Positions 1 to 64,000 of a stretch of 64,000 nucleotides of DNA are shown here, piece after piece. The translations under genes were made by a program, and so were the position numbers. Position 1 is the stretch's first letter. Every line of letters starts with the position of its first letter. Source of the stretch: a virus; IMG/VR virus record IMGVR_UViG_3300030019_000570, positions 48,426-112,425 of that record; one strand, given 5' to 3'. The notes beneath the pieces are model-generated. The model was not told where the DNA came from, did not search any database, and saw only the letters and a list, made by a program, of their open reading frames with translations.

Positions 1-1
1 T

Positions 2-484
2 TACAAACATAATTATATGGTAGTGTCTAATATGAGAATGAAAACTCTTAAAAAGACTATACCATTTTCTAAATGTGCAACAGATGGATTGATTGAATTT
101 TCTTATGGAGGTAAAACTTTTATGGGAATTCAAGAAGTTAAGTTTAAAAAAGCTTATACAGATTGGCAATTAAAACAACAATTAGTTCAAGCTTTAATGT
201 ATGAATGGATGTTTGAACAAGCCGAAGTTGAATATAAACTTAGTGTTTTTATATTAAATAGCGAATCATATTTTGCTTATGTGTATAATGATGAAATTCA
301 ACAACTTAAAAAAACTTTGTGGTCAATTTTTCCTGAAATAACCGAAACTCCTTGTAAAGCCTATAAAAATAAGCTTATTCAGGATGTTATCCGAAAGAAA
401 GTTATTCCAATTAATAAATCACAAATTACAGATAATTATTCAATGCACGGAACAATCCGTGATATATGTAAACACTGTTTATAA
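2..484 (+). CDS. PD-(D/E)XK nuclease, RecB/Cas4-like (5' end outside window)
   Basis: The reading frame is open to the left edge; the first ATG is at 17, but the N-terminus probably lies outside the window. The visible part contains the core of a RecB-type PD-(D/E)XK nuclease: a beta-strand ending in E-V-K (IQEVKF, about residues 39-44 from the ATG at 17) followed by a helix with the Q-x3-Y signature (QALMY). In this fold these residues bind metal and DNA. Such nucleases process DNA ends during phage replication or recombination. All Trp codons are TGG. The TAA stop shares one base with the next ATG (TAATG), so translation is probably coupled. Family recognition rests on short motifs, so the exact subfamily is uncertain. 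Confidence 0.6.
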   Translation, partial: YKHNYMVVSNMRMKTLKKTIPFSKCATDGLIEFSYGGKTFMGIQEVKFKKAYTDWQLKQQLVQALMYEWMFEQAEVEYKLSVFILNSESYFAYVYNDEIQQLKKTLWSIFPEITETPCKAYKNKLIQDVIRKKVIPINKSQITDNYSMHGTIRDICKHCL

Positions 485-855
485 TGAAGTATTATTTAAT
501 TAAAGAAACAACGTGGTTTTACGATCCCCACGGTACTCCAGATTTTGGAGGAGAAACAAAAGAAGTTATTGAGGATGATGAAGAATCAGGTATAACAATT
601 GATGGAACATATATTAGTGGATATCGTTATAATGATTATTTGGATTGTAAAGATGAAGAAATGGATTTATATTTTGATGATGATGATGAAACTGATTTTG
701 AATATTATCTTAAACCTGATGATTATGACAAAGTTATGAAACTATCTGGTCAAGATGGTTATAATTGTGAAGAAACTGATTTTGAAATTAAAGAAATCTC
801 CGAAGAACAATATAATAGATACAAAGAAATTATCAATGAATACAGTAAAATATAA
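484..855 (+). CDS. acidic hypothetical protein
   Basis: A 123-residue protein very rich in Asp and Glu, with an acidic run in the middle (residues 51-70). There is no signal peptide or membrane segment. It sits between the nuclease and an uncharacterised 254-residue protein, with TAATG stop/start overlaps on both sides, so the three genes form one translationally coupled run. Strongly acidic small early proteins often bind or mimic nucleic-acid-binding partners, but nothing here identifies a function. Confidence 0.75.
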   Translation: MKYYLIKETTWFYDPHGTPDFGGETKEVIEDDEESGITIDGTYISGYRYNDYLDCKDEEMDLYFDDDDETDFEYYLKPDDYDKVMKLSGQDGYNCEETDFEIKEISEEQYNRYKEIINEYSKI

Positions 856-1619
856 TGGATATTAGTGTATCGGAATTGTTGAAAGGAAAAGCAACAATTA
901 TAAAAAATAAAGAATTTTTCCAAACTAAAAATTATGCAGAGCCTTTTTTGGAAAGAATGTCTGCATTTACAGATGATTTTCGTATTCAGGTTAAAATGCC
1001 TGATCAAATGACAGGTAGCAAAGATGCAACTGATTTAACTTATAATAGAGTTCTTATTCAAGCAGTGATGCCGAGAGAACATTCAATTGATGACCATGAT
1101 GAAGTTATCGGTTTTTTATATGGTATTGATGTTAAGAAACCTGTTGCTAAAATATATAGAGGGTATTTAAACCAAGCATGTACTAACTTGACAGTATTCA
1201 ATCCTCAGTGGATGGATGTGCAAGAAATGACTCCTGGTGATCCCTTAAATTACAATGCTGTTAAACAATTGATGGAACAAACCAACGATTTTCAAACAAC
1301 ATTAAAGAAATTAAAAGCCACAACTATTAGTAGAAATTTGAGAAAACAATACTTAGGTGAGTGGGTTGACTATTCAATGCGTGAAAGTCAAGACTATGGA
1401 TATGGTAAAGTAAAAATTGCAGTATCCACCCCGATTGATGCTTATAAGCAATTATTCATTGATCAAGACAGTGCTTATTACATTCCAGAAGGAGTAGATC
1501 CGAATATGTTTGATGTATATAATGCATTTACTCAAATTATTACCGATGATAAAAAGGATATTGTTAATAAATTCGAAAAGTCAATTATAATAGGAAAAAT
1601 GCTTGGAGTTGTATCCTAA
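855..1619 (+). CDS. conserved-looking early protein of unknown function
   Basis: A 254-residue soluble protein starting at the ATG that overlaps the previous stop (TAATG). The segment around residues 100-135 (a Cys-containing strand followed by Asn/Thr-rich sequence) and the C-terminal helices resemble phage and plasmid DUF932-type proteins, but the match is weak and I do not assign it. All Trp codons are TGG and the stop is TAA. It is the last gene before an intergenic gap of 85 bases holding the promoter of a homing endonuclease. The mobile gene was probably inserted into this junction. Confidence 0.75.
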   Translation: MDISVSELLKGKATIIKNKEFFQTKNYAEPFLERMSAFTDDFRIQVKMPDQMTGSKDATDLTYNRVLIQAVMPREHSIDDHDEVIGFLYGIDVKKPVAKIYRGYLNQACTNLTVFNPQWMDVQEMTPGDPLNYNAVKQLMEQTNDFQTTLKKLKATTISRNLRKQYLGEWVDYSMRESQDYGYGKVKIAVSTPIDAYKQLFIDQDSAYYIPEGVDPNMFDVYNAFTQIITDDKKDIVNKFEKSIIIGKMLGVVS

Positions 1620-1673
1620 TCATTATATTTTATAGTTTTTACATAATATAGTTTTTTCATAAAATTATTTTAT

Positions 1674-1681
1674 TATTTTTG
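1674..1681 (+). promoter_or_regulatory. Bacteroidota-type -7 element before homing endonuclease
   Basis: TATTTTTG fits the Bacteroidota -7 consensus TAnnTTTG and lies 24 bases before the ATG at 1705. No clear -33 TTTG is seen. The leader and start resemble those of the HNH gene at 44198 (both have TTTTGTATAA, an A-rich leader and ATGGGT). Confidence 0.45.
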
Positions 1682-1704
1682 TATAAACTAAAAAATTATA
1701 AAAT

Positions 1705-2595
1705 ATGGGTAAAACATTAACAACACAAGAATTTATTGAGAAAGCAAAATTAGTTCATAATGAAAAATACGATTATTCTAAAGTTGATTATAAAAAATCA
1801 TCTAAGAAAGTAATAATTGTATGTAAAGAACATGGTGAATTTGAACAAACTCCGAATATTCATTTAGATAATCATGGGTGTCCAGCTTGTTCTAAATTAA
1901 AAAAGCGAAACGATATTTCAAAAATTCCAAATATAAAATTATCTAATTATATTGTTTCAAATCCGATTGAACTTTCAGGAAAATTAGAAATAATAGGATC
2001 TATTTATTTATTTATAAATCCTATAAATAATAAAAAATATATTGGAAAAACAATTATGAAATTAAGTAGTAGATTTTCTGCACATTTAAATAAATCAAAA
2101 CATTCTGATTACTATTTTTATAGATCCATCCGTAAATATGGATGAAATGTATTTGAAAAACATGTATTATATCAAACAGAAATAGTTGATAACAATAAAG
2201 AAAATAAAAAATTAATAGATTCTATTATTTGTGGAAAAGAAATAGAATTTATTAATTTATTTGAATCAAATAATCCTAAATTTGGATATAATGAAACAAA
2301 TGGAGGTGAAGGAACAGCTGGATGTAAATTTTCTAATAAAGTTAAAGAAAAAATGAGTAATGCTAGAAAAGGTAAAGGAAATTCAATGTATGGAAAAACA
2401 TTAGATAAAAATCCTAGATCTATTCCAATTTTACAATTAGATTCTAATAATAATATAATAAAAAGATGGAGCTGTGCTGTTGAAATACATCAAGAATTAG
2501 GATACTCTATTAGTAGAATTAGAGATTGTTACAATAATAAATGTGAGATATATAAAAAATATAAATGGATAAAAGAAGAAAATTATGGAAAATAA
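1705..2595 (+). CDS. GIY-YIG homing endonuclease with DUF723 and NUMOD domains (TGA=Trp)
   Basis: A 296-residue protein when the TGA at 2143-2145 is read as Trp (RKYG-W-NVFEK); under the standard code the gene is split in two. Domains in order: an N-terminal DUF723-type zinc-binding module with a CxxC pair (residues about 6-62), a GIY-YIG nuclease core (SIYLF...KKYIGKT, about 99-145), a NUMOD3-like GKGNSMYGK segment (about 226) and a C-terminal NUMOD1-like DNA-binding module. Free-standing enzymes of this type cut homologous sites in related phages and spread by repair. The gene has its own promoter-like element upstream, and its last codons overlap the start of the next gene at 2585. It is the only gene in the first 10.5 kb that needs TGA as sense. 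Confidence 0.9.
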
Positions 2596-2902
2596 AATAA
2601 GATGTCCAAAATGTAGTTCAGATAAATTAACAGCAAACAAGAAAGGATTTAGTGGAGGAAAAGCTGTAATAGGTGGATTATTAACTGGTGGTATTGGATT
2701 AACTGCTGGTTTTATTGGTAGTAATAAGATACAAATAACATGTATAAATTGTGGTCATATGTTTAAACCTGGACAAGGTATTTCTGAAAATGAATTAACT
2801 GATGAAGAAATATTATCATCTAATTCATCTAATCAAGGATGTATGTATACTATGATTGGTATATTTGCATTAATTGTATTTATAACAATATTATTTTTAT
2901 AA
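2585..2902 (+). CDS. zinc-ribbon membrane protein
   Basis: A 105-residue protein. CxxC pairs near residues 7-10 and 53-56 (CPKC and CINC) can form a zinc ribbon. Between them lies a Gly-rich hydrophobic segment (about 25-45), and a second hydrophobic segment ends the protein (about 85-105). The likely arrangement is a zinc ribbon held at the inner membrane. The start overlaps the end of the homing endonuclease by 11 bases, an unusual arrangement suggesting that the endonuclease inserted just upstream and now shares its terminal bases. Function is unknown. Confidence 0.7.
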   Translation: MENKIRCPKCSSDKLTANKKGFSGGKAVIGGLLTGGIGLTAGFIGSNKIQITCINCGHMFKPGQGISENELTDEEILSSNSSNQGCMYTMIGIFALIVFITILFL

Positions 2903-2905
2903 AAT

Positions 2906-3076
2906 ATGGAACCAGAAGAATTAAAAACAGTTGATATTACAGTAATGTTGACAATGAGTGTAGAAGTACCTATTGATACAACTGATGATATATTAAGAGA
3001 AGAAACTATGACTATATTAACTAGAGATTTACGTCATACAGATTTTGAAATTGAAGAAATATTAATTGAAGATTAA
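2906..3076 (+). CDS. small hypothetical protein (56 aa)
   Basis: A short gene from the ATG at 2906 to the TAA at 3074-3076, giving 56 residues with alternating hydrophobic strands and an acidic C-terminus. It lies three bases after the zinc-ribbon gene and shares the TAATG overlap with the next gene. The tight coupling on both sides and the lack of any alternative frame support it as real. It has no recognisable domain. Confidence 0.65.
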   Translation: MEPEELKTVDITVMLTMSVEVPIDTTDDILREETMTILTRDLRHTDFEIEEILIED

Positions 3077-3345
3077 TGAAAGTAATTAAAGTAATTTATA
3101 ATAATGAGTGTGAATTCATTATGAAAATTGTTGCTGAAGTAACTGAACCTCATATCTTAGAGGAATATAACATCAGTTATCGTCAAGATAGAAAAAAAGC
3201 TCGTGAAATAATGGAAAGACACGGAACAAAAAAACTTCCGTTAATAGTATTGGAGGATGAGAATCTTGAAGAATACACTGCTATTTGGAGTGAACAAAAC
3301 CCAGATTGGAAAGTAGAATTAATTAAGAAAATGAGTGATGAGTAA
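3076..3345 (+). CDS. small protein, possibly thioredoxin-fold
   Basis: An 89-residue protein. The C-terminal half (KKLPLIVLEDE then a helix with W) looks like the cis-Pro strand and final helix of a glutaredoxin or thioredoxin-like fold, but there is no CxxC active site; the only cysteine is near residue 12. The start overlaps the previous TAA (TAATG). The fold call is an inference from pattern only. Confidence 0.6.
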   Translation: MKVIKVIYNNECEFIMKIVAEVTEPHILEEYNISYRQDRKKAREIMERHGTKKLPLIVLEDENLEEYTAIWSEQNPDWKVELIKKMSDE

Positions 3346-3508
3346 ATATAGAATATATGTAGACAATAATAATTTAGATAAAACGATTGAAATAGAAGCA
3401 CATGATGTATATGCACATTATCAAGCAGGTATAAACTTACTTAGAGATAAGAATAATAATACAATTGCATCTATTCCACTAGGTTTAATTATTACTAAAA
3501 TTGACTAA
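3338..3508 (+). CDS. small hypothetical protein (56 aa)
   Basis: The ATG at 3338 lies inside the last codons of the previous gene (8-base overlap) and the frame runs to the TAA at 3506-3508, immediately before the dUTPase ATG. The 56-residue product has a beta-strand-rich pattern and no recognisable domain. Placement in a gap-free coupled run supports it. Confidence 0.6.
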   Translation: MSKYRIYVDNNNLDKTIEIEAHDVYAHYQAGINLLRDKNNNTIASIPLGLIITKID

Positions 3509-3994
3509 ATGAAAGTAAACGTAATAAATAAAAGTACAAATAAACTTCCTGAATATGCTAAACCAGGTGATGCTGGTATGGATTTAAGAGCTGATTTCTC
3601 ACGAGGAATTAGTGATGAATATATGTATGGTGCTGTTTATGATGAAGTAAGAGAAGTTGTATTAGTATACCCAGGTGGTAGATACTTAGTTCCTACTGGT
3701 CTATTTACTTCATTTCCACCAGGATATGAATTTCAAGTTAGACCTAGAAGTGGATTAGCTCTTAAAGAAGGTATAACTGTTCTAAATACTCCAGGAACAA
3801 TAGATGCAGGTTATCGTAACGAATGGGGAGTAATCCTTATGAATTTAGGTGATGATGTATTTGAAATTCAACATGGTGATAGAATTGCACAAGGTGTACT
3901 TGGGAAAGTATGTTTGTGTGAATGGAATGAAGTTGAAACATTGGATGAATCAGATAGAGGAAAAACAGGATTTGGAGCAAGTGGGGTAAAATAA
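3509..3994 (+). CDS. dut: dUTP diphosphatase
   Basis: Hydrolyses dUTP to dUMP and pyrophosphate, keeping uracil out of phage DNA and supplying dUMP to the ThyX encoded downstream. All five motifs of the trimeric dUTPase family are present: I (GDAGMD, 20-25), II (RPRSGLA, 78-84), III (GTIDAGYRNEWGV, 96-108, with the catalytic Asp and Tyr), IV (GDRIAQ, 123-128) and V (RGKTGFGASG, 150-159). The length of 161 residues is usual, with a short insertion at about residues 33-55. The start directly follows the previous stop, and the end overlaps the next gene as TAATG. Confidence 0.97.
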   Translation: MKVNVINKSTNKLPEYAKPGDAGMDLRADFSRGISDEYMYGAVYDEVREVVLVYPGGRYLVPTGLFTSFPPGYEFQVRPRSGLALKEGITVLNTPGTIDAGYRNEWGVILMNLGDDVFEIQHGDRIAQGVLGKVCLCEWNEVETLDESDRGKTGFGASGVK

Positions 3995-4272
3995 TGAGTA
4001 AACTACAAACAATGAAAATTTTGGATGTCCAATGGGGTACTCCAAAAATGCCTGATGATGTTAGGAGATTCTTTTTTGATTATTATGACAATATTGGTAA
4101 TGATGTATGGGTTGATTATACCGTTGGAGATTCATCAGAATATGAATATAAAGAAGATGAAGATGGAAATGAAATCTGTGATATTAGCGAACTTAGTATT
4201 TTAGATAACTGGTTATGCTCTGAATGTGAGTTAGAACTAGGAGAAGAACTATTATTAAAACATTGGTGGTAA
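3994..4272 (+). CDS. hypothetical protein (92 aa)
   Basis: A 92-residue acidic protein rich in Trp and Tyr with two cysteines (CSEC, about residues 76-79). TAATG overlaps join it to dUTPase upstream and to the 55-residue gene downstream. There is no recognised domain. Its five Trp codons are all TGG, as in the other early genes. Confidence 0.7.
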   Translation: MSKLQTMKILDVQWGTPKMPDDVRRFFFDYYDNIGNDVWVDYTVGDSSEYEYKEDEDGNEICDISELSILDNWLCSECELELGEELLLKHWW

Positions 4273-4439
4273 TGAAAATTAGAGTAACATACGATCAAAT
4301 ATTTTATACAGAAGAACTAGGAATTATCAGTGATGATATGGAAGTTATTCAAGAAGCTATTAGAGATAGACTTTTTGAAGATGCAGATGAAGTAGTTTCG
4401 TTTTTACAATTGGAAAAATTAGAAGATGATAGTAAGTAA
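4272..4439 (+). CDS. small hypothetical protein (55 aa)
   Basis: Runs from the ATG at 4272 (TAATG overlap with the previous gene) to the TAA at 4437-4439. The last 14 bases overlap the DNA ligase start at 4426. The product has 55 residues and a predicted helical, acidic C-terminal half. The overlaps on both sides are the main support. Confidence 0.6.
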   Translation: MKIRVTYDQIFYTEELGIISDDMEVIQEAIRDRLFEDADEVVSFLQLEKLEDDSK

Positions 4440-5622
4440 AATACATTTAGTAACAAGAAATGCAAGGGATAAAGTTCAAGTTGTAGTTGCTGAATTAGAA
4501 CAAAATGGTAATAGCTTTACTATTAAAAGGTCAACCGGACAATATCAAGGTAAAATGACAGAACAACCAGAAGTTACTATTGAAAGAGGTAAAGCTAAGA
4601 GGTCTGTTATTGAACAAGCTAATTTAGAGTTTAACAGTAAAATCAATAAATATCTTGATAAAGGATATAAACGATTAGACAGTTTAACAACTAAAAAGTT
4701 TGAGGAATTATCTGAGTCCGAAATCAATGATATTGTTCCAACACTTCGTTCTGATACTAATGGTAATCTTAAACCAATGCTTGCTAAAAAATCAGAAGAC
4801 TGTCAAAATTCTGTGTTTAATAAACCACTTTATTGTTCAAGAAAACTTGATGGAGTAAGGTGTATGATTAAAATCAAATGGGATGAAGAACTTCAAAAAG
4901 TAGTTACAGTTTCAAGAGGTGGTAAAGACTATGATATAGCTGCTAGTAAAATTATGGCTCAACTTGAATCATTTTTAAAAGAACATCCAACTTATGTATT
5001 TGATGGTGAATTATATCATCATGGAACACATTTACAAACTATATCAGGTGTTGCTCGACTTAAAACTTGGGAAGATCGTTGTGATATGTTAGAATTTTGG
5101 ATTTATGATTTAGCTATTCCTGATATGATATTTACGGATAGACTTTCAATTTTAGAAGAATTTGCATTTGAATGTGAAAAACCTGAATTTGATAAAATTA
5201 AAGTAATTGAACATGTTTTAAGTTCTAGTTGGGATGATATTCAACGATTACATGATCGTTGGGTACTTGAAGGATTTGAAGGATTAGTTGCGCGTAAGCC
5301 TGATAAAATGTATGAATTTGGTAAACGTGGTTCAACTATGATTAAAGTTAAACAATATAAAGATGATGAATTTTTAATTGTTGATTATCAAGATGGATTG
5401 AGACCAGAAGACTTCTGTTTTATTTGTGAAACTAAAGATGGTAAACCGTTTGCTGCGAAGCCAATTGGTGATAGAGAGTTGAAAGCTTGGTATTTAGAAA
5501 ATATTAATGATATTATTGGACATAAAGGTAAAGTTAAATACTTTAACTATTCTATTGATGGAATTCCTATCCAAACTATATTTCAAGCTGTTAGATATGA
5601 TGAGGATATTGATAAAAAATAA
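4426..5622 (+). CDS. ATP-dependent DNA ligase with N-terminal WGR-like domain
   Basis: Seals nicks in duplex DNA with ATP through an enzyme-AMP intermediate. Nucleotidyltransferase motifs are in order: I with the catalytic lysine (K-L-D-G, K140), III/IIIa (FDGELY, 192-197), IV (EGFEGLVARK, about 282-291) and V (MIKVKQY, 305-311). The OB-fold tail follows to residue 398. The first 80 residues (RNARDKVQVV... ending in a Phe/Tyr-rich helix) resemble a WGR DNA-binding domain, an addition not found in the minimal phage ligases. The start at 4426 overlaps the preceding gene. It belongs to the early replication block with dUTPase and ThyX. Confidence 0.92.
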   Translation: MIVSKIHLVTRNARDKVQVVVAELEQNGNSFTIKRSTGQYQGKMTEQPEVTIERGKAKRSVIEQANLEFNSKINKYLDKGYKRLDSLTTKKFEELSESEINDIVPTLRSDTNGNLKPMLAKKSEDCQNSVFNKPLYCSRKLDGVRCMIKIKWDEELQKVVTVSRGGKDYDIAASKIMAQLESFLKEHPTYVFDGELYHHGTHLQTISGVARLKTWEDRCDMLEFWIYDLAIPDMIFTDRLSILEEFAFECEKPEFDKIKVIEHVLSSSWDDIQRLHDRWVLEGFEGLVARKPDKMYEFGKRGSTMIKVKQYKDDEFLIVDYQDGLRPEDFCFICETKDGKPFAAKPIGDRELKAWYLENINDIIGHKGKVKYFNYSIDGIPIQTIFQAVRYDEDIDKK

Positions 5623-5625
5623 ACG

Positions 5626-5880
5626 ATGCGAAAACTAATTAAATTCGGAGCCGATTGGTGTGTTCCATGTAAAACTGTCGATAAAATTCTTATCGAATTG
5701 AGAAAAGAAACTGATATTGTTATTGAACACATCGACATTGATGAAGACGATAATAATCTAGTAGGATATTACAATGTACGTAATATTCCAACAATCATCT
5801 ATTTTGTAGATGATCAACAAGTGGGTAAAACTGTAGGTTCAGTATCTAAAGAAAAGATACTAGAATCTTTTAATGTTTAA
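5626..5880 (+). CDS. thioredoxin-like protein
   Basis: An 84-residue minimal thioredoxin fold with the redox motif W-C-V-P-C at residues 11-15 and the cis-proline strand N-I-P-T at about 53-56. There is no signal peptide, so it acts in the cytoplasm. It may reduce host or phage enzymes such as ribonucleotide reductase, or serve as a processivity partner; the sequence does not say which. It starts four bases after the ligase gene. Confidence 0.9.
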   Translation: MRKLIKFGADWCVPCKTVDKILIELRKETDIVIEHIDIDEDDNNLVGYYNVRNIPTIIYFVDDQQVGKTVGSVSKEKILESFNV

Positions 5881-5891
5881 AAAATAAAATT

Positions 5892-6128
5892 ATGTATGCA
5901 TTATATAAAGTAGAAGTGTGGATTAAAGCTGATTTAGAATCAAGAACTCCATTAGCTGAAATACTGCAACAAGCTGAAAATATTCCATCTGGTCAAGTTA
6001 ACTTTATCGAAGATGAAAATTACAAAACAGCAACAGAGAAATTCATCACCCCAGTAGAGGGTGGTGAAGCTACTCTAAAAATATTCTCTGATAAAGGAGA
6101 AGAGTTATACACAAATGAAAAACGATAA
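5892..6128 (+). CDS. hypothetical protein (78 aa)
   Basis: A 78-residue soluble protein with mixed strands and helices and no recognised domain. The stop (TAA, 6126-6128) overlaps the start of the next gene by 14 bases. Its 3' part contains a strong inverted repeat at 6042-6068. Confidence 0.7.
   Translation: MYALYKVEVWIKADLESRTPLAEILQQAENIPSGQVNFIEDENYKTATEKFITPVEGGEATLKIFSDKGEELYTNEKR
6042..6068 (+). other. inverted repeat inside the 3' part of a gene, upstream of 6115
   Basis: TTCATCACCC (6042-6051) pairs with GGGTGGTGAA (6059-6068) around a 7-base loop: ten pairs including one G-U. It ends 46 bases before the next start codon, and no T-run follows, so it is not a terminator. Confidence 0.5.
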
Positions 6129-6396
6129 AAGTAATTTAAAAAATAAAATATTATCCGATTTTAAAAAATTTATAAAAAATTCATCTTTTCATAAAATGAA
6201 TTTTAATAATAAAATGGTTAATAAGAAAGTATCTGAATATATATATTTATATTTTAGTGATATAATTATAAAAAATGATTATGTATTAATTTGGAGTGAT
6301 AATACATCACTACTTTCTGCAAAATCATTAGGAATTAAAGGATATTCGAATAAATATAAAAATTTTACTTATAGAGTAATAAATAAAATCAATTAA
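6115..6396 (+). CDS. basic hypothetical protein (93 aa)
   Basis: A 93-residue Lys- and Asn-rich protein with a base composition even more AT-rich than its neighbours. The high A+T and low-complexity N-terminus resemble recently acquired genes in this genome, but it has no endonuclease motif. Its single Trp is TGG. Function is unknown. Confidence 0.65.
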   Translation: MKNDKSNLKNKILSDFKKFIKNSSFHKMNFNNKMVNKKVSEYIYLYFSDIIIKNDYVLIWSDNTSLLSAKSLGIKGYSNKYKNFTYRVINKIN

Positions 6397-6397
6397 A

Positions 6398-6544
6398 ATG
6401 GCTACAACAGTAAAACAATGTAACTGCACAGGACCTGCTGCAGAATTTCAAGACAAAACTTATGGTAAAGGAATGCGTTTGCATAACGAAAAACTTGTAG
6501 GTAAAGGTGCTAAATGCACTGTGTGTGGAACAATTAAAAAATAG
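6398..6544 (+). CDS. small zinc-ribbon protein (48 aa)
   Basis: Runs from the ATG at 6398 to the TAG at 6542-6544, giving 48 residues. A C-N-C cluster near the N-terminus and C-T-V-C near the C-terminus suggest one bound zinc. The TAG stop shows that TAG is not recoded here. It lies three bases before the next ATG. The function is unknown; small zinc ribbons of this kind often bind nucleic acid. Confidence 0.65.
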   Translation: MATTVKQCNCTGPAAEFQDKTYGKGMRLHNEKLVGKGAKCTVCGTIKK

Positions 6545-6546
6545 TA

Positions 6547-7203
6547 ATGATAGTTGATAATTTTGAACAAATTAAACAACTTTTAACTTTCAAATCTGAG
6601 GATGAGTTTTATCATCTTCAGATTCTGAAAAGAAAGAAAGATTGTCCAGAGCATGAACGAGCTCGTAATAACAATGCTCGTTGTGTTAAGACCTACTATA
6701 TAAAAAATATTGAGTATTTAGAGTCGAAGAAATCCGAAATTATTGGATTGTGTGAAATGTTTAATGCTCGTGCATACATAAATCTTAATACCAAAAGCTT
6801 TGAGAAAGCGGCTTTACAATTAACTAAAGAAACAGTTAATCGAATTATATTCAAACAATATGAGCATGTATATCGTGCTTATGAAACTGTAGTAGGTGCT
6901 AAAGAATCTAATGTTGGTGATAAACGATGGATTATTGATGTTGATGAAAAAAATATGGAACTTGTATCTAAAACAATTTATGAAATTACTAAATGTCAAT
7001 CTAATCGACCTAAAATAGGTGAAAGTACAAGTGGAATTCCAGTATATCAAAATACAATTGCTTTAATTCCAACTGTAAATGGATATCATATTATAACACA
7101 CCCGTTTAATCTTAAACAGATTGAACCTTTTAAAGCGTTACATCCTTTTGATATTCAAAAGAATAATCCAACGCTTTTATATTTTAATAAAAAAGAAGAA
7201 TAA
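6547..7203 (+). CDS. possible primase-like (AEP fold) protein
   Basis: A 218-residue protein. The strand RWIIDVDE (D131 and D133) followed about 50 residues later by GYHIITHPF (H181) matches the hhhDhD and sxH spacing of archaeo-eukaryotic primase/polymerase cores, where these residues hold metal and nucleotide. The third acidic motif is not obvious, so the assignment is tentative. It sits among replication genes, and its TAA overlaps the next ATG. Confidence 0.45.
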   Translation: MIVDNFEQIKQLLTFKSEDEFYHLQILKRKKDCPEHERARNNNARCVKTYYIKNIEYLESKKSEIIGLCEMFNARAYINLNTKSFEKAALQLTKETVNRIIFKQYEHVYRAYETVVGAKESNVGDKRWIIDVDEKNMELVSKTIYEITKCQSNRPKIGESTSGIPVYQNTIALIPTVNGYHIITHPFNLKQIEPFKALHPFDIQKNNPTLLYFNKKEE

Positions 7204-7919
7204 TGAAAAAAATAATAATTGGAGATATCCATGGAAGAACTAACTGGAAACAGATAGTTGAGAAAGAAAAGGATGCTGATGAGTTTATCTTCATGGGAGA
7301 TTATTTTGATCCTTATGATTGGACTATATCACTTGTTGATATGGTTCGTAATTTTAACGATATTCTTGAATTTAAAATAGCCAATCCAACTAAAGTAATA
7401 ATGCTTATAGGAAATCATGATTTAGCTGCATTTGAAAGTTTTGCTAATAAATGTAGATATGTTGATGGAACTTATGAAAATATGGCTCCAGTTCTTTATA
7501 ATGCAATTAAGACAGGAGTTATTAAATTATGTCACTTTATTGATGATAATATAGTATGTTCTCATGCAGGATTTACTAAAACTTGGCTAGATGAATCTGA
7601 ACTTTCTTTTGATGAAGATGGTTTAAATGAGGATTTTAGAAAACATGTTGAAGATAAAACGTGTCTTGATAAATATGATTTTATTTGTAAAGAATTTTGT
7701 CAAGACGGTTCTGGTGATGATTTATGGCAGGGACCTTTATGGGTTCGTCCTGTAAGTTTATTACAAGATATGATTGATGGTTATATCCAAGTAGTAGGAC
7801 ACACTAGAATTAGAAAGAATTCACCACAAGAAGTTGAAAATCTGTTATTAGCAGATTGTTTAGAACACGATGAATATTACAGTTATGAAAATAATAAATT
7901 TAAATACAATAAGATATGA
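7203..7919 (+). CDS. metallophosphoesterase, Ser/Thr phosphatase-like
   Basis: A calcineurin-type phosphoesterase. Motifs are in order: GDIHG (7-11), GDYFDP (32-37), GNHD (70-73), SHAG (120-123) and GHTRIR near residue 198, together forming the two-metal site. It could dephosphorylate proteins or cleave nucleotides; the substrate is unknown. It is the only gene here whose first stop is TGA (7917-7919, overlapping the next ATG as ATGA). If TGA were read as Trp, the protein would gain three residues and end at the TAG at 7926-7928. The start overlaps the previous stop as TAATG. Confidence 0.93.
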   Translation: MKKIIIGDIHGRTNWKQIVEKEKDADEFIFMGDYFDPYDWTISLVDMVRNFNDILEFKIANPTKVIMLIGNHDLAAFESFANKCRYVDGTYENMAPVLYNAIKTGVIKLCHFIDDNIVCSHAGFTKTWLDESELSFDEDGLNEDFRKHVEDKTCLDKYDFICKEFCQDGSGDDLWQGPLWVRPVSLLQDMIDGYIQVVGHTRIRKNSPQEVENLLLADCLEHDEYYSYENNKFKYNKI

Positions 7920-8242
7920 AAGAAATAGTAGATAATTATTTAGCACTTAAAAGTGCAGCAACTAAGCATATGATGAAATATGTTATGGATAAAAGTATTC
8001 CATTAAGTGAAAGGTGGTATGAATTCGTAAGATCTGGTTTAGGTGAAGATGATTACTACTACTTTGATTCACATTTTGTGGATGTATCCGTTTATTATAA
8101 CGATGCTGATAAATACAGCGTTAGCAGTGTTGAAGATTTAGTTACAAGATTAGCTAATCAAGGTATTGATGAAACTATCATAGATAATGTAAAAGAAGAA
8201 ATGCTAAATGCATTTAAAAAATCATATACATACAATTGGTAA
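7916..8242 (+). CDS. hypothetical protein (108 aa)
   Basis: A 108-residue helical protein with a Tyr- and Asp-rich middle (about residues 43-65). The start ATG overlaps the phosphoesterase TGA (ATGA), and the end overlaps the next ATG (TAATG). No domain is recognised. Confidence 0.7.
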   Translation: MKEIVDNYLALKSAATKHMMKYVMDKSIPLSERWYEFVRSGLGEDDYYYFDSHFVDVSVYYNDADKYSVSSVEDLVTRLANQGIDETIIDNVKEEMLNAFKKSYTYNW

Positions 8243-8493
8243 TGCAAGAACAAGAACAAGAATTTGCAGAGAACTTAGACGATAAGTTCTCTGAAGAATT
8301 AATCCAGGCGAAAGAAGATCAAATGTTATTTAACGAGATCATGCAATCCGGATTATTATACTCTAGAGCTGGAAGAGATGCACTAGGTGTAAGACTACAA
8401 CCTCAAAGACGTGAGTCCTCAAAGGTTCGTAGAAATGAGAAATGTCCATGTAATAGTGGATTGAAGTACAAAAAATGTTGCGGCTTAAATTAG
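8242..8493 (+). CDS. SEC-C motif protein
   Basis: An 83-residue protein ending in a SEC-C zinc motif (KCPCNSGLKYKKCC), the module also found at the end of SecA and in many nucleic-acid-associated proteins. The N-terminal 50 residues are acidic and helical. I start it at the ATG at 8242, which overlaps the previous TAA, rather than at the in-frame TTG six bases earlier. The stop is TAG. Confidence 0.75.
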   Translation: MQEQEQEFAENLDDKFSEELIQAKEDQMLFNEIMQSGLLYSRAGRDALGVRLQPQRRESSKVRRNEKCPCNSGLKYKKCCGLN

Positions 8494-8499
8494 AATATT

Positions 8500-9009
8500 A
8501 TGGCAAATTTATGCAGTAACATAATTAACGTAACATATTTTGATGAAACTGAGGAATTAAAATTAAAGACATCAAGATTATTACACGAAGAATTACAAGA
8601 AAATTTTAGTAGTTTATATCCAGAATACTGTAATGCAGAAGATTGTGAAGATGAATACGAAATTGAATGTTATTTTGAAGTTGGTAGTAAATGGGTAGCT
8701 CCTTTACAATTCTTTCATCATTTATGTAACAAATATAATGTAGACATTATAGGAGTTGCATACGAATTTGGTGGAGGTTATGTAGAATCATTTGAATTAC
8801 ATAATCAATTAGTAGAAGTAGAAGAACATGGTCAACATGTAATAACTTTTGTAGACGTTGATGAAGATGCAGAGATTGAAACTATTGAAGTTTTACCTAA
8901 TGCTCAAGATGATGAGATTTTAGACAAAGAATGTCCTAAAATTATAGAAGATGATGATTTTGAATTAAATTGTAAAACAATTTTAGGTGATGGTGAAACA
9001 TACTATTAA
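8500..9009 (+). CDS. Api92/DUF1281-like ferredoxin-fold protein
   Basis: A 169-residue protein. The opening MANLCSN and the later segment with SKWVAPLQFF and GVAYEFGGGYVESF follow the pattern of the Api92-like/YubB family (a ferredoxin-like fold common on plasmids and phages). The C-terminal 60 residues are very acidic. The biochemical role of the family is not established. It overlaps the ThyX start by 20 bases. Confidence 0.6.
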   Translation: MANLCSNIINVTYFDETEELKLKTSRLLHEELQENFSSLYPEYCNAEDCEDEYEIECYFEVGSKWVAPLQFFHHLCNKYNVDIIGVAYEFGGGYVESFELHNQLVEVEEHGQHVITFVDVDEDAEIETIEVLPNAQDDEILDKECPKIIEDDDFELNCKTILGDGETYY

Positions 9010-10120
9010 TGCAAAGATAGTAGCTGATTCTATTAACTCACAAGGCAATAGAATCACTACTTTCGTGTTAACTTACCCGAGAATTATTCATGCTGAGATG
9101 ATGACTCACAGAGTATTCTCAAGGAATGCAGCTTCTAGTAGAGCTATTCCTTTTAATAAAATGGTTAAATCTGTAGAAGATGATCCATTTATTCCAATTG
9201 CTTGGCAAAAGGATCATAAAGGAATGCAGGGAACTAAATATATTGTTGATCCTATTGAAATTAAAAATTGTATTAAACAATGGTTATTTGCAAGAGATGA
9301 AGCAGTAAATCATAGTGAAAATTTACATGGAGATTATTACATATATGATGGAACAGATATACCTCTTCAAATGGGAGTAACTAAACAACTTTGTAATCGT
9401 TTACTTGAACCTTATCAATGGTATACTTGTTTAGTAACTACTACTGAACTTGAAAACTTTTATAAGTTAAGATGTCCTCAGTATTATAATATTACTACAG
9501 GAACATATTTTAAATCTAGAAAAGATTGGATTAAATTTTATTTAGAAAATGGTGGAGTTAATACTAATTTAAGTATATATAATACAGAATATTGGCAATC
9601 TATTAATTATTCACAAGCAGAAATACATATCCAAGCATTAGCTGAAGCTATGTGGGATGTCCAGAACGAATCTAAGCCTAGTTTATTGGAAGCAGGTGAA
9701 TGGCATATTCCTTTTGGTGATAAAATATTTTCAGAAGATAAAATTGAAGATTTTCTTAGAACTCAAGATGTTCAATGGGTTACAGCAGAAGGTCATGATG
9801 CAGAATTAGAAAAAATTGCATTAAAAATAGCAACTGCTCGTGCAGCTCGTCTATCTTATATGACATTTGATGGAGAAATTGATTATAACAAAGATATTCA
9901 ACTTCATGATATGTTACTTAATAGTAAACATATGTCACCATTTGAACATTGTGCTCGTGTAATGACTGAGGAAGAATATCATTTATTTATTAGAGGTAAA
10001 ACTAAAGAAGATGAATCCGATAATCCTAAATCAATCTATGGTTGGTGTAATAATTTTAAAGGATTTATTCAATATCGTTATTTATTAGAACATGGAACAG
10101 GAACAAGCGAAACGTTATAA
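8990..10120 (+). CDS. thyX: flavin-dependent thymidylate synthase, motif order permuted
   Basis: Makes dTMP from dUMP using FAD and folate. The signature appears as THRVFSRNAASSR (residues 39-51) close to the N-terminus. The parts that come first in ordinary ThyX, a RxSY strand and H-x-SPFEH, appear near the C-terminus (about residues 280-325), followed by NFKGFIQYR. At 376 residues it is longer than the usual 210-270. I use the ATG at 8990, not the GTG one codon earlier. With dUTPase and the DUF5664 protein it forms a dNTP-supply set. All Trp codons seen are TGG. Confidence 0.85.
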   Translation: MVKHTINAKIVADSINSQGNRITTFVLTYPRIIHAEMMTHRVFSRNAASSRAIPFNKMVKSVEDDPFIPIAWQKDHKGMQGTKYIVDPIEIKNCIKQWLFARDEAVNHSENLHGDYYIYDGTDIPLQMGVTKQLCNRLLEPYQWYTCLVTTTELENFYKLRCPQYYNITTGTYFKSRKDWIKFYLENGGVNTNLSIYNTEYWQSINYSQAEIHIQALAEAMWDVQNESKPSLLEAGEWHIPFGDKIFSEDKIEDFLRTQDVQWVTAEGHDAELEKIALKIATARAARLSYMTFDGEIDYNKDIQLHDMLLNSKHMSPFEHCARVMTEEEYHLFIRGKTKEDESDNPKSIYGWCNNFKGFIQYRYLLEHGTGTSETL

Positions 10121-10397
10121 TGAAGGAAAACCTCAATGGTCATTAGTTCATTATAAAAGTTTAGAACCAATGGTTAGAGTTTTAGAATTTGGATGTGAAA
10201 AATATGATAGGGATAACTGGAAAAAAGGTATGCCTACTAATAAAATTTTAGAATCTATGCAACGACACTTAGCTGCTTTGATGGATGGTGAACAATTTGA
10301 TTCTGAGACAGGAATATCTCATATGGGTCACATTCAATGTAACGCAATGTTTTATAATTATCATACAAAGAATGGCGAAATCGAAAGCAAAATTTAA
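10092..10397 (+). CDS. DUF5664 protein, probable dATP/dGTP diphosphohydrolase
   Basis: A 101-residue protein carrying the DUF5664 pattern: RYNEGKPQW near residues 8-16, then a long helix with ...FGCEKYDRDNWKKG and a second helix with R-H-L-x-A-L-x-D-G and Glu/Asp metal ligands. The family is related to MazG-type all-alpha pyrophosphohydrolases and is annotated as dATP/dGTP hydrolase in phages. It follows ThyX with a 29-base overlap and probably tunes the nucleotide pool. Confidence 0.75.
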   Translation: MEQEQAKRYNEGKPQWSLVHYKSLEPMVRVLEFGCEKYDRDNWKKGMPTNKILESMQRHLAALMDGEQFDSETGISHMGHIQCNAMFYNYHTKNGEIESKI

Positions 10398-10566
10398 ATT
10401 AAATGGTGGGAATCCTGTATTATTGTGCTCTAAATGTAGTACGATTATAAAGTATTCTCATCATTTTACAGAAGATGAAACTAAAGCTGCAAGTGGGGAA
10501 ATTAAAATACCTGCGCAGTTTTGTGATAAATGTGAGGAGAAAATGAAAATCTATGGAGATGAATAG
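10372..10566 (+). CDS. small zinc-binding protein (64 aa)
   Basis: Two CxxC pairs (CSKC near residue 19 and CDKC near residue 52) can form one zinc knuckle. I start it at the ATG at 10372, because the longer frame from 10285 lies wholly inside the DUF5664 gene and gives an unlikely sequence. It overlaps the preceding gene by 26 bases and stops at TAG. It is the last gene of the early plus-strand block, just before the terminator. Confidence 0.65.
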   Translation: MAKSKAKFKLNGGNPVLLCSKCSTIIKYSHHFTEDETKAASGEIKIPAQFCDKCEEKMKIYGDE

Positions 10567-10589
10567 TGTTGTTGAAAAGTAAATTATTA

Positions 10590-10637
10590 AATAGGGGAAC
10601 TCATGGCGAAAGCTGTGGGTTCCCCTATTTTTTTTTA
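10590..10637 (+). terminator. intrinsic terminator ending the early block
   Basis: AATAGGGGAAC (10590-10600) pairs with GTTCCCCTATT (10619-10629), with further pairs inside around a GAAA tetraloop, followed by a long T-run to about 10636. It is a strong rho-independent structure 24 bases after the last early gene. Confidence 0.9.
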
Positions 10638-10667
10638 ATTTATGATATTTATTCCAAAAATTATTAT

Positions 10668-10675
10668 TACTTTTG
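10668..10675 (+). promoter_or_regulatory. Bacteroidota-type -7 element for the lysin gene
   Basis: TACTTTTG fits TAnnTTTG exactly and is 26 bases before the ATG at 10701, in the gap between the early terminator and the lysin gene. No good -33 box is visible. Confidence 0.5.
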
Positions 10676-10700
10676 TGAGTTAAACTAAAACACTTTTATT

Positions 10701-11408
10701 ATGCCTAATGAATTAAACCAATTTGCAACATTCAAACCTATAGAAATAGCTAATGACTCTCGAGCACAAGAAGCTAGACAATATTATCAAGATAATGGAC
10801 TTGTTCCAGACAATCCTTTTATGACTAAATTTTTAGATCAAGCTACTACTACACAATCAATTCCTAATATCTCTACACCTAGTAAAGATACCGATATAGC
10901 TGCGTTATTAGTTAATAAATTAACTAAAGTTCCAATGTCTACTCCTGAAAAAGCATTAAATGATATTAATGTTAATGCTTCTGTTTTTACACCAAAAGTA
11001 TCTGTTTCTCAAAAAGCTAAAGAAGCAATTAAATTCTTTATGGGTAAAGGTTATACTAAAGAAGTAGCTTCTGGTATTACTGGTAATCTATATGCAGAAT
11101 CAGGTTTAAATCATATGCGACCTCAAAATAATGGCGGTCCAGGATTTGGTTTAGCTCAATGAGAAGGACCAAGACAAGCGGATTTTAAACGCATTATGGG
11201 TAAAGATGTACATTCATCTACAGCACAAGATCAATTAGAGTTTATTAATTGAGAATTAAATAATACACAAAAGCATGCAAAAGCAGCTATATTACAAGCT
11301 AAATCTCCAGCAGAAGCAGCTTATGCATTTGCTAATAAATATGAACGTATGAAGAAATATAATAAAGAACGTGAATCTTACGCTAATACTTTTTACACAA
11401 CTAAATAA
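10701..11408 (+). CDS. Phage_lysozyme2-type lysin (TGA=Trp)
   Basis: A 235-residue protein with two in-frame TGA codons read as Trp (11160-11162 and 11250-11252). Residues about 110-235 match the phage tail lysin domain (Phage_lysozyme2): a helix with ASGITGNLYAESG, then G-L-A-Q-W where the conserved Trp is TGA, then QLEFINWEL and the final YERMKKYNKERE helix. The first 100 residues are an unstructured linker. It probably cleaves peptidoglycan glycan strands during entry or lysis. It stands alone between two terminators with its own promoter, apart from the GH24 lysozyme at 61685, so the phage has two lytic enzymes here. Confidence 0.82.
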
Positions 11409-11414
11409 AACAAG

Positions 11415-11449
11415 AAAATCCCCTAGCCTTAACGGTTAGGGGATTTTTT
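11415..11449. terminator. bidirectional terminator between convergent blocks
   Basis: AAAATCCCCTAGCC (11415-11428) pairs with GGTTAGGGGATTTT (11434-11447), 14 pairs with one G-U, flanked by an A-run on the left and a T-run on the right. It therefore can end transcription of the lysin gene (plus) and of the giant late genes (minus). Confidence 0.92.
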
Positions 11450-11450
11450 T

Positions 11451-14400
11451 TTACTTTCTATCAACAGTTGGTAAGATTTCCATCATATTTCAATTACCTC
11501 TTAAAAACGTAACTAAATCAGATTTACCTGCAAGTACACTCTTAAAATCGGTCATAGTATTAGTCATAATTGAAGCAAAAGCTGGTTCTCAACTTAATGC
11601 TCCAAATACACCACCAAATGGATCAAACTCCCCAAAACTCTTCATACCTACTTTAGTAGCTAGTTGTTCGTATTGAGACATTTCTTTCATTGGTTTCATA
11701 CCATCTTCTCCTTTAGACATTAATATATGTCCTAATCAAATCATCATCATAGCGATTAATAAATCATGTAACGCAACTTTAGCATTAGCTAATCTTTGAG
11801 GATCAGTATTCTTTAAATCACCAGTAGCAAGAGCTCTAATAGTTAAACCTAATGAATACATTAAACCTTCACTAGGAGAACCAATTCAAGCATTAGCAGG
11901 AATAATAGGATCTTTAGAACCTAATTGATCTTTAGTTACTTCTTGCATTTCATAATTACCTTGTTCATCAATTACAGGTTTACCATTTTCATCAGTAGTC
12001 ATTTTTTGATAATATAGAATTTTATTTCCATTATCATCAATTGTAAACTTTTGACCCATATAACCTCTAGGAGATTTTTGATCAGGTTTACCAAAATAAT
12101 ATTTAACTTTAGATGGTCAGAATGTTAAGAATTGTCCAAAAATAATACCCATTGCAGTATGTTTAATCAAAGGTGACATATCTTGATCATAAAATCCATA
12201 AGCCATATCAGAAAAATTCTTAATACTACCACGTTCTTTAGATGTGTATGCTGATGGAATATTATCTTTTTCAGTTAAAAGTTTTTCACCAAACGAAGAA
12301 TTCTCACCATTAAACTCGTCAATTATAGTTAAATACAAACTACGTTGTTTATTGTATAATTCATCAGATGCATTATATTGATATCCATTAGCTTCGCGAT
12401 TTTTAAAATAATGAGCATATCTTTTATCTTTAGAAGGATCATATTGTAGTTGTCCTTCTGAATTTAAACTATGTGCATCATAACAACCATCATGAATCAT
12501 TTTTGCAAATAATAAGGATAGTCGATTTACATAATCTGGTGCAGTATTGAATCAATACATATTTTCACCCAAGAAGTTAAATCCGAATTTATCAACTTTC
12601 TTTCTATCAACAATGTGATTTAAATCTTGATTAGCAAAACGCATTTCTAAGTTGATAGCTTCATTTAAGGCATATGTTTCTTTATTAGGATCTAATACTA
12701 ATTTATAAGCTTTTGCAAGATGATCTCCATTAAAACTATCATCTCCATAAATTTTACTTCATGCATAAGATGTATTCTTAACTGTTCCAACAAGTAACTC
12801 TTTAATTAATAATGCAGGTCTTAATGAAATTGCCATTAAACTCGATATTTTTTGTACCTTTTTAATAACAGCTAATGCTTCTGCACCTTCTTTATCAGCT
12901 ACTAACGATTGACCATATACAGCAGTTTTCATTTGATTAAAGAAATCTTCAAGAGCTTCTGTAAGTTCTTTAGTCTTTCCTGAACTTCATCCGTGAAACT
13001 TCATTACTGTTAATGCAGAATGTATATTAGGAAGTACTGTATTAAAGTGTTTTTCTCTAATATTTTCAAAAGCATATTTTAAACCAATAACATCTAAGTT
13101 TACTTCAAAAGCATTTACTCCATATTTTTCAATTAAACTTAATCTATAATTGTCATTAGTATTTTTAAATTGATTATACATACGTTTAAATCCATTAACT
13201 GATTCATAAGATTCAACACGTTGTTCTTCTGTAATATCTCTAGGATCTAATAAACCTTTAGTATCATCTCAGAATTTACCAACAGTTTTTCTAAAACCAT
13301 CTGTAGTAATTGATTTTCATTTACTTAAACTCATTTTCTTAACAAGTGGAGCTTTAAATAAATCAGATCCAATAGATGTTCATTCACTAAAGTTTTCGTG
13401 CTTTTTAAATTCTTCTAATGTTTCAATATTGTATTTATTTATAGGACTATATTTAAACATATTGAATACTACTGTTTCTAAATAAGCTCTTTGAGGATTA
13501 TCAAGATTAGATTTAAGATCTCATGGATTTTTAAATCTAAAATCATTATCAATAACACCATTATGTTGTTCAAAGAAAACTTTGTGATATTGATCAGCAT
13601 CTCCAATAATTATTTTTTGAAGAGTAGAACGACCTATTGCTTCATAGTATTTATTAGTTGCACTTACAATTGAAGCAGATTCTTTATTAAATTCAGAAGC
13701 AATTTTGTTATGTGCAATGGTAATCATACCGTGTAAACGAGTCATAGCTTGTGATTGTAGAGCATCGGCAGTATTGAAATGTTGACCTTGAAATAAACCT
13801 ACAATCTTATTACCATTCTTATCATATTCTGGAGATGTTCCCATAACCATAGTTCTAATTCAATCAGTAGCATCACCAATTCTAATTCCATATCTAGGAG
13901 TTGCATAATCAAATGTATCATTTAAATTAGTGTAATATGATACACCTAATGATACAAGATAGTATATATAATTCAAAGGGTCTGAGAAATCTTGAATTTC
14001 AGTTTGGTCTTTATTTTGAAGACTGTTTCCATATTTATCAAGAAGTTCATTTCTAAACTTTAAAAACCATTGTAATTTATCATTAGCTGTAGACATTTCT
14101 TCATCATCTTGACGATATGAAGCAATTGTTGTTTTTAACGCAGAATTATCAATATTACCAGCTTTAGATAAAATTTCACCTCATATGGTTTTCATCATAT
14201 CAGATGCTTTTAAATTTCCTGTTTTAAAATTGTTTTTAAAATCAGATTTAACTTTTACAATTTCATCACCTAATAAATTAAAATTATGAATAGCTTTATC
14301 AATTGGAATAAAATCCGCTTTATCACTGAATCAGTTATATACAGATACATTATTAATTGTTGAACCTTTTAAGTTATCAGTTAAAGCATTTAATACTGTC

Positions 14401-16121
14401 AAAGCTTTCATTATTTCAATATTAGCTGTACTTGCTGTAAGTATTCTACTATCATTAGCTAATGATTTATTAGGTTTAAATTTACCTAAAATAGTATTAC
14501 CTCTAGTAAATTCATTAACTTGATCTAAAGCATTAATAGTAATTGCAATAGCTTCTACACTTCGAGTATTAATGTTTCTAAATAATAATACACCAGCATG
14601 AGATAATTCAGGAATTGAATTTTCATCATTTACTATTTCCCATTCAGGTGTTAAATATTTATTAAGTACTCTTTGCATTTGAATTGGAGCTTCCTTACCA
14701 TTAATAAGAATTCCATGTTCTTTATTTTTAGCAGCTTTAAATGACTTAACAAGGTCATTCATTTTACTATCTTTAGCATTAGTCCATTTTGTTACATAAT
14801 CTTCAACTTTAGCTTGAAATCTTTCTTCCCAACCTAGTTTAGTTTTATCTTCTTCAATCCTTTCAGTATTTAAATTATTTACAATATAAATCTTAGCTTG
14901 ACCTTCTGAACGAGCAATAGCCTCTTTAACTAAATTTTCAACAGATTTACCTTTTGTTTTAGTTTTATAATCATAAGCAGGAAATGCAATCTTACAAGTA
15001 TCAACAATTTCAGAATCTAAATCAGTAGTAGATAAATGATCCCTTTTGATTTTAGAAGGAATAAGAGTTCTTAAATCATTACTCATATTACCTGAATTAT
15101 ATTCTAATCCTGATGATGAATTTGATCTGTCTGAAATTTCTTCTAATGTAATAGCGTTAGGATTTATTTCAATATTATTACCTTTTTTAGGAACAATTAA
15201 TTGTAGTATATTTAAAGAAGATTGAGCTGTATCAACATAACTATCTAACAACTGACGTTTTATTCCTAAAATATAATCAGTTTCTAATTTCTTAGATGAA
15301 TCCCAATCAGAATATTTATTTCTTGAAACTTTAATTTCATATAAATTAGGAATTCCTTTATCATCAATTTCTAATACATGAATATTTCCATTCATATGAT
15401 TAGCAGTACTGTTTACAGATTGACCTATTTTAATAATACTATTAGACGATTGCATTTTTCTACCTCAAACAATTAAATCATTTTTAAGTGTAGCAATCGC
15501 TATTTTGTAATTGTCTAAATTAAATTCTTTTTTCTCAAAGTTAGACGTTCCATCTAATTTATCAAATTCTTTAGATGCAAATTGATTATAATTATGAATC
15601 TCTTTCATAAGATTCTCTAAATACATATCAATATCTTTATCCTTATATAATTTACCAGCATCAGATAAAGCCAATCTTACAAGATTAGAACCAATTTTAC
15701 TCATTTCCATCATTCTATTATCAAGAGATAAATTTAAATTAACTCTTGCCATTAGAACAGCAGCAGATTCATTAGGATATTTAACTTTTAATAAAGCTAA
15801 TTGATTCTTTTTAAAATTTGCTTCAATAAATTCGGGGGAGAGTAATTTCTCTTCCCCGTTTATATTATGTGTAAGTTTTATAAAACTATAAGGTGTTAAT
15901 CCATCAGATACTTTAGGATCGATATTTGATTTTGCTGTATTATCTTCTAACACATTTAAAGTTAAGTCTTGTAAAGATTGGGTTAGTGTATCTTCAGATC
16001 TACTGTGTTTTACACCCACTTCTTTATCCAGATTGTTCTTAACAAAATCTGTTAGTTCTTTATCCGAATTAAAAGTTGCATTAAATCCGTCTATATTTAA
16101 ATAGTATTTACATTTATCCAT
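11451..16121 (-). CDS. giant virion-type protein with PD-(D/E)XK-like nuclease motif (1556 aa, TGA=Trp)
   Basis: One frame runs from the ATG at 16119-16121 to the TAA at 11451-11453 once the in-frame TGA codons (for example at 15465, 13860 and 12117) are read as Trp. Around residues 250-300 a strand ending in D253, then Y-E-I-K (E262 and K264), then a helix with RQLL matches the layout of a PD-(D/E)XK nuclease. The rest is helix-rich with no recognised domain, and a hydrophobic helix (AMMMIWLGHIL) lies near the C-terminus. It is the last gene of the giant-gene run, ten bases after the 1022-residue gene. In crAss-like phages, genes in this position encode proteins packaged in the virion. The nuclease call is motif-based; virion location is inferred from context. 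Confidence 0.7.
15833..15858 (-). other. intragenic 5'-proximal hairpin
   Basis: CGGGGGAGAG (15833-15842) pairs with CTCTTCCCCG (15849-15858) around a 6-base loop, ten pairs with one G-T. It lies inside the coding sequence, 263 bases after the start codon, in otherwise AT-rich sequence. No T-run follows in the direction of transcription. Confidence 0.7.
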
Positions 16122-16132
16122 TTTATTTTATT

Positions 16133-19100
16133 TTAATAACTGCAATCTTGTATCAGTTGATCATTTTTTATTAATTGTTTTATCTTTCCTGATACATTAA
16201 ACATTTCAAATGCGTTTGTAGTATCAATTAATCCATCTTCTGCACCTATTAATTTAGAACCAAACTGAGTCATTATACTATCAATTGGTTGACCTAATAA
16301 ATCTATTGAATCTTCTCATTTTAAATCAGCATCTAAATTTAATAAATCAGATATTGATTTTTTAATAGATTCATTAAATACTTTCTCAGTAAATAATTCA
16401 TCAGGTTTAATATTGCTTTTAACTGTCATTGTTAATAATTTAACAAAAGTTTCCTCTAATTTATCAGCATTTATATCTCCATTATAACTCTTAGATATTT
16501 CTGAAAACATAGGATGATATTGTACTGAATTCACAATTCTATAATAAGAATCAGAATCATTACTTTTCATTGTAGCTAATACTAAATGTAGAATCTCGTG
16601 TAATGGTTCTTCCATTCCAGCTTTATCAACATTTACATAAACTCCACCTTCATAAACAAATGCCGCAGAATTATTTACATCTAAATGTGTAAAGTCTTTT
16701 AAATCATCATTTGTAATAATATTGATCGGAACTCCGAATTTATTTTGAAGAACATCAATCATAGCGTTAACTATTTCAACTGAATCAGATTTACTGTAAG
16801 CAGTAACATATGAACTCTTAGAAGGATTACTTTGAGTAACAACATCTTTAACTTTTTCAAAATTATCGGTTGCTCATTTTGGTAAAAACAATTGTTTTAT
16901 ATTAGTAGCATCTACTCCAATAAAAAATCGTTCTGCTTTAACATGATTTATTTTACTATCGTCTCCAACATTAGGAATATTTGAATAATGATATGCAGAA
17001 ACTAATAGTTTATCTCCAATCATTTTCTCAACAATAAAAGGTTTAGCGTTTCCTTCTACAAGTAAATAAGAACCTGGAACTATATATTGAAATACTTTAT
17101 CAAAACTTGTATTATCCAATGCAATTTTTACTGTATTAAAATCATCTTTTAATATACCTTTTTGTCCATTAATAGGATTACCTTCATACATATAAAGTTT
17201 ATCGGGAATTGAATTTCATTTATAGCGTTCAGCTAAAGACTCTTTATATTTCTGTGTAATATCTATATCAGATGATTCGTATTTAGATTCAGATATAGGT
17301 CTACTATAAACATAACCTGTTTTACTTTGATAAACTTTAACTTCTTGACTATTAGTATTAGTTATATTAGGAGTGTTTCCAAGTTTAAATCTGTTTTTAA
17401 TTATTCAACCTTGAGCAAAAGATTCATTTTGTGATTTATTACTCAATAATAAATATCTTGATAAATTTAAATCTGATGTAGCTACATCAATATAACGATT
17501 AACTCCTCCAAACTCAGATGATGTTTTAATATGATCATAAGCTGATTCAAGTACTTTTAATACATTACCAGTTGAAGTATCATATATAAAATCATCTTTA
17601 TTAATTGTAGATTGACTATTAATTTGCTCTATAGAAAATTCTGAATTTTTAAAAGCTCCATGATTATTTTTCTTTGGACTAAGAAATATTTCTTGCATGT
17701 TATCTAATATCTTACCATTTGAATCTGTTTTAAACACATCACTAATTGATTGTTTAACACTAACCTTTTCAGTAGCTGATATAACATGATCAATACTTGG
17801 AGAAGTTACATATTTAATACTATTTTCCATAACATATTTTACAGTATTGTTCTTAGTTAAATAATATACAATTTTCTTATCTCCTGCATCAGATTGACTA
17901 GTACCATGAGCTAATACAATAGCATCAACAAGTTTATCATCTTCTTTAACAAGAACGTGTGCACCATTCATTACTCCAAATTGTACAGGTTGTCAAGCAT
18001 CATTATTTTCAATTTCTGAAATCGTATGACTTTTAAATGTATTTGTATCAACATCTGTTCCGATTGAAAAGTTTTTAATATCACTTACTGGAACTTGTTC
18101 TCCATTAACAGTTAACATAGAACCATTTATTTCAGAAATTTCTCTATACGTTTTACTTCTTCCAACTTTTACTTTAACTCTACCAGATTTAATTAAATCA
18201 AGCATAGTACCTCACTTAACTTTACTAAATTTATTTATAGATAATTCAGATTCAGTTTTACTTGATTTGTATACAGGTTTAATTGTAGTATCATCAACTT
18301 TTCTAGAATATATATAATCTGATTTAAGTAATGATTTACGTGTTGTTAATCCATCCCCACCTGAAATTGTAGTAATAACTTTATTACCATCAGTATCTAC
18401 TTTATAATCAAAAAAGATTTCATAAATAGTTTTATCTCCAAATTTAACTCCAATTAAATCACCTTGTCTAAGATTTTTAATTAGAGTTTTTTCAGCAGGT
18501 TGATAATAATAATCACGATTTTCTTTTAATACTTTAGTTTCAAAGTTAGATTTTATAGTGTAAGCTGAATCTCTTGTATTTATTAAATCTGATACACCGT
18601 TAACATCTATAGTATTTTTATAAGATGCTTCATTATAAACAAATAATAATTTACTAAGTAATTTAGATTTATCTCCAAATCCTGGATTAATTATATTATT
18701 TAATATCTCAGTTCTTTGTGCATCAGTACCAGTTCTAAGAGTTTCAGAGTTTTTAATGTAATTATCATTATCGTATAAATTTAATGCCAACTCAGTTAAA
18801 GCCATTATCTTATTTTGTTCATCATAAGCATAATTTAGATTTAAAAATATATGACCTTTATGAAATTGAGTTTTTACGTTTTCATTTGCAATTCCAGCAA
18901 TAACCATTTTAGAGGTCCATGATGGTTTAGGAATATTAAGTCCTTGCATTAATTTAATTACATTCTTATCTTTAATCAACTCCGCAGGGCTGTAAAGCCC
19001 CACGGAATTTTCATTAATGTTTGTAAGTTCAATATTCTCAATTGAATCAAATTGTGGAAGCATTTCCATAATTGATTTAAGTTCATCCAAACTTCTACCT

Positions 19101-19201
19101 GATAATAATTTTTTAATTTCATTAATATCAGTAACAGGTTTTTCAACTGAACCTAAATTATATTTCTTACCTCCAACGTTAAGTATTATTTCACAACTCA
19201 T
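16133..19201 (-). CDS. large virion-type protein with C-terminal zincin (HExxH) motif (1022 aa, TGA=Trp)
   Basis: The frame runs from the ATG at 19199-19201 to the TAA at 16133-16135, reading TGA at 18212, 17993, 17405, 17216, 16874 and 16316 as Trp. At residues 868-872 the sequence HEILH, preceded by EPL and followed by a hydrophobic helix and then by LEETFVKLLT about 40 residues on, has the form of a zinc metalloprotease active site (HExxH plus a downstream Glu). The N-terminal 300 residues are mixed strand and helix without a known domain. The start codon overlaps the RNA polymerase stop by one base (TAATG), so the two are translationally coupled. A packaged protease or peptidoglycan-acting enzyme is possible; the substrate is unknown. 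Confidence 0.7.
18981..19006 (-). other. intragenic 5'-proximal hairpin
   Basis: TCCG and GGGCT (18981-18991) pair with AGCCC and CGGA (18996-19006) across a 2x2 internal loop, with a 4-base terminal loop. It lies inside coding sequence, 195 bases after the start codon. Confidence 0.65.
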
Positions 19202-22200
19202 TATTTATTACATTTAGTTTCTAATACACCATTTATAGATGTTAGACTATTTAAAATTTGTTTTTCTAAATTCTTTCTTTCCTCACTAGCAATTTCAGAT
19301 TCATCTAAAGAGTCTAATAAAGTATAATATCTATTCTTAACAGAATCAACAATATCAACTGGATTTTCAATATCAGACATATCTTGAGATCTAGCTACAG
19401 ATTTTTGTTCTAAATCTCTCTTTCCAAATATCTGTAAATATAATACATGTCTAAAATCTTTATCAGTTTTAATTCTATCCATTAATTTTGGGATTAGATT
19501 TTTATCTAAGTCCATCATCCTTTGGAATTCTACGAATTTTCTTGAGAAAGTGTTAGGATTTTCCATATCTTGTGAGAAAAATATAGTTGCTCTATTTCCA
19601 CCAAATCGTCCTTCGTTGACTAAATGATTATACAAATATAGTAAATCTAAAGCTCTAATATTCTCAGAATTGTACTTATTTGATCCAGGATCAGTCTGAG
19701 ATACTTTGATATTTAAATTATATTTATCATCACGATTTTCATTAAATAAATTGAGACCATGTTGAATCTTAGTCATTATTTTATGATTTGATTTATCATC
19801 ATAGAATTTAATCTGACGTTGCATATTGAATATTTTATTGTTTCCAAACTTATAATCTTTTAAGAAGTTATTACTCTTAAATTTAGATTTAAGTGAATTA
19901 ATTAAATAATTCTCCATAATATATTTGTATTGTGCTAATCCAAATTCAGTTCCAAGATCAATAATTCTATAAGGAGTATTTAAAGATTCTTCTTTAGTAT
20001 CAGGATCTGTACTTAATTTAATTTCAGAAGTACTAATCCTTTGTTTATCAGGATCGAGTATATTCATCTCTTTTATATTTAAGTATTTCATGATTTGAAC
20101 AATGTCTAATTGTAAATTTAAATTTTTAAGCCATTCTTGTGATACATAATTATCATAAGCATCACCTGCTCCAGATAGTACTTTTTCTCTAAGTTGTACA
20201 GAATTATCGATATTTGACATTGCTCTTGTTTGTTTAACAATATCTTTATGGTCTAATTCACCATTATCTCTACCTATATCAACTAAAGCATGAGTAAAAT
20301 CAGTAACGAAAGCATATTTATTAATATCAGTTCTCATTGTTTTTTCACTATAATTAAATGATTTCAACATTCCATTAAAGTGAGGTAACTTATTTACAAC
20401 ATCTAATACATTGAATGTATATTTCAATAAATTATAATAACCTGTAACAGCTTCAAAATATCTTGGTTCTGTTGTAATAGGATGATCCATACTTTCGTAA
20501 TAACGATTGATATCAACTCCACCAAATACAATTCCAGCTAATACAGCATCAGATAATCTTCCTTTAATATAACCTTCTGATAAATGAGGTTTGTCAGTTT
20601 TAATTATTCTAACTAACTCAGGTAATAAAGTTTTATTAAATTCTTTAAGTATTAAAGTTTGTTCAGATGAAGATGCTTCATTTCATTGTTTTTTAACATT
20701 ATTTAAATCCGTTTTAACTTCTTCAAATATTGTATTTTGTTGAGATGTAACAACTGAATTAATTTTTCTAACAATATTATATATATCAATTTCAGAAGCT
20801 TTAATACCTTGATTAGCAGATAGTAATCCACCCAAAGTTTTAAGTTCTTTAGAATAGTTATAAATTTTAATAAACTCATCAAAATAAGCTTTATTAATTC
20901 CAGCTTTAGCAGGATTAAGTTTTCCTAATTGTGCATCAATTGATGAACTTTTACCAGATTTAAAGAAGTCTTCTTGTAAAGCAGCTTTAATTTTTAACGC
21001 ATCATCACTAGTCATAAATTTACCAATAAGTGCTTCATCCATTCCTAATACTAACATATAAATATGCATTGAAGCAAAATCTATACCAGCATTAATTTTA
21101 GCTAACATTAACTCTTTAGCATTATCAGTTGCAAGAGATAATAAAGCAGATATATTTAAAGCCGGATCATTTTCATCAAGAACTTTAGATAACTCTAATT
21201 TCTCTTCATCGTTAAATAAAGATCCATCTTTCTTAGTTAGATTAACTTCTTTAAGATTTTTATATACAATATCTTCTAAAGTTTTAGTTGCTTTTTCTGT
21301 TAAGTTTAATCCTCCAATCTTTTTAAGATTGTAGTTCTTACCTAAAATATGAAAGTTTCTACTAAAGAATTCATTATCTTCTGATGTTACTTCACCATTA
21401 TAATAATTAGAATAATATGTAACTAAAGCAAAATAATCTTTAAGTCCTGTAGCAGCAGCTCCAATTACTTTTTTACCTACAGCATTTTGTTCTTGTTGTA
21501 AGAATGTTGTATGACCATCATAATTACTTAAAGCATAAGAACCATCAATTTTCTTACCAATTTCTGTATACTTACCAAATGAGATTGGAGAATAAGATGC
21601 AACTTGATTTCTAGGACTAGTACTTAATGCAATTAACTTATTAACTACAAAGTTTTTAAATCCATTTTCATTATTGTATTTATTATGTTTAGATAATTGT
21701 TTAATAAATTTATCAGCAATTAAATCATTTTCACTATCAATATATTTAATTTCAGGATGATCTTTCAAATAGTTATAAATATCAGCTCTTTCTTTTAATC
21801 TAAATGGATTCATGGTTGTAGGAATAACAAATGTTTCGCCTTCAAACTTTCCTCTAGTATATTCCTTTCCATTAGGTGCAGGAAGTCTTAAAGAATCTCT
21901 AACGTTATCATCAGATGAGAAATCAAAGAATGGTGATCATTTTTCAAAAGAACCATTTCTATAATCATACATCATCATATAAACTTTATCAATATCAAAG
22001 TCAGAACCTTGTAACCATAATTGTCAGTGAGATACAAATGCATTATTCAAGTGTTCTTGAGTATATGCTACAGTATTCATAGACATAAATGATTGATAAG
22101 CTTGTGCAGGAATACGAGCACTTAATGATAGATTAGACATTTTCCATGAATTAAACATAGTATTTTTCAAGTTAAACACATAACTGTCTTTAGCTCTACT

Positions 22201-25200
22201 TTCTCTTAATTTATCACGATATCCACCAGTATCTCAAAGATAACTACTAATATCTTTTGTTTTAGAATCTTGAGATAAACCTGCTGTTTTAGCAGCATTT
22301 TTCATTTCAAGATAATACTTTTGTTTATTTTTCAAATAAGTTCTTGATGCAGCATCATTTGTATTATCAACTAAAAGTTTATATACATCTAATAAAGAAT
22401 CAAGATTATCATCAGATACAATATTTTTATTAATGTTCATAAAATCATTTACATCAATTAGATCAAATTTGTTTTTACTACCACTAATAAATGATTTTAA
22501 ATCTTCTAAAGAATTAACAACTAACATTTCATTATTTGATTTATCTTTAAATAATTTACTACCTTCTGGAAGATTATACATCTTTTTACCTTGCATATCT
22601 TTACGAACTCTTACATCCTTTCCATTAAAATTTTCAGTAGATTCGTTAACAAAAAATGATTCTCCAATTTGAGTATCTTTTCTTTTTAAAACATCATTGT
22701 CAATTGTATATCTATTATCAGAATTTATAATAATACCTAATTTCTTTCCAGTCTTTGAGTCAGATAAAAATACATCACGTTCTAATTTTCTAGGAACATT
22801 TAATGCATTATTGATAATATTTCCAAAGAAATTCGGAGTTATATCAGCATGTTTAAATTCTTCTAATGAAAATTCAGATTGATAAACTTTAGGAATAATA
22901 TTTTCAGCATGTTTATGTACATAATCACTAATTATATCTGTACTAAGATATTCAGCTTCTGGATCAATACCATAAGCAAATGTATCATTCTTTTCAGAAC
23001 CACCTGATTTATATTTAAATATTTCATCAAAAGGATTAGCTGTTGTAGCGTCAGATGTTCTTTTAAAAATAACACCTTTTTCTAATAAAGTATATGATCT
23101 ATTAACTCATTTTTGCAAATATTTACCAATAAATTCATAATAATCTCTCATGTAATCTTTATGAGTTTCATGAGTATCTAATGGCATCATACTATGTATT
23201 GATTTAAAACGTTCATCATTCTTTGATAAATAATCAATGAAATTCAATACTTGTGGATGTGGAGCAAATACTCCAGTTTTCTTCCAAACCTTTATAGCTT
23301 GTTCAAAATTTCATTTAAGTTGAACTGCTTCTAAATCAAATGAGTTTTGACGTAGTCCATTAACATTATAAGTAATTTCAACAGGTTTTAAATCTCTAGT
23401 AAGTCCATATATTTTTTCAAATTCATATTGACTATTTTCAAATAAATTCTTAAAGTTATAATAATTTTCAATTCTATCAAGATTAATTATATTGTTAGAT
23501 TTATTATATTCAACTCCTCCAATTTCAACAGCATTATTATCTGTAAAAATAATTCGTATTGTATCTAAAGGATTGATTTCATTTAATAATACAGGTTTAG
23601 GTTTGAATTCATCAGAAAAATTTAAAACATGATCAATCTTAGATTTTAATTTATCATATTCAGTATCACCAATTGGAACAAATGATGCTTTAAGTTCATC
23701 AGAAAGTTTATCAAATTTACTAAGGATATCATCCATTATATATGTCTTGCCAACATTGTTCTCATAAATCTTCATAATGCCCTGAGATGGATTTAAAACC
23801 ATCGCAGCACCCCTAAATTTACGACGAATATAATCCGTATTTATTTTAGAAATTATTGATGAAACAAATTGTTTATAAATTGTTTTATTACCATAAGGTA
23901 TAAAATCAGAATCAGCAGGATTTAAAGTAGCTTCAACATTTTTATATAAAGAATCAACAATAATTTTACTGTTATTTATTTGTGAACTATTCTCTAAACT
24001 TTTTACAAATAATTTAGTCAGTTGTTTCAGTTTATCTTCTCCACCTAACTTTTGGAATTGTTTTAAAGTATTATCAATTATTGATCCAATTCCATTATAT
24101 AAATCATTAAATAACTCAGGAGCTGCATTGTTTTCAGATGCAGCAGAAAGTACTTGTGTAATTTCAGATACAGATGATTCATCAGAAGTGTGACCAGCAT
24201 CTAATTGAATTCCAAAAAATGATGTATCAAAGTTAAACCAATTAGGTTTTGACTTATTAGTATGATGTAAAACATCAGTATGATTGATATTAGTTGCACC
24301 ATTTTTAACAGCAGATTCAGGTAAAAACATTGCAATCATTTTATCTTTTAATTTCAATCCTCCATTTAAAGCATGCTTTTTAATGATTTCATTTACTATT
24401 TGAATTGATTGTTCAGTTTGAACAATTTTTTCAATCGTTCTACCATTTAAAAGTTTAGTAATCTTTTTAGATGAAAATGCTCCACCAAAGGCTTCTCATA
24501 AATCAAATAAGTTTTTAATTTTTAATGGTTGAATTTCAATATCTCCATTTGCATTAGCGTAACTTAATTCATAACTTGTTTTACCTTTACCATCAGCTTT
24601 TTTAATAGAAATAACTTGTCTAAATTCTCCGTTAATTGGAATATATAAATTATCAAGATCAATACTTAAAGCTTCTCCTGTAAGAGATGTAAATATATTA
24701 TCATGATCAGAATCTTTGAATATATCAAAATGATTCATTTTCTTCATCCATTCTCTTTGATTATAAGGAGAATTGATACTAGTTCTAATATTTTCATTAG
24801 TCATTCCAAATGTAGCACATTTCAAAAAAGTACTATGTCCATTGTGAATAGAAGTACCAATTGGTTTTTGAGTTCCGTTTAAACCTTTACCAGGTTGAGC
24901 AGATATAGATTGAGCAACAAAGAAAGGGTTAGCAGGAATACCACCATCAAATACTTTTTGATCATCTGATGCACCAACTTGATTAAATACTTGAGCTTCT
25001 GGATCTTTAAATATTGCTAATTTAATTTGAGGTTCAATTCCTTGAGGACCTTTATTAAATATTGTCATACTAGCTCCAGTAATTACCATACGTTTTGTAA
25101 AACCTGTAGTTCTTTCTTTTTCTTCTAATCTCCAATCATTAAATCATCCTGATTCTTTAGTATTGATTTCAATAAAACTCTTTTTAAATGGGTGAATATA

Positions 25201-28155
25201 TGCACCTTTAGTAGAAAGATTTTCATATTGACTTAATATTAAATTTCTAGACCACATATATTTTCTACCTAATTCAGATAGTTCAGTACCATCAGCATTA
25301 TTCAATTTAAGATTACTAACTGATATTCTTTTACCATCTTCCATATTATAATCAAAAATATCATCAACATCTATATTAAAATGTTTAGCTATTTGTTCAG
25401 CAATGTGTTCAGATTTAACATGATAAGTTCCTTCGAATTTAGTATTTAATTTGATTTCTTTTGGAGAAATATGTGTATTTTCTAATGTTCAAGAAGCTAA
25501 ACTTCCTTCCATATTTTTACTCCATTCATTAAATAATGATTGATCATTAAATATCATGAAATTAGTTTTAAGAGCTTGATTAATTTTCAAAGCCTTTTTA
25601 CCATCAACTGAATATTCAGAATAATGTAAATCTCTAACTATTTCAGGATTTCTAAAATTATCATCATTACTATGATTATGTGTATAAGATCTTGTTAATT
25701 TTTCAATAGCTTTAACACTAGTATTTTTTTCAAAGAATTCTTCAATTTGACTAATTTTATCTTTAGGATCACGTACTGTAGATAATGAAGATGAATTATC
25801 AATCAATAATAAATCAGCATGAATATTATTTATAACTGATGTATAATATTGTAATTGATTTTGTTTAAAGTGAGATTTTAATTCATCACTTGATAATTTA
25901 GCTAGTGTTCCACCTAAGTTATCTGTAACATTTGAATTAATTTCTAAAGCTAATATCTTACCTTTATCAGAAAAATTCCAAGGTTGAATAAACATTCTAT
26001 CTTCATTAATACTTGACATTAAGAAATTTCTAGTAAATGCAAGTTTAAATAAATCTTTTGAATTTAATTCATCAATTGATTTAGCTTCATTTTTACCAAC
26101 TACTTCACTTATAATAGCAGTACCTTTTATTAGATTAGGATTTTGTTTAAAGAAAGTATTAGCATTTGCTTTAGCTAATAATCTTCCAGTTAATGCTCCA
26201 ACATAAGCAATTGACATAGTTGGTCATGAATCACCTTCCGAACTTTTAACTTGTGTTACAACGTTATATTTTTCTTCTTGATGTCTTAATTTAAATAACT
26301 TTTTAAAGTCAAATTCTTTAGATACATTATCTTCTTGTAGTTTAGCTATAATTTCATCATTAGTTAATACTCTATCAGCTAAAGAGACATCTTCATTCAT
26401 AACTTTAATATCTTTCATTAAAAGATTTTCTAATGATTTTCTAGTATTAGCTGTTAATGGATCTGATTCAGATTTAGTAGAACCTAAAAATGATTCTTTA
26501 CTTTCTTTAGATAACTGTATATCAGCATATTTATCAATAAATGCAAATACTCCACCATAAGTAGAAAAATCAGCATCTCTAAATATAGTAGAATCTGTTT
26601 TAAGTTTTTGCTTATAAGAAACTGTATTATTTACAAGTTGTTTGAAATCCACACCTACTTTAGTATCCATATGTAGATTGTCAACAGTTGTACCATTTCC
26701 TTCTACATCTTCCGATCTATATGTATTTTTAACTGTATTTCTTATAGCGTGAATTAATATTTGTTCAATATCAATTGGTTTATCAGATATACCGATATTA
26801 GTTGCTTTCCATTCATTAAATAATCCCACAACTCCAGTATCTCTATGATATAAGAAATCATGAATACTATACATATAATTTTTAATGATACTTAAATCAT
26901 CATATTTATCAGATTCATTTACTAAAGCTTTTAATATTGTTCTGAATGGTATATCGTTATTATCACGTTCATGTCTTTCAAATGCTTCATCAACTGTTAG
27001 TTTTGAACCTTTAATATTAAGTGTTAAGTCTTGAGGTAATGAATTCATTACTGCTCCAATAACATTAACACTAGTTGTTCCTAATGTAATACGATTATTT
27101 CCAAATAAATATCCTGAAGTTTTATCTCCATTTGATTCTTCAGATTCTTCAATTACATTGTGTTGTTTGAATGGGATGATATTAGAAAGTAATTTAAATA
27201 AACTTGAAGTATGATGTGATACATCAGTTCCTTCTATTGAATCAGAAGCTCATGTTGAAGTAGATGCTCCTTTAAATTTTAATGTATATTTAAATTCACT
27301 ATTAGAAGGAGGTGCATATGTATTCATCCCATCCGGATTTACATTTATTACATCTCCATGTTTTTCTGACATTAATTTATCAAAATTTGTAAGAATCAAC
27401 ATTCTTATATATCCTGATGTAGTTGAAATACCTTTAGTATCAATACTATATTTATCTAAAGCTTCAAATTTAGTTGTTACTGATTCTAATACTTTAGAAT
27501 ATGGTGTTTTACCATCTGTATCTGGAAAAAATAAATCAGGATTCAATCTAAATGCACGAGATCCAGTAGAATCTTTATCTGTATTATACAGATTAGAATC
27601 TTTTACTTCAGTTACTCCTGAAACTTTAGTTAGATATTTTCAAATATCATTCTTATAAACAAAGATATTATGTTCCAATGCTAAATCAGATACTACAAAG
27701 TTATTAAATCCGTTATCCCTGTTATCGTTATTAACGAATGAAACAGCATACATAGCGTACTCTAATTCAGAATCTAAAAAATTTTCAAGTGATTTATCAT
27801 GTTTTAATAGTTTTGCTATATTTGAAGCATCTATTAAAGTTGGATTAGTTGATAACGATCCAGATGTTTTAGATAGTCCATATCTAACTTGAGATATAAT
27901 CTCATTAATATTATCAGAAGTTAAGTTAGGTTTGTTTAACTTTGACATTGATAAATATAACGAATTGAAATCATACACCCGTGCTTCAGGAGATTCTTCT
28001 ATTCCCTTTAATATAAAATCTGACGCAGCAGATATTTCTTCATTTAATTTTTCATTATCTACTAAATCAGAACCGAAAATACCAAGGGGTTCTATCCCCT
28101 TGGCACCATTCAGTTTCTTGATTATTGCTTTAAAATTTTGTGAACATTTACTCAT
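19201..28155 (-). CDS. crAss-like virion RNA polymerase, single chain (2984 aa, TGA=Trp)
   Basis: A frame of 2985 codons from the ATG at 28153-28155 to the TAA at 19201-19203, with TGA=Trp at 27640, 27250, 26224, 25489, 25144, 24496, 23311, 22234, 22024, 21937 and 20683 among others. The catalytic loop D-F-D-I-D lies at residues 2052-2056 (21988-22002), in the context QGSDFDIDKVYMM. This is the magnesium-binding motif of the single-chain crAss-like RNA polymerases (such as that of phage phi14:2), which resemble eukaryotic RNAi polymerases and travel inside the virion to transcribe early genes on infection. It is longer than the phi14:2 enzyme. Upstream (right) is the helicase-bearing protein, eight bases away. 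The promoters it recognises are not evident in this window. Confidence 0.93.
21988..22002 (-). other. RNA polymerase catalytic loop DFDID
   Basis: Five codons for Asp-Phe-Asp-Ile-Asp, residues 2052-2056. The three aspartates are the expected metal ligands. Two Trp residues a few positions upstream are encoded by one TGA and one TGG. Confidence 0.9.
28082..28103 (-). other. intragenic 5'-proximal hairpin in RNA polymerase gene
   Basis: CCAAGGGG (28082-28089) pairs perfectly with CCCCTTGG (28096-28103) around a 6-base loop, 52 bases after the start codon. It is encoded by G- and C-ending codons that are rare in the rest of the gene. Confidence 0.75.
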
Positions 28156-28162
28156 TTTTTAT

Positions 28163-31100
28163 TTAAAATTTACAATTGTATTGGTTATTATCATTTAATC
28201 CACTTAATACTAGATTTTTGATTAATGAATTGTTTTTATTAAGTTGAACATTTTTATCAGGACCTAATTCAAATAATGAACTTAGGGCACTAGTTATATT
28301 TAATCCGTCCATCTTTAACACTCCATTTTCAACATCTAAATCATCATAATTTTGATCAATAAATCCATTTATTATTTTGCTTACTACAGCTTTACTTTTT
28401 TCAACATCTTTTGCTTTGTCAAACAAATTACCAAGTGGAACTCCAAATGTATTACCTTCAAAATCAAATGATATGTGATTTGGTATTTCTACTCCAACTA
28501 ATGTTGGTTCAGTTTTTACATTATTAGTATTTACTTCGTTTCCACCAATCTTACTTAATATTTTATCCATATTTAACATAATTTGATTAGGTTCAACAGG
28601 ATATTGCATTTCATAATTATTATTAGTAGATACTGGTAATTTACCTTCAAATTCACCACTAACAGCAGGAGAATCAATAATAGTATTGTAATAGATAGGT
28701 TTGTCATAAGTTTGAACAAAACTATTAAATCTAGTTACAGTATCTTCGTATTGAGATTTACCTTCTGTCATTATATTATGTATAACATATAAAGGATTTG
28801 GAATTTTAACAGGTATAACATCTCTAAATCTATTTCCGATTATGGATTTTAATTTAGGATTTTCTAATAAATCATCAAAAGTTTTTTGAGTTGATGCATC
28901 ATTGTTTATAAATCGCCCTAAATCCATTAAAGTTTCTACAATATGAAATGATTCTAAATCATTCTTAGATAAATAATTTTTCCAAGAAATATGATTAACC
29001 ATATCATCAATAATAGTATCAATGTTTTTACCAGCAACTTGTTCAGATTTTAAGAAATCATAGAATACTTTCCATCCAGTATATTTAGACATTAATGCTA
29101 ATTTTTTATATTTAGCATCTACATCTGTTTCATGGTCAGCAAGATGTTCTTGATTTTTTAATTTCTTATCAGCTTTAAGTTCTGTATCAGCTGTAGTTAT
29201 TTGTGTTCAAGCTTCACTTAAAGTTCTACTTTTAGCATTTAATACAACTAATTTAGAATATTTAATATTTCCTTTAACATATTCAATAGTAACATAAGGT
29301 CTATAAGCATATCGGTTGTAATATTCTTCCGAGTTTCTTAATGTGAATTCATCATTAGTTTCATTCTTACCTTGAGTATTATAAGGAGTTTGTCTGTATT
29401 CTTCCATTGTTTTTTTAATATATTTAAGATAATCTCCATTTTGTAATACACCATGTGCATCATATTTTGGACCTCTAAATACTTTAATCTCACTAATGAA
29501 AGCTCCTGGAAATTTAGCTTTTAAATCTTTTACAGTTATAGCAGAATCCTTTTTAAAGGCATCTTTTTGAGCATCATTCATAGTTGGAACTTGAACTCCC
29601 ATATATGTTTTAATATCAGCACTATCAACTGTAATATCTCCTTTACTTGCTAAATCATATAACTTAGAAAGTTTTTCGAAATCAACATTAGCTTTAACAG
29701 CAGGATTTGAAATATCAGGCAATGCTGAAAGAGTTATAAAATGATTTGCACCACCAATTTCAACATTCATTCCAAGAACATAAATATCTTTACCTTTTAA
29801 AGCATTACTATTTACTAGTTTACCATAAGGATCAGTATACTCTCCACTTTTAAGTTTTCTTATTACTAAATCTTTTTGTTTAGTATCATTATTAAATAAT
29901 CTAAAATCATCAGGTCTAGTATAAATTGTGTTATCAATTGTAGAAAATAATACTAAATTTTTCCATTTAATATAATCGCCAACAACATCTCTAACACTTT
30001 GATCAGATATATTTACTAATCTAAGAATTGAACCTAAATCAGTTCCAGTACTATTCTTTATTAAGTCATCAATATCAATATCAGATCCAATTATTTTATC
30101 TAAGTTATTAGAAATATCATGAATTCCAATATTATTAAAGAATGAATATCCTAATATATTACTAGGATCTTTAGTTTGAACAGTAGTAGAAATTGGAGTA
30201 ATTATTTCAGGGTCTGAAGTTTCTTTCCAATCGGTATTAAATTTCTCATTTACAACTTTAACATCTTTATGTTTTATAGGATCAGATTGTTTATAATCCT
30301 TTGTCATATCTGATAATTCATCAATTCTCTTAGTTAAGAAATCTTTAGCTCTATCGTTATCAAATACTTTTTCTTCTGTACTTAATGACATTTCTGTTTT
30401 AATTCCAAAATTATCTAATAGAGTTTTAGAACCAACAATTAAAGTTCCAATTTTAGATCTAGTAACAAGAGTATATAAACTACGTATAGTATCAAAATCA
30501 GAATCAGATATTTTAATTGGATCAAGAATTACTACTTGATCAAATTCTTCACCTTGTACATTTTTAGAATAAACTTTAATGTCAGCAGATTGAATACCTA
30601 AAGTACTTGTAATTAAAGATTGTGTTGAATCAGATAATTTACCACTATCAGTTAAGAACACAATTTCTTTAGAAGTATCTAATTTTAAAAGATCAGCTTT
30701 TGTAAGATTATCTACAAACTTATCTCCATTTAAAAATGTTTTATCATAATAAACTAAAGTAGGTCTATATTTAATAGGTTCTTTCAAATATGAATCTCTA
30801 TAAATAGCATCTGTAAAATTCTCCATAAGAATACAATTATCATTATGGTGTACATTCTTAGATCTAATTGTACTTTTAAGTTTAATAGATCTAGGAGTAG
30901 ATATATTCTGTGTAGAAAATGATGTAGTACCAATTTTACTTCCATTTTGTAAATTATCACCCATTGCAATAACATAGTAGTTATTGTTTTTAGCTAGATA
31001 ATTAAACATTTGCCATTCAAGTGTAGATAATTGACTCATCTCATCAATCATTACAATTTTAGAACCTTCAATATTATGACCTAAGAATACAGAATCTAAC

Positions 31101-34100
31101 CATTTTTCATTTATAGCAACTGCACCATCTCCTTCACCTTTTATAAAAATCTCAGGATTTAAATCATCATATTTATCTTGTTCTATTAAATTTAATTGTT
31201 CCATGTATTCATCATACTTAGAACCAATCATTGTTTTAATGTAGTCTTTAATTAAGTCTTCTTTTATTTCAACAGATACCTGATTCTTTAAATTCTCTTT
31301 TAATCCAGTAAGTGTTTTAGGTGTTGGTGCTAAAGCATGAATAGAAATATTTTCACTCGGAACTTTAGAATCAATTATCATTCTTAAAGGAAAGTTTCCT
31401 AAAATTGTAGTTTTACCTGTTCCAGCAGAGCCAAGAACATTAAATACATATCCAATAGAGAAACTTCTAGATTGATCAATAGCTTGTTTATAGGCTTCTT
31501 TTTCAGTAATTGTAGTACCTGCATCTTTTGCATCAGCAAGTATAGAATTCTTTAAAGTATAAATACTAGGTTGTACAAACTCTATAGAATGAGCCATTAT
31601 ATCTTTTCCTAATCTACCATTAAAATAAGCTTGTTCTTGTCTTTGTACAAATTGTTGTACAAAAAATGGAGCTTTTACTTCCGACAAAGATACTTCATTT
31701 TCTAGTAACTTTTTATAGTTTAGATAAAAATCTTTACTACTAAGAGCCAGTACAGAATGTAAATAAAAATATCAATCTTTTTTCTCAAGTTGAGTCAAAT
31801 CCTTTGTCAGATTAGAATCCTTACCATCAATAATTGACTTGATAATATTTTCAGAATTATCATTGCCTTTAAACGGAGCAAAAACTTCATCTAATTTGTC
31901 TGTCAAGTTTCCTTCAGCATTATGAAAATTAGTATAAATTCTATGTTCAAATTCAGCAAGTTTACTTTCAGCTAAAACTATTTTATTAATAGCATCAAGA
32001 TCATTTTGATTTATTAAAGTTCTTCCATTCACAGTTAGTTTACCTGCTGAAATTTCAGAACCATCAGTCATTCTTTTTAAAATAGAACTAACTAATGCTG
32101 TTTTGATTAAATTATGTTCTTCAATTAAAGATCCAGAGTTTCTTTCTGCAAGAGTTTTAAAATAGTTTAATTTATCTGAAATGAAAGTTAAATCATCATT
32201 TATGATCTTAGCTGACGTACTATCAACCAATCCAAATTTTCCACTAACTTCTTCGAACTTTTCAGCAGCCATATTTAATGAAACATTATAACCATACAAA
32301 TCACCACCTAATCCTACTTCTGTAGAAGTCATTGCTGAAATTACAGAACGTACAGCAGTTATTGTAGATAAAGCTTTATTTAATTGATCAATTTGAACAT
32401 TATTTCTAATAAATTGAGACGGTGCTACAATATTATCAAATAAATCATAATTATCTCTTAATAGTTTAAAGAATGAAATAGGACCTGTTTTACCTCATAG
32501 ATTTATCTGAAACTCATTCAACTTGTCCAAAAACGTATTCATTTTACGTTTATTGTATTTAAGAATTTCATGAATGTTTAAATAGTCTTTATATCCACGA
32601 TCAATTAAAGCTTTACCTAATTCTGAATTTTCATCGAATTCAAAATTATCTAAATCAGGAATTAATGCAGAAAGAGAACTATTTTGAATATTTACTCTAA
32701 TTTCATTAGCAGCATCTGTTAATTCTTTAACCGCTTCATTATCTAAATCTTCACCTCTAGCAATTACATTATTAGCATATTTAATTAATAAAGATCTACG
32801 TGGTGAAATCTTATCATTGCCTTTTGTAAAAGTATAATAATCATCATCAGAATGTAGCGCTTCATTATAAACTTCTTCTAATTTAGGATCTGAATTTCCT
32901 TGATTGATAGATATTTGATCCATTTTACTTTTAACAGTAGAATTGAATACATCTTGAATTTCAGTAAGTGTTACATCAGTTCCTTTATTTTGAACATAAG
33001 TATCTAATGCTGTAACAATATCATGAGTAACTTCATCAGTATCTTTGTCAAATCAGTCTGCTAAAATTTGGTCAGCATCAGAAAAACTAATAATTCCATC
33101 TTCATTAGTAACACTAGATAATTCATCTAATACTTTATTAGCTTCAACTAATAATTTAGATTTTATTAAATCTTTATTAACAGCTTTCTTTTCATATCCA
33201 TTAACGTGGATTGTTCCAATGTTCCCAATAGTTGTAATTTCACTATCTTTGGCTAAATGTTGCATTAGAACATCTTCTGTAGCTAAATCCGCAGATTGAG
33301 AAATTGTTTCTTTCTCACCCATGATTTGTTTTACTCGTCCATTTTTACTTCCGTTATAAGCATCAAATGCTTTTTGTATAATACCGTAATCTAACTCTGT
33401 AGACGGAAGACCTAATGAATTTACAATAGCAAATAAATGTTCTTTATCTCCAGTACTTAAAGTATTAATATCCCTCTTTTGATTTAATTCTACATCAGCA
33501 TTATTAATATCAGTATTAATTTCTTCTTGAAGTGGAGCAATTTTTTCATTTATTGTATTAATTTCATCTGGTTCTGTAACAGTAGATAATTGTTCTTCTA
33601 ACTTATTTAATTCTTCAAGTTTAGGATTGATTAAAGCATCACGTCTGTTAATTATTTCAACTTTTTGTTCTTCTGGTAAACCAATTTGAATTAAATTCAT
33701 ATCGTTTAAGAAATGAGCAACATCAATATCAGTATCAGATGTAAGACTTGCAGTTCTAAAACCATTCTTATCTAATTCAGTATTTAATTGTTGTAATCAT
33801 TGTCAGTTAGTATAAGCGTCAGTTAAACTTAAACCTTTACCTTTATTTCTAAAGTTAGCTAAGAATGAACTTCTAGTATTAGCATATCCATCAGCATTAA
33901 ACTCTGCAATTGAATGTGAGAACTCTTCATTAATTTCCAAAAATCTATCAAACATTGATTTCATTTTGTTTTTAAAATCACCTTTACTTTCATCAAATAT
34001 ATTATCAAATTCTGCTTTATAAGTTTTCTTTTCAGATTCACTAAGTGAATAGAAATCTTTATCATATTTATCTTTAACATAATCGTCAACAGATAAAGAA

Positions 34101-36610
34101 ATAAATGGTGCGTGTAAATTTTTATTTAATGTAAATAGTGATAACTTATGATAGTATTCAGCCTTTTCACCTTTTAATAATTCTTCAACTAACTTTCTTT
34201 TTTCATTAAGTTTAGATTGAATATCACCTTTACCTACTTCATTTTTATTTACACTTTTATCATCTTTTTCAGTTTGTACATTTTCTAATTGAGTAGTAAG
34301 ATCTACAATATCTCCAATTAATTGAGTAAAATCTGATTTTACAAAAGAATCAGTTCCGTTTTTCTTTAAATCAGCAATTCTAATATCATCAACAATTGCT
34401 TTTCTAATAACAGATTCATCATCTTCTTTTATGTTTTCAAGATTTAAAATTCTATCAGCATTTTGAATATATGCTTTAGTAGCATTAGCAATAACATCAG
34501 CTTGACTCATTCCACTATCACCATCTTTAGCTAGATAAATTTGTTTACCATCTACATTAGTTGTAACTGGAGATAAATCAGTACTTCCAAATCTACTTTT
34601 TTGTTTATCAATTTCTTTATATAAATCTTCTGCTTGACCATTAGCTACAAGTTGAAGTACATTATATTTTGTTTCTTGTTCAATACCGTGTCCAGATAAA
34701 ATAGGTGATATAACTGAATGTTCTAATTCAAACATAGGTCCTCCAACCATACCTCCAACTAAGTTAGATACATAACGTTCAAATCCTGATTTACTAAATA
34801 CATTATCAAATCCTCCAAATGAACCTTGTTTCTTAGTAAATCCACAAGCACTCATAATATCAACAATACCTTTAGCTGCATCAGAAGCAAGTTCTTCTGA
34901 AACTTCTTCAATACCTTCAATCATTGATACTTTAAATAATTTTTCAGCTAATTGACTTTCTCCAATAGGTTGTGTAATTAAATTTTGAAATCCTTGTTTA
35001 GCTTTTGAAAATACATTCCCCAATGCTTTTTTACCAGCAATTTTATCTGTTGCAAGTAAATTAACAGCTTCTTGTGTTTCACCCATTAATTCACGAGTAA
35101 CACTTCTAATTCCAGCTTTATTAACTTCTTCAGTATAACCTGTAGATTTATCTAAAAACCAGTGACCTAAATTATTATTCTTCATTAAAGCATATTGACC
35201 TGATGCGGCTAATAATGCAGCAAAACCTGCTGTTCTATTATCATATCCTCCAGCTTTAGCATCACCATAAACATCAGCAGATTGCGTCATAGCCATGTAA
35301 CCTAAGTTTAATGTTTCAGCTAATTGTGATCGTTTATGATTTATAGATTCAAGTGTTCCAATTTTATCGTAGGCAACTTGAGCAAGACGTTCGTAGTTTT
35401 CTTTACTTCTAGTTATACCTTTTACAGCATCACCAATAGCAACATCTTGAAGAATATCTTCAGTTTGATTAGCTAATTTTGCTAAATATTCAGTCTCATG
35501 TGACTTATAAAATAAATTAGACAAACTACCAGCAGCACGTTGTTCATAGATTTGTGAAAAAGTATCTGCAACCATACTTCCCATTTGTTCATAATTCCAC
35601 ATAGATTGTGAACCCGCATCTGAAATACTTCTAACATCATATTTAGAAAGATATCCTTGTGCAGTATTCATTGCTTTCCATAGTGATGTTTCATTACCTT
35701 TTTCAGTATCACCTGTAAATAATGCTTCTGCGGCTTTATAAAAAGTTGGAAGTACAGTAGCTAAACCTAATGCCATTTTCATTCCACCATAATATACATT
35801 AACTCCAGGAATTAAATAAGGTGCAACTTGTGTAGCAAGTTTCATAGTAGTCCCAAATACAGATTTATCTTTACCATCAGAATCAAAGAAATCTACTTTA
35901 TTTAATTTAGAACCATCAACAGTAATTAAATCCATAGGATTTACTATTTGTTTACCATATACTTCACGTTTACCAAGTGTTTCAATATAAAGATTTCCAT
36001 CTTTATCATATTTCCAATCACCTTTTTTATGATTTACATGTCTTTTTGTCATAGGATCTATATCAGCACCATCTTCATCCCACTGAGCATAAACCATTGT
36101 AGGTCCCACTAAAGAACCCATTAAACCCATGTCATTAGCTGATTTATCTAATCATTGTTTAGATTCAGAATCATATACTTTTGATTGTTGAGCTAATTCT
36201 CTTAAAGATAAATCAGATACATCAATACTATTTATTCCAGTTTTACTATATAATTGTTTAAACGGATTATAATCCTTAGTTATAACTGGAGCTACATCTG
36301 CACGTAATGCTCCTTTTGGAGCAGTAAAATCTGTTGGATCATATTCTAACGCTTTAGCTAAAGCTTTATCATTTCCTAGGTCATTATACAACGACGCAGC
36401 TTTTTGATAAGCTGCGTTGAAGGTTTTGTCATCGAATTTACCAGATGCATCTTTAAACATCGATTGAACTTTATCTAATTTTTTATAATCGTCCATAGGT
36501 AATAGTTGAGTATTACTTGGAACAACATTAGAACTAGCTAAATCGAATAAATTTAAATCTGGTTTCTGCACTAATGCAGAAAATATATCATTTGGTTTTG
36601 TAATTTCCAT
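28163..36610 (-). CDS. giant virion-type protein with SF1 helicase module (2815 aa, TGA=Trp)
   Basis: One frame from the ATG at 36608-36610 to the TAA at 28163-28165, with TGA=Trp at 36152, 33803, 33053, 32495, 31772 and 29207. A superfamily-1 helicase module lies near the middle: Walker A GSAGTGKTT (residues 1727-1735), Walker B VMIDEMS (about 1853-1859), a motif V-like VQGEEFDQVVI and a motif VI-like LYTLVTRSK, as in RecD/UvrD-type enzymes. The N-terminal third has a hydrophobic stretch (VAPYLIPGV... to about residue 320) that could contact membrane. The gene is next to the RNA polymerase, so a packaged ATP-driven motor that helps DNA entry or early transcription is a reasonable inference. 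A role in virion assembly is the alternative. Confidence 0.85.
36392..36419 (-). other. intragenic 5'-proximal hairpin
   Basis: ACGCAGCTT (36394-36402) pairs with AAGCTGCGT (36409-36417) around a 6-base loop, extended by a wobble and a C-G pair, 191 bases after the start codon of the helicase-bearing gene. Confidence 0.7.
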
Positions 36611-36618
36611 ATTATTGT

Positions 36619-38472
36619 TTATTTACTATTGAAAAAACTGAAATCAGCTTTAACTTGTGGAGTTTCATATTTTTGCAGATCTACTCTAGCATCTGTTAAG
36701 TTTTGTTGTTTATTCTGCATATGACCTGCAATTGAAGCAGCATATATAGAAGCATCTCGTTTATATGGAACTGCAATCATTCCTTTATAATAAGTGGTTG
36801 TCATATCAGTTCAACCAGTAGGAGCCTTAACTTTATTATCTTTTCATACTGTTTTTAAAGCATCTGATACAGTATCTTGTTCTTTACTGTCCAAGGCTTT
36901 AACTTCAGAATTATTATCTGCTTCAGAAGCACCTTCAGCAGTATAACCATACATTATTAAGAATGGTTTTATATTATTGTTTTCTCGTACTACAAAATCA
37001 TTACCAACTTGAACATATCCAAATCCATGACGTTTGTAATAATCATTGATTATAGCAGGAGACCAATCATTTTTATGTTTTTCAATTTCTGATTGAACTT
37101 CATTAAATTGTTTAAGTGCATTATAATTAACAGTACCATCATTATTAGACGGCATATATACTTTAGCAGCAGTTCCACCATCATAAATAATATCATTAGC
37201 GCCTTTCATTCCAATAATTTTATCACCAAATGTAGCCTTACTCATATCAACAAGAGAACCATTTTTAGAATTCATTATATTTTTAAATGTAGTCATACCT
37301 AATGGAGTTCCATCTTCTGTAGCTAATCTTGCAGCACCTGTAACATGTAATATCATTTTCTTATTAGTTGTAATATCATTTCATTGCATTGGAGCTGAAC
37401 CAGTTTTGCCATTATGTAATAATTCAAAAGGTGATACATTAGCTAATCCTTTTGCCGCGGCTGAAGCTTCTTCTGTAGCTCCTGGTAATTTCTCTGGAGA
37501 AATCGCAGAAGATGTTTTAGCAGTTGTATTAGTAATCAACATATCTAATATAAAATCTCTTGGATCTTTACCACCATTAACTATAGCAGTTGCTTTTAGT
37601 TTTTGTTGAGCATGAACATCCATTGTTTTTCATAAATAGTCTAAAGCTTTATCAATATGATTTCTTTCTGAACTATTTTCTGTAATAACTTTATAATGAT
37701 CTCCAGGAGTGTTAATTATTTGATTTAAACTTTCTAAAGCAGATTGTTGTTCTTTTGTTGGACCTTTTACTGATACTTGTGATTTTAAAATATCATACTG
37801 TCCTTTAACTTGATCTTTAGAATAAAAATTTTCATTATGAGTATCTTCTGTTCCTAAAGAAGCAATTAAATCTTTAAGATTAGTTTTTATTTTATCTAAC
37901 CCAATAGCATTATTTGCAACATCAAATATTGAATTTTGTCCTGATAATTTAGGATTATATTGTCTTTCATTTAATAACTCTGCAACAGATAATAGTTTAT
38001 ATTGATCTTTGTGTTTATCGTATTCGTTAACGTTAATTGCACTAACATTTCCTTTAGCATCTTTACCATAAACCATATCATTATTTACAGCAACTTCACC
38101 ATAACCTCCTGCAGCAGTAGCTGTTTTAGCAGCTTCATCTCAAGCAGATTTACTTTGTTTAAGTTCATTAATTTTACCAACTAATCTTAATGACATTGCT
38201 CTATTATTACTTTGAGCATATGGATACATACTTCCCGAATTAGTTGATTCAATTTTAGCTAATTCAGAAACAAATCCGTTAACATCATTTACTAAACCTT
38301 TACCCATTAAATCTTTAAATACATCATCATCTAACATAGATGAAATAGTATGTTTACTTTCTTTAGATGAACTAGATGATGAAGAAGTTGCTTGTACAGG
38401 TTGTTGTTCAATGATGGGGGTGAATGTTGCAAACCCACCCCCTTGTTGAAATTTATTTATATTATATTTCAT
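36619..38472 (-). CDS. structural or cargo protein with N-terminal FQQGGG motif (617 aa, TGA=Trp)
   Basis: One frame from the ATG at 38470-38472 to the TAA at 36619-36621, joined across TGA codons at 38140, 37630, 37381, 36844 and 36811. The protein begins MKYNINKFQQGGGF; the FQQGG element recurs in its neighbours. A Ser run (about residues 30-37) follows, and then helix-rich sequence. There is no enzymatic motif. The start codon overlaps the stop of the 1302-residue gene (TAATG). Likely virion-internal by position; function unknown. Confidence 0.7.
38416..38442 (-). other. intragenic 5'-proximal hairpin
   Basis: GGGGGTG (38416-38422) pairs with CACCCCC (38436-38442) around a 13-base loop, 30 bases after the start codon. 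The arms encode the GGG glycines of the FQQGGG motif and a Thr-Pro. Confidence 0.65.
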
Positions 38473-41400
38473 TATTTTGCATTTACTTTCTTATTGTTTG
38501 ATGCTATTGTCTCATAAAATAATTTATCTGAATCTAAAGCATTTGTTTCAGTTTGACTCAAATCTATATTATGTTTATCCACAGGATTATTAACACTATG
38601 AATTACTTTATAAAATTGTTTTCTGTCTGCTTCTACTTTTTTAGCTATTTGTCCACCTTTCTTTAAAGATTGTCCGTACATCATAGCCATTTGAATATTT
38701 TTTAAACGTTCATTAAATGGTTTAATTTGAGATTCTTTAGCTTTAAGAGCAGTTTGTCATTTAGCATAATCAGATGATTTTTCCCAATCAATAGGAGTTA
38801 TTCCAGGAGTTTTCATTTGAGTATCATAATTCTTTCTAAATGAATTATTAGTTTCATCAGCTAATGTATTATACTCTTCACCTAATTGTTTATATTTAGG
38901 ATCTTGTAAAATATTAAACATTCCAGTTTGACCTTCACGTTGTTTTTTCATTATATCGTTTTTCTGATTAGCTAATAATAGAACATTAAGAGCTGTATTC
39001 TGAGCTGAACTTTGAAGCGCATTTATTCCGTGGATTTTTCCAAATGCGTTAGCGGCTAAACCTCTATTCTTACCAAGAACTTCAGTATTATATTTAGCGG
39101 TATTAGCGTTCATTTGTAATTGTTGTCCACGCATTTGATCAAGTCTTTGAGTATCTGCCATTTGAGCTTTATCTTTTAAAATATTACCTTGATTAATTCC
39201 AGATAATCTAACACTAAATCCTTTATCAATGTCAGCAGTTGAAGCAGCCATTCTAGCAGTTTTACTGTTAACAGCAGCAGCTTGTTTGTCAGCTTCTAAA
39301 GTATGTGGTCTATCAGCTCTAATATAAGTATTTGACATATAAGGTAATGTGTACATACTATCTGCAACACCTTTCCTTTGAGCATTTCCAATATCTTTAT
39401 TAGTTCTAACTGTATTTAAATACATTGCTGTATTTAATAAATCAACTTTATTAAGTTTAGGAAATTTAATTCCTTCACTTTGTTTATTAACTGTTGTTCC
39501 AGATTGTGTAGTTGGTGTAGTTGTGTTTCCAAATAAATTAGTTGGAAGTTTTACTGCGGCAACATCAAATCCTTTATTTTTAGGTTCTAATCTTGTAGCA
39601 GATTCATTAAATTTATTAGTCATATAATTATGATATGGACCATATTTATTATCAGTAGCTAATCCTTTAACTTGTGCTAAATCTTTTACTGATACATTAC
39701 TTCCAGCAGATTGAATAAATTTATTTAAATCTTCTTTATTTCTAGCTAACCAATTTTCATCAAGACCATTAACAAAATTAGTGTATTCAGGAGTATACCC
39801 TCCATCTTTAGTTTGCCATGTAGATACATCTTTTAAATCACTATAAGGTAAATAATTACCTGAACCTGGATGTTTATATGTAGTATTAGCTGTTGGTGCA
39901 ACTGTAACTTTAGGTGCAATAGTACCAACTAATTTAGTAGGAACAATTGGTTTATTAATAACAGGTGCAGATATAATAGGTTGTTTTGTAGAATCAGGCA
40001 ATGTCATAGATTGACCTTTATTATTAGTAAATGTATGACCAGAAGCTCCGATTGTTTCATTAGTAAATCCAGCCTTTCTAAGTTTACCTTCTTTTAAAGC
40101 TTTATCTAATACAGAAAAATCCATTTTAAATGCTCCACCTTGTTGGAATTGTATAACTCCACCTTCTTTATGTTCTACCATATTTTTATTATATTTGTTT
40201 CAGGCTTTGTTTAAACTTATTTTTCTTTTATAATCAGTGGCTTTATTAGCTCTATCTAATCCAAGAATAGCTTTTACTTTAGGATCTTTAAGTTTTTCTA
40301 AATTCTTTTGTTCACCTTGACGTAATTTACTAATAGCACTTTCTTGGAATTTCTTACCATATCAAGAACGTGGATCAGATTCTTCTTTTATAACTCGTTC
40401 TGATTTAGCTTTGTTATCATTCATACCCGTAACCTTAGCTACTTTACCTTTAATACCTAACCAACCTTTATCAATTTTAGCAGCTTTTTTAGCTTCATCA
40501 AGAGTTTCTATTTCAGCTTTAAGTTTAGAAATAGCACCTTCATCAGGAGTTTCTTTTGCATTTAAAGCATCTAATACTGATTTTTTAGGTGCAATTACTT
40601 TATCAAAATGTTCATTAATTGCAACTTCTGGATCAGTTCCTTTAGGAATTGTAATTTTAGATTCAACACCTTCTGGTACATTCTTTAATTTAAAGTCCGT
40701 ACTAGCTTCTTGTGTTTGAATTTTAGTAGTTCCAGCGTGTACTTGTGCTAAATTATATAAACCTTTAACAGCTTGCACACCATGTACTAAACCTCTAGCA
40801 TCTTGAATAGAAACATTTCCTAATCCACCTTCTTCTATATCTTGTGCAGTTTGTCTAGCAGCTGTTCCAGCATTTACTAAACCATAACCTAAAAATGCAG
40901 GTTTTGCTAATTTTGCAGCTTTTGATACTATTGATGATGCTGGTTTGAATGCTCCTTTTACTAAAGCTTTAGTTTCTGGAATTCCATATTTAGCAATTTT
41001 AGCAACTTTTTCAACTTCACTTAAACCCTCAGCTGATTTTACAATAGCTTTAGCTCTATTTAAATTTAATAATTCTTTACCTACTAATTCAACACCTTCT
41101 GCATCTTTAATTGCAGTTTTTGCAATTTTAAGAATATGTTCAGCCTTTTCAGCTTTAGTTGCAAGTTTAGCTATTTCAATACCTGTTTTAGCACCTTTTA
41201 AACCAAGTTTAGCAGATGCTGCTCCTGGAATTAATGATAATGCTGTAAATCCTAAATTCAATGCAGCATTTCCAGCAGTTTCTCCAAATCCATGTCCACG
41301 TAATATATCTGAACCTAATGTTGCAGCTGTTGATGTTAAACCTCCTGCAAGTCCGGCAGCGGTTCCACCTAAACTTACAACATCTCCACCTAATGCAATA

Positions 41401-42380
41401 GCATCTAAATAATCTGCTGTAGATCCTTTTCCAGATAACATATCTCCAACTTTACCACTACCTGTAGCAGTTGGTTTTTCTTTTGGATGAAAATAAGTTG
41501 TAGTTGTTTTACGAATATATGCTTGTGGTTTATGTGGTGTTGGTACTACTGGTGCAGTTTTTGCAGCAGTTGCTGCTGTTAAAGCAGCTGCATCATCAGC
41601 AGCTTTCTTTTCTGCATCTAATTCAGTTTGTGTTTTTGGTGGAATCAAATAATCATTCATTTTCCAACCTAATGCATATGCTTTCTCAGTTACTTTATCC
41701 CAATTAGGATTTGGTTCACTTAAAGCAAGTTTTAATGCCTGAGCATTATCGTAATCTTTATAATCGTAAGAATCTTTATTCTTAGTGTAATCATTTAAAT
41801 AATCATCAACTCCTTCTTTTGCCCAACCTAATACTCTAGCTTTTCTTTCATCATTAGTTTTGAAAGTATTTAAATGTGTAGCAAGTGCATTAACATCATC
41901 ATGATAATGTTTATTTGATACAATATTAGTTAAACCTTGTACTTCTTTTGAATACCCTGTTTGCGCTGTTGGAGTTGTAGTAGAATTTGTTGACTCTATG
42001 TGTGTTCTTAGTGCATTCATTGCTGAACTAAGTGATTCTTTATCAGCATCATTACCTCTAATCTTAACACCTAATCCTAACATATCTTTACTAAGAGGTT
42101 CGTCATGACCTGTTCAGTTGAATTTCTTTAATTCTTCTGGAAGTTGAGATGTGTCAATACTATATGTTTGATCTGGATTAAATTTTAAAGCTTTATCCAT
42201 AGCTCCACTTTTTACAAGAGCAGCTACTTGATCGTAAGCAGGCTTAGCTCTTCTAGCTTCTTTAGAAGACATCGAATACAAATTATCGTATAATGCCTTT
42301 TCTACCTGAGAATAATCTTTTGGAGTATTATTTGGATCAGGAGCTTTACTTCCCGTTTGTAATTTTCTTACTAATGCCAT
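38472..42380 (-). CDS. giant Gly/Ala-rich virion-type protein (1302 aa, TGA=Trp)
   Basis: One uninterrupted frame from the ATG at 42378-42380 to the TAA at 38472-38474 when TGA at 42114, 40362, 40200 and 38757 is read as Trp. I walked the codons across each join and found no TAA or TAG. Residues about 300-400 are a long Gly/Ala-rich hydrophobic stretch typical of phage internal proteins that insert into membrane during DNA ejection. An IQFQQGGAF element occurs internally near residue 744, resembling the N-terminus of the neighbouring gene, so this protein may be a fusion of two ancestral genes or carry a processing site. The N-terminus (RKLQTGSKAP) is similar in style. No enzymatic motif is seen. 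Confidence 0.7.
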
Positions 42381-42407
42381 GTTTATAATTTTTTTAAATT
42401 AAACAAT

Positions 42408-42441
42408 AAAAGGGAAACAGGTTTTTTACTGCTTCCCTTTT
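42408..42441 (-). terminator. weak intergenic hairpin, possible terminator
   Basis: AAAAGGGAA (42408-42416) pairs with TTCCCTTTT (42433-42441), nine pairs with a 16-base loop. On the minus strand it is followed by an AT-rich tract with short T-runs. It separates the small Gln/Ala-rich gene from the giant-gene run. Confidence 0.5.
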
Positions 42442-42450
42442 AAGGTAGGC

Positions 42451-42747
42451 TTATTTTCTGCCCACGAATACTAGTTTACCGCCTTTTCTTTGGTAAGTAG
42501 GTTGACCTTGTGCTTCTGGAGCTCCACCTTGTTCACCTTGTGCACCTTGAAGCATTTGCATGATCATTTGTGCTAACATAGCAGCTGCTTCTGGTCCTAA
42601 TTGTTGAACAATTTGTTGTGCCATTTGAGCAACTTGTTCTTCTGCTCCACCACCTTGTTGTCCACCTTCTGCAGGTGCTGCTGCCGGAGCTGCACCTTGT
42701 TCTGGAGCAGGAGCTGCTCCACCTTCTTGTAAAAATTTTACTTTCAT
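42451..42747 (-). CDS. low-complexity Ala/Gly/Gln-rich protein with KFLQEGG start (98 aa)
   Basis: A 98-residue protein beginning MKVKFLQEGGAAP, followed by repeated Ala-Pro-Glu-Gln-Gly and a helical Gln/Met/Ala segment, with a basic C-terminus (RKGGKLVFVGRK). Much of it is probably disordered. The N-terminal element belongs to the FQxGG set shared with nearby genes. Its composition is far more GC-rich than its neighbours. It is likely a small virion-internal or assembly protein. Confidence 0.7.
   Translation of the reverse strand: MKVKFLQEGGAAPAPEQGAAPAAAPAEGGQQGGGAEEQVAQMAQQIVQQLGPEAAAMLAQMIMQMLQGAQGEQGGAPEAQGQPTYQRKGGKLVFVGRK
42704..42720 (-). other. intragenic 5'-proximal hairpin
   Basis: GGAGCAG (42704-42710) pairs perfectly with CTGCTCC (42714-42720) around a 3-base loop, 27 bases after the start codon. 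Confidence 0.55.
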
Positions 42748-42755
42748 TTTAATTA

Positions 42756-43334
42756 TTAATTTTTGGATTTTACATATTCAGGATCAGTTTCAGACTGTAC
42801 CTGTAAAAACTTAAACATTCTTTTACCTAATGTTTTGTAATCATTATCATTATTAGTTATTGCAGCTTTTTTCGCAAACTTAATTAATGTTTTAGTATGT
42901 GTCCGACTAAATATTCTTTCACCACCAACTAATTCCATTTGAGAATTTCCTTCTGCATCTAACACGTGCATTTTATCTGATTTTAGTTTATTATCAGGTT
43001 TGAATTCTAGTTCATCACCTTCTTTAACTCCAGAATCTTTGTTTAATTCTAACACATACATCACATTTTGTTCTGTGATTAAGTCTTCTGATTCAGGTAC
43101 TCCTTCATGAACTGATATAACGTTCATTTCTTCATCTATAAAAATTATATCTAATGGAATATGAGTATCTTTCATATAGAAAGAAATCTCATCAGGCTCA
43201 TTAAATATAAATAACATTCCTTCGTTTTCAGGTAATTCAGTTACACCTTGTAATCCTTTATCATGATCTTCATCAGATTCAGCAAGTTTAACCGTATATT
43301 CTTTATTACCAATCTCTATTTTTATTTCTTTCAT
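42756..43334 (-). CDS. DUF192 family protein
   Basis: A 192-residue protein. Residues about 28-110 carry the DUF192 pattern: GLQG, then EGMLFIF, then SFYMKDTHIPLDIIFID, a Val-rich strand and VLELN before a GDELEF strand. The family forms a small beta-barrel of unknown biochemical function, found in bacteria and in some phages. A C-terminal extension (about 120-192) ends in a basic helix. It starts inside the end of the preceding 86-residue gene (13-base overlap). Its place among structural genes suggests a virion or assembly role. Confidence 0.8.
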   Translation of the reverse strand: MKEIKIEIGNKEYTVKLAESDEDHDKGLQGVTELPENEGMLFIFNEPDEISFYMKDTHIPLDIIFIDEEMNVISVHEGVPESEDLITEQNVMYVLELNKDSGVKEGDELEFKPDNKLKSDKMHVLDAEGNSQMELVGGERIFSRTHTKTLIKFAKKAAITNNDNDYKTLGKRMFKFLQVQSETDPEYVKSKN

Positions 43335-43582
43335 TTGGTTAATATCTCAGGGATAATACTATTTAAAATTCCTCCATTTTCATGATGTCATTTTTTTGCA
43401 TTTTGAGCAAAAATTGCACGTTTCTTCGTTAATGGATTTTTACTATGTGTAAGTTCTTCTGTAGATTTTCCAGTTTTCTTTTTAGTTGCAGTAAATTTTC
43501 CTTTATTTGCAGGATTAATATGAATACCACCCGATTTAAAACTTTGGATATTATTCATTTGATTTGATATTGTATATTTCAT
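43322..43582 (-). CDS. small basic virion-type protein (86 aa, TGA=Trp)
   Basis: The frame runs from the ATG at 43580-43582 to the TAA at 43322-43324 with TGA=Trp at 43388 and 43331. The central block IHINPANKGKFTA...KRAIFAQNAKKW is a conserved-looking basic module seen, to my recollection, in structural regions of many phages; the conserved Trp here is encoded by TGA. The N-terminus contains QSFKSGG, a member of the FQxGG set. The DUF192 gene starts within its last codons. Confidence 0.7.
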
Positions 43583-44198
43583 AATTTTTTATATATTCAT
43601 TAATTAATCGTTGAGATTTTATATCTCCATCATGAGCAATATAATGACAATATATACACAAAGTTATTCCATTAGTTTCATCAAATTCTAATGAGTTATC
43701 AATTGATTTTGGAATAATATGATGAGCATGTTGTATAGTTTTTTCAGAATTACCACAATTTTGACAAGTATAATTATCTCGAGTTTTTACTAATTTTCCT
43801 CATTTTCTAAATGCGTCTTTTCTTCCTTCAATATGATTACATTCTTTTCATTCATAATGATTTTTACCTATTGTGTATTCTTCTGAACATTTTTTACAAC
43901 AGAAATTATTTGTAGAATTAATAAGATGTTCTTTTCTATTAAAATTTGAACCACAATTAGTACATTGTATTGCTATTATATCTGAACTTTTATTTTTAAC
44001 TTTACATTCATGCGAACAAAATTTAGAATCTCTATATTCTTGAACTTCATACTCTTTATTACATTCTTCACAAATTAATATCTTTCTTAATTTTCTAGAA
44101 TTATGTGAACATTCTTGACTGCAATATTTTCTAGTTTTTATCCCTTGAAATTCAGCTCCACAATGTTCACATATTTTAGATTCTTTCTTATAACCCAT
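43551..44198 (-). CDS. HNH homing endonuclease with zinc fingers (TGA=Trp)
   Basis: 215 residues from the ATG at 44196-44198 to the TAA at 43551-43553, reading TGA at 43848 and 43800 as Trp. The N-terminal half has three CxxC...C-type zinc-finger modules (about residues 10-30, 43-65 and 79-100). The C-terminal half is a canonical HNH nuclease: RDNYTCQNCG, then HAHHIIP, then NGITLCIYCH. It is a free-standing homing endonuclease inserted between structural genes, and its 3' end overlaps the next gene by 32 bases. A promoter-like TACTTTTG lies 22 bases upstream of its ATG. Confidence 0.92.
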
Positions 44199-44219
44199 AT
44201 TTTATTTTTTGATATTATA

Positions 44220-44227
44220 CAAAAGTA
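44220..44227 (-). promoter_or_regulatory. Bacteroidota-type -7 element before the HNH gene
   Basis: Minus-strand TACTTTTG fits TAnnTTTG and is followed by an A-rich leader into ATGGGT, closely resembling the leader of the GIY-YIG gene at 1705. It also sits in the short imperfect repeat TATACTTTTGTATA. Confidence 0.45.
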
Positions 44228-44281
44228 TAATAATTTTTCCATATAATATCTATAAACTGATTAAATTTTTAATTACAAAGA

Positions 44282-45421
44282 TTAAGCTTCAACAGTTTCT
44301 ATAAGTCCTGTATTGTCTTGAGTATTTTCTAATATCTCATAAACTAACAACTTACCAGCTTTAAGTGCTATGTCTTCATCTCCATCTTTATATTGTTTAA
44401 ACATCTCTTCTAACTTGTCTGTAACATCTTTATTAAAAATGATTTCATTAAGTTCAATTTCTGCGTGTTGAGTTATAGCACCACCTTCATCCATTGTTAC
44501 AACCGGAATACCTTTATCAGTAACTTGTTCTGAAATTTCTTCTGGCAGATCGTGTTTTCTAGCATGTAATGCTCCATCAGGTATAACATTAAATTTACCA
44601 CCATCTTCAAATACATCTATTTCAGGAACTTCAATTACTTCTATGATCGGTTTAACTCTTAAAGAATAATTAACCCGATTTTTAATATTAGTCATTTGTA
44701 GTTTACTTCCGCGTTTTGCAGCTAATATATTAGTTGTTATACCTCCAAACAATTTCTGTTGATTTTTGGTAGCGATGTCTCCAAATGAATTCGCAGAAGC
44801 TAACATATTCTGTTTACTTTGAAACATAGAATTACCCGCAAGTAAATTCTGTTTATCATCATATTTAGTCAAATTGTTAGCATTTCTAGTTTTACCAGCT
44901 CAAGTACCTAATAAAGTCTGTTTCTTTCCAGCATTAGTATTCATATTAAATGAATATGCTCCAGTATCTAATCCAGTAGTACCTTGCTTTTTAGCTGTAG
45001 TTCCTGCAAATTTATTTAATGTTGTAAGAGCAGTAAGACCAGCTCCGATTCCCATTAATGCAGGATTACCAGATTTAAGCATCATACCAGCTCCTTTATC
45101 CATAAGTCCCATTGTACCCTCTTCTAAATCTGAGCCAGTTTCAGCACGTTTTAAACCTGCTGCTTGTAATCCAGTTTCTAATAGTTGTGGAGCTTCTCCA
45201 AGTATTTCAGATCCTACAGAAGCAGCGGGTGCTGCTCCTGGGATTTGTGTTGAACCTGATTTAATAGTAGATCCATTTGCATTCATACCTAAGTTTTTAT
45301 TAAGTCCTTTTATAATTTTATTTATATCTAGACTATTTGTAGATAAATATGAATTCTTAGAACTTAATTGTTGTAAAGATCCAGATGGTGTTTGATATTT
45401 TTTAATTAATTCTTTAGGCAT
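44282..45421 (-). CDS. virion-type protein with Gly-rich middle (379 aa, TGA=Trp)
   Basis: A single frame from the ATG at 45419-45421 to the TAA at 44282-44284, with TGA=Trp at 44900 joining the two halves. It begins MPKELIKKYQTPSGS, again similar to the FQxGG-type starts. Residues about 60-140 are Gly/Ala/Leu-rich and could contact membrane. The C-terminal part has IPDGALHARKHDLPEE and QHAEIELNEIIF segments that look like a conserved crAss-type structural module. It is upstream of the HNH gene and overlaps the 1419-residue gene by 8 bases. No enzyme motif is seen. Confidence 0.68.
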
Positions 45422-48400
45422 AACTTATAGTGAATAATGTTCTTAGAGCATTAATGACTGCATATTGTGTACCATCATATTTTACTCGTATTTTAATATA
45501 TTTATCTCTAATTTTCATTTCATTTGCTTTAGTAAATAATAATTCATTATTTTTAACATAAGCATAAGTAAAATTAATTGGTTGAATTTGAATATCTCAA
45601 GAATCTTCCATATATTGCATATTACCTTTTACTCTACCAAATTGTTTAAGGTTTAAACCTTGTTGATAACTGTTAACTAATTTTTCTTTAGTTTTATTAT
45701 GTTCTTTAATACTTATATCTTTAGTACGTATTAAATTTCCATAAAATGAATTTGGTAAATTAATATCAAAATATTCACTATTAGAATTACTATCTTTTTG
45801 TGTAATAATATAAGGAAGTTTTGGTGTTAAAGGTTTTGCAATTAAATAAAGTCTATAGCGTTCATCTAAATCTGTGATTCCAGTTAAATTAACTCCATTA
45901 ACATTATTTATTGTGATGTTATTTAATTTTAATATTAAATCTTTATCTTTATTCCAATCAAATCCTTCGCCAACAACTTCATAATAAAATGAGTTGGGTT
46001 CTGCTAAATTAGATATAATTTTTAAGTTATTAAATATTTTCTGAACTCCAGGAATTCCATTAGCAACAAATTCAAATTCGAATGGATATTGGGCATCATA
46101 CCAATAAGTTGGAAGAATTGTTCCTTGCTCTTCTTCGAATCCCGCAAATCCGTGTTTATACAAGTAATTAGATGCATTTTCATGCTTCTCTGTATTTGCA
46201 AAGGTATAAAAAATATTATTTATATTTTCTGAAAATTCTGGAAACCATGTATATTGAGTAACCCATTTGTTTGTAAGTTCACTATGACATAAATGTCAAG
46301 ATACATTATTATATTTAAACACAAACATAACATCTTGTTTAAATGCGTTATAATGTGATTTTACAAAATTTACATTTATACTATTATCATAATCAGATTC
46401 TTTTAAATTAATATGATCATTTAAGAATTTTTGAATTTTCAAATCAGATATAACTTCAAATTGTTGTCCATTAGTTCTCCAAATCTTTTTAGCAACAGTA
46501 TCAATACCGTAAATAAACTTAGATGTTTTAATTATAGAATCTGCTCACATAGATCCAAATGTATTTGATAATACTTTAGGATTTTTAGGAAGTACTGTAT
46601 CAGTATTAATGTATACATTATCTCCTTGTGCATTTGTCATCATTGCTCTTTCGTTTACAGGAATCATTAATACTCCATGTTCCATAACAGCAATAAGTGT
46701 TCCATATCATTCCTCTAATTTTACAAGTTCACCATGTTCAAGAGTATAATCTTGATAATTTGGAGATTCGAATATACGAGTTCCATTTACAAATGATGAT
46801 TGTTGTAATTTATTTGAATAATTGATTCTATTTGTAAATGAAGTTTTGATAAAAGGAACATCAGGGATTTCAAAATAATTTTTATCTCCTAATGATTTAC
46901 TAATACCTCCATTAATTATATGAGATTCAGGTAAACTATCTTGCATATCAATTGAATGATAAGGATAGAATCCTCTTTTCTTTTTATGAACAGCTTCTTC
47001 CATTGGATTTGAAAAATCTACATCTCTCATTGCTAAATTAGTATTACTGCAAACTTTAATTGTAACTCAATAACCTAAAGGAACTGCATTAACATCAGGT
47101 TTATTAATCTTCTGTGATCCAAATAATCCATTAATTTCAGAATACTTTTTGAACTTCTTACCATCAGCTTCAATTATTGAATTATTTCCAGGTTCTCCAT
47201 CACTAGTTTCTCCTGAGAATGATGCAACAAAGTTTCCTCTATAAGTAAAAACGGGTAAAAGTTTTCTATACGATAATGATTCAGTTGTAAGTGTTCCATC
47301 TGTTCCACCTGACTTAACAATTGTAGAAGCTTTATTAATAACTCTAAAATTTTTATATCAAGTTCAAGGATCTATAATTTTTTTATTAGTTGGAACTTCA
47401 CCATCAGTAAAATTTCAAGTCATTCTTTGAGTTACTGTATTTATATAACAATCACCTCTAAAAATATTATTAATATATTTTGAGTCAGTTCCAGATAATT
47501 TACTTCATTCAATTCTATCAGTAATAGGAAAAAATGGAGAAGAATTATTATATCTTATTTTAAAGTAATCTTTTCAACTTACATTAAAATTATAATCTTT
47601 TTGAAAAATATTATAGTATTCACCATCAACAATAGCATCTGATTCAGTTGCTAAATAAGTATTAAATATACCTCTAACTTTAGTAGATGTATAATTTACA
47701 TTATCATCAGTAACTGTATTTTCTAAATCTTCATATGCTCCATATTTAGGATCTGCATATTTAGAAACATCAATATCATTACCTGCTTGTGAACTAAATG
47801 AGAATTTACTATTTTTAATTAATTCAATACCTGGTTCAATTAAAGTAATTGGGGTATTAATTTCTGTAACATCTGATACTTTTGGAATAGTATTTTCTAA
47901 TATTAAATTTAAATAATCTTTGGAATTATTTATAAATGATTTATTAGAACGAGTATACTTAGTAGTTCTTAATAAGAATTCAGATGAATTAAAAAATGAA
48001 TTAAATGTATTTACTTTTAAAGTAGCTTCTGGACAAAGTAATGCATTATGATTAATATCATCTACTTTAAATAAACTTGTTCCTAATTTAGGTTTACCTG
48101 AATTATTTGTAGGACTATTAGTTGTAGTTAAGAAAGATTGTCCAAAATGAGCATCATTAATATCTTCTTTATAATTGTTATTTACAATTTTTAAAGTTGG
48201 AGTGTATGCTTTTGTTGATGTAGATATACCTACAGCCTGAGCTAATATAGTAGGAATTCTTTTTTGTCTAACAATAAAAAATCCTTTAGTTATGTCTTTT
48301 AAACCATCAATTATATCAGATCCTTCTAATACACTATTTCCAAGTTCATCATTTTGAAATGATACTTTTAAACCAATTGGTTTAATTGATAAAGTTCCAT

Positions 48401-49673
48401 TCATCATTGACTTTTCAGTCATATCTATTTTGAATACACCTTTTACATTTTCATCAGTACCTTCGATTAAATAATCATCTCCATAATTAATATCATCTCC
48501 AATTTTAGGAAGATATGAATATATTGTATTTTCATTAATAACTTTTTTACCTCTAATATTAAATACTGGAGATAATGTATAATCATTCATAATATAAACT
48601 ATTCCTAATCGATAAACTTCTTCATCTCAATATCCTAATTTATAATATATATTATTTGCATTAAAATATTCATTTCCTATAAATGGATATCTTTCATTAT
48701 AATTTTCATCTAAATATCCAATGCCATTAGTATCATACATAGGAGTAGGTATAGCATATAAACTATACTTTTCTAATGTTTTAAATACTTCATAATTATT
48801 TGTAATATTTCCAGCAAAACAAATATTTTGACAAGTTGCCAATGTTTTTACTGAATCAAAATTTGCATATTTAATATTAATACTATCTGTTGTAATTTCA
48901 GTATGATTTTCATAACCTGTAATAGAAATTTCAGTATTATTGTTTACAATTTTAAATTTGTCTTCAATAAAATATGTTTTAACTATTTCAGAATCTCCAT
49001 CACCTGTAGATCTTGTATAATATATATTAATGTAATCATAAGCTAAATCTAAATTGTTTAATCTAAATTTAATAACTTTATTACTATTCTCATCTAATTG
49101 ACCTCCTCTTATTGATTTAGGTGAATTTACTGTTCCTATGTGACATATTACTTTTCCTGATTCAGCAATAAAATCTGATTCATTTCCATCATAATCTGCT
49201 AATTTAAAATAAAAAGTATAATTTCCAACTTTCATATTACCACCATCTTTAATTCCTAAAAAATCAATAGTAGTAATTTTATTAGTATTCTTTATTAAAC
49301 TTGCTTCAATTTTAAAATTGTCAGCTGAATAAATATTTGTGTCTAAGTTACCATGTCTATCTGCAATTTTATATTCAGTTGAACTTGTCAAATAGAATCT
49401 AGAATTTATGATTTTAGGAGGATTAACATCATCCGTAACTATTATATTTACTGAATCATCATAAGATACTTCAGTAGTAATCGCTATAGGATGATCAATA
49501 TTTACTTTTGCTACATCAGCATCTAATCTTAACGGTAAAAGAGATTTTTCAGGTACAGTTGCACTAGGATTCAATAAATTATAAAAAGGAGCATATTCAT
49601 ATAACAGGGTTCCTGATTCAGGAATCCCGTATATAGAATTAGTTATTGATAAATTTATTATTGGTAATGCCAT
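45414..49673 (-). CDS. large tail protein, stabilization/muzzle type (1419 aa, TGA=Trp)
   Basis: One frame from the ATG at 49671-49673 to the TAA at 45414-45416, joined across TGA codons at 48627, 47574, 46707, 46296 and 45597 among others. The protein is beta-strand-rich throughout, with many Asn, Thr and Ile, as expected for an extracellular tail component. It follows the 369-residue stabilization-type protein and the collar protein. In crAss-like phages, large proteins at this position form the tail muzzle that closes the tail tube. Assignment is from position and composition rather than a motif. Confidence 0.6.
49604..49630 (-). other. intragenic 5'-proximal hairpin
   Basis: GGG and TTCCTG (49607-49615) pair with CAGGAA and CCC (49619-49628) with one bulged base and a 3-base loop, plus an outer A-C/G-T pair. 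It lies 43 bases after the start codon of the 1419-residue tail gene. Confidence 0.65.
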
Positions 49674-49674
49674 T

Positions 49675-50322
49675 TTATTTTATTCTTAGTATATAATTAA
49701 CTACAAAGTAAGGAGGCATATTATTATGAGGCATTGTTACTCCACTATCTCCACCAGCGTTACCTGTAAGACCTTGATAAGTACGTGCATTATTTTCACC
49801 AACTATTGTATTTGTAGCATTACCAGGCATTCCTGTAGTTACTTTATTATATACAAAGAAAGAACCATTATCATCCGCAATACCATTTGGATGATTATGT
49901 ACTGGTGATTCAGTAAGATCTAATTGATGTGAAAATTCACCTGCTGAAGCACCTAATTCAAGAGTTGCATATGCATATAATGGAGGAATTCCTGCTTGAA
50001 TTAATGATGATCCAGGTTTAATATAAGGAATACCTATAGTTGTAACTCCATCTCCTCCATAAACTAGAAACATAGGTCCCATTGTAGAAACAAATGAAGG
50101 ATGACAATCTGCTACATTAACTGTTTGACCTGGAACATTACATCACACATATCCCTCTGGTGGTAACGTACTTGAGAAAAAAGGTTTAGGTATTCCTCAA
50201 TCTGAATAATATAATGCTGAAATCATTTCATCATTTGCATTCACATGATCACCTCTCTTTATTTTATTCCCAGCTACTGGAATATAATTTTTTACAGCTG
50301 TTTTTATTGCTTCTAGTAACAT
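49675..50322 (-). CDS. tail collar domain protein (215 aa, TGA=Trp)
   Basis: The frame runs from the ATG at 50320-50322 to the TAA at 49675-49677, with TGA=Trp at 50197 and 50143. The C-terminal half matches the phage tail-collar/microcystin-dependent protein pattern: a His-rich metal-binding turn (SPVHNHPNG), Gly-rich strands and the closing MPPYFVVNYILRIK. Such domains form the receptor-facing or fibre-attachment part of tails. It lies between the two stabilization-type proteins, one base before the ATG of the 1419-residue gene in the direction of reading. Confidence 0.8.
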
Positions 50323-50343
50323 ATTTTTATATTTTTTTTGTGT

Positions 50344-51453
50344 TTAGTAATAATCATATCCTTCATAATCATTGGAATCATAATTAAAAACATTAGTTAG
50401 TAATTCAGAACCTGAGAGAGTATATTTATTTAAGTATATTGTTGGTAATTCATCTGTTACATCATCAGTAGTTCCAGGATTATTAAATACAGGAGTTATA
50501 CTAAATTCTAATATATTTCCTTCTTCAGAAAATGGAATAGTAATTATATAATCATCTGTAGGTGAACCTAATATAATATCAGTTCATGTTCTTGTAGCTC
50601 AACCATCTAATGAATAGTTTATTCGTAAATGTGTAATATTTCAAGTAGTTTGATTATCAACAGAAATATTAAATGTAGCTTGATAACCTTGTCCATCTAT
50701 TTGATCTAAATTATAATAATTTAAATGAAATAAAGGTAAATCTTCAAGTTCAACAGATAAAACTAATTTACCTTTAAAGTTATTTTTACAATAATATTTG
50801 AAAGTTGGATCATCAAACCAAAATTGGTCAGTTAATGTTCCACCTTTAAAACGTGCATATTCATTTCATACATCCGTTGTAAGGTCAATAAATCCATTAG
50901 TTAATTGAAGGTATAGTTTGACATTATATATTCTTAAATCTGATGAAATTCGTAAATTTCCTGAGTAATGATAGCGAGTTACATTTGATAAATCTAAATC
51001 AACTCCTTCAAATACAGTATATTCTCCAGCTTTAAATATATAATTATTTAAAACATTAGAAGTAAATAATGAATATTTTGTTGGATCATTAAATGTAAAC
51101 TGAATTCCATTTCCTACTGATTCTTCTGTTAATATTTGTGGACATGGATAACTTCCAAACTCTACTTGATTAGTATTTTTATTAGCAGATACAATATATA
51201 ATACTCCACCAAATTCTCTTATTCCAATTGGATAAAATCCATCTGTTAAAGATATATATTTTGGAGTTTCTTCTGTCCAATCTGGTGCTTTAATCTTTGT
51301 ATTTCCAGCATCATTTTGTAATGCCATTTCATCTGAATTAAAAGTTATGAAAGTTCCATTTATACAATCAGTTAATGTATTAGAAGGCATCATAATTGGA
51401 TTAATATCGTAATTTAATCCTTCAGAAAAAGTATTTATTGTTTCTTTTTTCAT
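50344..51453 (-). CDS. tail stabilization-type protein (369 aa, TGA=Trp)
   Basis: The frame runs from the ATG at 51451-51453 to the TAA at 50344-50346, with TGA=Trp at 50866, 50641, 50599 and 50584. The N-terminus (NTFSEGLNYDINPIMMPSN, then a CINGTF strand and LQNDAGN) matches the start of the crAss-like phage stabilization protein compared with P22 gp10. The rest is beta-rich. The ATG overlaps the stop of the GIY-YIG gene (TAATG). In other crAss-like phages this segment and the large C-terminal part are probably one longer protein, so the gene may be split here. Confidence 0.7.
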
Positions 51454-52397
51454 TAATTAAAAATTTTATATTTAATTATTATTTTCTGTCCATCTTTAGT
51501 TTTACAATATTTAGTTTTTCCAGATAATACATTAGATGTAGATGAACTTGTTATATTATAATAATCACAAACATCTTTAGCACAATTAAAAGTTTTAATA
51601 AAATTATTTTCAAAATCAAAAATATCAACAATTATTGGTTTTAAAATTTTTTTATCTTCTAAATTAAAATTATCATCTTTATATCTTCAAATTAATCTTA
51701 AATTTTCTAATTTACCACATGTTTGTACTATTCGTTTACAATTTTTTGTCACAGAACTAGGGTCAACATTATAAAATTTTGCTCCATCTTTAATACATTG
51801 AAATGTATTTATTAATGCTCCATCTTCTGTAAAAATATTAACCCCAAGTTGTAATCCTTCTTTTATTTTTTTAGATCTTTCAGGATTATTTTCACAAGCT
51901 ATTTTAGTATTAATTTTTATTTTTTCTTTATGTCCTTCAGAAAGTGAAATATTTAATTTAGCTTGTCTAATTCTTTCTTTAGATTCATCTGATCTTTTTG
52001 TTCCTAATTGTAAATCTCTTAATTTTTTTCTAGTTTCTGCAGATACAATTCTTCCTTTACTCCCTATACCACCTAAATTAGAATTATATCCATTTTCAAA
52101 AGAATCAAACTCTTTAATGTAACTAATTTCTAATTCAAATAATTCGTTATATAAAGAATCTTTATCTATATTCCTACAAATTTTAATAATTTCTCAATTA
52201 AAATTTTCTTCTCCATATTTACGGATTGCATTATAAAAATATGAATTTCGATCTTTATGCTTTTTATTTCTTGCAGCACTTAGATGTTCGGTTTTTCTTC
52301 TTTTTAAAGATCTAATTGTTTCACCAATATAACATTTATTGTTTAATTTACAAGTTGCTTTGTAAATATATCCTTCATATTCATTATCTTTCTTCAT
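51453..52397 (-). CDS. GIY-YIG homing endonuclease (314 aa, TGA=Trp)
   Basis: The frame runs from the ATG at 52395-52397 to the TAA at 51453-51455, reading TGA at 52194 as Trp in the context ENFN-W-EII. The nuclease core is at residues 7-80: EGYIYKATC, then KCYIGET, R and the helix with YNAIRKYGEENF. The middle contains a NUMOD3-like Lys/Ser-rich region, and the C-terminus carries NUMOD1-like repeats (for example IVDIFDFENNFIKTF then a helix). It is inserted between two tail genes: its start overlaps the 339-residue gene by 14 bases and its stop overlaps the next ATG. Confidence 0.88.
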
Positions 52398-53403
52398 TTC
52401 TTAATTCTTGTCATGTTTTGTTAGATGGTGTGAACTTGTGTTCATAAGCTTCACCCATATATTCTAAATCTCTAACTTTTAAACTATCTGCTCAATAACT
52501 CCATCCTTTAAAAGTTTTACTTTTAAATCTAAATACATAAATATGTTTTGCTTTATAATAAAGTTCTTCCTTAATTTTACGAGGAATAATATTATTAAAT
52601 TTGACAATTGATTTGCTAGTTTTATTATCTTCTAATCATTTGTTAAATCCGGTTGGATTTAATCCTATATAGTAATATCCATCGAATGGAGTTTTCTTTC
52701 ATCCTTCGATCTTTCTTAATTTTCTATCTCTACGAATACTGTATTCTTTAATCTGTATATCAGGAGTTAGTGTTAAATGTCCGATATAAGCTAAACAATT
52801 AATATGTCTTTTTGATATTATAGATATGGCACATCCATACTTTATAGCGGAATGCATACGTCTGAATCCATGTGTCAATAATCTTTTTATTTCAGGTTTT
52901 GTAAAAGTATTGAATTCCATTTGAACTTCATCTATAAAGTCATCTAAGAATACATCTTTTGTTGTGTAAAATTTAACTCCAGAGTTAACTCCTTCCATAA
53001 ATTTTCTCTTTAATTCACTCCCAATATATATGGGAATCATTTTAGGATATGCTCTAGTTTTAAAATAATAATTCATAAAATATCCTGTAAAATCAGATTC
53101 TACAAAATCAACTTCTTGAAATCGTCCATTCTGACGTTGTGTTATAAATTTATCACCCGTTACAATTTCGAAGTCTATATAAGACTCCGCAACTGTAGGG
53201 ATTACAAATCTAACTCTATCATCAATAACTCTATGTAATATTAAACCAAGACAATATCTAAAAGGACCAGCTATAGCATCTTCATATGTTGCATTTCATC
53301 CATAAGTATCATTAAGATTCCTTCATTTTTTATCAGTAACCTTTGTAGGAGTATTTGAATAAATCTCCCCAGGTGTTAGTCCATGATTAAATAATATACG
53401 CAT
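52384..53403 (-). CDS. tail or neck structural protein (339 aa, TGA=Trp)
   Basis: The frame runs from the ATG at 53401-53403 to the TAA at 52384-52386. Trp is encoded by TGA at 53323, 53296, 52699, 52636, 52492 and 52411, and by TGG at 52501. It is a mixed alpha/beta basic protein without an enzyme motif. The last residues run into the GIY-YIG gene, so the homing gene may have replaced or trimmed the original C-terminal end. The ATG overlaps the previous stop (TAATG). By position it is one of the conserved crAss ring or neck proteins. Confidence 0.62.
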
Positions 53404-54107
53404 TAACGAGTTGGTTTAAATGATTTACCGAAACGTTTTCTATCTCATGAAGAAGAAACATTAAGGATTTCATCCATTTCATTTTGATTTATATATTCGG
53501 GTACTCTAGCTTGAGTACACATTAATTTTCATTTCTGTTCAAGTAATTGAGACATTTGAATTATTCCTGAATTCATAGTAATTAAACCTTTCTTAAAAAA
53601 TTCAGCTTGCGCACAAAAAGCCGCAACAGCATCAATCTCTCTAACATCTAAATAAGGTAATCCTTCTTCATCAACAATAACTCCTTTATAAAGAATATTT
53701 ATTTTATTAAATTTATCAGCTAATTGAATTGTGTTTCCGGTTTGTTGATATTTAATAAATTTACCTGATGAATATCCAAATCCTGTATTATATTTTCTTG
53801 ATTCAACATAACCTTCAATTCATCCATTTTGATTATTTCCAGCTAATGTTGTTGGTGTAGTCTTTTGATAATCTTCATAATCTGCTGTAACAGCTTCGAT
53901 TATATCACAATTACAAGGAAGATCTACATAAAAACTACCATCAGCATTTTTTTCAGCTTCAGTTTGGTAGTGATATCATCTATATTGTTTGTTACCTATT
54001 TTATCTCAAGCAATTAAACCTAATGTTTCAAATTCATCAGGGTTTATTTCAAGACCGTATAATTGTCTCATTTGAGTATACGCTGTATTAAATGGAAATC
54101 TTTTCAT
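53403..54107 (-). CDS. ring/neck structural protein (234 aa, TGA=Trp)
   Basis: The frame runs from the ATG at 54105-54107 to the TAA at 53403-53405. All five Trp codons I could place (54006, 53976, 53820, 53529 and 53445) are TGA, so under the standard code nothing longer than about 100 residues is visible. The protein opens MKRFPFNTAYTQMRQLYGLEINPDEF and ends in an Arg/Lys-rich tail. It has TAATG overlaps at both ends. Its place between neighbouring structural genes suggests a head-tail connector ring. Confidence 0.6.
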
Positions 54108-54778
54108 TAATGAGGAGCTTGTGTGTTAGGTATGGGTTGAGCAGCCATTTGACGATAATAACGTAATTTCTTTTCAGTTAAACGTTTTTTAATCTCAGCT
54201 GATATAAATGTATAATTTTCTAAATCATCTCCAGCACAACAATCATATTGTGTGAGTTGTCTTGGATCTTTTGGTATAAATATAATTGATACTTTCTTTA
54301 ATAACGGAGTATTAAATACTCAACAATCATACATGTTATTTGCATTTGGTGTAGTATCAATATATACGTGAGGTTTATTAGAACCATGTCTAAGATATCT
54401 ATGTGATCTAAATCCGTTAATTGTAGTATAAACTTTAAATACAATTTCTTTATGAATTGAACCTAAATAATCAATTGCATCACAACTTAAATCATTTACT
54501 ATTTGAGGAATTTCAAAATGCATTTCAGGTCTACTATAATCAGGAAGATTACAAGGACATTTATCTAATGATTTAGTATCAACATCTACACAATTAATAG
54601 ACATTACTAAATCTCTTTTTGGAACAATTCCTTTTAAAGAATATTCCTTAATAATTTGAAGACGTTCGTCAACACAATCATCTTCTAATTGTTGTAGTGA
54701 TAAATTAGGAGTACTTGTTATACCAGCAAGACCTCCAATAATATCATTATATATAGCTGATGCTAATTTAGTTACCAT
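54107..54778 (-). CDS. ring/neck structural protein (223 aa, TGA=Trp)
   Basis: The frame runs from the ATG at 54776-54778 to the TAA at 54107-54109, with TGA=Trp at 54320. A helical N-terminus is followed by a beta-rich middle with several cysteines (SINCVD, CPCNLP, LSCD) and a C-terminal Q/P/N-rich tail. It begins a coupled run of three structural genes after the terminator at 54796-54824. No specific family is recognised. Confidence 0.62.
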
Positions 54779-54795
54779 AAGTTAGATTTAATAAA

Positions 54796-54824
54796 AAAGG
54801 GTGAGGCAAGACGCCCCACCCTTT
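54796..54824 (-). terminator. intrinsic terminator after the decoration-protein gene
   Basis: GCCCCACCCTTT (54813-54824) and AAAGGGTGAGGC (54796-54807) pair with one mismatch around a 5-base loop. On the minus strand a run of six T follows. It ends 16 bases after the Ig-domain gene. Confidence 0.88.
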
Positions 54825-54840
54825 AAGTAATTAATTAATA

Positions 54841-55923
54841 TTAAGCGATTACTGTAATTGTGATTGTACCAGTTGCACCAGTAGCATCAGTAGCAGTAAT
54901 TACTGTAGTTCCAGCAGCTACACCAGTAACTACACCAGTTCCAGCTACAACAGTAGCAGTAGCAGTAGTTCCAGAAGCGAATGTTACAGCTCCTAATGCT
55001 CCAACAGGAGTAATAGTAGTAGTATCACCTACGACGATTAAGTTATCATTAGTAGTTAATTGGAATGCACCAGCACCAGGACTAGAAGCTAAAATAGATA
55101 AACCAGTATTAGTAATTGCAGTTTCAAATGTTGTTACATTAGCAGCAGGTACATAGAATACATGAGTTGTGATTGAATTACCTTCTGCGAGGATTCCATC
55201 AGCACTATCTTTTTGGATTTTGTAACGAAGTGTATATTGAGAATAGTTTCCACCAATGATTGGTCTTTCTTCTTTGTTTGTACCAAAGAAACGAGTGTTT
55301 TCATAAGTAGGGAACATAATTGATCTTACCATGAAATCGTCATCTCCAAAACCAACAAGACCAGCAGTTGTAACTGTACCTGTAGCTTTTACTGTATATT
55401 CAGGTTGAATAATTGAGTTAGAGTTTAAAGTTAATGCAACTTCTTCAGTTTGTTTAATTGAGAAAAATCTTTGGTTATTATCAGTAGCGGTTAATGTAAT
55501 AATACCAGAACCACCAGAAGTAGCAGTGATATAAGAGAAACCGAATCTATCTTTAAGTCCGTTAATTTGAGCAATAAGAGCAGTTGCGTCAGTAGCAGCT
55601 ACACCTGATGAAAGTACTTCAACTACAACCGGTTTTTTGAAATACAAATAAGTATTTGCATATTCAGAATTGGTTTGTTGAGATAATCTTACATCTACTT
55701 CTAATCTATTTACTAGCCCACTTGTTGAAGCGGCGATTGTAATTGAAGCTACTTCTTTAACACCAGCACTATAAGCTTTTTTATAAACGCTTACGATACC
55801 TGCTTTCTTGAAGAAATTTACTCTAGTTACATTCAGACCTTGGGCAGTTCCAGCATATTTAGCTGTAGAACCATTTGAATCTAATTGAGAATTTAAAATT
55901 GTTGTTGTTGTAAATTGATACAT
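54841..55923 (-). CDS. capsid decoration-type protein with C-terminal Ig-like domain (360 aa)
   Basis: A 360-residue beta-rich protein containing no Trp. The last 75 residues (VGDTTTITPVGALGAVTFASG... to TGTITITVIA) are a Big_2-type bacterial Ig-like domain, common on phage capsid and tail surface proteins. The first 230 residues resemble a head auxiliary protein, with strands of DDDFMVRSIMFPT type. It is bounded by a strong terminator and short leader, which suggests abundant expression. Its codon usage is less AT-rich than that of the cargo genes. Auxiliary capsid or head-fibre protein is the likeliest role. Confidence 0.7.
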   Translation of the reverse strand: MYQFTTTTILNSQLDSNGSTAKYAGTAQGLNVTRVNFFKKAGIVSVYKKAYSAGVKEVASITIAASTSGLVNRLEVDVRLSQQTNSEYANTYLYFKKPVVVEVLSSGVAATDATALIAQINGLKDRFGFSYITATSGGSGIITLTATDNNQRFFSIKQTEEVALTLNSNSIIQPEYTVKATGTVTTAGLVGFGDDDFMVRSIMFPTYENTRFFGTNKEERPIIGGNYSQYTLRYKIQKDSADGILAEGNSITTHVFYVPAANVTTFETAITNTGLSILASSPGAGAFQLTTNDNLIVVGDTTTITPVGALGAVTFASGTTATATVVAGTGVVTGVAAGTTVITATDATGATGTITITVIA

Positions 55924-55952
55924 TTTTTATAGTTTATATCATTTAAAAATAT

Positions 55953-57140
55953 TTATCTATGTCTTTGTTGTTGTTCTTGTTGTGGACCAGCTACTGATGT
56001 ATTAACAGGAATATGTGATTGTAATCTAGGATCACTAGCATTTTCCATTAATATATTAGTTAGTTCATTTATAATTTCTTGAACAACGTAATCTGGGAAT
56101 TCTAATATTTGAGATGTATCTTCTACTGCATCTACCTGTTCTTGTGTAAGTCTGATAAATTGTGGAGATTTTAAATAATCTACATATATTCTTGTTGGTT
56201 GAAAAATCTTATCATCTTTTCCAAATCTTAACTCCATTCTAGTTGCATCTCTATTACCGTAGCGAATATCTTCTTCTCTAGTTATTAAAGATCTTTCAAC
56301 ACTTTCATAAGTTAAAGTACCTGATGTATTAGATTTAGATACTACAAATGTATCATACATTGATTTAATTGTTAATATATTAGTATTAACATCTAAAAAG
56401 TAGTATGCTCTTTGTATTTTAGGATCTGAACTTACAGATAATTTAGAATATAAATTTGCAAGAGTTCCATTATTAGTAGTATTTATTAATACTTCTAAAG
56501 GATTTGATATAGATGGTGAAGTTTTTAAAGTATATGTAATTCCATTTACTATAATTGTATCTCCATCTACTTCAGTTCCATCTAAATCTAATGTATAAAT
56601 ATTAAAATTAGTTCCCGATAAGATTGTTTTAGAATCTTCTGTTGGGAATGTATTTATTGTATTTACGTTATGAATATAAAAATAAGGATTAGAATATGAA
56701 GGTCTTTGATAATAGTTATTAATTATTTGTGACCACATATCTCCAGTTAGACGTTTTGCACCCATTTGTAAATATGAATTAGCATTGTAACATTTAAAAG
56801 ATTTTAATACTTTATATTCTACAATACAATTCAAAATATGTACGTAATCTGGTGGTAAATCTACTTCATAAGTCGCTTGAAATAAAGGACTTGGTGAAGT
56901 AGGTGAGGTATAACCAGGGTATACCGTTTGTAATTTTGGTTCTAAAACAGCAGTACTTTTTAACACTCTCAAATCGTCAGTTTTCTGTTGATTCATGTCA
57001 TAAGCGTTATACATTTTATTAACGTATTGCAAAATTGCTTTATTAATAAAATAGTTATAATCTTCCAACAATAAACTTGGAGCATTGACTTTATTTAATT
57101 CTGTTAGAGCTGCTTCAAATAGTTGGCTAGCTGTGATAAT
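55953..57140 (-). CDS. head-completion protein, start codon unclear
   Basis: The TAA stop is at 55953-55955. From a TTG at 57069 the frame gives 372 residues, but it stays open to a TAA at 57150-57152 and the extra residues (ITASQLFEAALTELNKVNAPSLLLEDYNYF) look like genuine, conserved coding sequence. No ATG or GTG exists in that stretch; I use an ATT at 57138-57140 only as a placeholder (about 395 aa). A GIY-YIG gene lies immediately upstream in the same frame, so insertion of the mobile gene probably removed the original start. The body is mixed alpha/beta with a helical LTNILMENASD segment and a Gln-rich tail (QQEQQQRHR), fitting a head-tail adaptor-type protein. Confidence 0.6.
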   Translation of the reverse strand: MITASQLFEAALTELNKVNAPSLLLEDYNYFINKAILQYVNKMYNAYDMNQQKTDDLRVLKSTAVLEPKLQTVYPGYTSPTSPSPLFQATYEVDLPPDYVHILNCIVEYKVLKSFKCYNANSYLQMGAKRLTGDMWSQIINNYYQRPSYSNPYFYIHNVNTINTFPTEDSKTILSGTNFNIYTLDLDGTEVDGDTIIVNGITYTLKTSPSISNPLEVLINTTNNGTLANLYSKLSVSSDPKIQRAYYFLDVNTNILTIKSMYDTFVVSKSNTSGTLTYESVERSLITREEDIRYGNRDATRMELRFGKDDKIFQPTRIYVDYLKSPQFIRLTQEQVDAVEDTSQILEFPDYVVQEIINELTNILMENASDPRLQSHIPVNTSVAGPQQEQQQRHR

Positions 57141-57161
57141 TGTATAGTTTTAATAATTTAA

Positions 57162-58055
57162 TTATATTATCTTATTTGGAGGATTATCTGATCTGGTTCA
57201 TAAAAATCCATTACACGATCTTTTTAATTTTATAGCAGAACTAATACTAGCTAATTTTAAATCTAGTTTATTTTTAGCTTGAATAATAGTATCAAAACTA
57301 TCAATATATATTCCATCTAAAGAATATCTATTTAATTTTTCTGATTTTTTATTAACTATTATTTGTAATTTATCATATTTTTCAGTACTTATAAAGTATC
57401 CTGAAATTTTATAATTTGCTCTAATAGCTCTATTAAGATTTCCAGAATTTGTATCTAAAAATAATATAGCATCTGACATTTTTTCAAATTCTTCTACTAA
57501 AAATCCATCAACATCATAAATATAATATTTATTAGGATTATGTAGATTATATTCTGAAATATTTATTAGATTATTATAACTCCATAAAAACCCATTACAA
57601 GTTCTTTTTTCATTAATTGCTCCATATATATTAGATATATCTCTTTCTATAATTTTACTAGCTTCTATAGCAGATTCATATGATTTTAATAAATTTCCGT
57701 TAAAATCAAATTGATAAACAAAATTATATGGTCTAGGTCTTCCTTTTCCACCTAATGATGTATTGTATGTTTTATCACTATTTATAAATTCTTCAGTAAC
57801 TAATTCTGATTCTTTTATATACGCATCTTCTTCTTTTTCAAATACATATAAAATATCTCTTTTAAAATTTGATATTCCATGTTTTATTATTGCAAAATGA
57901 AAAGGACGAATAGGATAATTCAAATAATGTGTATTGTTTAAATTAAATCCATTTCCTAAATATCCATCAAAAATATCAGGATTTTCAGTTTTATGTACTC
58001 CAATATAAATTTTATTGTTAATTAAACAAGTAGTTTTGTAAACAATGTATTTCAT
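57162..58055 (-). CDS. GIY-YIG homing endonuclease with three NUMOD1-like repeats (297 aa, TGA=Trp)
   Basis: The frame runs from the ATG at 58053-58055 to the TAA at 57162-57164, reading TGA at 57198 as Trp. The nuclease core is MKYIVYKTTCLINNKIYIGVH and the following helix (to about residue 95). Repeats of about 45 residues follow, each with a strand of type YQFDFNGNLLKSY, a helix, and in two cases the ending CNGFLW. The first CNGFLW uses TGG (57582-57584) and the second uses TGA (57198-57200), direct internal evidence for TGA=Trp. It sits between the 304-residue head protein and the start-less head-completion gene. Confidence 0.9.
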
Positions 58056-58078
58056 ATATAATTATATTATGGTTAATA

Positions 58079-58993
58079 TTATTTTTTAGATGTTGGTCCT
58101 TTTTTGACAGTAACTGTTTCAACAGGTTCTTCATAATAAGGAATATCTTTAGTGATATCTTCTTGAGCAACGTCAATTTCACGTTTAGTCATTAACTCAG
58201 GATAAGTTTCACGTTTAATAGAATCTAATAGTTTTTTGAATCTAATATCTCTTAGGAATGTTATTGTTGATTCTAATGAACCTCCAAGCATTTTATCATC
58301 GTATTTATATATTCCGTCTGAACGTCTAATTACTCCACGATCAACTGCATCGAGAATAAACAAATGCATTTTCCAATCTTCTCCTTCGTATAATTCAATT
58401 ATCCTTTTTGGAGTTTTCTCAGCGATTTCAACTAGATAATCTAGTATATCAGCAGGGATTGCATTTCCTAAATTGCGTCCTAACACTCTACATTTTTTGA
58501 TTCTTTCCGATTCTGAATCTTCATAGATATAACTTAAAGCTCTATAAACAAATTGTTTTTTGTCCATTTTAACTTTAGTAAGTTCTCCTGGTCTTTCAAC
58601 ATATAAATCAGCAATGCCATATTTACGAGCACCACCATCTACAATTAAATTACCATCTGAATCTCTTTGGAATCTATCTTTTGCAATCCAGTTACAATAT
58701 TCAATAGCTTCTCATTTAGCTTTATCTATTACATCATCTAAGTCAAATGAAGTTCCGTCCACTATTTCAAATACGTGATCGGCTGCAATATAATGGGCTT
58801 CACCATTACTCATTTTAGTAATATCATCTTCTGACAAAACCATTTCGGTAGCACCTTTATTGGCATCACCTCTGACTAATCTAACACAATCGGGGTATCT
58901 TCCTGTACGTGGATTTGGACAGGGTTGTATAAAGTACGTTTGATTAACTTTTCCATAAGCACTTCTAAGAATTATTTCATTATTCATATTCAT
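58079..58993 (-). CDS. conserved crAss-type head protein (304 aa, TGA=Trp)
   Basis: One frame from the ATG at 58991-58993 to the TAA at 58079-58081; the single TGA at 58712 joins what would otherwise be two genes. The N-terminal 90 residues form a beta domain (YFIQPCPNPRTGRYPDCVRLV...). The middle contains the join AKWEAIEYCNWIAK, where the first Trp is TGA and the second TGG, and the C-terminus is helical and ends in a Lys-rich tail. It directly follows the MCP gene and its terminator. It is probably a head-associated or capsid-completion protein; no enzymatic motif is seen. Confidence 0.65.
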
Positions 58994-59043
58994 ATTTTTT
59001 TGTATTTTTTAATTTTCATCTACTTGTAAAATATCTAAAATTA

Positions 59044-59064
59044 GGGGAAGGTTAATCCTTCCCC
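59044..59064 (-). terminator. intrinsic terminator after the major capsid gene
   Basis: GGGGAAGG (59044-59051) pairs perfectly with CCTTCCCC (59057-59064) around a 5-base loop. A short TAATTTT tract follows on the minus strand and a longer T-run on the plus strand. It lies 12 bases after the MCP stop. Confidence 0.8.
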
Positions 59065-59075
59065 ATTTTTTATTA

Positions 59076-60506
59076 CTAAACTTCTTCAATAATGAATGAT
59101 TTATAAGGAGCGAATGCTGCAATACCAGAGTATCCTGCAACGATCAATTTAGATCCTGCGATTGGAGAACTAACGATACCACTAGTGATACCATCTACAC
59201 CACCAACACCTGGATATTTAGATGTTACAAATTCTGCACCTTCTAATGTAAATGCTGCGATAGCTGGTTGATTTGTTGAAACGTCAGGTGACATATCAAG
59301 ACAAATACCGTATCCTTTTCTATCATATTCTTTAGTAAGAGCACGATCAACCATGAATGTTACCATATTACCGGCAATTTCATAAGAAGTGAAAGTTCCA
59401 CCAACTTTGATAGGATTATCAGCTTTAACCATTGATTGAGCTGCTTTAGAATACATCATTGTTGGAGTTGATCCCCACAATTTCAACCAGTCTCCTAAAG
59501 TAGAGTTAATTTGACCCCAAAGTCTATCATTAACAATAAATGTGTAACTGTTACCAATTGCATTTGCTGCTTTTTGATTCATTTGATCAATTACTGTATT
59601 GATGATGTTTACATTCAATTTAGCATATTTATACTTAGATGCAAATCTTTCGATTTGAGGAATAAGACCATCACCCGCGATAAGTGGACGACCATCTTCT
59701 GTAAGTACAGTAGATTTACCATTAACATCCATAGTTGTTTTTCCCCATAGTAAGTGGTTATTTTTAACTGTTTGGAAGTTTTCAAACAAATCTTTTTCCA
59801 TTTTGTTTAACTTAAAGATCTTTTCTTTCAAGTCTCCAGCTCCATCTCCTGATGCAATTTTGATAAATTGATCTTCCATTTGAGCATAACGAGAAGAGTA
59901 AGAAATGTCATTTCTATGTTCTGTGATCCATTGACGATGTTTTTCAATGTTTGATTGATACTTAGTATAACCTTCTTCATGGTACTCAGGCATAATATTA
60001 GATAAGAAACGAGTTGTTCCACCTACTTGACATGCTGAAGCATCAAGAATTGAAGAGAAATCTGCATCAATTAATTGAACCGTATATTCCCAGAATACAT
60101 CTGCTTTTCTTTGTGGGGTTGCTTTAACAATACATTGCTGACGCGATCCGTCAATTTTGAATGTATCATATTTTTCATAATATCTTTCTTTGAAATACAT
60201 TATGATATCTGCACCACCTGCACCAGTACCCGTTGGTGCTGCTGCGAATTCAACTCTTTTTACGAATTCTACATCAATTTCCCATTCTACCATTAAGGTA
60301 TTAAGTGGTTGAAATTTATTAGCTGTTTTAGAGTTGTAATAAATGTTCATTAAGGCTTCTGTTAAGAAAGTCGCTGTATTATGTGTATACATGCGAGCCA
60401 TAACTCCCATCATTTTAGGACGAGTTCCTAAAAGTTTGTAGAAATCCTCATAGGTTCTACTGTGTGCCAATTCTGGCTTTACGTTAACGTAACTTGCTAC
60501 TACCAT
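59076..60506 (-). CDS. major capsid protein
   Basis: A 476-residue protein with the length and sequence character of the crAss-like major capsid protein (HK97 fold): an N-terminal arm with SRTYEDFYKLLGTRPKMMGVMARMYTHNTATFLTEAL, an E-loop region with Glu/Lys/Tyr-rich helices (about 85-160), a peripheral domain with the YEKYDTF and RQWITEH segments, and a Gly/Ser-rich C-terminal A-domain. It forms the icosahedral head shell. Every Trp is TGG; no TGA is used, unlike most late genes. It follows the scaffold-like gene by 14 bases and is followed by a terminator, which fits very high expression. Confidence 0.9.
   Translation of the reverse strand: MVVASYVNVKPELAHSRTYEDFYKLLGTRPKMMGVMARMYTHNTATFLTEALMNIYYNSKTANKFQPLNTLMVEWEIDVEFVKRVEFAAAPTGTGAGGADIIMYFKERYYEKYDTFKIDGSRQQCIVKATPQRKADVFWEYTVQLIDADFSSILDASACQVGGTTRFLSNIMPEYHEEGYTKYQSNIEKHRQWITEHRNDISYSSRYAQMEDQFIKIASGDGAGDLKEKIFKLNKMEKDLFENFQTVKNNHLLWGKTTMDVNGKSTVLTEDGRPLIAGDGLIPQIERFASKYKYAKLNVNIINTVIDQMNQKAANAIGNSYTFIVNDRLWGQINSTLGDWLKLWGSTPTMMYSKAAQSMVKADNPIKVGGTFTSYEIAGNMVTFMVDRALTKEYDRKGYGICLDMSPDVSTNQPAIAAFTLEGAEFVTSKYPGVGGVDGITSGIVSSPIAGSKLIVAGYSGIAAFAPYKSFIIEEV
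60413..60433 (-). other. intragenic 5'-proximal hairpin in capsid gene
   Basis: TTTTAGGA (60413-60420) pairs perfectly with TCCTAAAA (60426-60433) around a 5-base loop, 73 bases after the MCP start codon. Confidence 0.6.
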
Positions 60507-60520
60507 TGTAATCTAATTTT

Positions 60521-61519
60521 TTAAAAATTTAAGTCGTAAATGCTATTTTGTGTTTTGCCGGAAGGATTATTCCTAATAACGGCGGGTTTTGGTTTTATCT
60601 GTGATTTAAGTTTTGCTATCTCCGACTCATATGCATTCTTCAATGCATCGAATGAATCTTTTCCGTAACGTGAAAACCAAGCAAGTTCATATAATTTTTT
60701 TGGATCATTTAAACTTTTATAAAACTCACTGGTTCCATTTTCGTCTAAATCCAAAATCTGTGAAAGTACTTCATTTTTTTCATCATCATCTAACTCTATT
60801 CCGTAGAATTCTGGCGTTTGCAATGCCACATTAACCATAGTTTCAGAAAATTGGTTAAATTGTTCTTCTCTTTCGGTTTCAGCTTCTTGCTTTTGAGCTT
60901 CGTTATATTGATCTTCTAGTTGTTTATATTCTGTTCTAAGCACACCTACTTTTTTAGTAAATAATGCCTCATCTTGTAATTCTTTTTCTAATTCTCTAGC
61001 TAATTCTTCTTCGGTTAAATCATACTTTTGTTTTAAGTCTAATAAGAATAATTCTTGATCATCGTAAGAATCAATACTATATTCAGATGCAGCTCCTTGT
61101 GTAAATTCTTTAATTACTGAAGTTTTATATGCTTCAAGGAATTCTTCAACTGTTAAATTTTCACCTCTAATTTGATTAATAAGTTCAATTTCTTCATCAT
61201 CTAAATCGTGATCTACAGGTTCTTGTTCTGGATCAGCAGCTTTTAAAATTTCTAATTGTTCTTCTTCTGTCAAATCATAGAAATCAATTTCTTGTTCATT
61301 ATCGTTTTCATCCAAAACACTAATTTTAGAATTTTCAATTCCAAGTGTTTTAAGATATTTATTTAAAATAAACTCTTCGGTATCAGGTCCTTCGCTTTTT
61401 TCTGCAAAAAAGTCATCGACATCATCTCCAGGAATATCTAATTGTATTTCGGGTTCGTGTTGGGGGTTATCGGGCAAAAGATCGCCTTCAAAAAGTTCAT
61501 CAAATTCATCCATATTCAT
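60521..61519 (-). CDS. acidic scaffold-like protein upstream of the capsid gene
   Basis: A 332-residue, strongly acidic, helix- and coiled-coil-rich protein (many EE/DD and Leu heptads between residues 90 and 250) with a basic C-terminal tail (KSQIKPKPAVIRNN). It lies directly upstream of the MCP gene. That position and make-up are typical of phage scaffolding proteins, whose basic tail contacts the capsid protein. Its Trp codon is TGG. The promoter at 61604-61611 probably drives it and the MCP gene. The scaffold call is an inference. Confidence 0.65.
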   Translation of the reverse strand: MNMDEFDELFEGDLLPDNPQHEPEIQLDIPGDDVDDFFAEKSEGPDTEEFILNKYLKTLGIENSKISVLDENDNEQEIDFYDLTEEEQLEILKAADPEQEPVDHDLDDEEIELINQIRGENLTVEEFLEAYKTSVIKEFTQGAASEYSIDSYDDQELFLLDLKQKYDLTEEELARELEKELQDEALFTKKVGVLRTEYKQLEDQYNEAQKQEAETEREEQFNQFSETMVNVALQTPEFYGIELDDDEKNEVLSQILDLDENGTSEFYKSLNDPKKLYELAWFSRYGKDSFDALKNAYESEIAKLKSQIKPKPAVIRNNPSGKTQNSIYDLNF

Positions 61520-61603
61520 TTATCATTTATAATGTGTATTATTTTTCTATCTATTAAATATATTCATCTTTCATAATGATTTTTATATATTCATTATTTT
61601 ATA

Positions 61604-61611
61604 CAAAGTTA
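61604..61611 (-). promoter_or_regulatory. Bacteroidota-type -7 element driving the scaffold-capsid genes
   Basis: Minus-strand TAACTTTG fits TAnnTTTG, about 85 bases upstream of the scaffold-like gene in the largest minus-strand gap (61520-61684). A TTG-containing tract lies about 16 bases further upstream. One arm of an inverted repeat overlaps it. Confidence 0.5.
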
Positions 61612-61672
61612 CCACCTTTATCAACAATAAAATATATAAACTATAAACTTTATTGAAAATAATTGTGGTAAC
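61608..61672. promoter_or_regulatory. inverted repeat GTTACCAC/GTGGTAAC over the late promoter
   Basis: GTTACCAC (61608-61615) and GTGGTAAC (61665-61672) are perfect inverse copies 49 bases apart. The left arm overlaps the -7 element, the usual geometry for a repressor or activator operator pair. A long-loop RNA stem is the alternative. Confidence 0.5.
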
Positions 61673-61684
61673 TATTAAGATGCA

Positions 61685-62200
61685 CTAATTGAAGAATTTA
61701 ACTTCGCCAGTATTAAATAACATAGCTTCAGACTGACGTCTAAAACTTAATCCTTTTAGAACTTTACCTCCAGCTTTATTTCACATCATGAATGCATGTT
61801 CAATATTAGCAGGAGTATCTTTTGCAATAATCCTTTTTAAAAGTGTACTCTTTGCAAGAGATCCAAATCCTACATTATATGAAAATGAAATTAAAGCTTC
61901 ATATTGATTCTGAGTTAAATCTAACTTCAATTTATCAATTTGTTTAGCAAATAGTTCCAAATCAACCTTTAACATTTTAGTAGCATCTTCAATAGTATTA
62001 AGTTTATGATAACTATATGCTTTTTCTTTATTTTCAGCACCTCTAATCATTTTACCATCTCTATCTAATATAACTTTTCCATAACCTTCAGTTCAGATTC
62101 CAATAGGATCCATTTTAGGTTGAAGTCCAATATGAGAGAGATCTCCGTCATGGAGACTCTCATAATGGGATACTAATTTAATCAGTTTGTCTGTAATCAT
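61685..62200 (-). CDS. GH24 (T4-type) lysozyme (171 aa, TGA=Trp)
   Basis: Cleaves the glycan backbone of peptidoglycan at lysis. The frame runs from the ATG at 62198-62200 to the TAG at 61685-61687. Both Trp residues are encoded by TGA (62093-62095 and 61781-61783); the standard code would hide the catalytic half. The catalytic triad is E14 (YESLHDG), D31 (KMDPIG) and T37 (IWTEGYG). NQYEALISFSYNVG and FRRQSEAMLF complete the family pattern. There is no signal peptide, so export needs a holin or entry as a virion protein; no holin is seen nearby. The TAG stop confirms that TAG is not recoded. Confidence 0.9.
62131..62164 (-). other. intragenic 5'-proximal hairpin in lysozyme gene
   Basis: TATGAGAG and TCTCC pair with GGAGA and CTCTCATA (13 pairs, a 3-base bulge and a 5-base loop), 36 bases after the start codon. 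Confidence 0.7.
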
Positions 62201-62201
62201 T

Positions 62202-62486
62202 TTATTTATTTAATTCAGAGAATATTGTATCAACATCTATTACAATTGTACTTCTAATTAATACTTCTGTATTTGAAGTAAAATTAAAATTAAAATTTAT
62301 ATTATTTTCAATTCCAGGATTATTCGATACATTAAAATTTCCTTTATTAACACCTTCTATATTAGCAGAGCCATTAAAAGATATTATTTTACTTTCTTTA
62401 ATTGAATAATTGAAAGTATAATCTACATTTCCAATTGTTACTTTAGCTTCAACACTAGTTGATTCATTTGTTTTTGTAATTTCCAT
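62202..62486 (-). CDS. small beta-rich protein (94 aa)
   Basis: A 94-residue protein made almost entirely of beta-strand-like sequence with many Asn, Ser and Ile, and no Trp. It lies two bases before the lysozyme gene and 25 bases after the FISUMP fibre gene. Composition suggests an extracellular virion component, perhaps a fibre accessory protein. No domain is recognised. Confidence 0.65.
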   Translation of the reverse strand: MEITKTNESTSVEAKVTIGNVDYTFNYSIKESKIISFNGSANIEGVNKGNFNVSNNPGIENNINFNFNFTSNTEVLIRSTIVIDVDTIFSELNK

Positions 62487-62511
62487 AATTTTATTTTATT
62501 AATTTTTTATT

Positions 62512-63615
62512 TTATAATCCACCTTTAGCATAATGATATGTTCCACTATTTGTAGGAGATACTGAAAGTAATGTTAATCCAGTAAAATAACCTCCGATTA
62601 TAGTACTAGTTGATTGAGATTGTCCTGATGATATTGTTAAATTAGCTCCTGATACATTAAATGATCTTCCTGCAGCAGCATCATAATAACTATAATTAAA
62701 TGTTATAGTAACATTTGTATTTACAACAACTGCACTCGGTGATCCTGCATATACTGAATACGCATACATTTTTCAATTTGTACCATCATATAAATAATCT
62801 ACATATATTTCAACATATGTATCATTAATTACATAATTATCTGCATAAGCTCAAGCATCATTATTATTGTAACTACAACAAGCTCCACTAGTTAAAGTAG
62901 ATCATGTAGTATTATCAGTTACTATTGAAATATCATTTCCATTTCTATATTTAGTACCTCTTAAATTTGATGCCATTCATACTTGATTACCAATTTTTAC
63001 TGTCTTATAAGTATAACCACTATTATCAGTCATTATACCTGAATTAGTAGAATCATCTTTGATTAATCTAACTGAAGCACCTGTTGCAGATCCACCACCT
63101 TCTAAACTAACTCATTCAGAATCATAATGCATATCCATCATAGTTGAAGTAGATAAATATAATCCAGTCTGTTTTATATATGCAAAATTTCCAGTATTAT
63201 ATCTAAATCCTCCGCCGACAGCAGCAAATTGATATATATCTGTAGCATTAGTATTTGGAGTTAACCAATGAGTTGTATTTGCTTCTTTCAATTTTCCACC
63301 ACCTGTAGTTGTTCCTCCAATAGTTGAAACTAAAGTTTCTAATTCTGTTAAAGTTGGAACATGTCATCCACTTGGAGATATATTTCTAGAATCTAATACA
63401 GCATATGAATTATATAATCTACCATAACCACCATTAGGTAGTATGTGTTGATAGTTTCTAAAATTATATAAACTGTTTTTACTACCTACGTAGTTACTAT
63501 CAAATGCACCAATAGCAGCGGAGAATAACTCAGTTAAACTCCTATTACTACTATCAGCATATATTTCAGTAACTACATCTCTTTGATTAAAATGATCATT
63601 ATCTGGAACTGACAT
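62512..63615 (-). CDS. FISUMP-domain fibre protein, permuted (367 aa, TGA=Trp)
   Basis: The frame runs from the ATG at 63613-63615 to the TAA at 62512-62514; TGA=Trp at 63364, 63112, 62977, 62902, 62851 and 62773. After a short N-terminal tail-attachment segment comes YGRLYNSYAV and GWHVPTLTELE, then GGKLKE and VGGGFRY (the usual second half of the Fibrobacter-type major paralogous domain). TYKTVKIGNQVWMASNLRGTKYRNGNDI, normally the first half, comes after it. The C-terminal 80 residues are Ser/Thr-rich strands. FISUMP domains are common on Bacteroidota surface proteins and phage fibres, so a receptor-contacting role is likely. Conserved Trp positions are TGA-encoded. It overlaps the upstream fibre gene by 17 bases. 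Confidence 0.82.
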
Positions 63616-64000
63616 ACTTTTCCTCCAATTGTTTTATTCTTGATTCAGCACTAGCAAGTTTTGCTATTATCAAGTCAATGTATTTTACTTTATATTCACC
63701 CTCTCTATTTCCAACTACAAATTCACTAAATCCATTAGATAATAAATCTTGAGCAATAGTACCAAATCTTAATTCTTCTAAGTTATTTTTAAAATTAAAT
63801 GAAACTAAATTGAGCCTACTATAGTCTTTAATGATTGGTTGAATATTAGTCTTTAAAGTTCTATCTGACGATAAAATAAAATTACTAGCAGTAACATTAC
63901 CATTGAAATGAGAATTATCACTTCCATCAATATAAAATGGAGTTGTACCATCGGAAGCATTTCTAATTGAAAATCCAGTGTTTGAAATTCCTTGTATTGA
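63599..64000 (-). CDS. tail fibre C-terminus with peptidase S74 chaperone (5' end outside window)
   Basis: 133 residues are visible, ending at the TAA at 63599-63601. SDRTLKTNIQPI, then RFGTIAQDLL, then YKVKYIDLIIAKLASAESRIKQLEE form the intramolecular chaperone (peptidase S74) that folds trimeric phage fibres and then cuts itself off at the Ser of the SDRTLK motif using a Ser-Lys pair. The final helix is the usual trimeric coiled coil. The visible part contains no Trp. The fibre body lies beyond the right edge. It overlaps the FISUMP gene start. Confidence 0.88.
   Translation of the reverse strand, partial: SIQGISNTGFSIRNASDGTTPFYIDGSDNSHFNGNVTASNFILSSDRTLKTNIQPIIKDYSRLNLVSFNFKNNLEELRFGTIAQDLLSNGFSEFVVGNREGEYKVKYIDLIIAKLASAESRIKQLEEKYVSSR

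Follow-up and report, generated by a model that had tools for sequence, protein, structure and literature searches.

The 64,000-nucleotide stretch analysed here (the window; positions 48,426 to 112,425 of IMG/VR record IMGVR_UViG_3300030019_000570) very probably belongs to a crAss-like phage with a genome that we estimate at about 176 kb. Most late genes of this phage have UGA translated as tryptophan, by its own UCA tRNA against the release factor RF2 of its host, while it has kept TGG in its early and capsid genes. Two parts of this are observed directly in the window: most late genes read TGA as Trp, and the late genes are not uniform in doing so, as the capsid gene and its neighbours are mostly TGG.

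Under translation table 4, fragments join into colinear frames that run from 63615 to 11451 on the minus strand, with one plus-strand frame at 10701-11408. An earlier note on this DNA had obtained about 27 long colinear genes by joining frames across in-frame TGA; table 4 gives 28 late genes. The main features of the window are:

17..10566, plus: early block in the standard code (ORF and codon counts; 18 counted genes, 0 TGA/44 TGG)
1705..2595, plus: homing-endonuclease-like gene within the early block, one in-frame TGA (table-4 ORF; Pfam GIY-YIG and NUMOD3 above cut-off)
7203..7919, plus: early gene with TGA as its stop codon, overlapping the next start at 7916 (ORF lists)
10701..11408, plus: tail lysozyme (Phage_lysozyme2, Pfam 110 bits), 2 TGA/0 TGG
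11451..16121, minus: late gene, 1556 aa, 16 TGA/5 TGG, no PHROG match (table-4 ORF)
16133..19201, minus: late gene, 1022 aa, 6 TGA/1 TGG (table-4 ORF)
19201..28155, minus: giant late gene, 2984 aa, 12 TGA/11 TGG, no PHROG match (table-4 ORF)
28163..36610, minus: giant late gene, 2815 aa, 7 TGA/11 TGG, no PDB sequence match (table-4 ORF)
36619..38472, minus: late gene, 617 aa, 5 TGA/1 TGG (table-4 ORF)
38472..42380, minus: late gene, 1302 aa, 4 TGA/7 TGG (table-4 ORF)
43551..44198, minus: HNH endonuclease gene (Pfam), 2 TGA/0 TGG
45414..49673, minus: virion structural protein (PHROG match, phrog_15100), 11 TGA/5 TGG
50344..54778, minus: five genes (50344, 51453 GIY-YIG endonuclease, 52384, 53403, 54107), in total 18 TGA/3 TGG
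54841..61519, minus: capsid-side module of five genes (54841, 55953, 58079, 59076, 60521), 1 TGA/11 TGG; named matches only for the capsid gene and, weakly, 54841
57162-58055, minus: endonuclease-like gene (NUMOD1) within the capsid-side module
59076..60506, minus: major capsid protein (Crass_capsid, PF23898, 48 bits against a cut-off of 27), 0 TGA/7 TGG
61685..62200, minus: lysozyme-like gene with the motif IWTEGYG, putative GH24, 2 TGA/0 TGG (codon counts)
62512..63615, minus: FISUMP (Fib_succ_major) protein (Pfam), 6 TGA/1 TGG

The 28 late genes hold 98 in-frame TGA and 57 TGG codons, with TGA present in 21 genes and absent from seven. None contains an internal TAA or TAG, and all terminate in one of these two codons. 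By group, TGA/TGG counts are 90/45 in the late non-head genes, 1/11 in the capsid-side module, 5/1 in the endonuclease-like genes and 2/0 in the lysozyme. Frame 0 of the late non-head genes combines its 90 TGA with no TAA or TAG, and the other two frames contain 176 and 992 TGA together with 1018 and 1665 TAA plus TAG. Under table 4 the late region contains 23 stop-to-stop frames that reach 200 codons or more; 50 Markov-1 simulations produced none.

The early genes differ sharply from the late non-head genes (Fisher p 3e-17), in a count that leaves out the endonuclease-like gene at 1705-2595 and the frame at 10285-10566. The earlier description of the early genes as TGG-only apart from a homing endonuclease holds for the 18 genes counted, and the exception it made for 1705-2595 is right for TGA read as Trp. 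When early ORFs were called mechanically, 12 of 105 ended in TGA, of which three are pieces of longer TGA-bearing ORFs and nine remain as apparent stops. A clear excess of back-up stops behind early TGA stops was absent (p 0.33 for nine TGA-ended ORFs of at least 80 aa); the value becomes 0.05 after removal of two endonuclease pieces and 0.012 if a stop 31 codons away is also removed. The capsid-side genes, almost all TGG, also depart from the other late genes (Fisher p 1e-4), as a group of five picked after the counts were seen.

Related loci point to the same reading of TGA. Across 18 of them, 159 of 210 aligned window-TGA sites fall on Trp (114 TGA, 45 TGG), compared with 178 of 210 window-TGG sites; these per-gene counts use 18 of 26 loci, eight near-identical or duplicate ones being omitted. 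Every one of the 26 capsid-related loci has at least one TGA in its aligned genes. Five of the 26 show one in-frame TAA within the aligned stretch, which counts against the reading. The earlier note had proposed codon alignment with standard-code relatives as a check, and had named as a refutation homologues that match the fragments one by one, each as a gene of its own. In the one such relative compared, the gut phage MT835470, this refuting outcome did not appear: the aligned stretches are free of stop codons, and TGG stands at 8 of 16 ungapped window-TGA sites. The TAG-coded relative MT835492 has TGG at 7 of 13. At the DNA level, searches for near matches of window piece 1-25000 and distant matches of piece 29207-36130 among 50,697 phage records returned none.

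The capsid exception extends to the relatives. In a test on ten genes, TGA/TGG was 24/177 on the capsid side and 156/43 in five other genes, with g57162 (10/15), g61685 (5/3), g62512 (11/1) and g51453 (3/1) not used. Gene 55953, on the capsid side, counts against this with 6 TGA and 7 TGG.

Membership of the Crassvirales is indicated by the match of the capsid protein to Crass_capsid, shared by all 11 aligned relatives (E of 1 or better, best 2.4e-14). On G001, a 213-kb contig that spans the window's record, the portal matches crAss001 gp20 (7qog, E 2.6e-17) and shares about 21% identity with crAss-like portals, and TerL matches phrog_6681. The capsid protein had no PDB sequence match; its AlphaFold model was useless (mean pLDDT 38), and Pfam settled its identity.

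The earlier note had predicted a suppressor tRNA outside the window, and G001 carries one. A tRNA with anticodon UCA lies at 30014-30087 on the minus (late) strand, beyond the 112-kb record; it is the spanning contig, and not the record itself, that holds this tRNA. G001 agrees with the record at both ends, with 99.99% identity across 9,418 bases at one and 100% across 1,008 at the other, and the two matches are spaced exactly as in the record. The assembly of G001 is not clean, which counts against the explanation. The same tRNA sequence occurs in G020, a contig from another sample, and in G002 and G003 a UCA tRNA adjoins a homologue of the same upstream gene (the G003 match is weak, E 2e-6). 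With its anticodon loop CUUCAAA, pair A1-U72 and G73, the G001 tRNA appears Trp-like by eye; a nearest-tRNA comparison of the UCA tRNAs for isotype was mixed. We consider this phage-carried tRNA very likely to be the decoder of TGA.

Genes around the tRNA are less orderly. TGA usage extends upstream of it, which counts against a simple arrangement: an acetyltransferase-like ORF upstream has 5 TGA/0 TGG, and the adjoining gene has 1/5. The ribonucleotide reductase label for G001:26818-29082 was not used, its match being below cut-off. Late-strand genes ahead of the terminase total 14 TGA/30 TGG in G001 (endonuclease 18203 omitted), and hand-summed counts are 1/22 in G002 and 3/27 in G003. The earlier claim of a block-wise pattern in which late genes use TGA stands as to the blocks and is incomplete, as it misses the capsid side and the mostly TGG pre-terminase genes of two relatives.

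The likely host is Paludibacter. Loss of RF2, which the earlier note had offered as one route to late translation, is not supported: the likely host genome LaCa_MAG_3 has prfB (452 bits, cut-off 370), and the release factor domain PF00472 had no match in four phage records (G000-G003, possibly incomplete). TrpRS-type synthetase PF00579 had no match in the same records; controls matched in both searches. The searches thus gave no sign of a phage-encoded RF1 and TrpRS such as some TGA-recoded phages carry (PMC10746230). As no phage release factor was found, the UCA tRNA would have to compete with host RF2.

We propose that the UCA tRNA, which lies close to where the late strand begins, ahead of the terminase, portal, tail and giant genes, is charged with Trp by the host TrpRS and competes with host RF2 at UGA. 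The tRNA would accumulate over the infection and TGA genes would then become readable. Genes needed before it builds up would retain TGG, namely the early strand and, in two relatives, most pre-terminase late-strand genes. So would the most abundant product, the capsid, dosage being the presumed cause of its exemption, while genes made late and in lesser amount may have drifted to TGA. Dosage fits the pattern as well as timing does.

A rather unlikely account, though the best surviving of the alternatives, is that the blocks record history or neutral drift, with late modules longer in the new code, early modules exchanged with standard-code phages, and no regulation. Three codes (standard, TAG and TGA) are found in relatives whose capsid proteins are about 50% alike, which suits it, as do the mixed pre-terminase genes of G001. 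It sits poorly with the mostly TGG capsid side within one late strand across relatives, and with the persistence of TGG in the pre-terminase genes of G002 and G003.

A second phage bears on how TGA is decoded. G001 also contains a temperate HK97-like siphophage with TGA-coded structural and replication genes, whose host is probably that of the crAss-like phage. The two share a 1,948-bp tail-fibre segment in which a single base differs, and this makes it probable that they meet within one cell. A TGA-coded siphophage prophage sits in a host with RF2. Neither in the G001 siphophage nor in the host prophage did searches for tRNAs (ARAGORN, lowered thresholds near TerL, relaxed scans) give anything convincing. 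Of the relaxed scans, the first recovered four control UCA tRNAs but not the degenerate ones of L150 and L154; a looser scan found these two, and its siphophage and prophage candidates had only 0 to 2 of 5 anticodon-stem pairs. We did not accept the siphophage as a true co-integrate in the crAss-like genome. The crAss left arm runs into the siphophage in contigs from three samples (G001, G020, L272), and in G001 the right arm does so as well; the two siphophage arms are joined in none of the contigs examined. Against a co-integrate, L028 connects one crAss arm with the other through the shared fibre block, at which three contig ends also lie. It is conceivable, if unlikely, that the siphophage hitch-hikes on the code, its lytic genes locked while it is a prophage in a standard-code host until the crAss-like phage supplies the UCA tRNA.

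Returning to the crAss-like phage, we find it improbable that TGA is read by a tRNA-Trp(CCA) of phage or host, with RF2 weakened by some phage factor, and not by the UCA tRNA. In its favour, the tRNA-Trp(CCA) of the phage has an unusual form (82 nt, long variable arm), and some TGA-coded siphophages have no convincing UCA tRNA. Published figures also favour this route: Sup-TCA tRNAs are given for 11 of 73 table-4 phages, many cultured ones being Mycoplasma or Spiroplasma viruses (PMC11210395), and matching suppressors for 35% of TGA-recoded genomes (PMC10136315). However, G001, G002 and G003 all have a UCA tRNA at this position, although that of G002 (96 nt) is of another sequence type, which points to selection for having one.

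Still less credible is a host that itself reads UGA as Trp and shares its code with the phage. It is favoured by a further TGA-coded phage family, unrelated to this one, with ties to the same host. Against it, LaCa_MAG_3 has RF2, and its 46 tRNAs found include a single tRNA-Trp (anticodon CCA) and none with UCA; phage early genes avoid TGA, and some end in it. The absence of a host UCA tRNA is not proof, because 150 of 315 candidates were scored and Asn and Ile tRNAs are also missing. A loose UCA-tRNA pattern matched in 19 of 48 host-genus genomes and its reversed control in 10; eight of the 20 pattern loci were run through ARAGORN and gave no tRNA. One match (G036), cut by a contig end, resembles tRNA-Sec by eye. 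That the TGAs are true stops in split or decaying genes can be practically dismissed, as no support was found and the joined frames lack TAA and TAG, TGA and TGG exchange with relatives, and the MT835470 stretches are stop-free.

TGA-to-Trp recoding in crAss-like phages is already known (Yutin 2021, in sections of PMC7886860). As far as sections of PMC7886860 and of the report on phage Lera (PMC12386605) describe them, the Zeta-group opal-recoded phages share Crassvirales genes, many tRNAs and mostly late TGA-to-Trp recoding with the phage described here; Lera also has a UCA tRNA, and our estimated genome size falls within the 145-192 kb given for one family. Here, in contrast, the likely host is Paludibacter, not named in those sections, the UCA tRNA is found on the late strand, away from the tRNA array, and the capsid side is largely exempt from TGA; a place in the Zeta group is putative. 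The TAG-to-Gln crAss-like phages (code 15, in parts of PMC9523058) have stop reassignment in common, with another codon and another amino acid; MT835492, with 61 in-frame TAG in its aligned genes, resembles them (Gln putative). Recoded prophages in standard-code bacteria (Borges 2022, as outlined in extracts of PMC10746230 and PMC10136315) resemble our siphophage prophage in its RF2-bearing host, but here we detected no convincing suppressor tRNA in the siphophage or, within the scope of our search, in the host. A review leaves open how suppressor-less recoded phages decode and whether recoding times expression (PMC10136315).

The code change itself is known in gut phages; here its parts can be seen alongside a likely host and the genes in which TGA is avoided. 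One system offers for comparison the phage, its suppressor locus, an RF2-bearing likely host, and gene classes that either retain or lose TGA. Owing to the capsid exception, experiments could tell timing from dosage. If the siphophage lead is true, the genetic code of one phage would decide another's entry into the lytic cycle.

Translated with the standard code, the window's right part breaks up into a string of fragments; with TGA read as tryptophan (translation table 4) these resolve into 28 late genes:

27 late genes, minus strand
10701-11408, plus strand, tail lysozyme

TGA is present in 21 of the 28 (98 TGA against 57 TGG in total), and none has an inner TAA or TAG. In the 19 late non-head genes (the capsid side, five genes within 54841-61519, is a separate group), TAA and TAG are absent from the coding frame and occur 1018 and 1665 times in the other two. 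The late region holds 23 table-4 frames of at least 200 codons, and 50 Markov-1 simulations gave none.

Using the capsid gene, we found 26 related loci, all with at least one TGA in their aligned genes (a few with just one) and five showing one in-frame TAA. With eight near-identical or duplicate loci set aside, 159 of 210 codons aligned to window TGA sites were TGA or TGG (45 of them TGG), no other residue exceeding 12 of 210; at window TGG sites, 178 of 210 were TGA or TGG. Judged by these alignments, TGA in the window is a tryptophan codon, as the earlier note had proposed. The aligned stretches of MT835470, a gut phage record, contain 37 TGG and no TGA, with TGG at 8 of 16 ungapped window TGA sites; MT835492 has 61 in-frame TAG and carries TGG at 7 of 13 such sites. 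Standard, TAG and TGA codes therefore all occur among relatives whose capsid proteins are about 50% alike. The same mix is reported inside the Zeta group by Yutin et al. (PMC7886860), and TGA recoding in crAss-like phages is of a kind already in print.

The recoded codon is unevenly used.

In-frame TGA and TGG codons by gene group. Cells for relatives are sequences counted, not independent events.
Window, early (18 genes): 0 TGA, 44 TGG
Window, late non-head (19 genes): 90 TGA, 45 TGG
Window, capsid side (5 genes): 1 TGA, 11 TGG
Window, endonuclease-like late (3 genes): 5 TGA, 1 TGG
Relatives, capsid side: 24 TGA, 177 TGG
Relatives, capsid gene alone: 8 TGA, 97 TGG
Relatives, capsid-side gene 55953: 6 TGA, 7 TGG
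Relatives, five other late genes: 156 TGA, 43 TGG

The block-wise pattern claimed earlier, with TGA in late but not early genes, held for early versus late non-head genes (p 3e-17) and failed on the capsid side, which is mostly TGG (p 1e-4 against late non-head, a grouping chosen after the counts were seen). In two related phage records, G002 and G003, the late strand from the strand switch to the terminase has 1 TGA/22 TGG and 3/27, versus 14/3 and 13/8 in TerL plus portal (Fisher p 2e-10, both together), so TGA use there begins at the terminase rather than at the strand switch; in the window, the capsid is skipped. The pattern is looser in G001, a 213,486-bp contig spanning the window's record (14/30 before the terminase, excluding one endonuclease, versus 12/5; p 0.009). 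TGA still functions as an early stop: 12 of 105 mechanically called early ORFs end in it, three being pieces of longer TGA-bearing ORFs and nine apparent true stops, five of which overlap the next start in an ATGA pattern. One early TGA-ended case is a formyltransferase gene, whose final domain ends before the TGA.

The window's own record (G000; 112,425 bp, classed as linear) has 24 tRNA genes covering all 20 amino acids, none with anticodon UCA (ARAGORN). Its ends match G001 (IMGVR_UViG_3300031521_001337) over 9,418 bases at 99.99% and 1,008 at 100%, exactly 112,425 bases apart (G001:70583-183007); between them, comparison covered the capsid region (L030; 100% protein identity over 4,665 aa) and the tRNA spacing, which agrees. 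The phage is crAss-like by its capsid gene (59076-60506; Pfam Crass_capsid, 48 bits against a cut-off of 27, also matched by 11 of 11 aligned relatives) and by the G001 portal, which resembles crAss001 gp20 (7qog, E 2.6e-17); TerL matches phrog_6681. A DNA polymerase and a helicase are encoded on the early strand. Because a 1,948-bp tail-fibre segment occurs three times in G001 (6236-8183, 182881-184828 and 211541-213486; one base differs) and another contig, L028, links both crAss arms across it, the crAss-like genome would span about 176.6 kb (G001:6236-182881), close to the 178 and 172 kb of relatives' contigs. The phage also carries a GroEL-type chaperonin gene (Cpn60_TCP1; L055:2081-3529, minus strand), two RAGATH-1 hammerhead ribozymes close to the early-strand start (L055:17201-17278 and 19692-19760, plus strand) and a tmRNA gene (G001:68160-68566, L057; Rfam RF00023, 107 bits).

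A tRNA with anticodon UCA, probably the suppressor that the earlier note placed outside the window, is found at G001:30014-30087 (minus strand), and an identical sequence occurs in G020, a contig of a different sample. An acetyltransferase-like ORF of 123 aa upstream of it contains five TGA. In G002 and G003 a UCA tRNA lies behind a homologue of the upstream gene that G001 also has (G001/G002 E 2e-20, G001/G003 E 2e-6, G002/G003 E 8e-13); the downstream gene is common to G001 and G003 (61% identity) and not to G002. The tRNA itself is 74 nt in G001 and G003; that of G002 measures 96 nt, has an extended variable arm and resembles one in siphophage locus L180. A kept position with a changing tRNA type suggests that the presence of a UCA reader at that place is under selection. 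No release factor or TrpRS-type synthetase was found in the phage records, which are possibly incomplete. Among other tRNAs, locus L023 carries an 82-nt tRNA-Trp(CCA) whose variable arm is long (12460-12541) and two Leu-like genes with odd anticodon arms (12374-12455 and 12280-12369), one of which can fold into C(UUCG)G where a normal anticodon loop would be and so should not decode; G002 also has a CUA-anticodon tRNA (L060:5197-5271).

G001 additionally contains a second recoded phage, with a relative in a Paludibacter assembly:

G001:182881-211540 (L058, L059), temperate siphophage, about 28.7 kb as inferred
G014:C3 ~386468-422158 (L235-L237), related Paludibacter prophage, TerL 91%

The siphophage encodes a serine integrase and a tape measure as well as TerL, portal, protease and capsid of the HK97 type. 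In 18 counted genes there are 35 TGA and 28 TGG; for the integrase the counts are 0 and 4. Of 41 TerL-related loci, 24 are TGA-coded (including G001 itself), 16 lack TGA and one, L176, shows TAG in frame 23 times across its aligned genes and has its own CUA tRNA upstream of TerL. Standard-code members carry TGG at many TGA sites (9 of 16 in L158). The UCA tRNA of L180 is of the long type, and those of L150 and L154 are degenerate and were missed by ARAGORN; no convincing UCA tRNA was found in the G001 siphophage. The Paludibacter prophage, with TGA in structural and replication genes (integrase 1 TGA/5 TGG), has no tRNA by ARAGORN. The siphophage may have a suppressor that went undetected, may get by on leaky UGA reading, or may need a helper; that it needs one, for instance the crAss-like phage, is a bold reading and not a result. 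None of the open-licence PMC papers found on recoded prophages and superinfection describes, by its title or the opening of its abstract, a recoded phage that relies on another.

G001:1-1348 is the end of hisB, 96.9% identical over 1,348 bp (protein 99%) to Paludibacter sp. LaCa_MAG_3; the joint behind it is not clean, and siphophage sequence runs from 1592. Between the two stands a 155-bp stretch (1438-1592) that repeats, at 98.7% identity, the divergent intergenic region of the crAss-like phage (34327-34481); it may be an assembly joint or real. The firmer host link is the related prophage, directly behind hisB in a 432-kb LaCa_MAG_3 contig, which names Paludibacter as the siphophage host. 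The crAss-like phage would share this host solely through the fibre segment common to both phages, by which its left arm is joined to the siphophage in contigs of three samples. We found no report of a Paludibacter phage with stop-codon recoding in the open-licence PMC literature. LaCa_MAG_3 has RF2, which does not support the loss of RF2 that the earlier note gave as one alternative, and a further 362-aa protein with an RF-1 domain, presumably RF1; its 46 tRNAs (150 of 315 candidates scored; no Asn or Ile tRNA appeared) include no UCA tRNA.

The most likely working reaches beyond the observed parts. The UCA tRNA would be transcribed from the late strand, close to its start, charged by the host TrpRS and in competition with the host's RF2. 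UGA would be too costly in genes translated before this tRNA accumulates, and affordable in tail, giant and lysis genes. The capsid is required in such numbers that the loss per UGA would be unaffordable, which would account for the capsid exception, as a pure timing switch does not.
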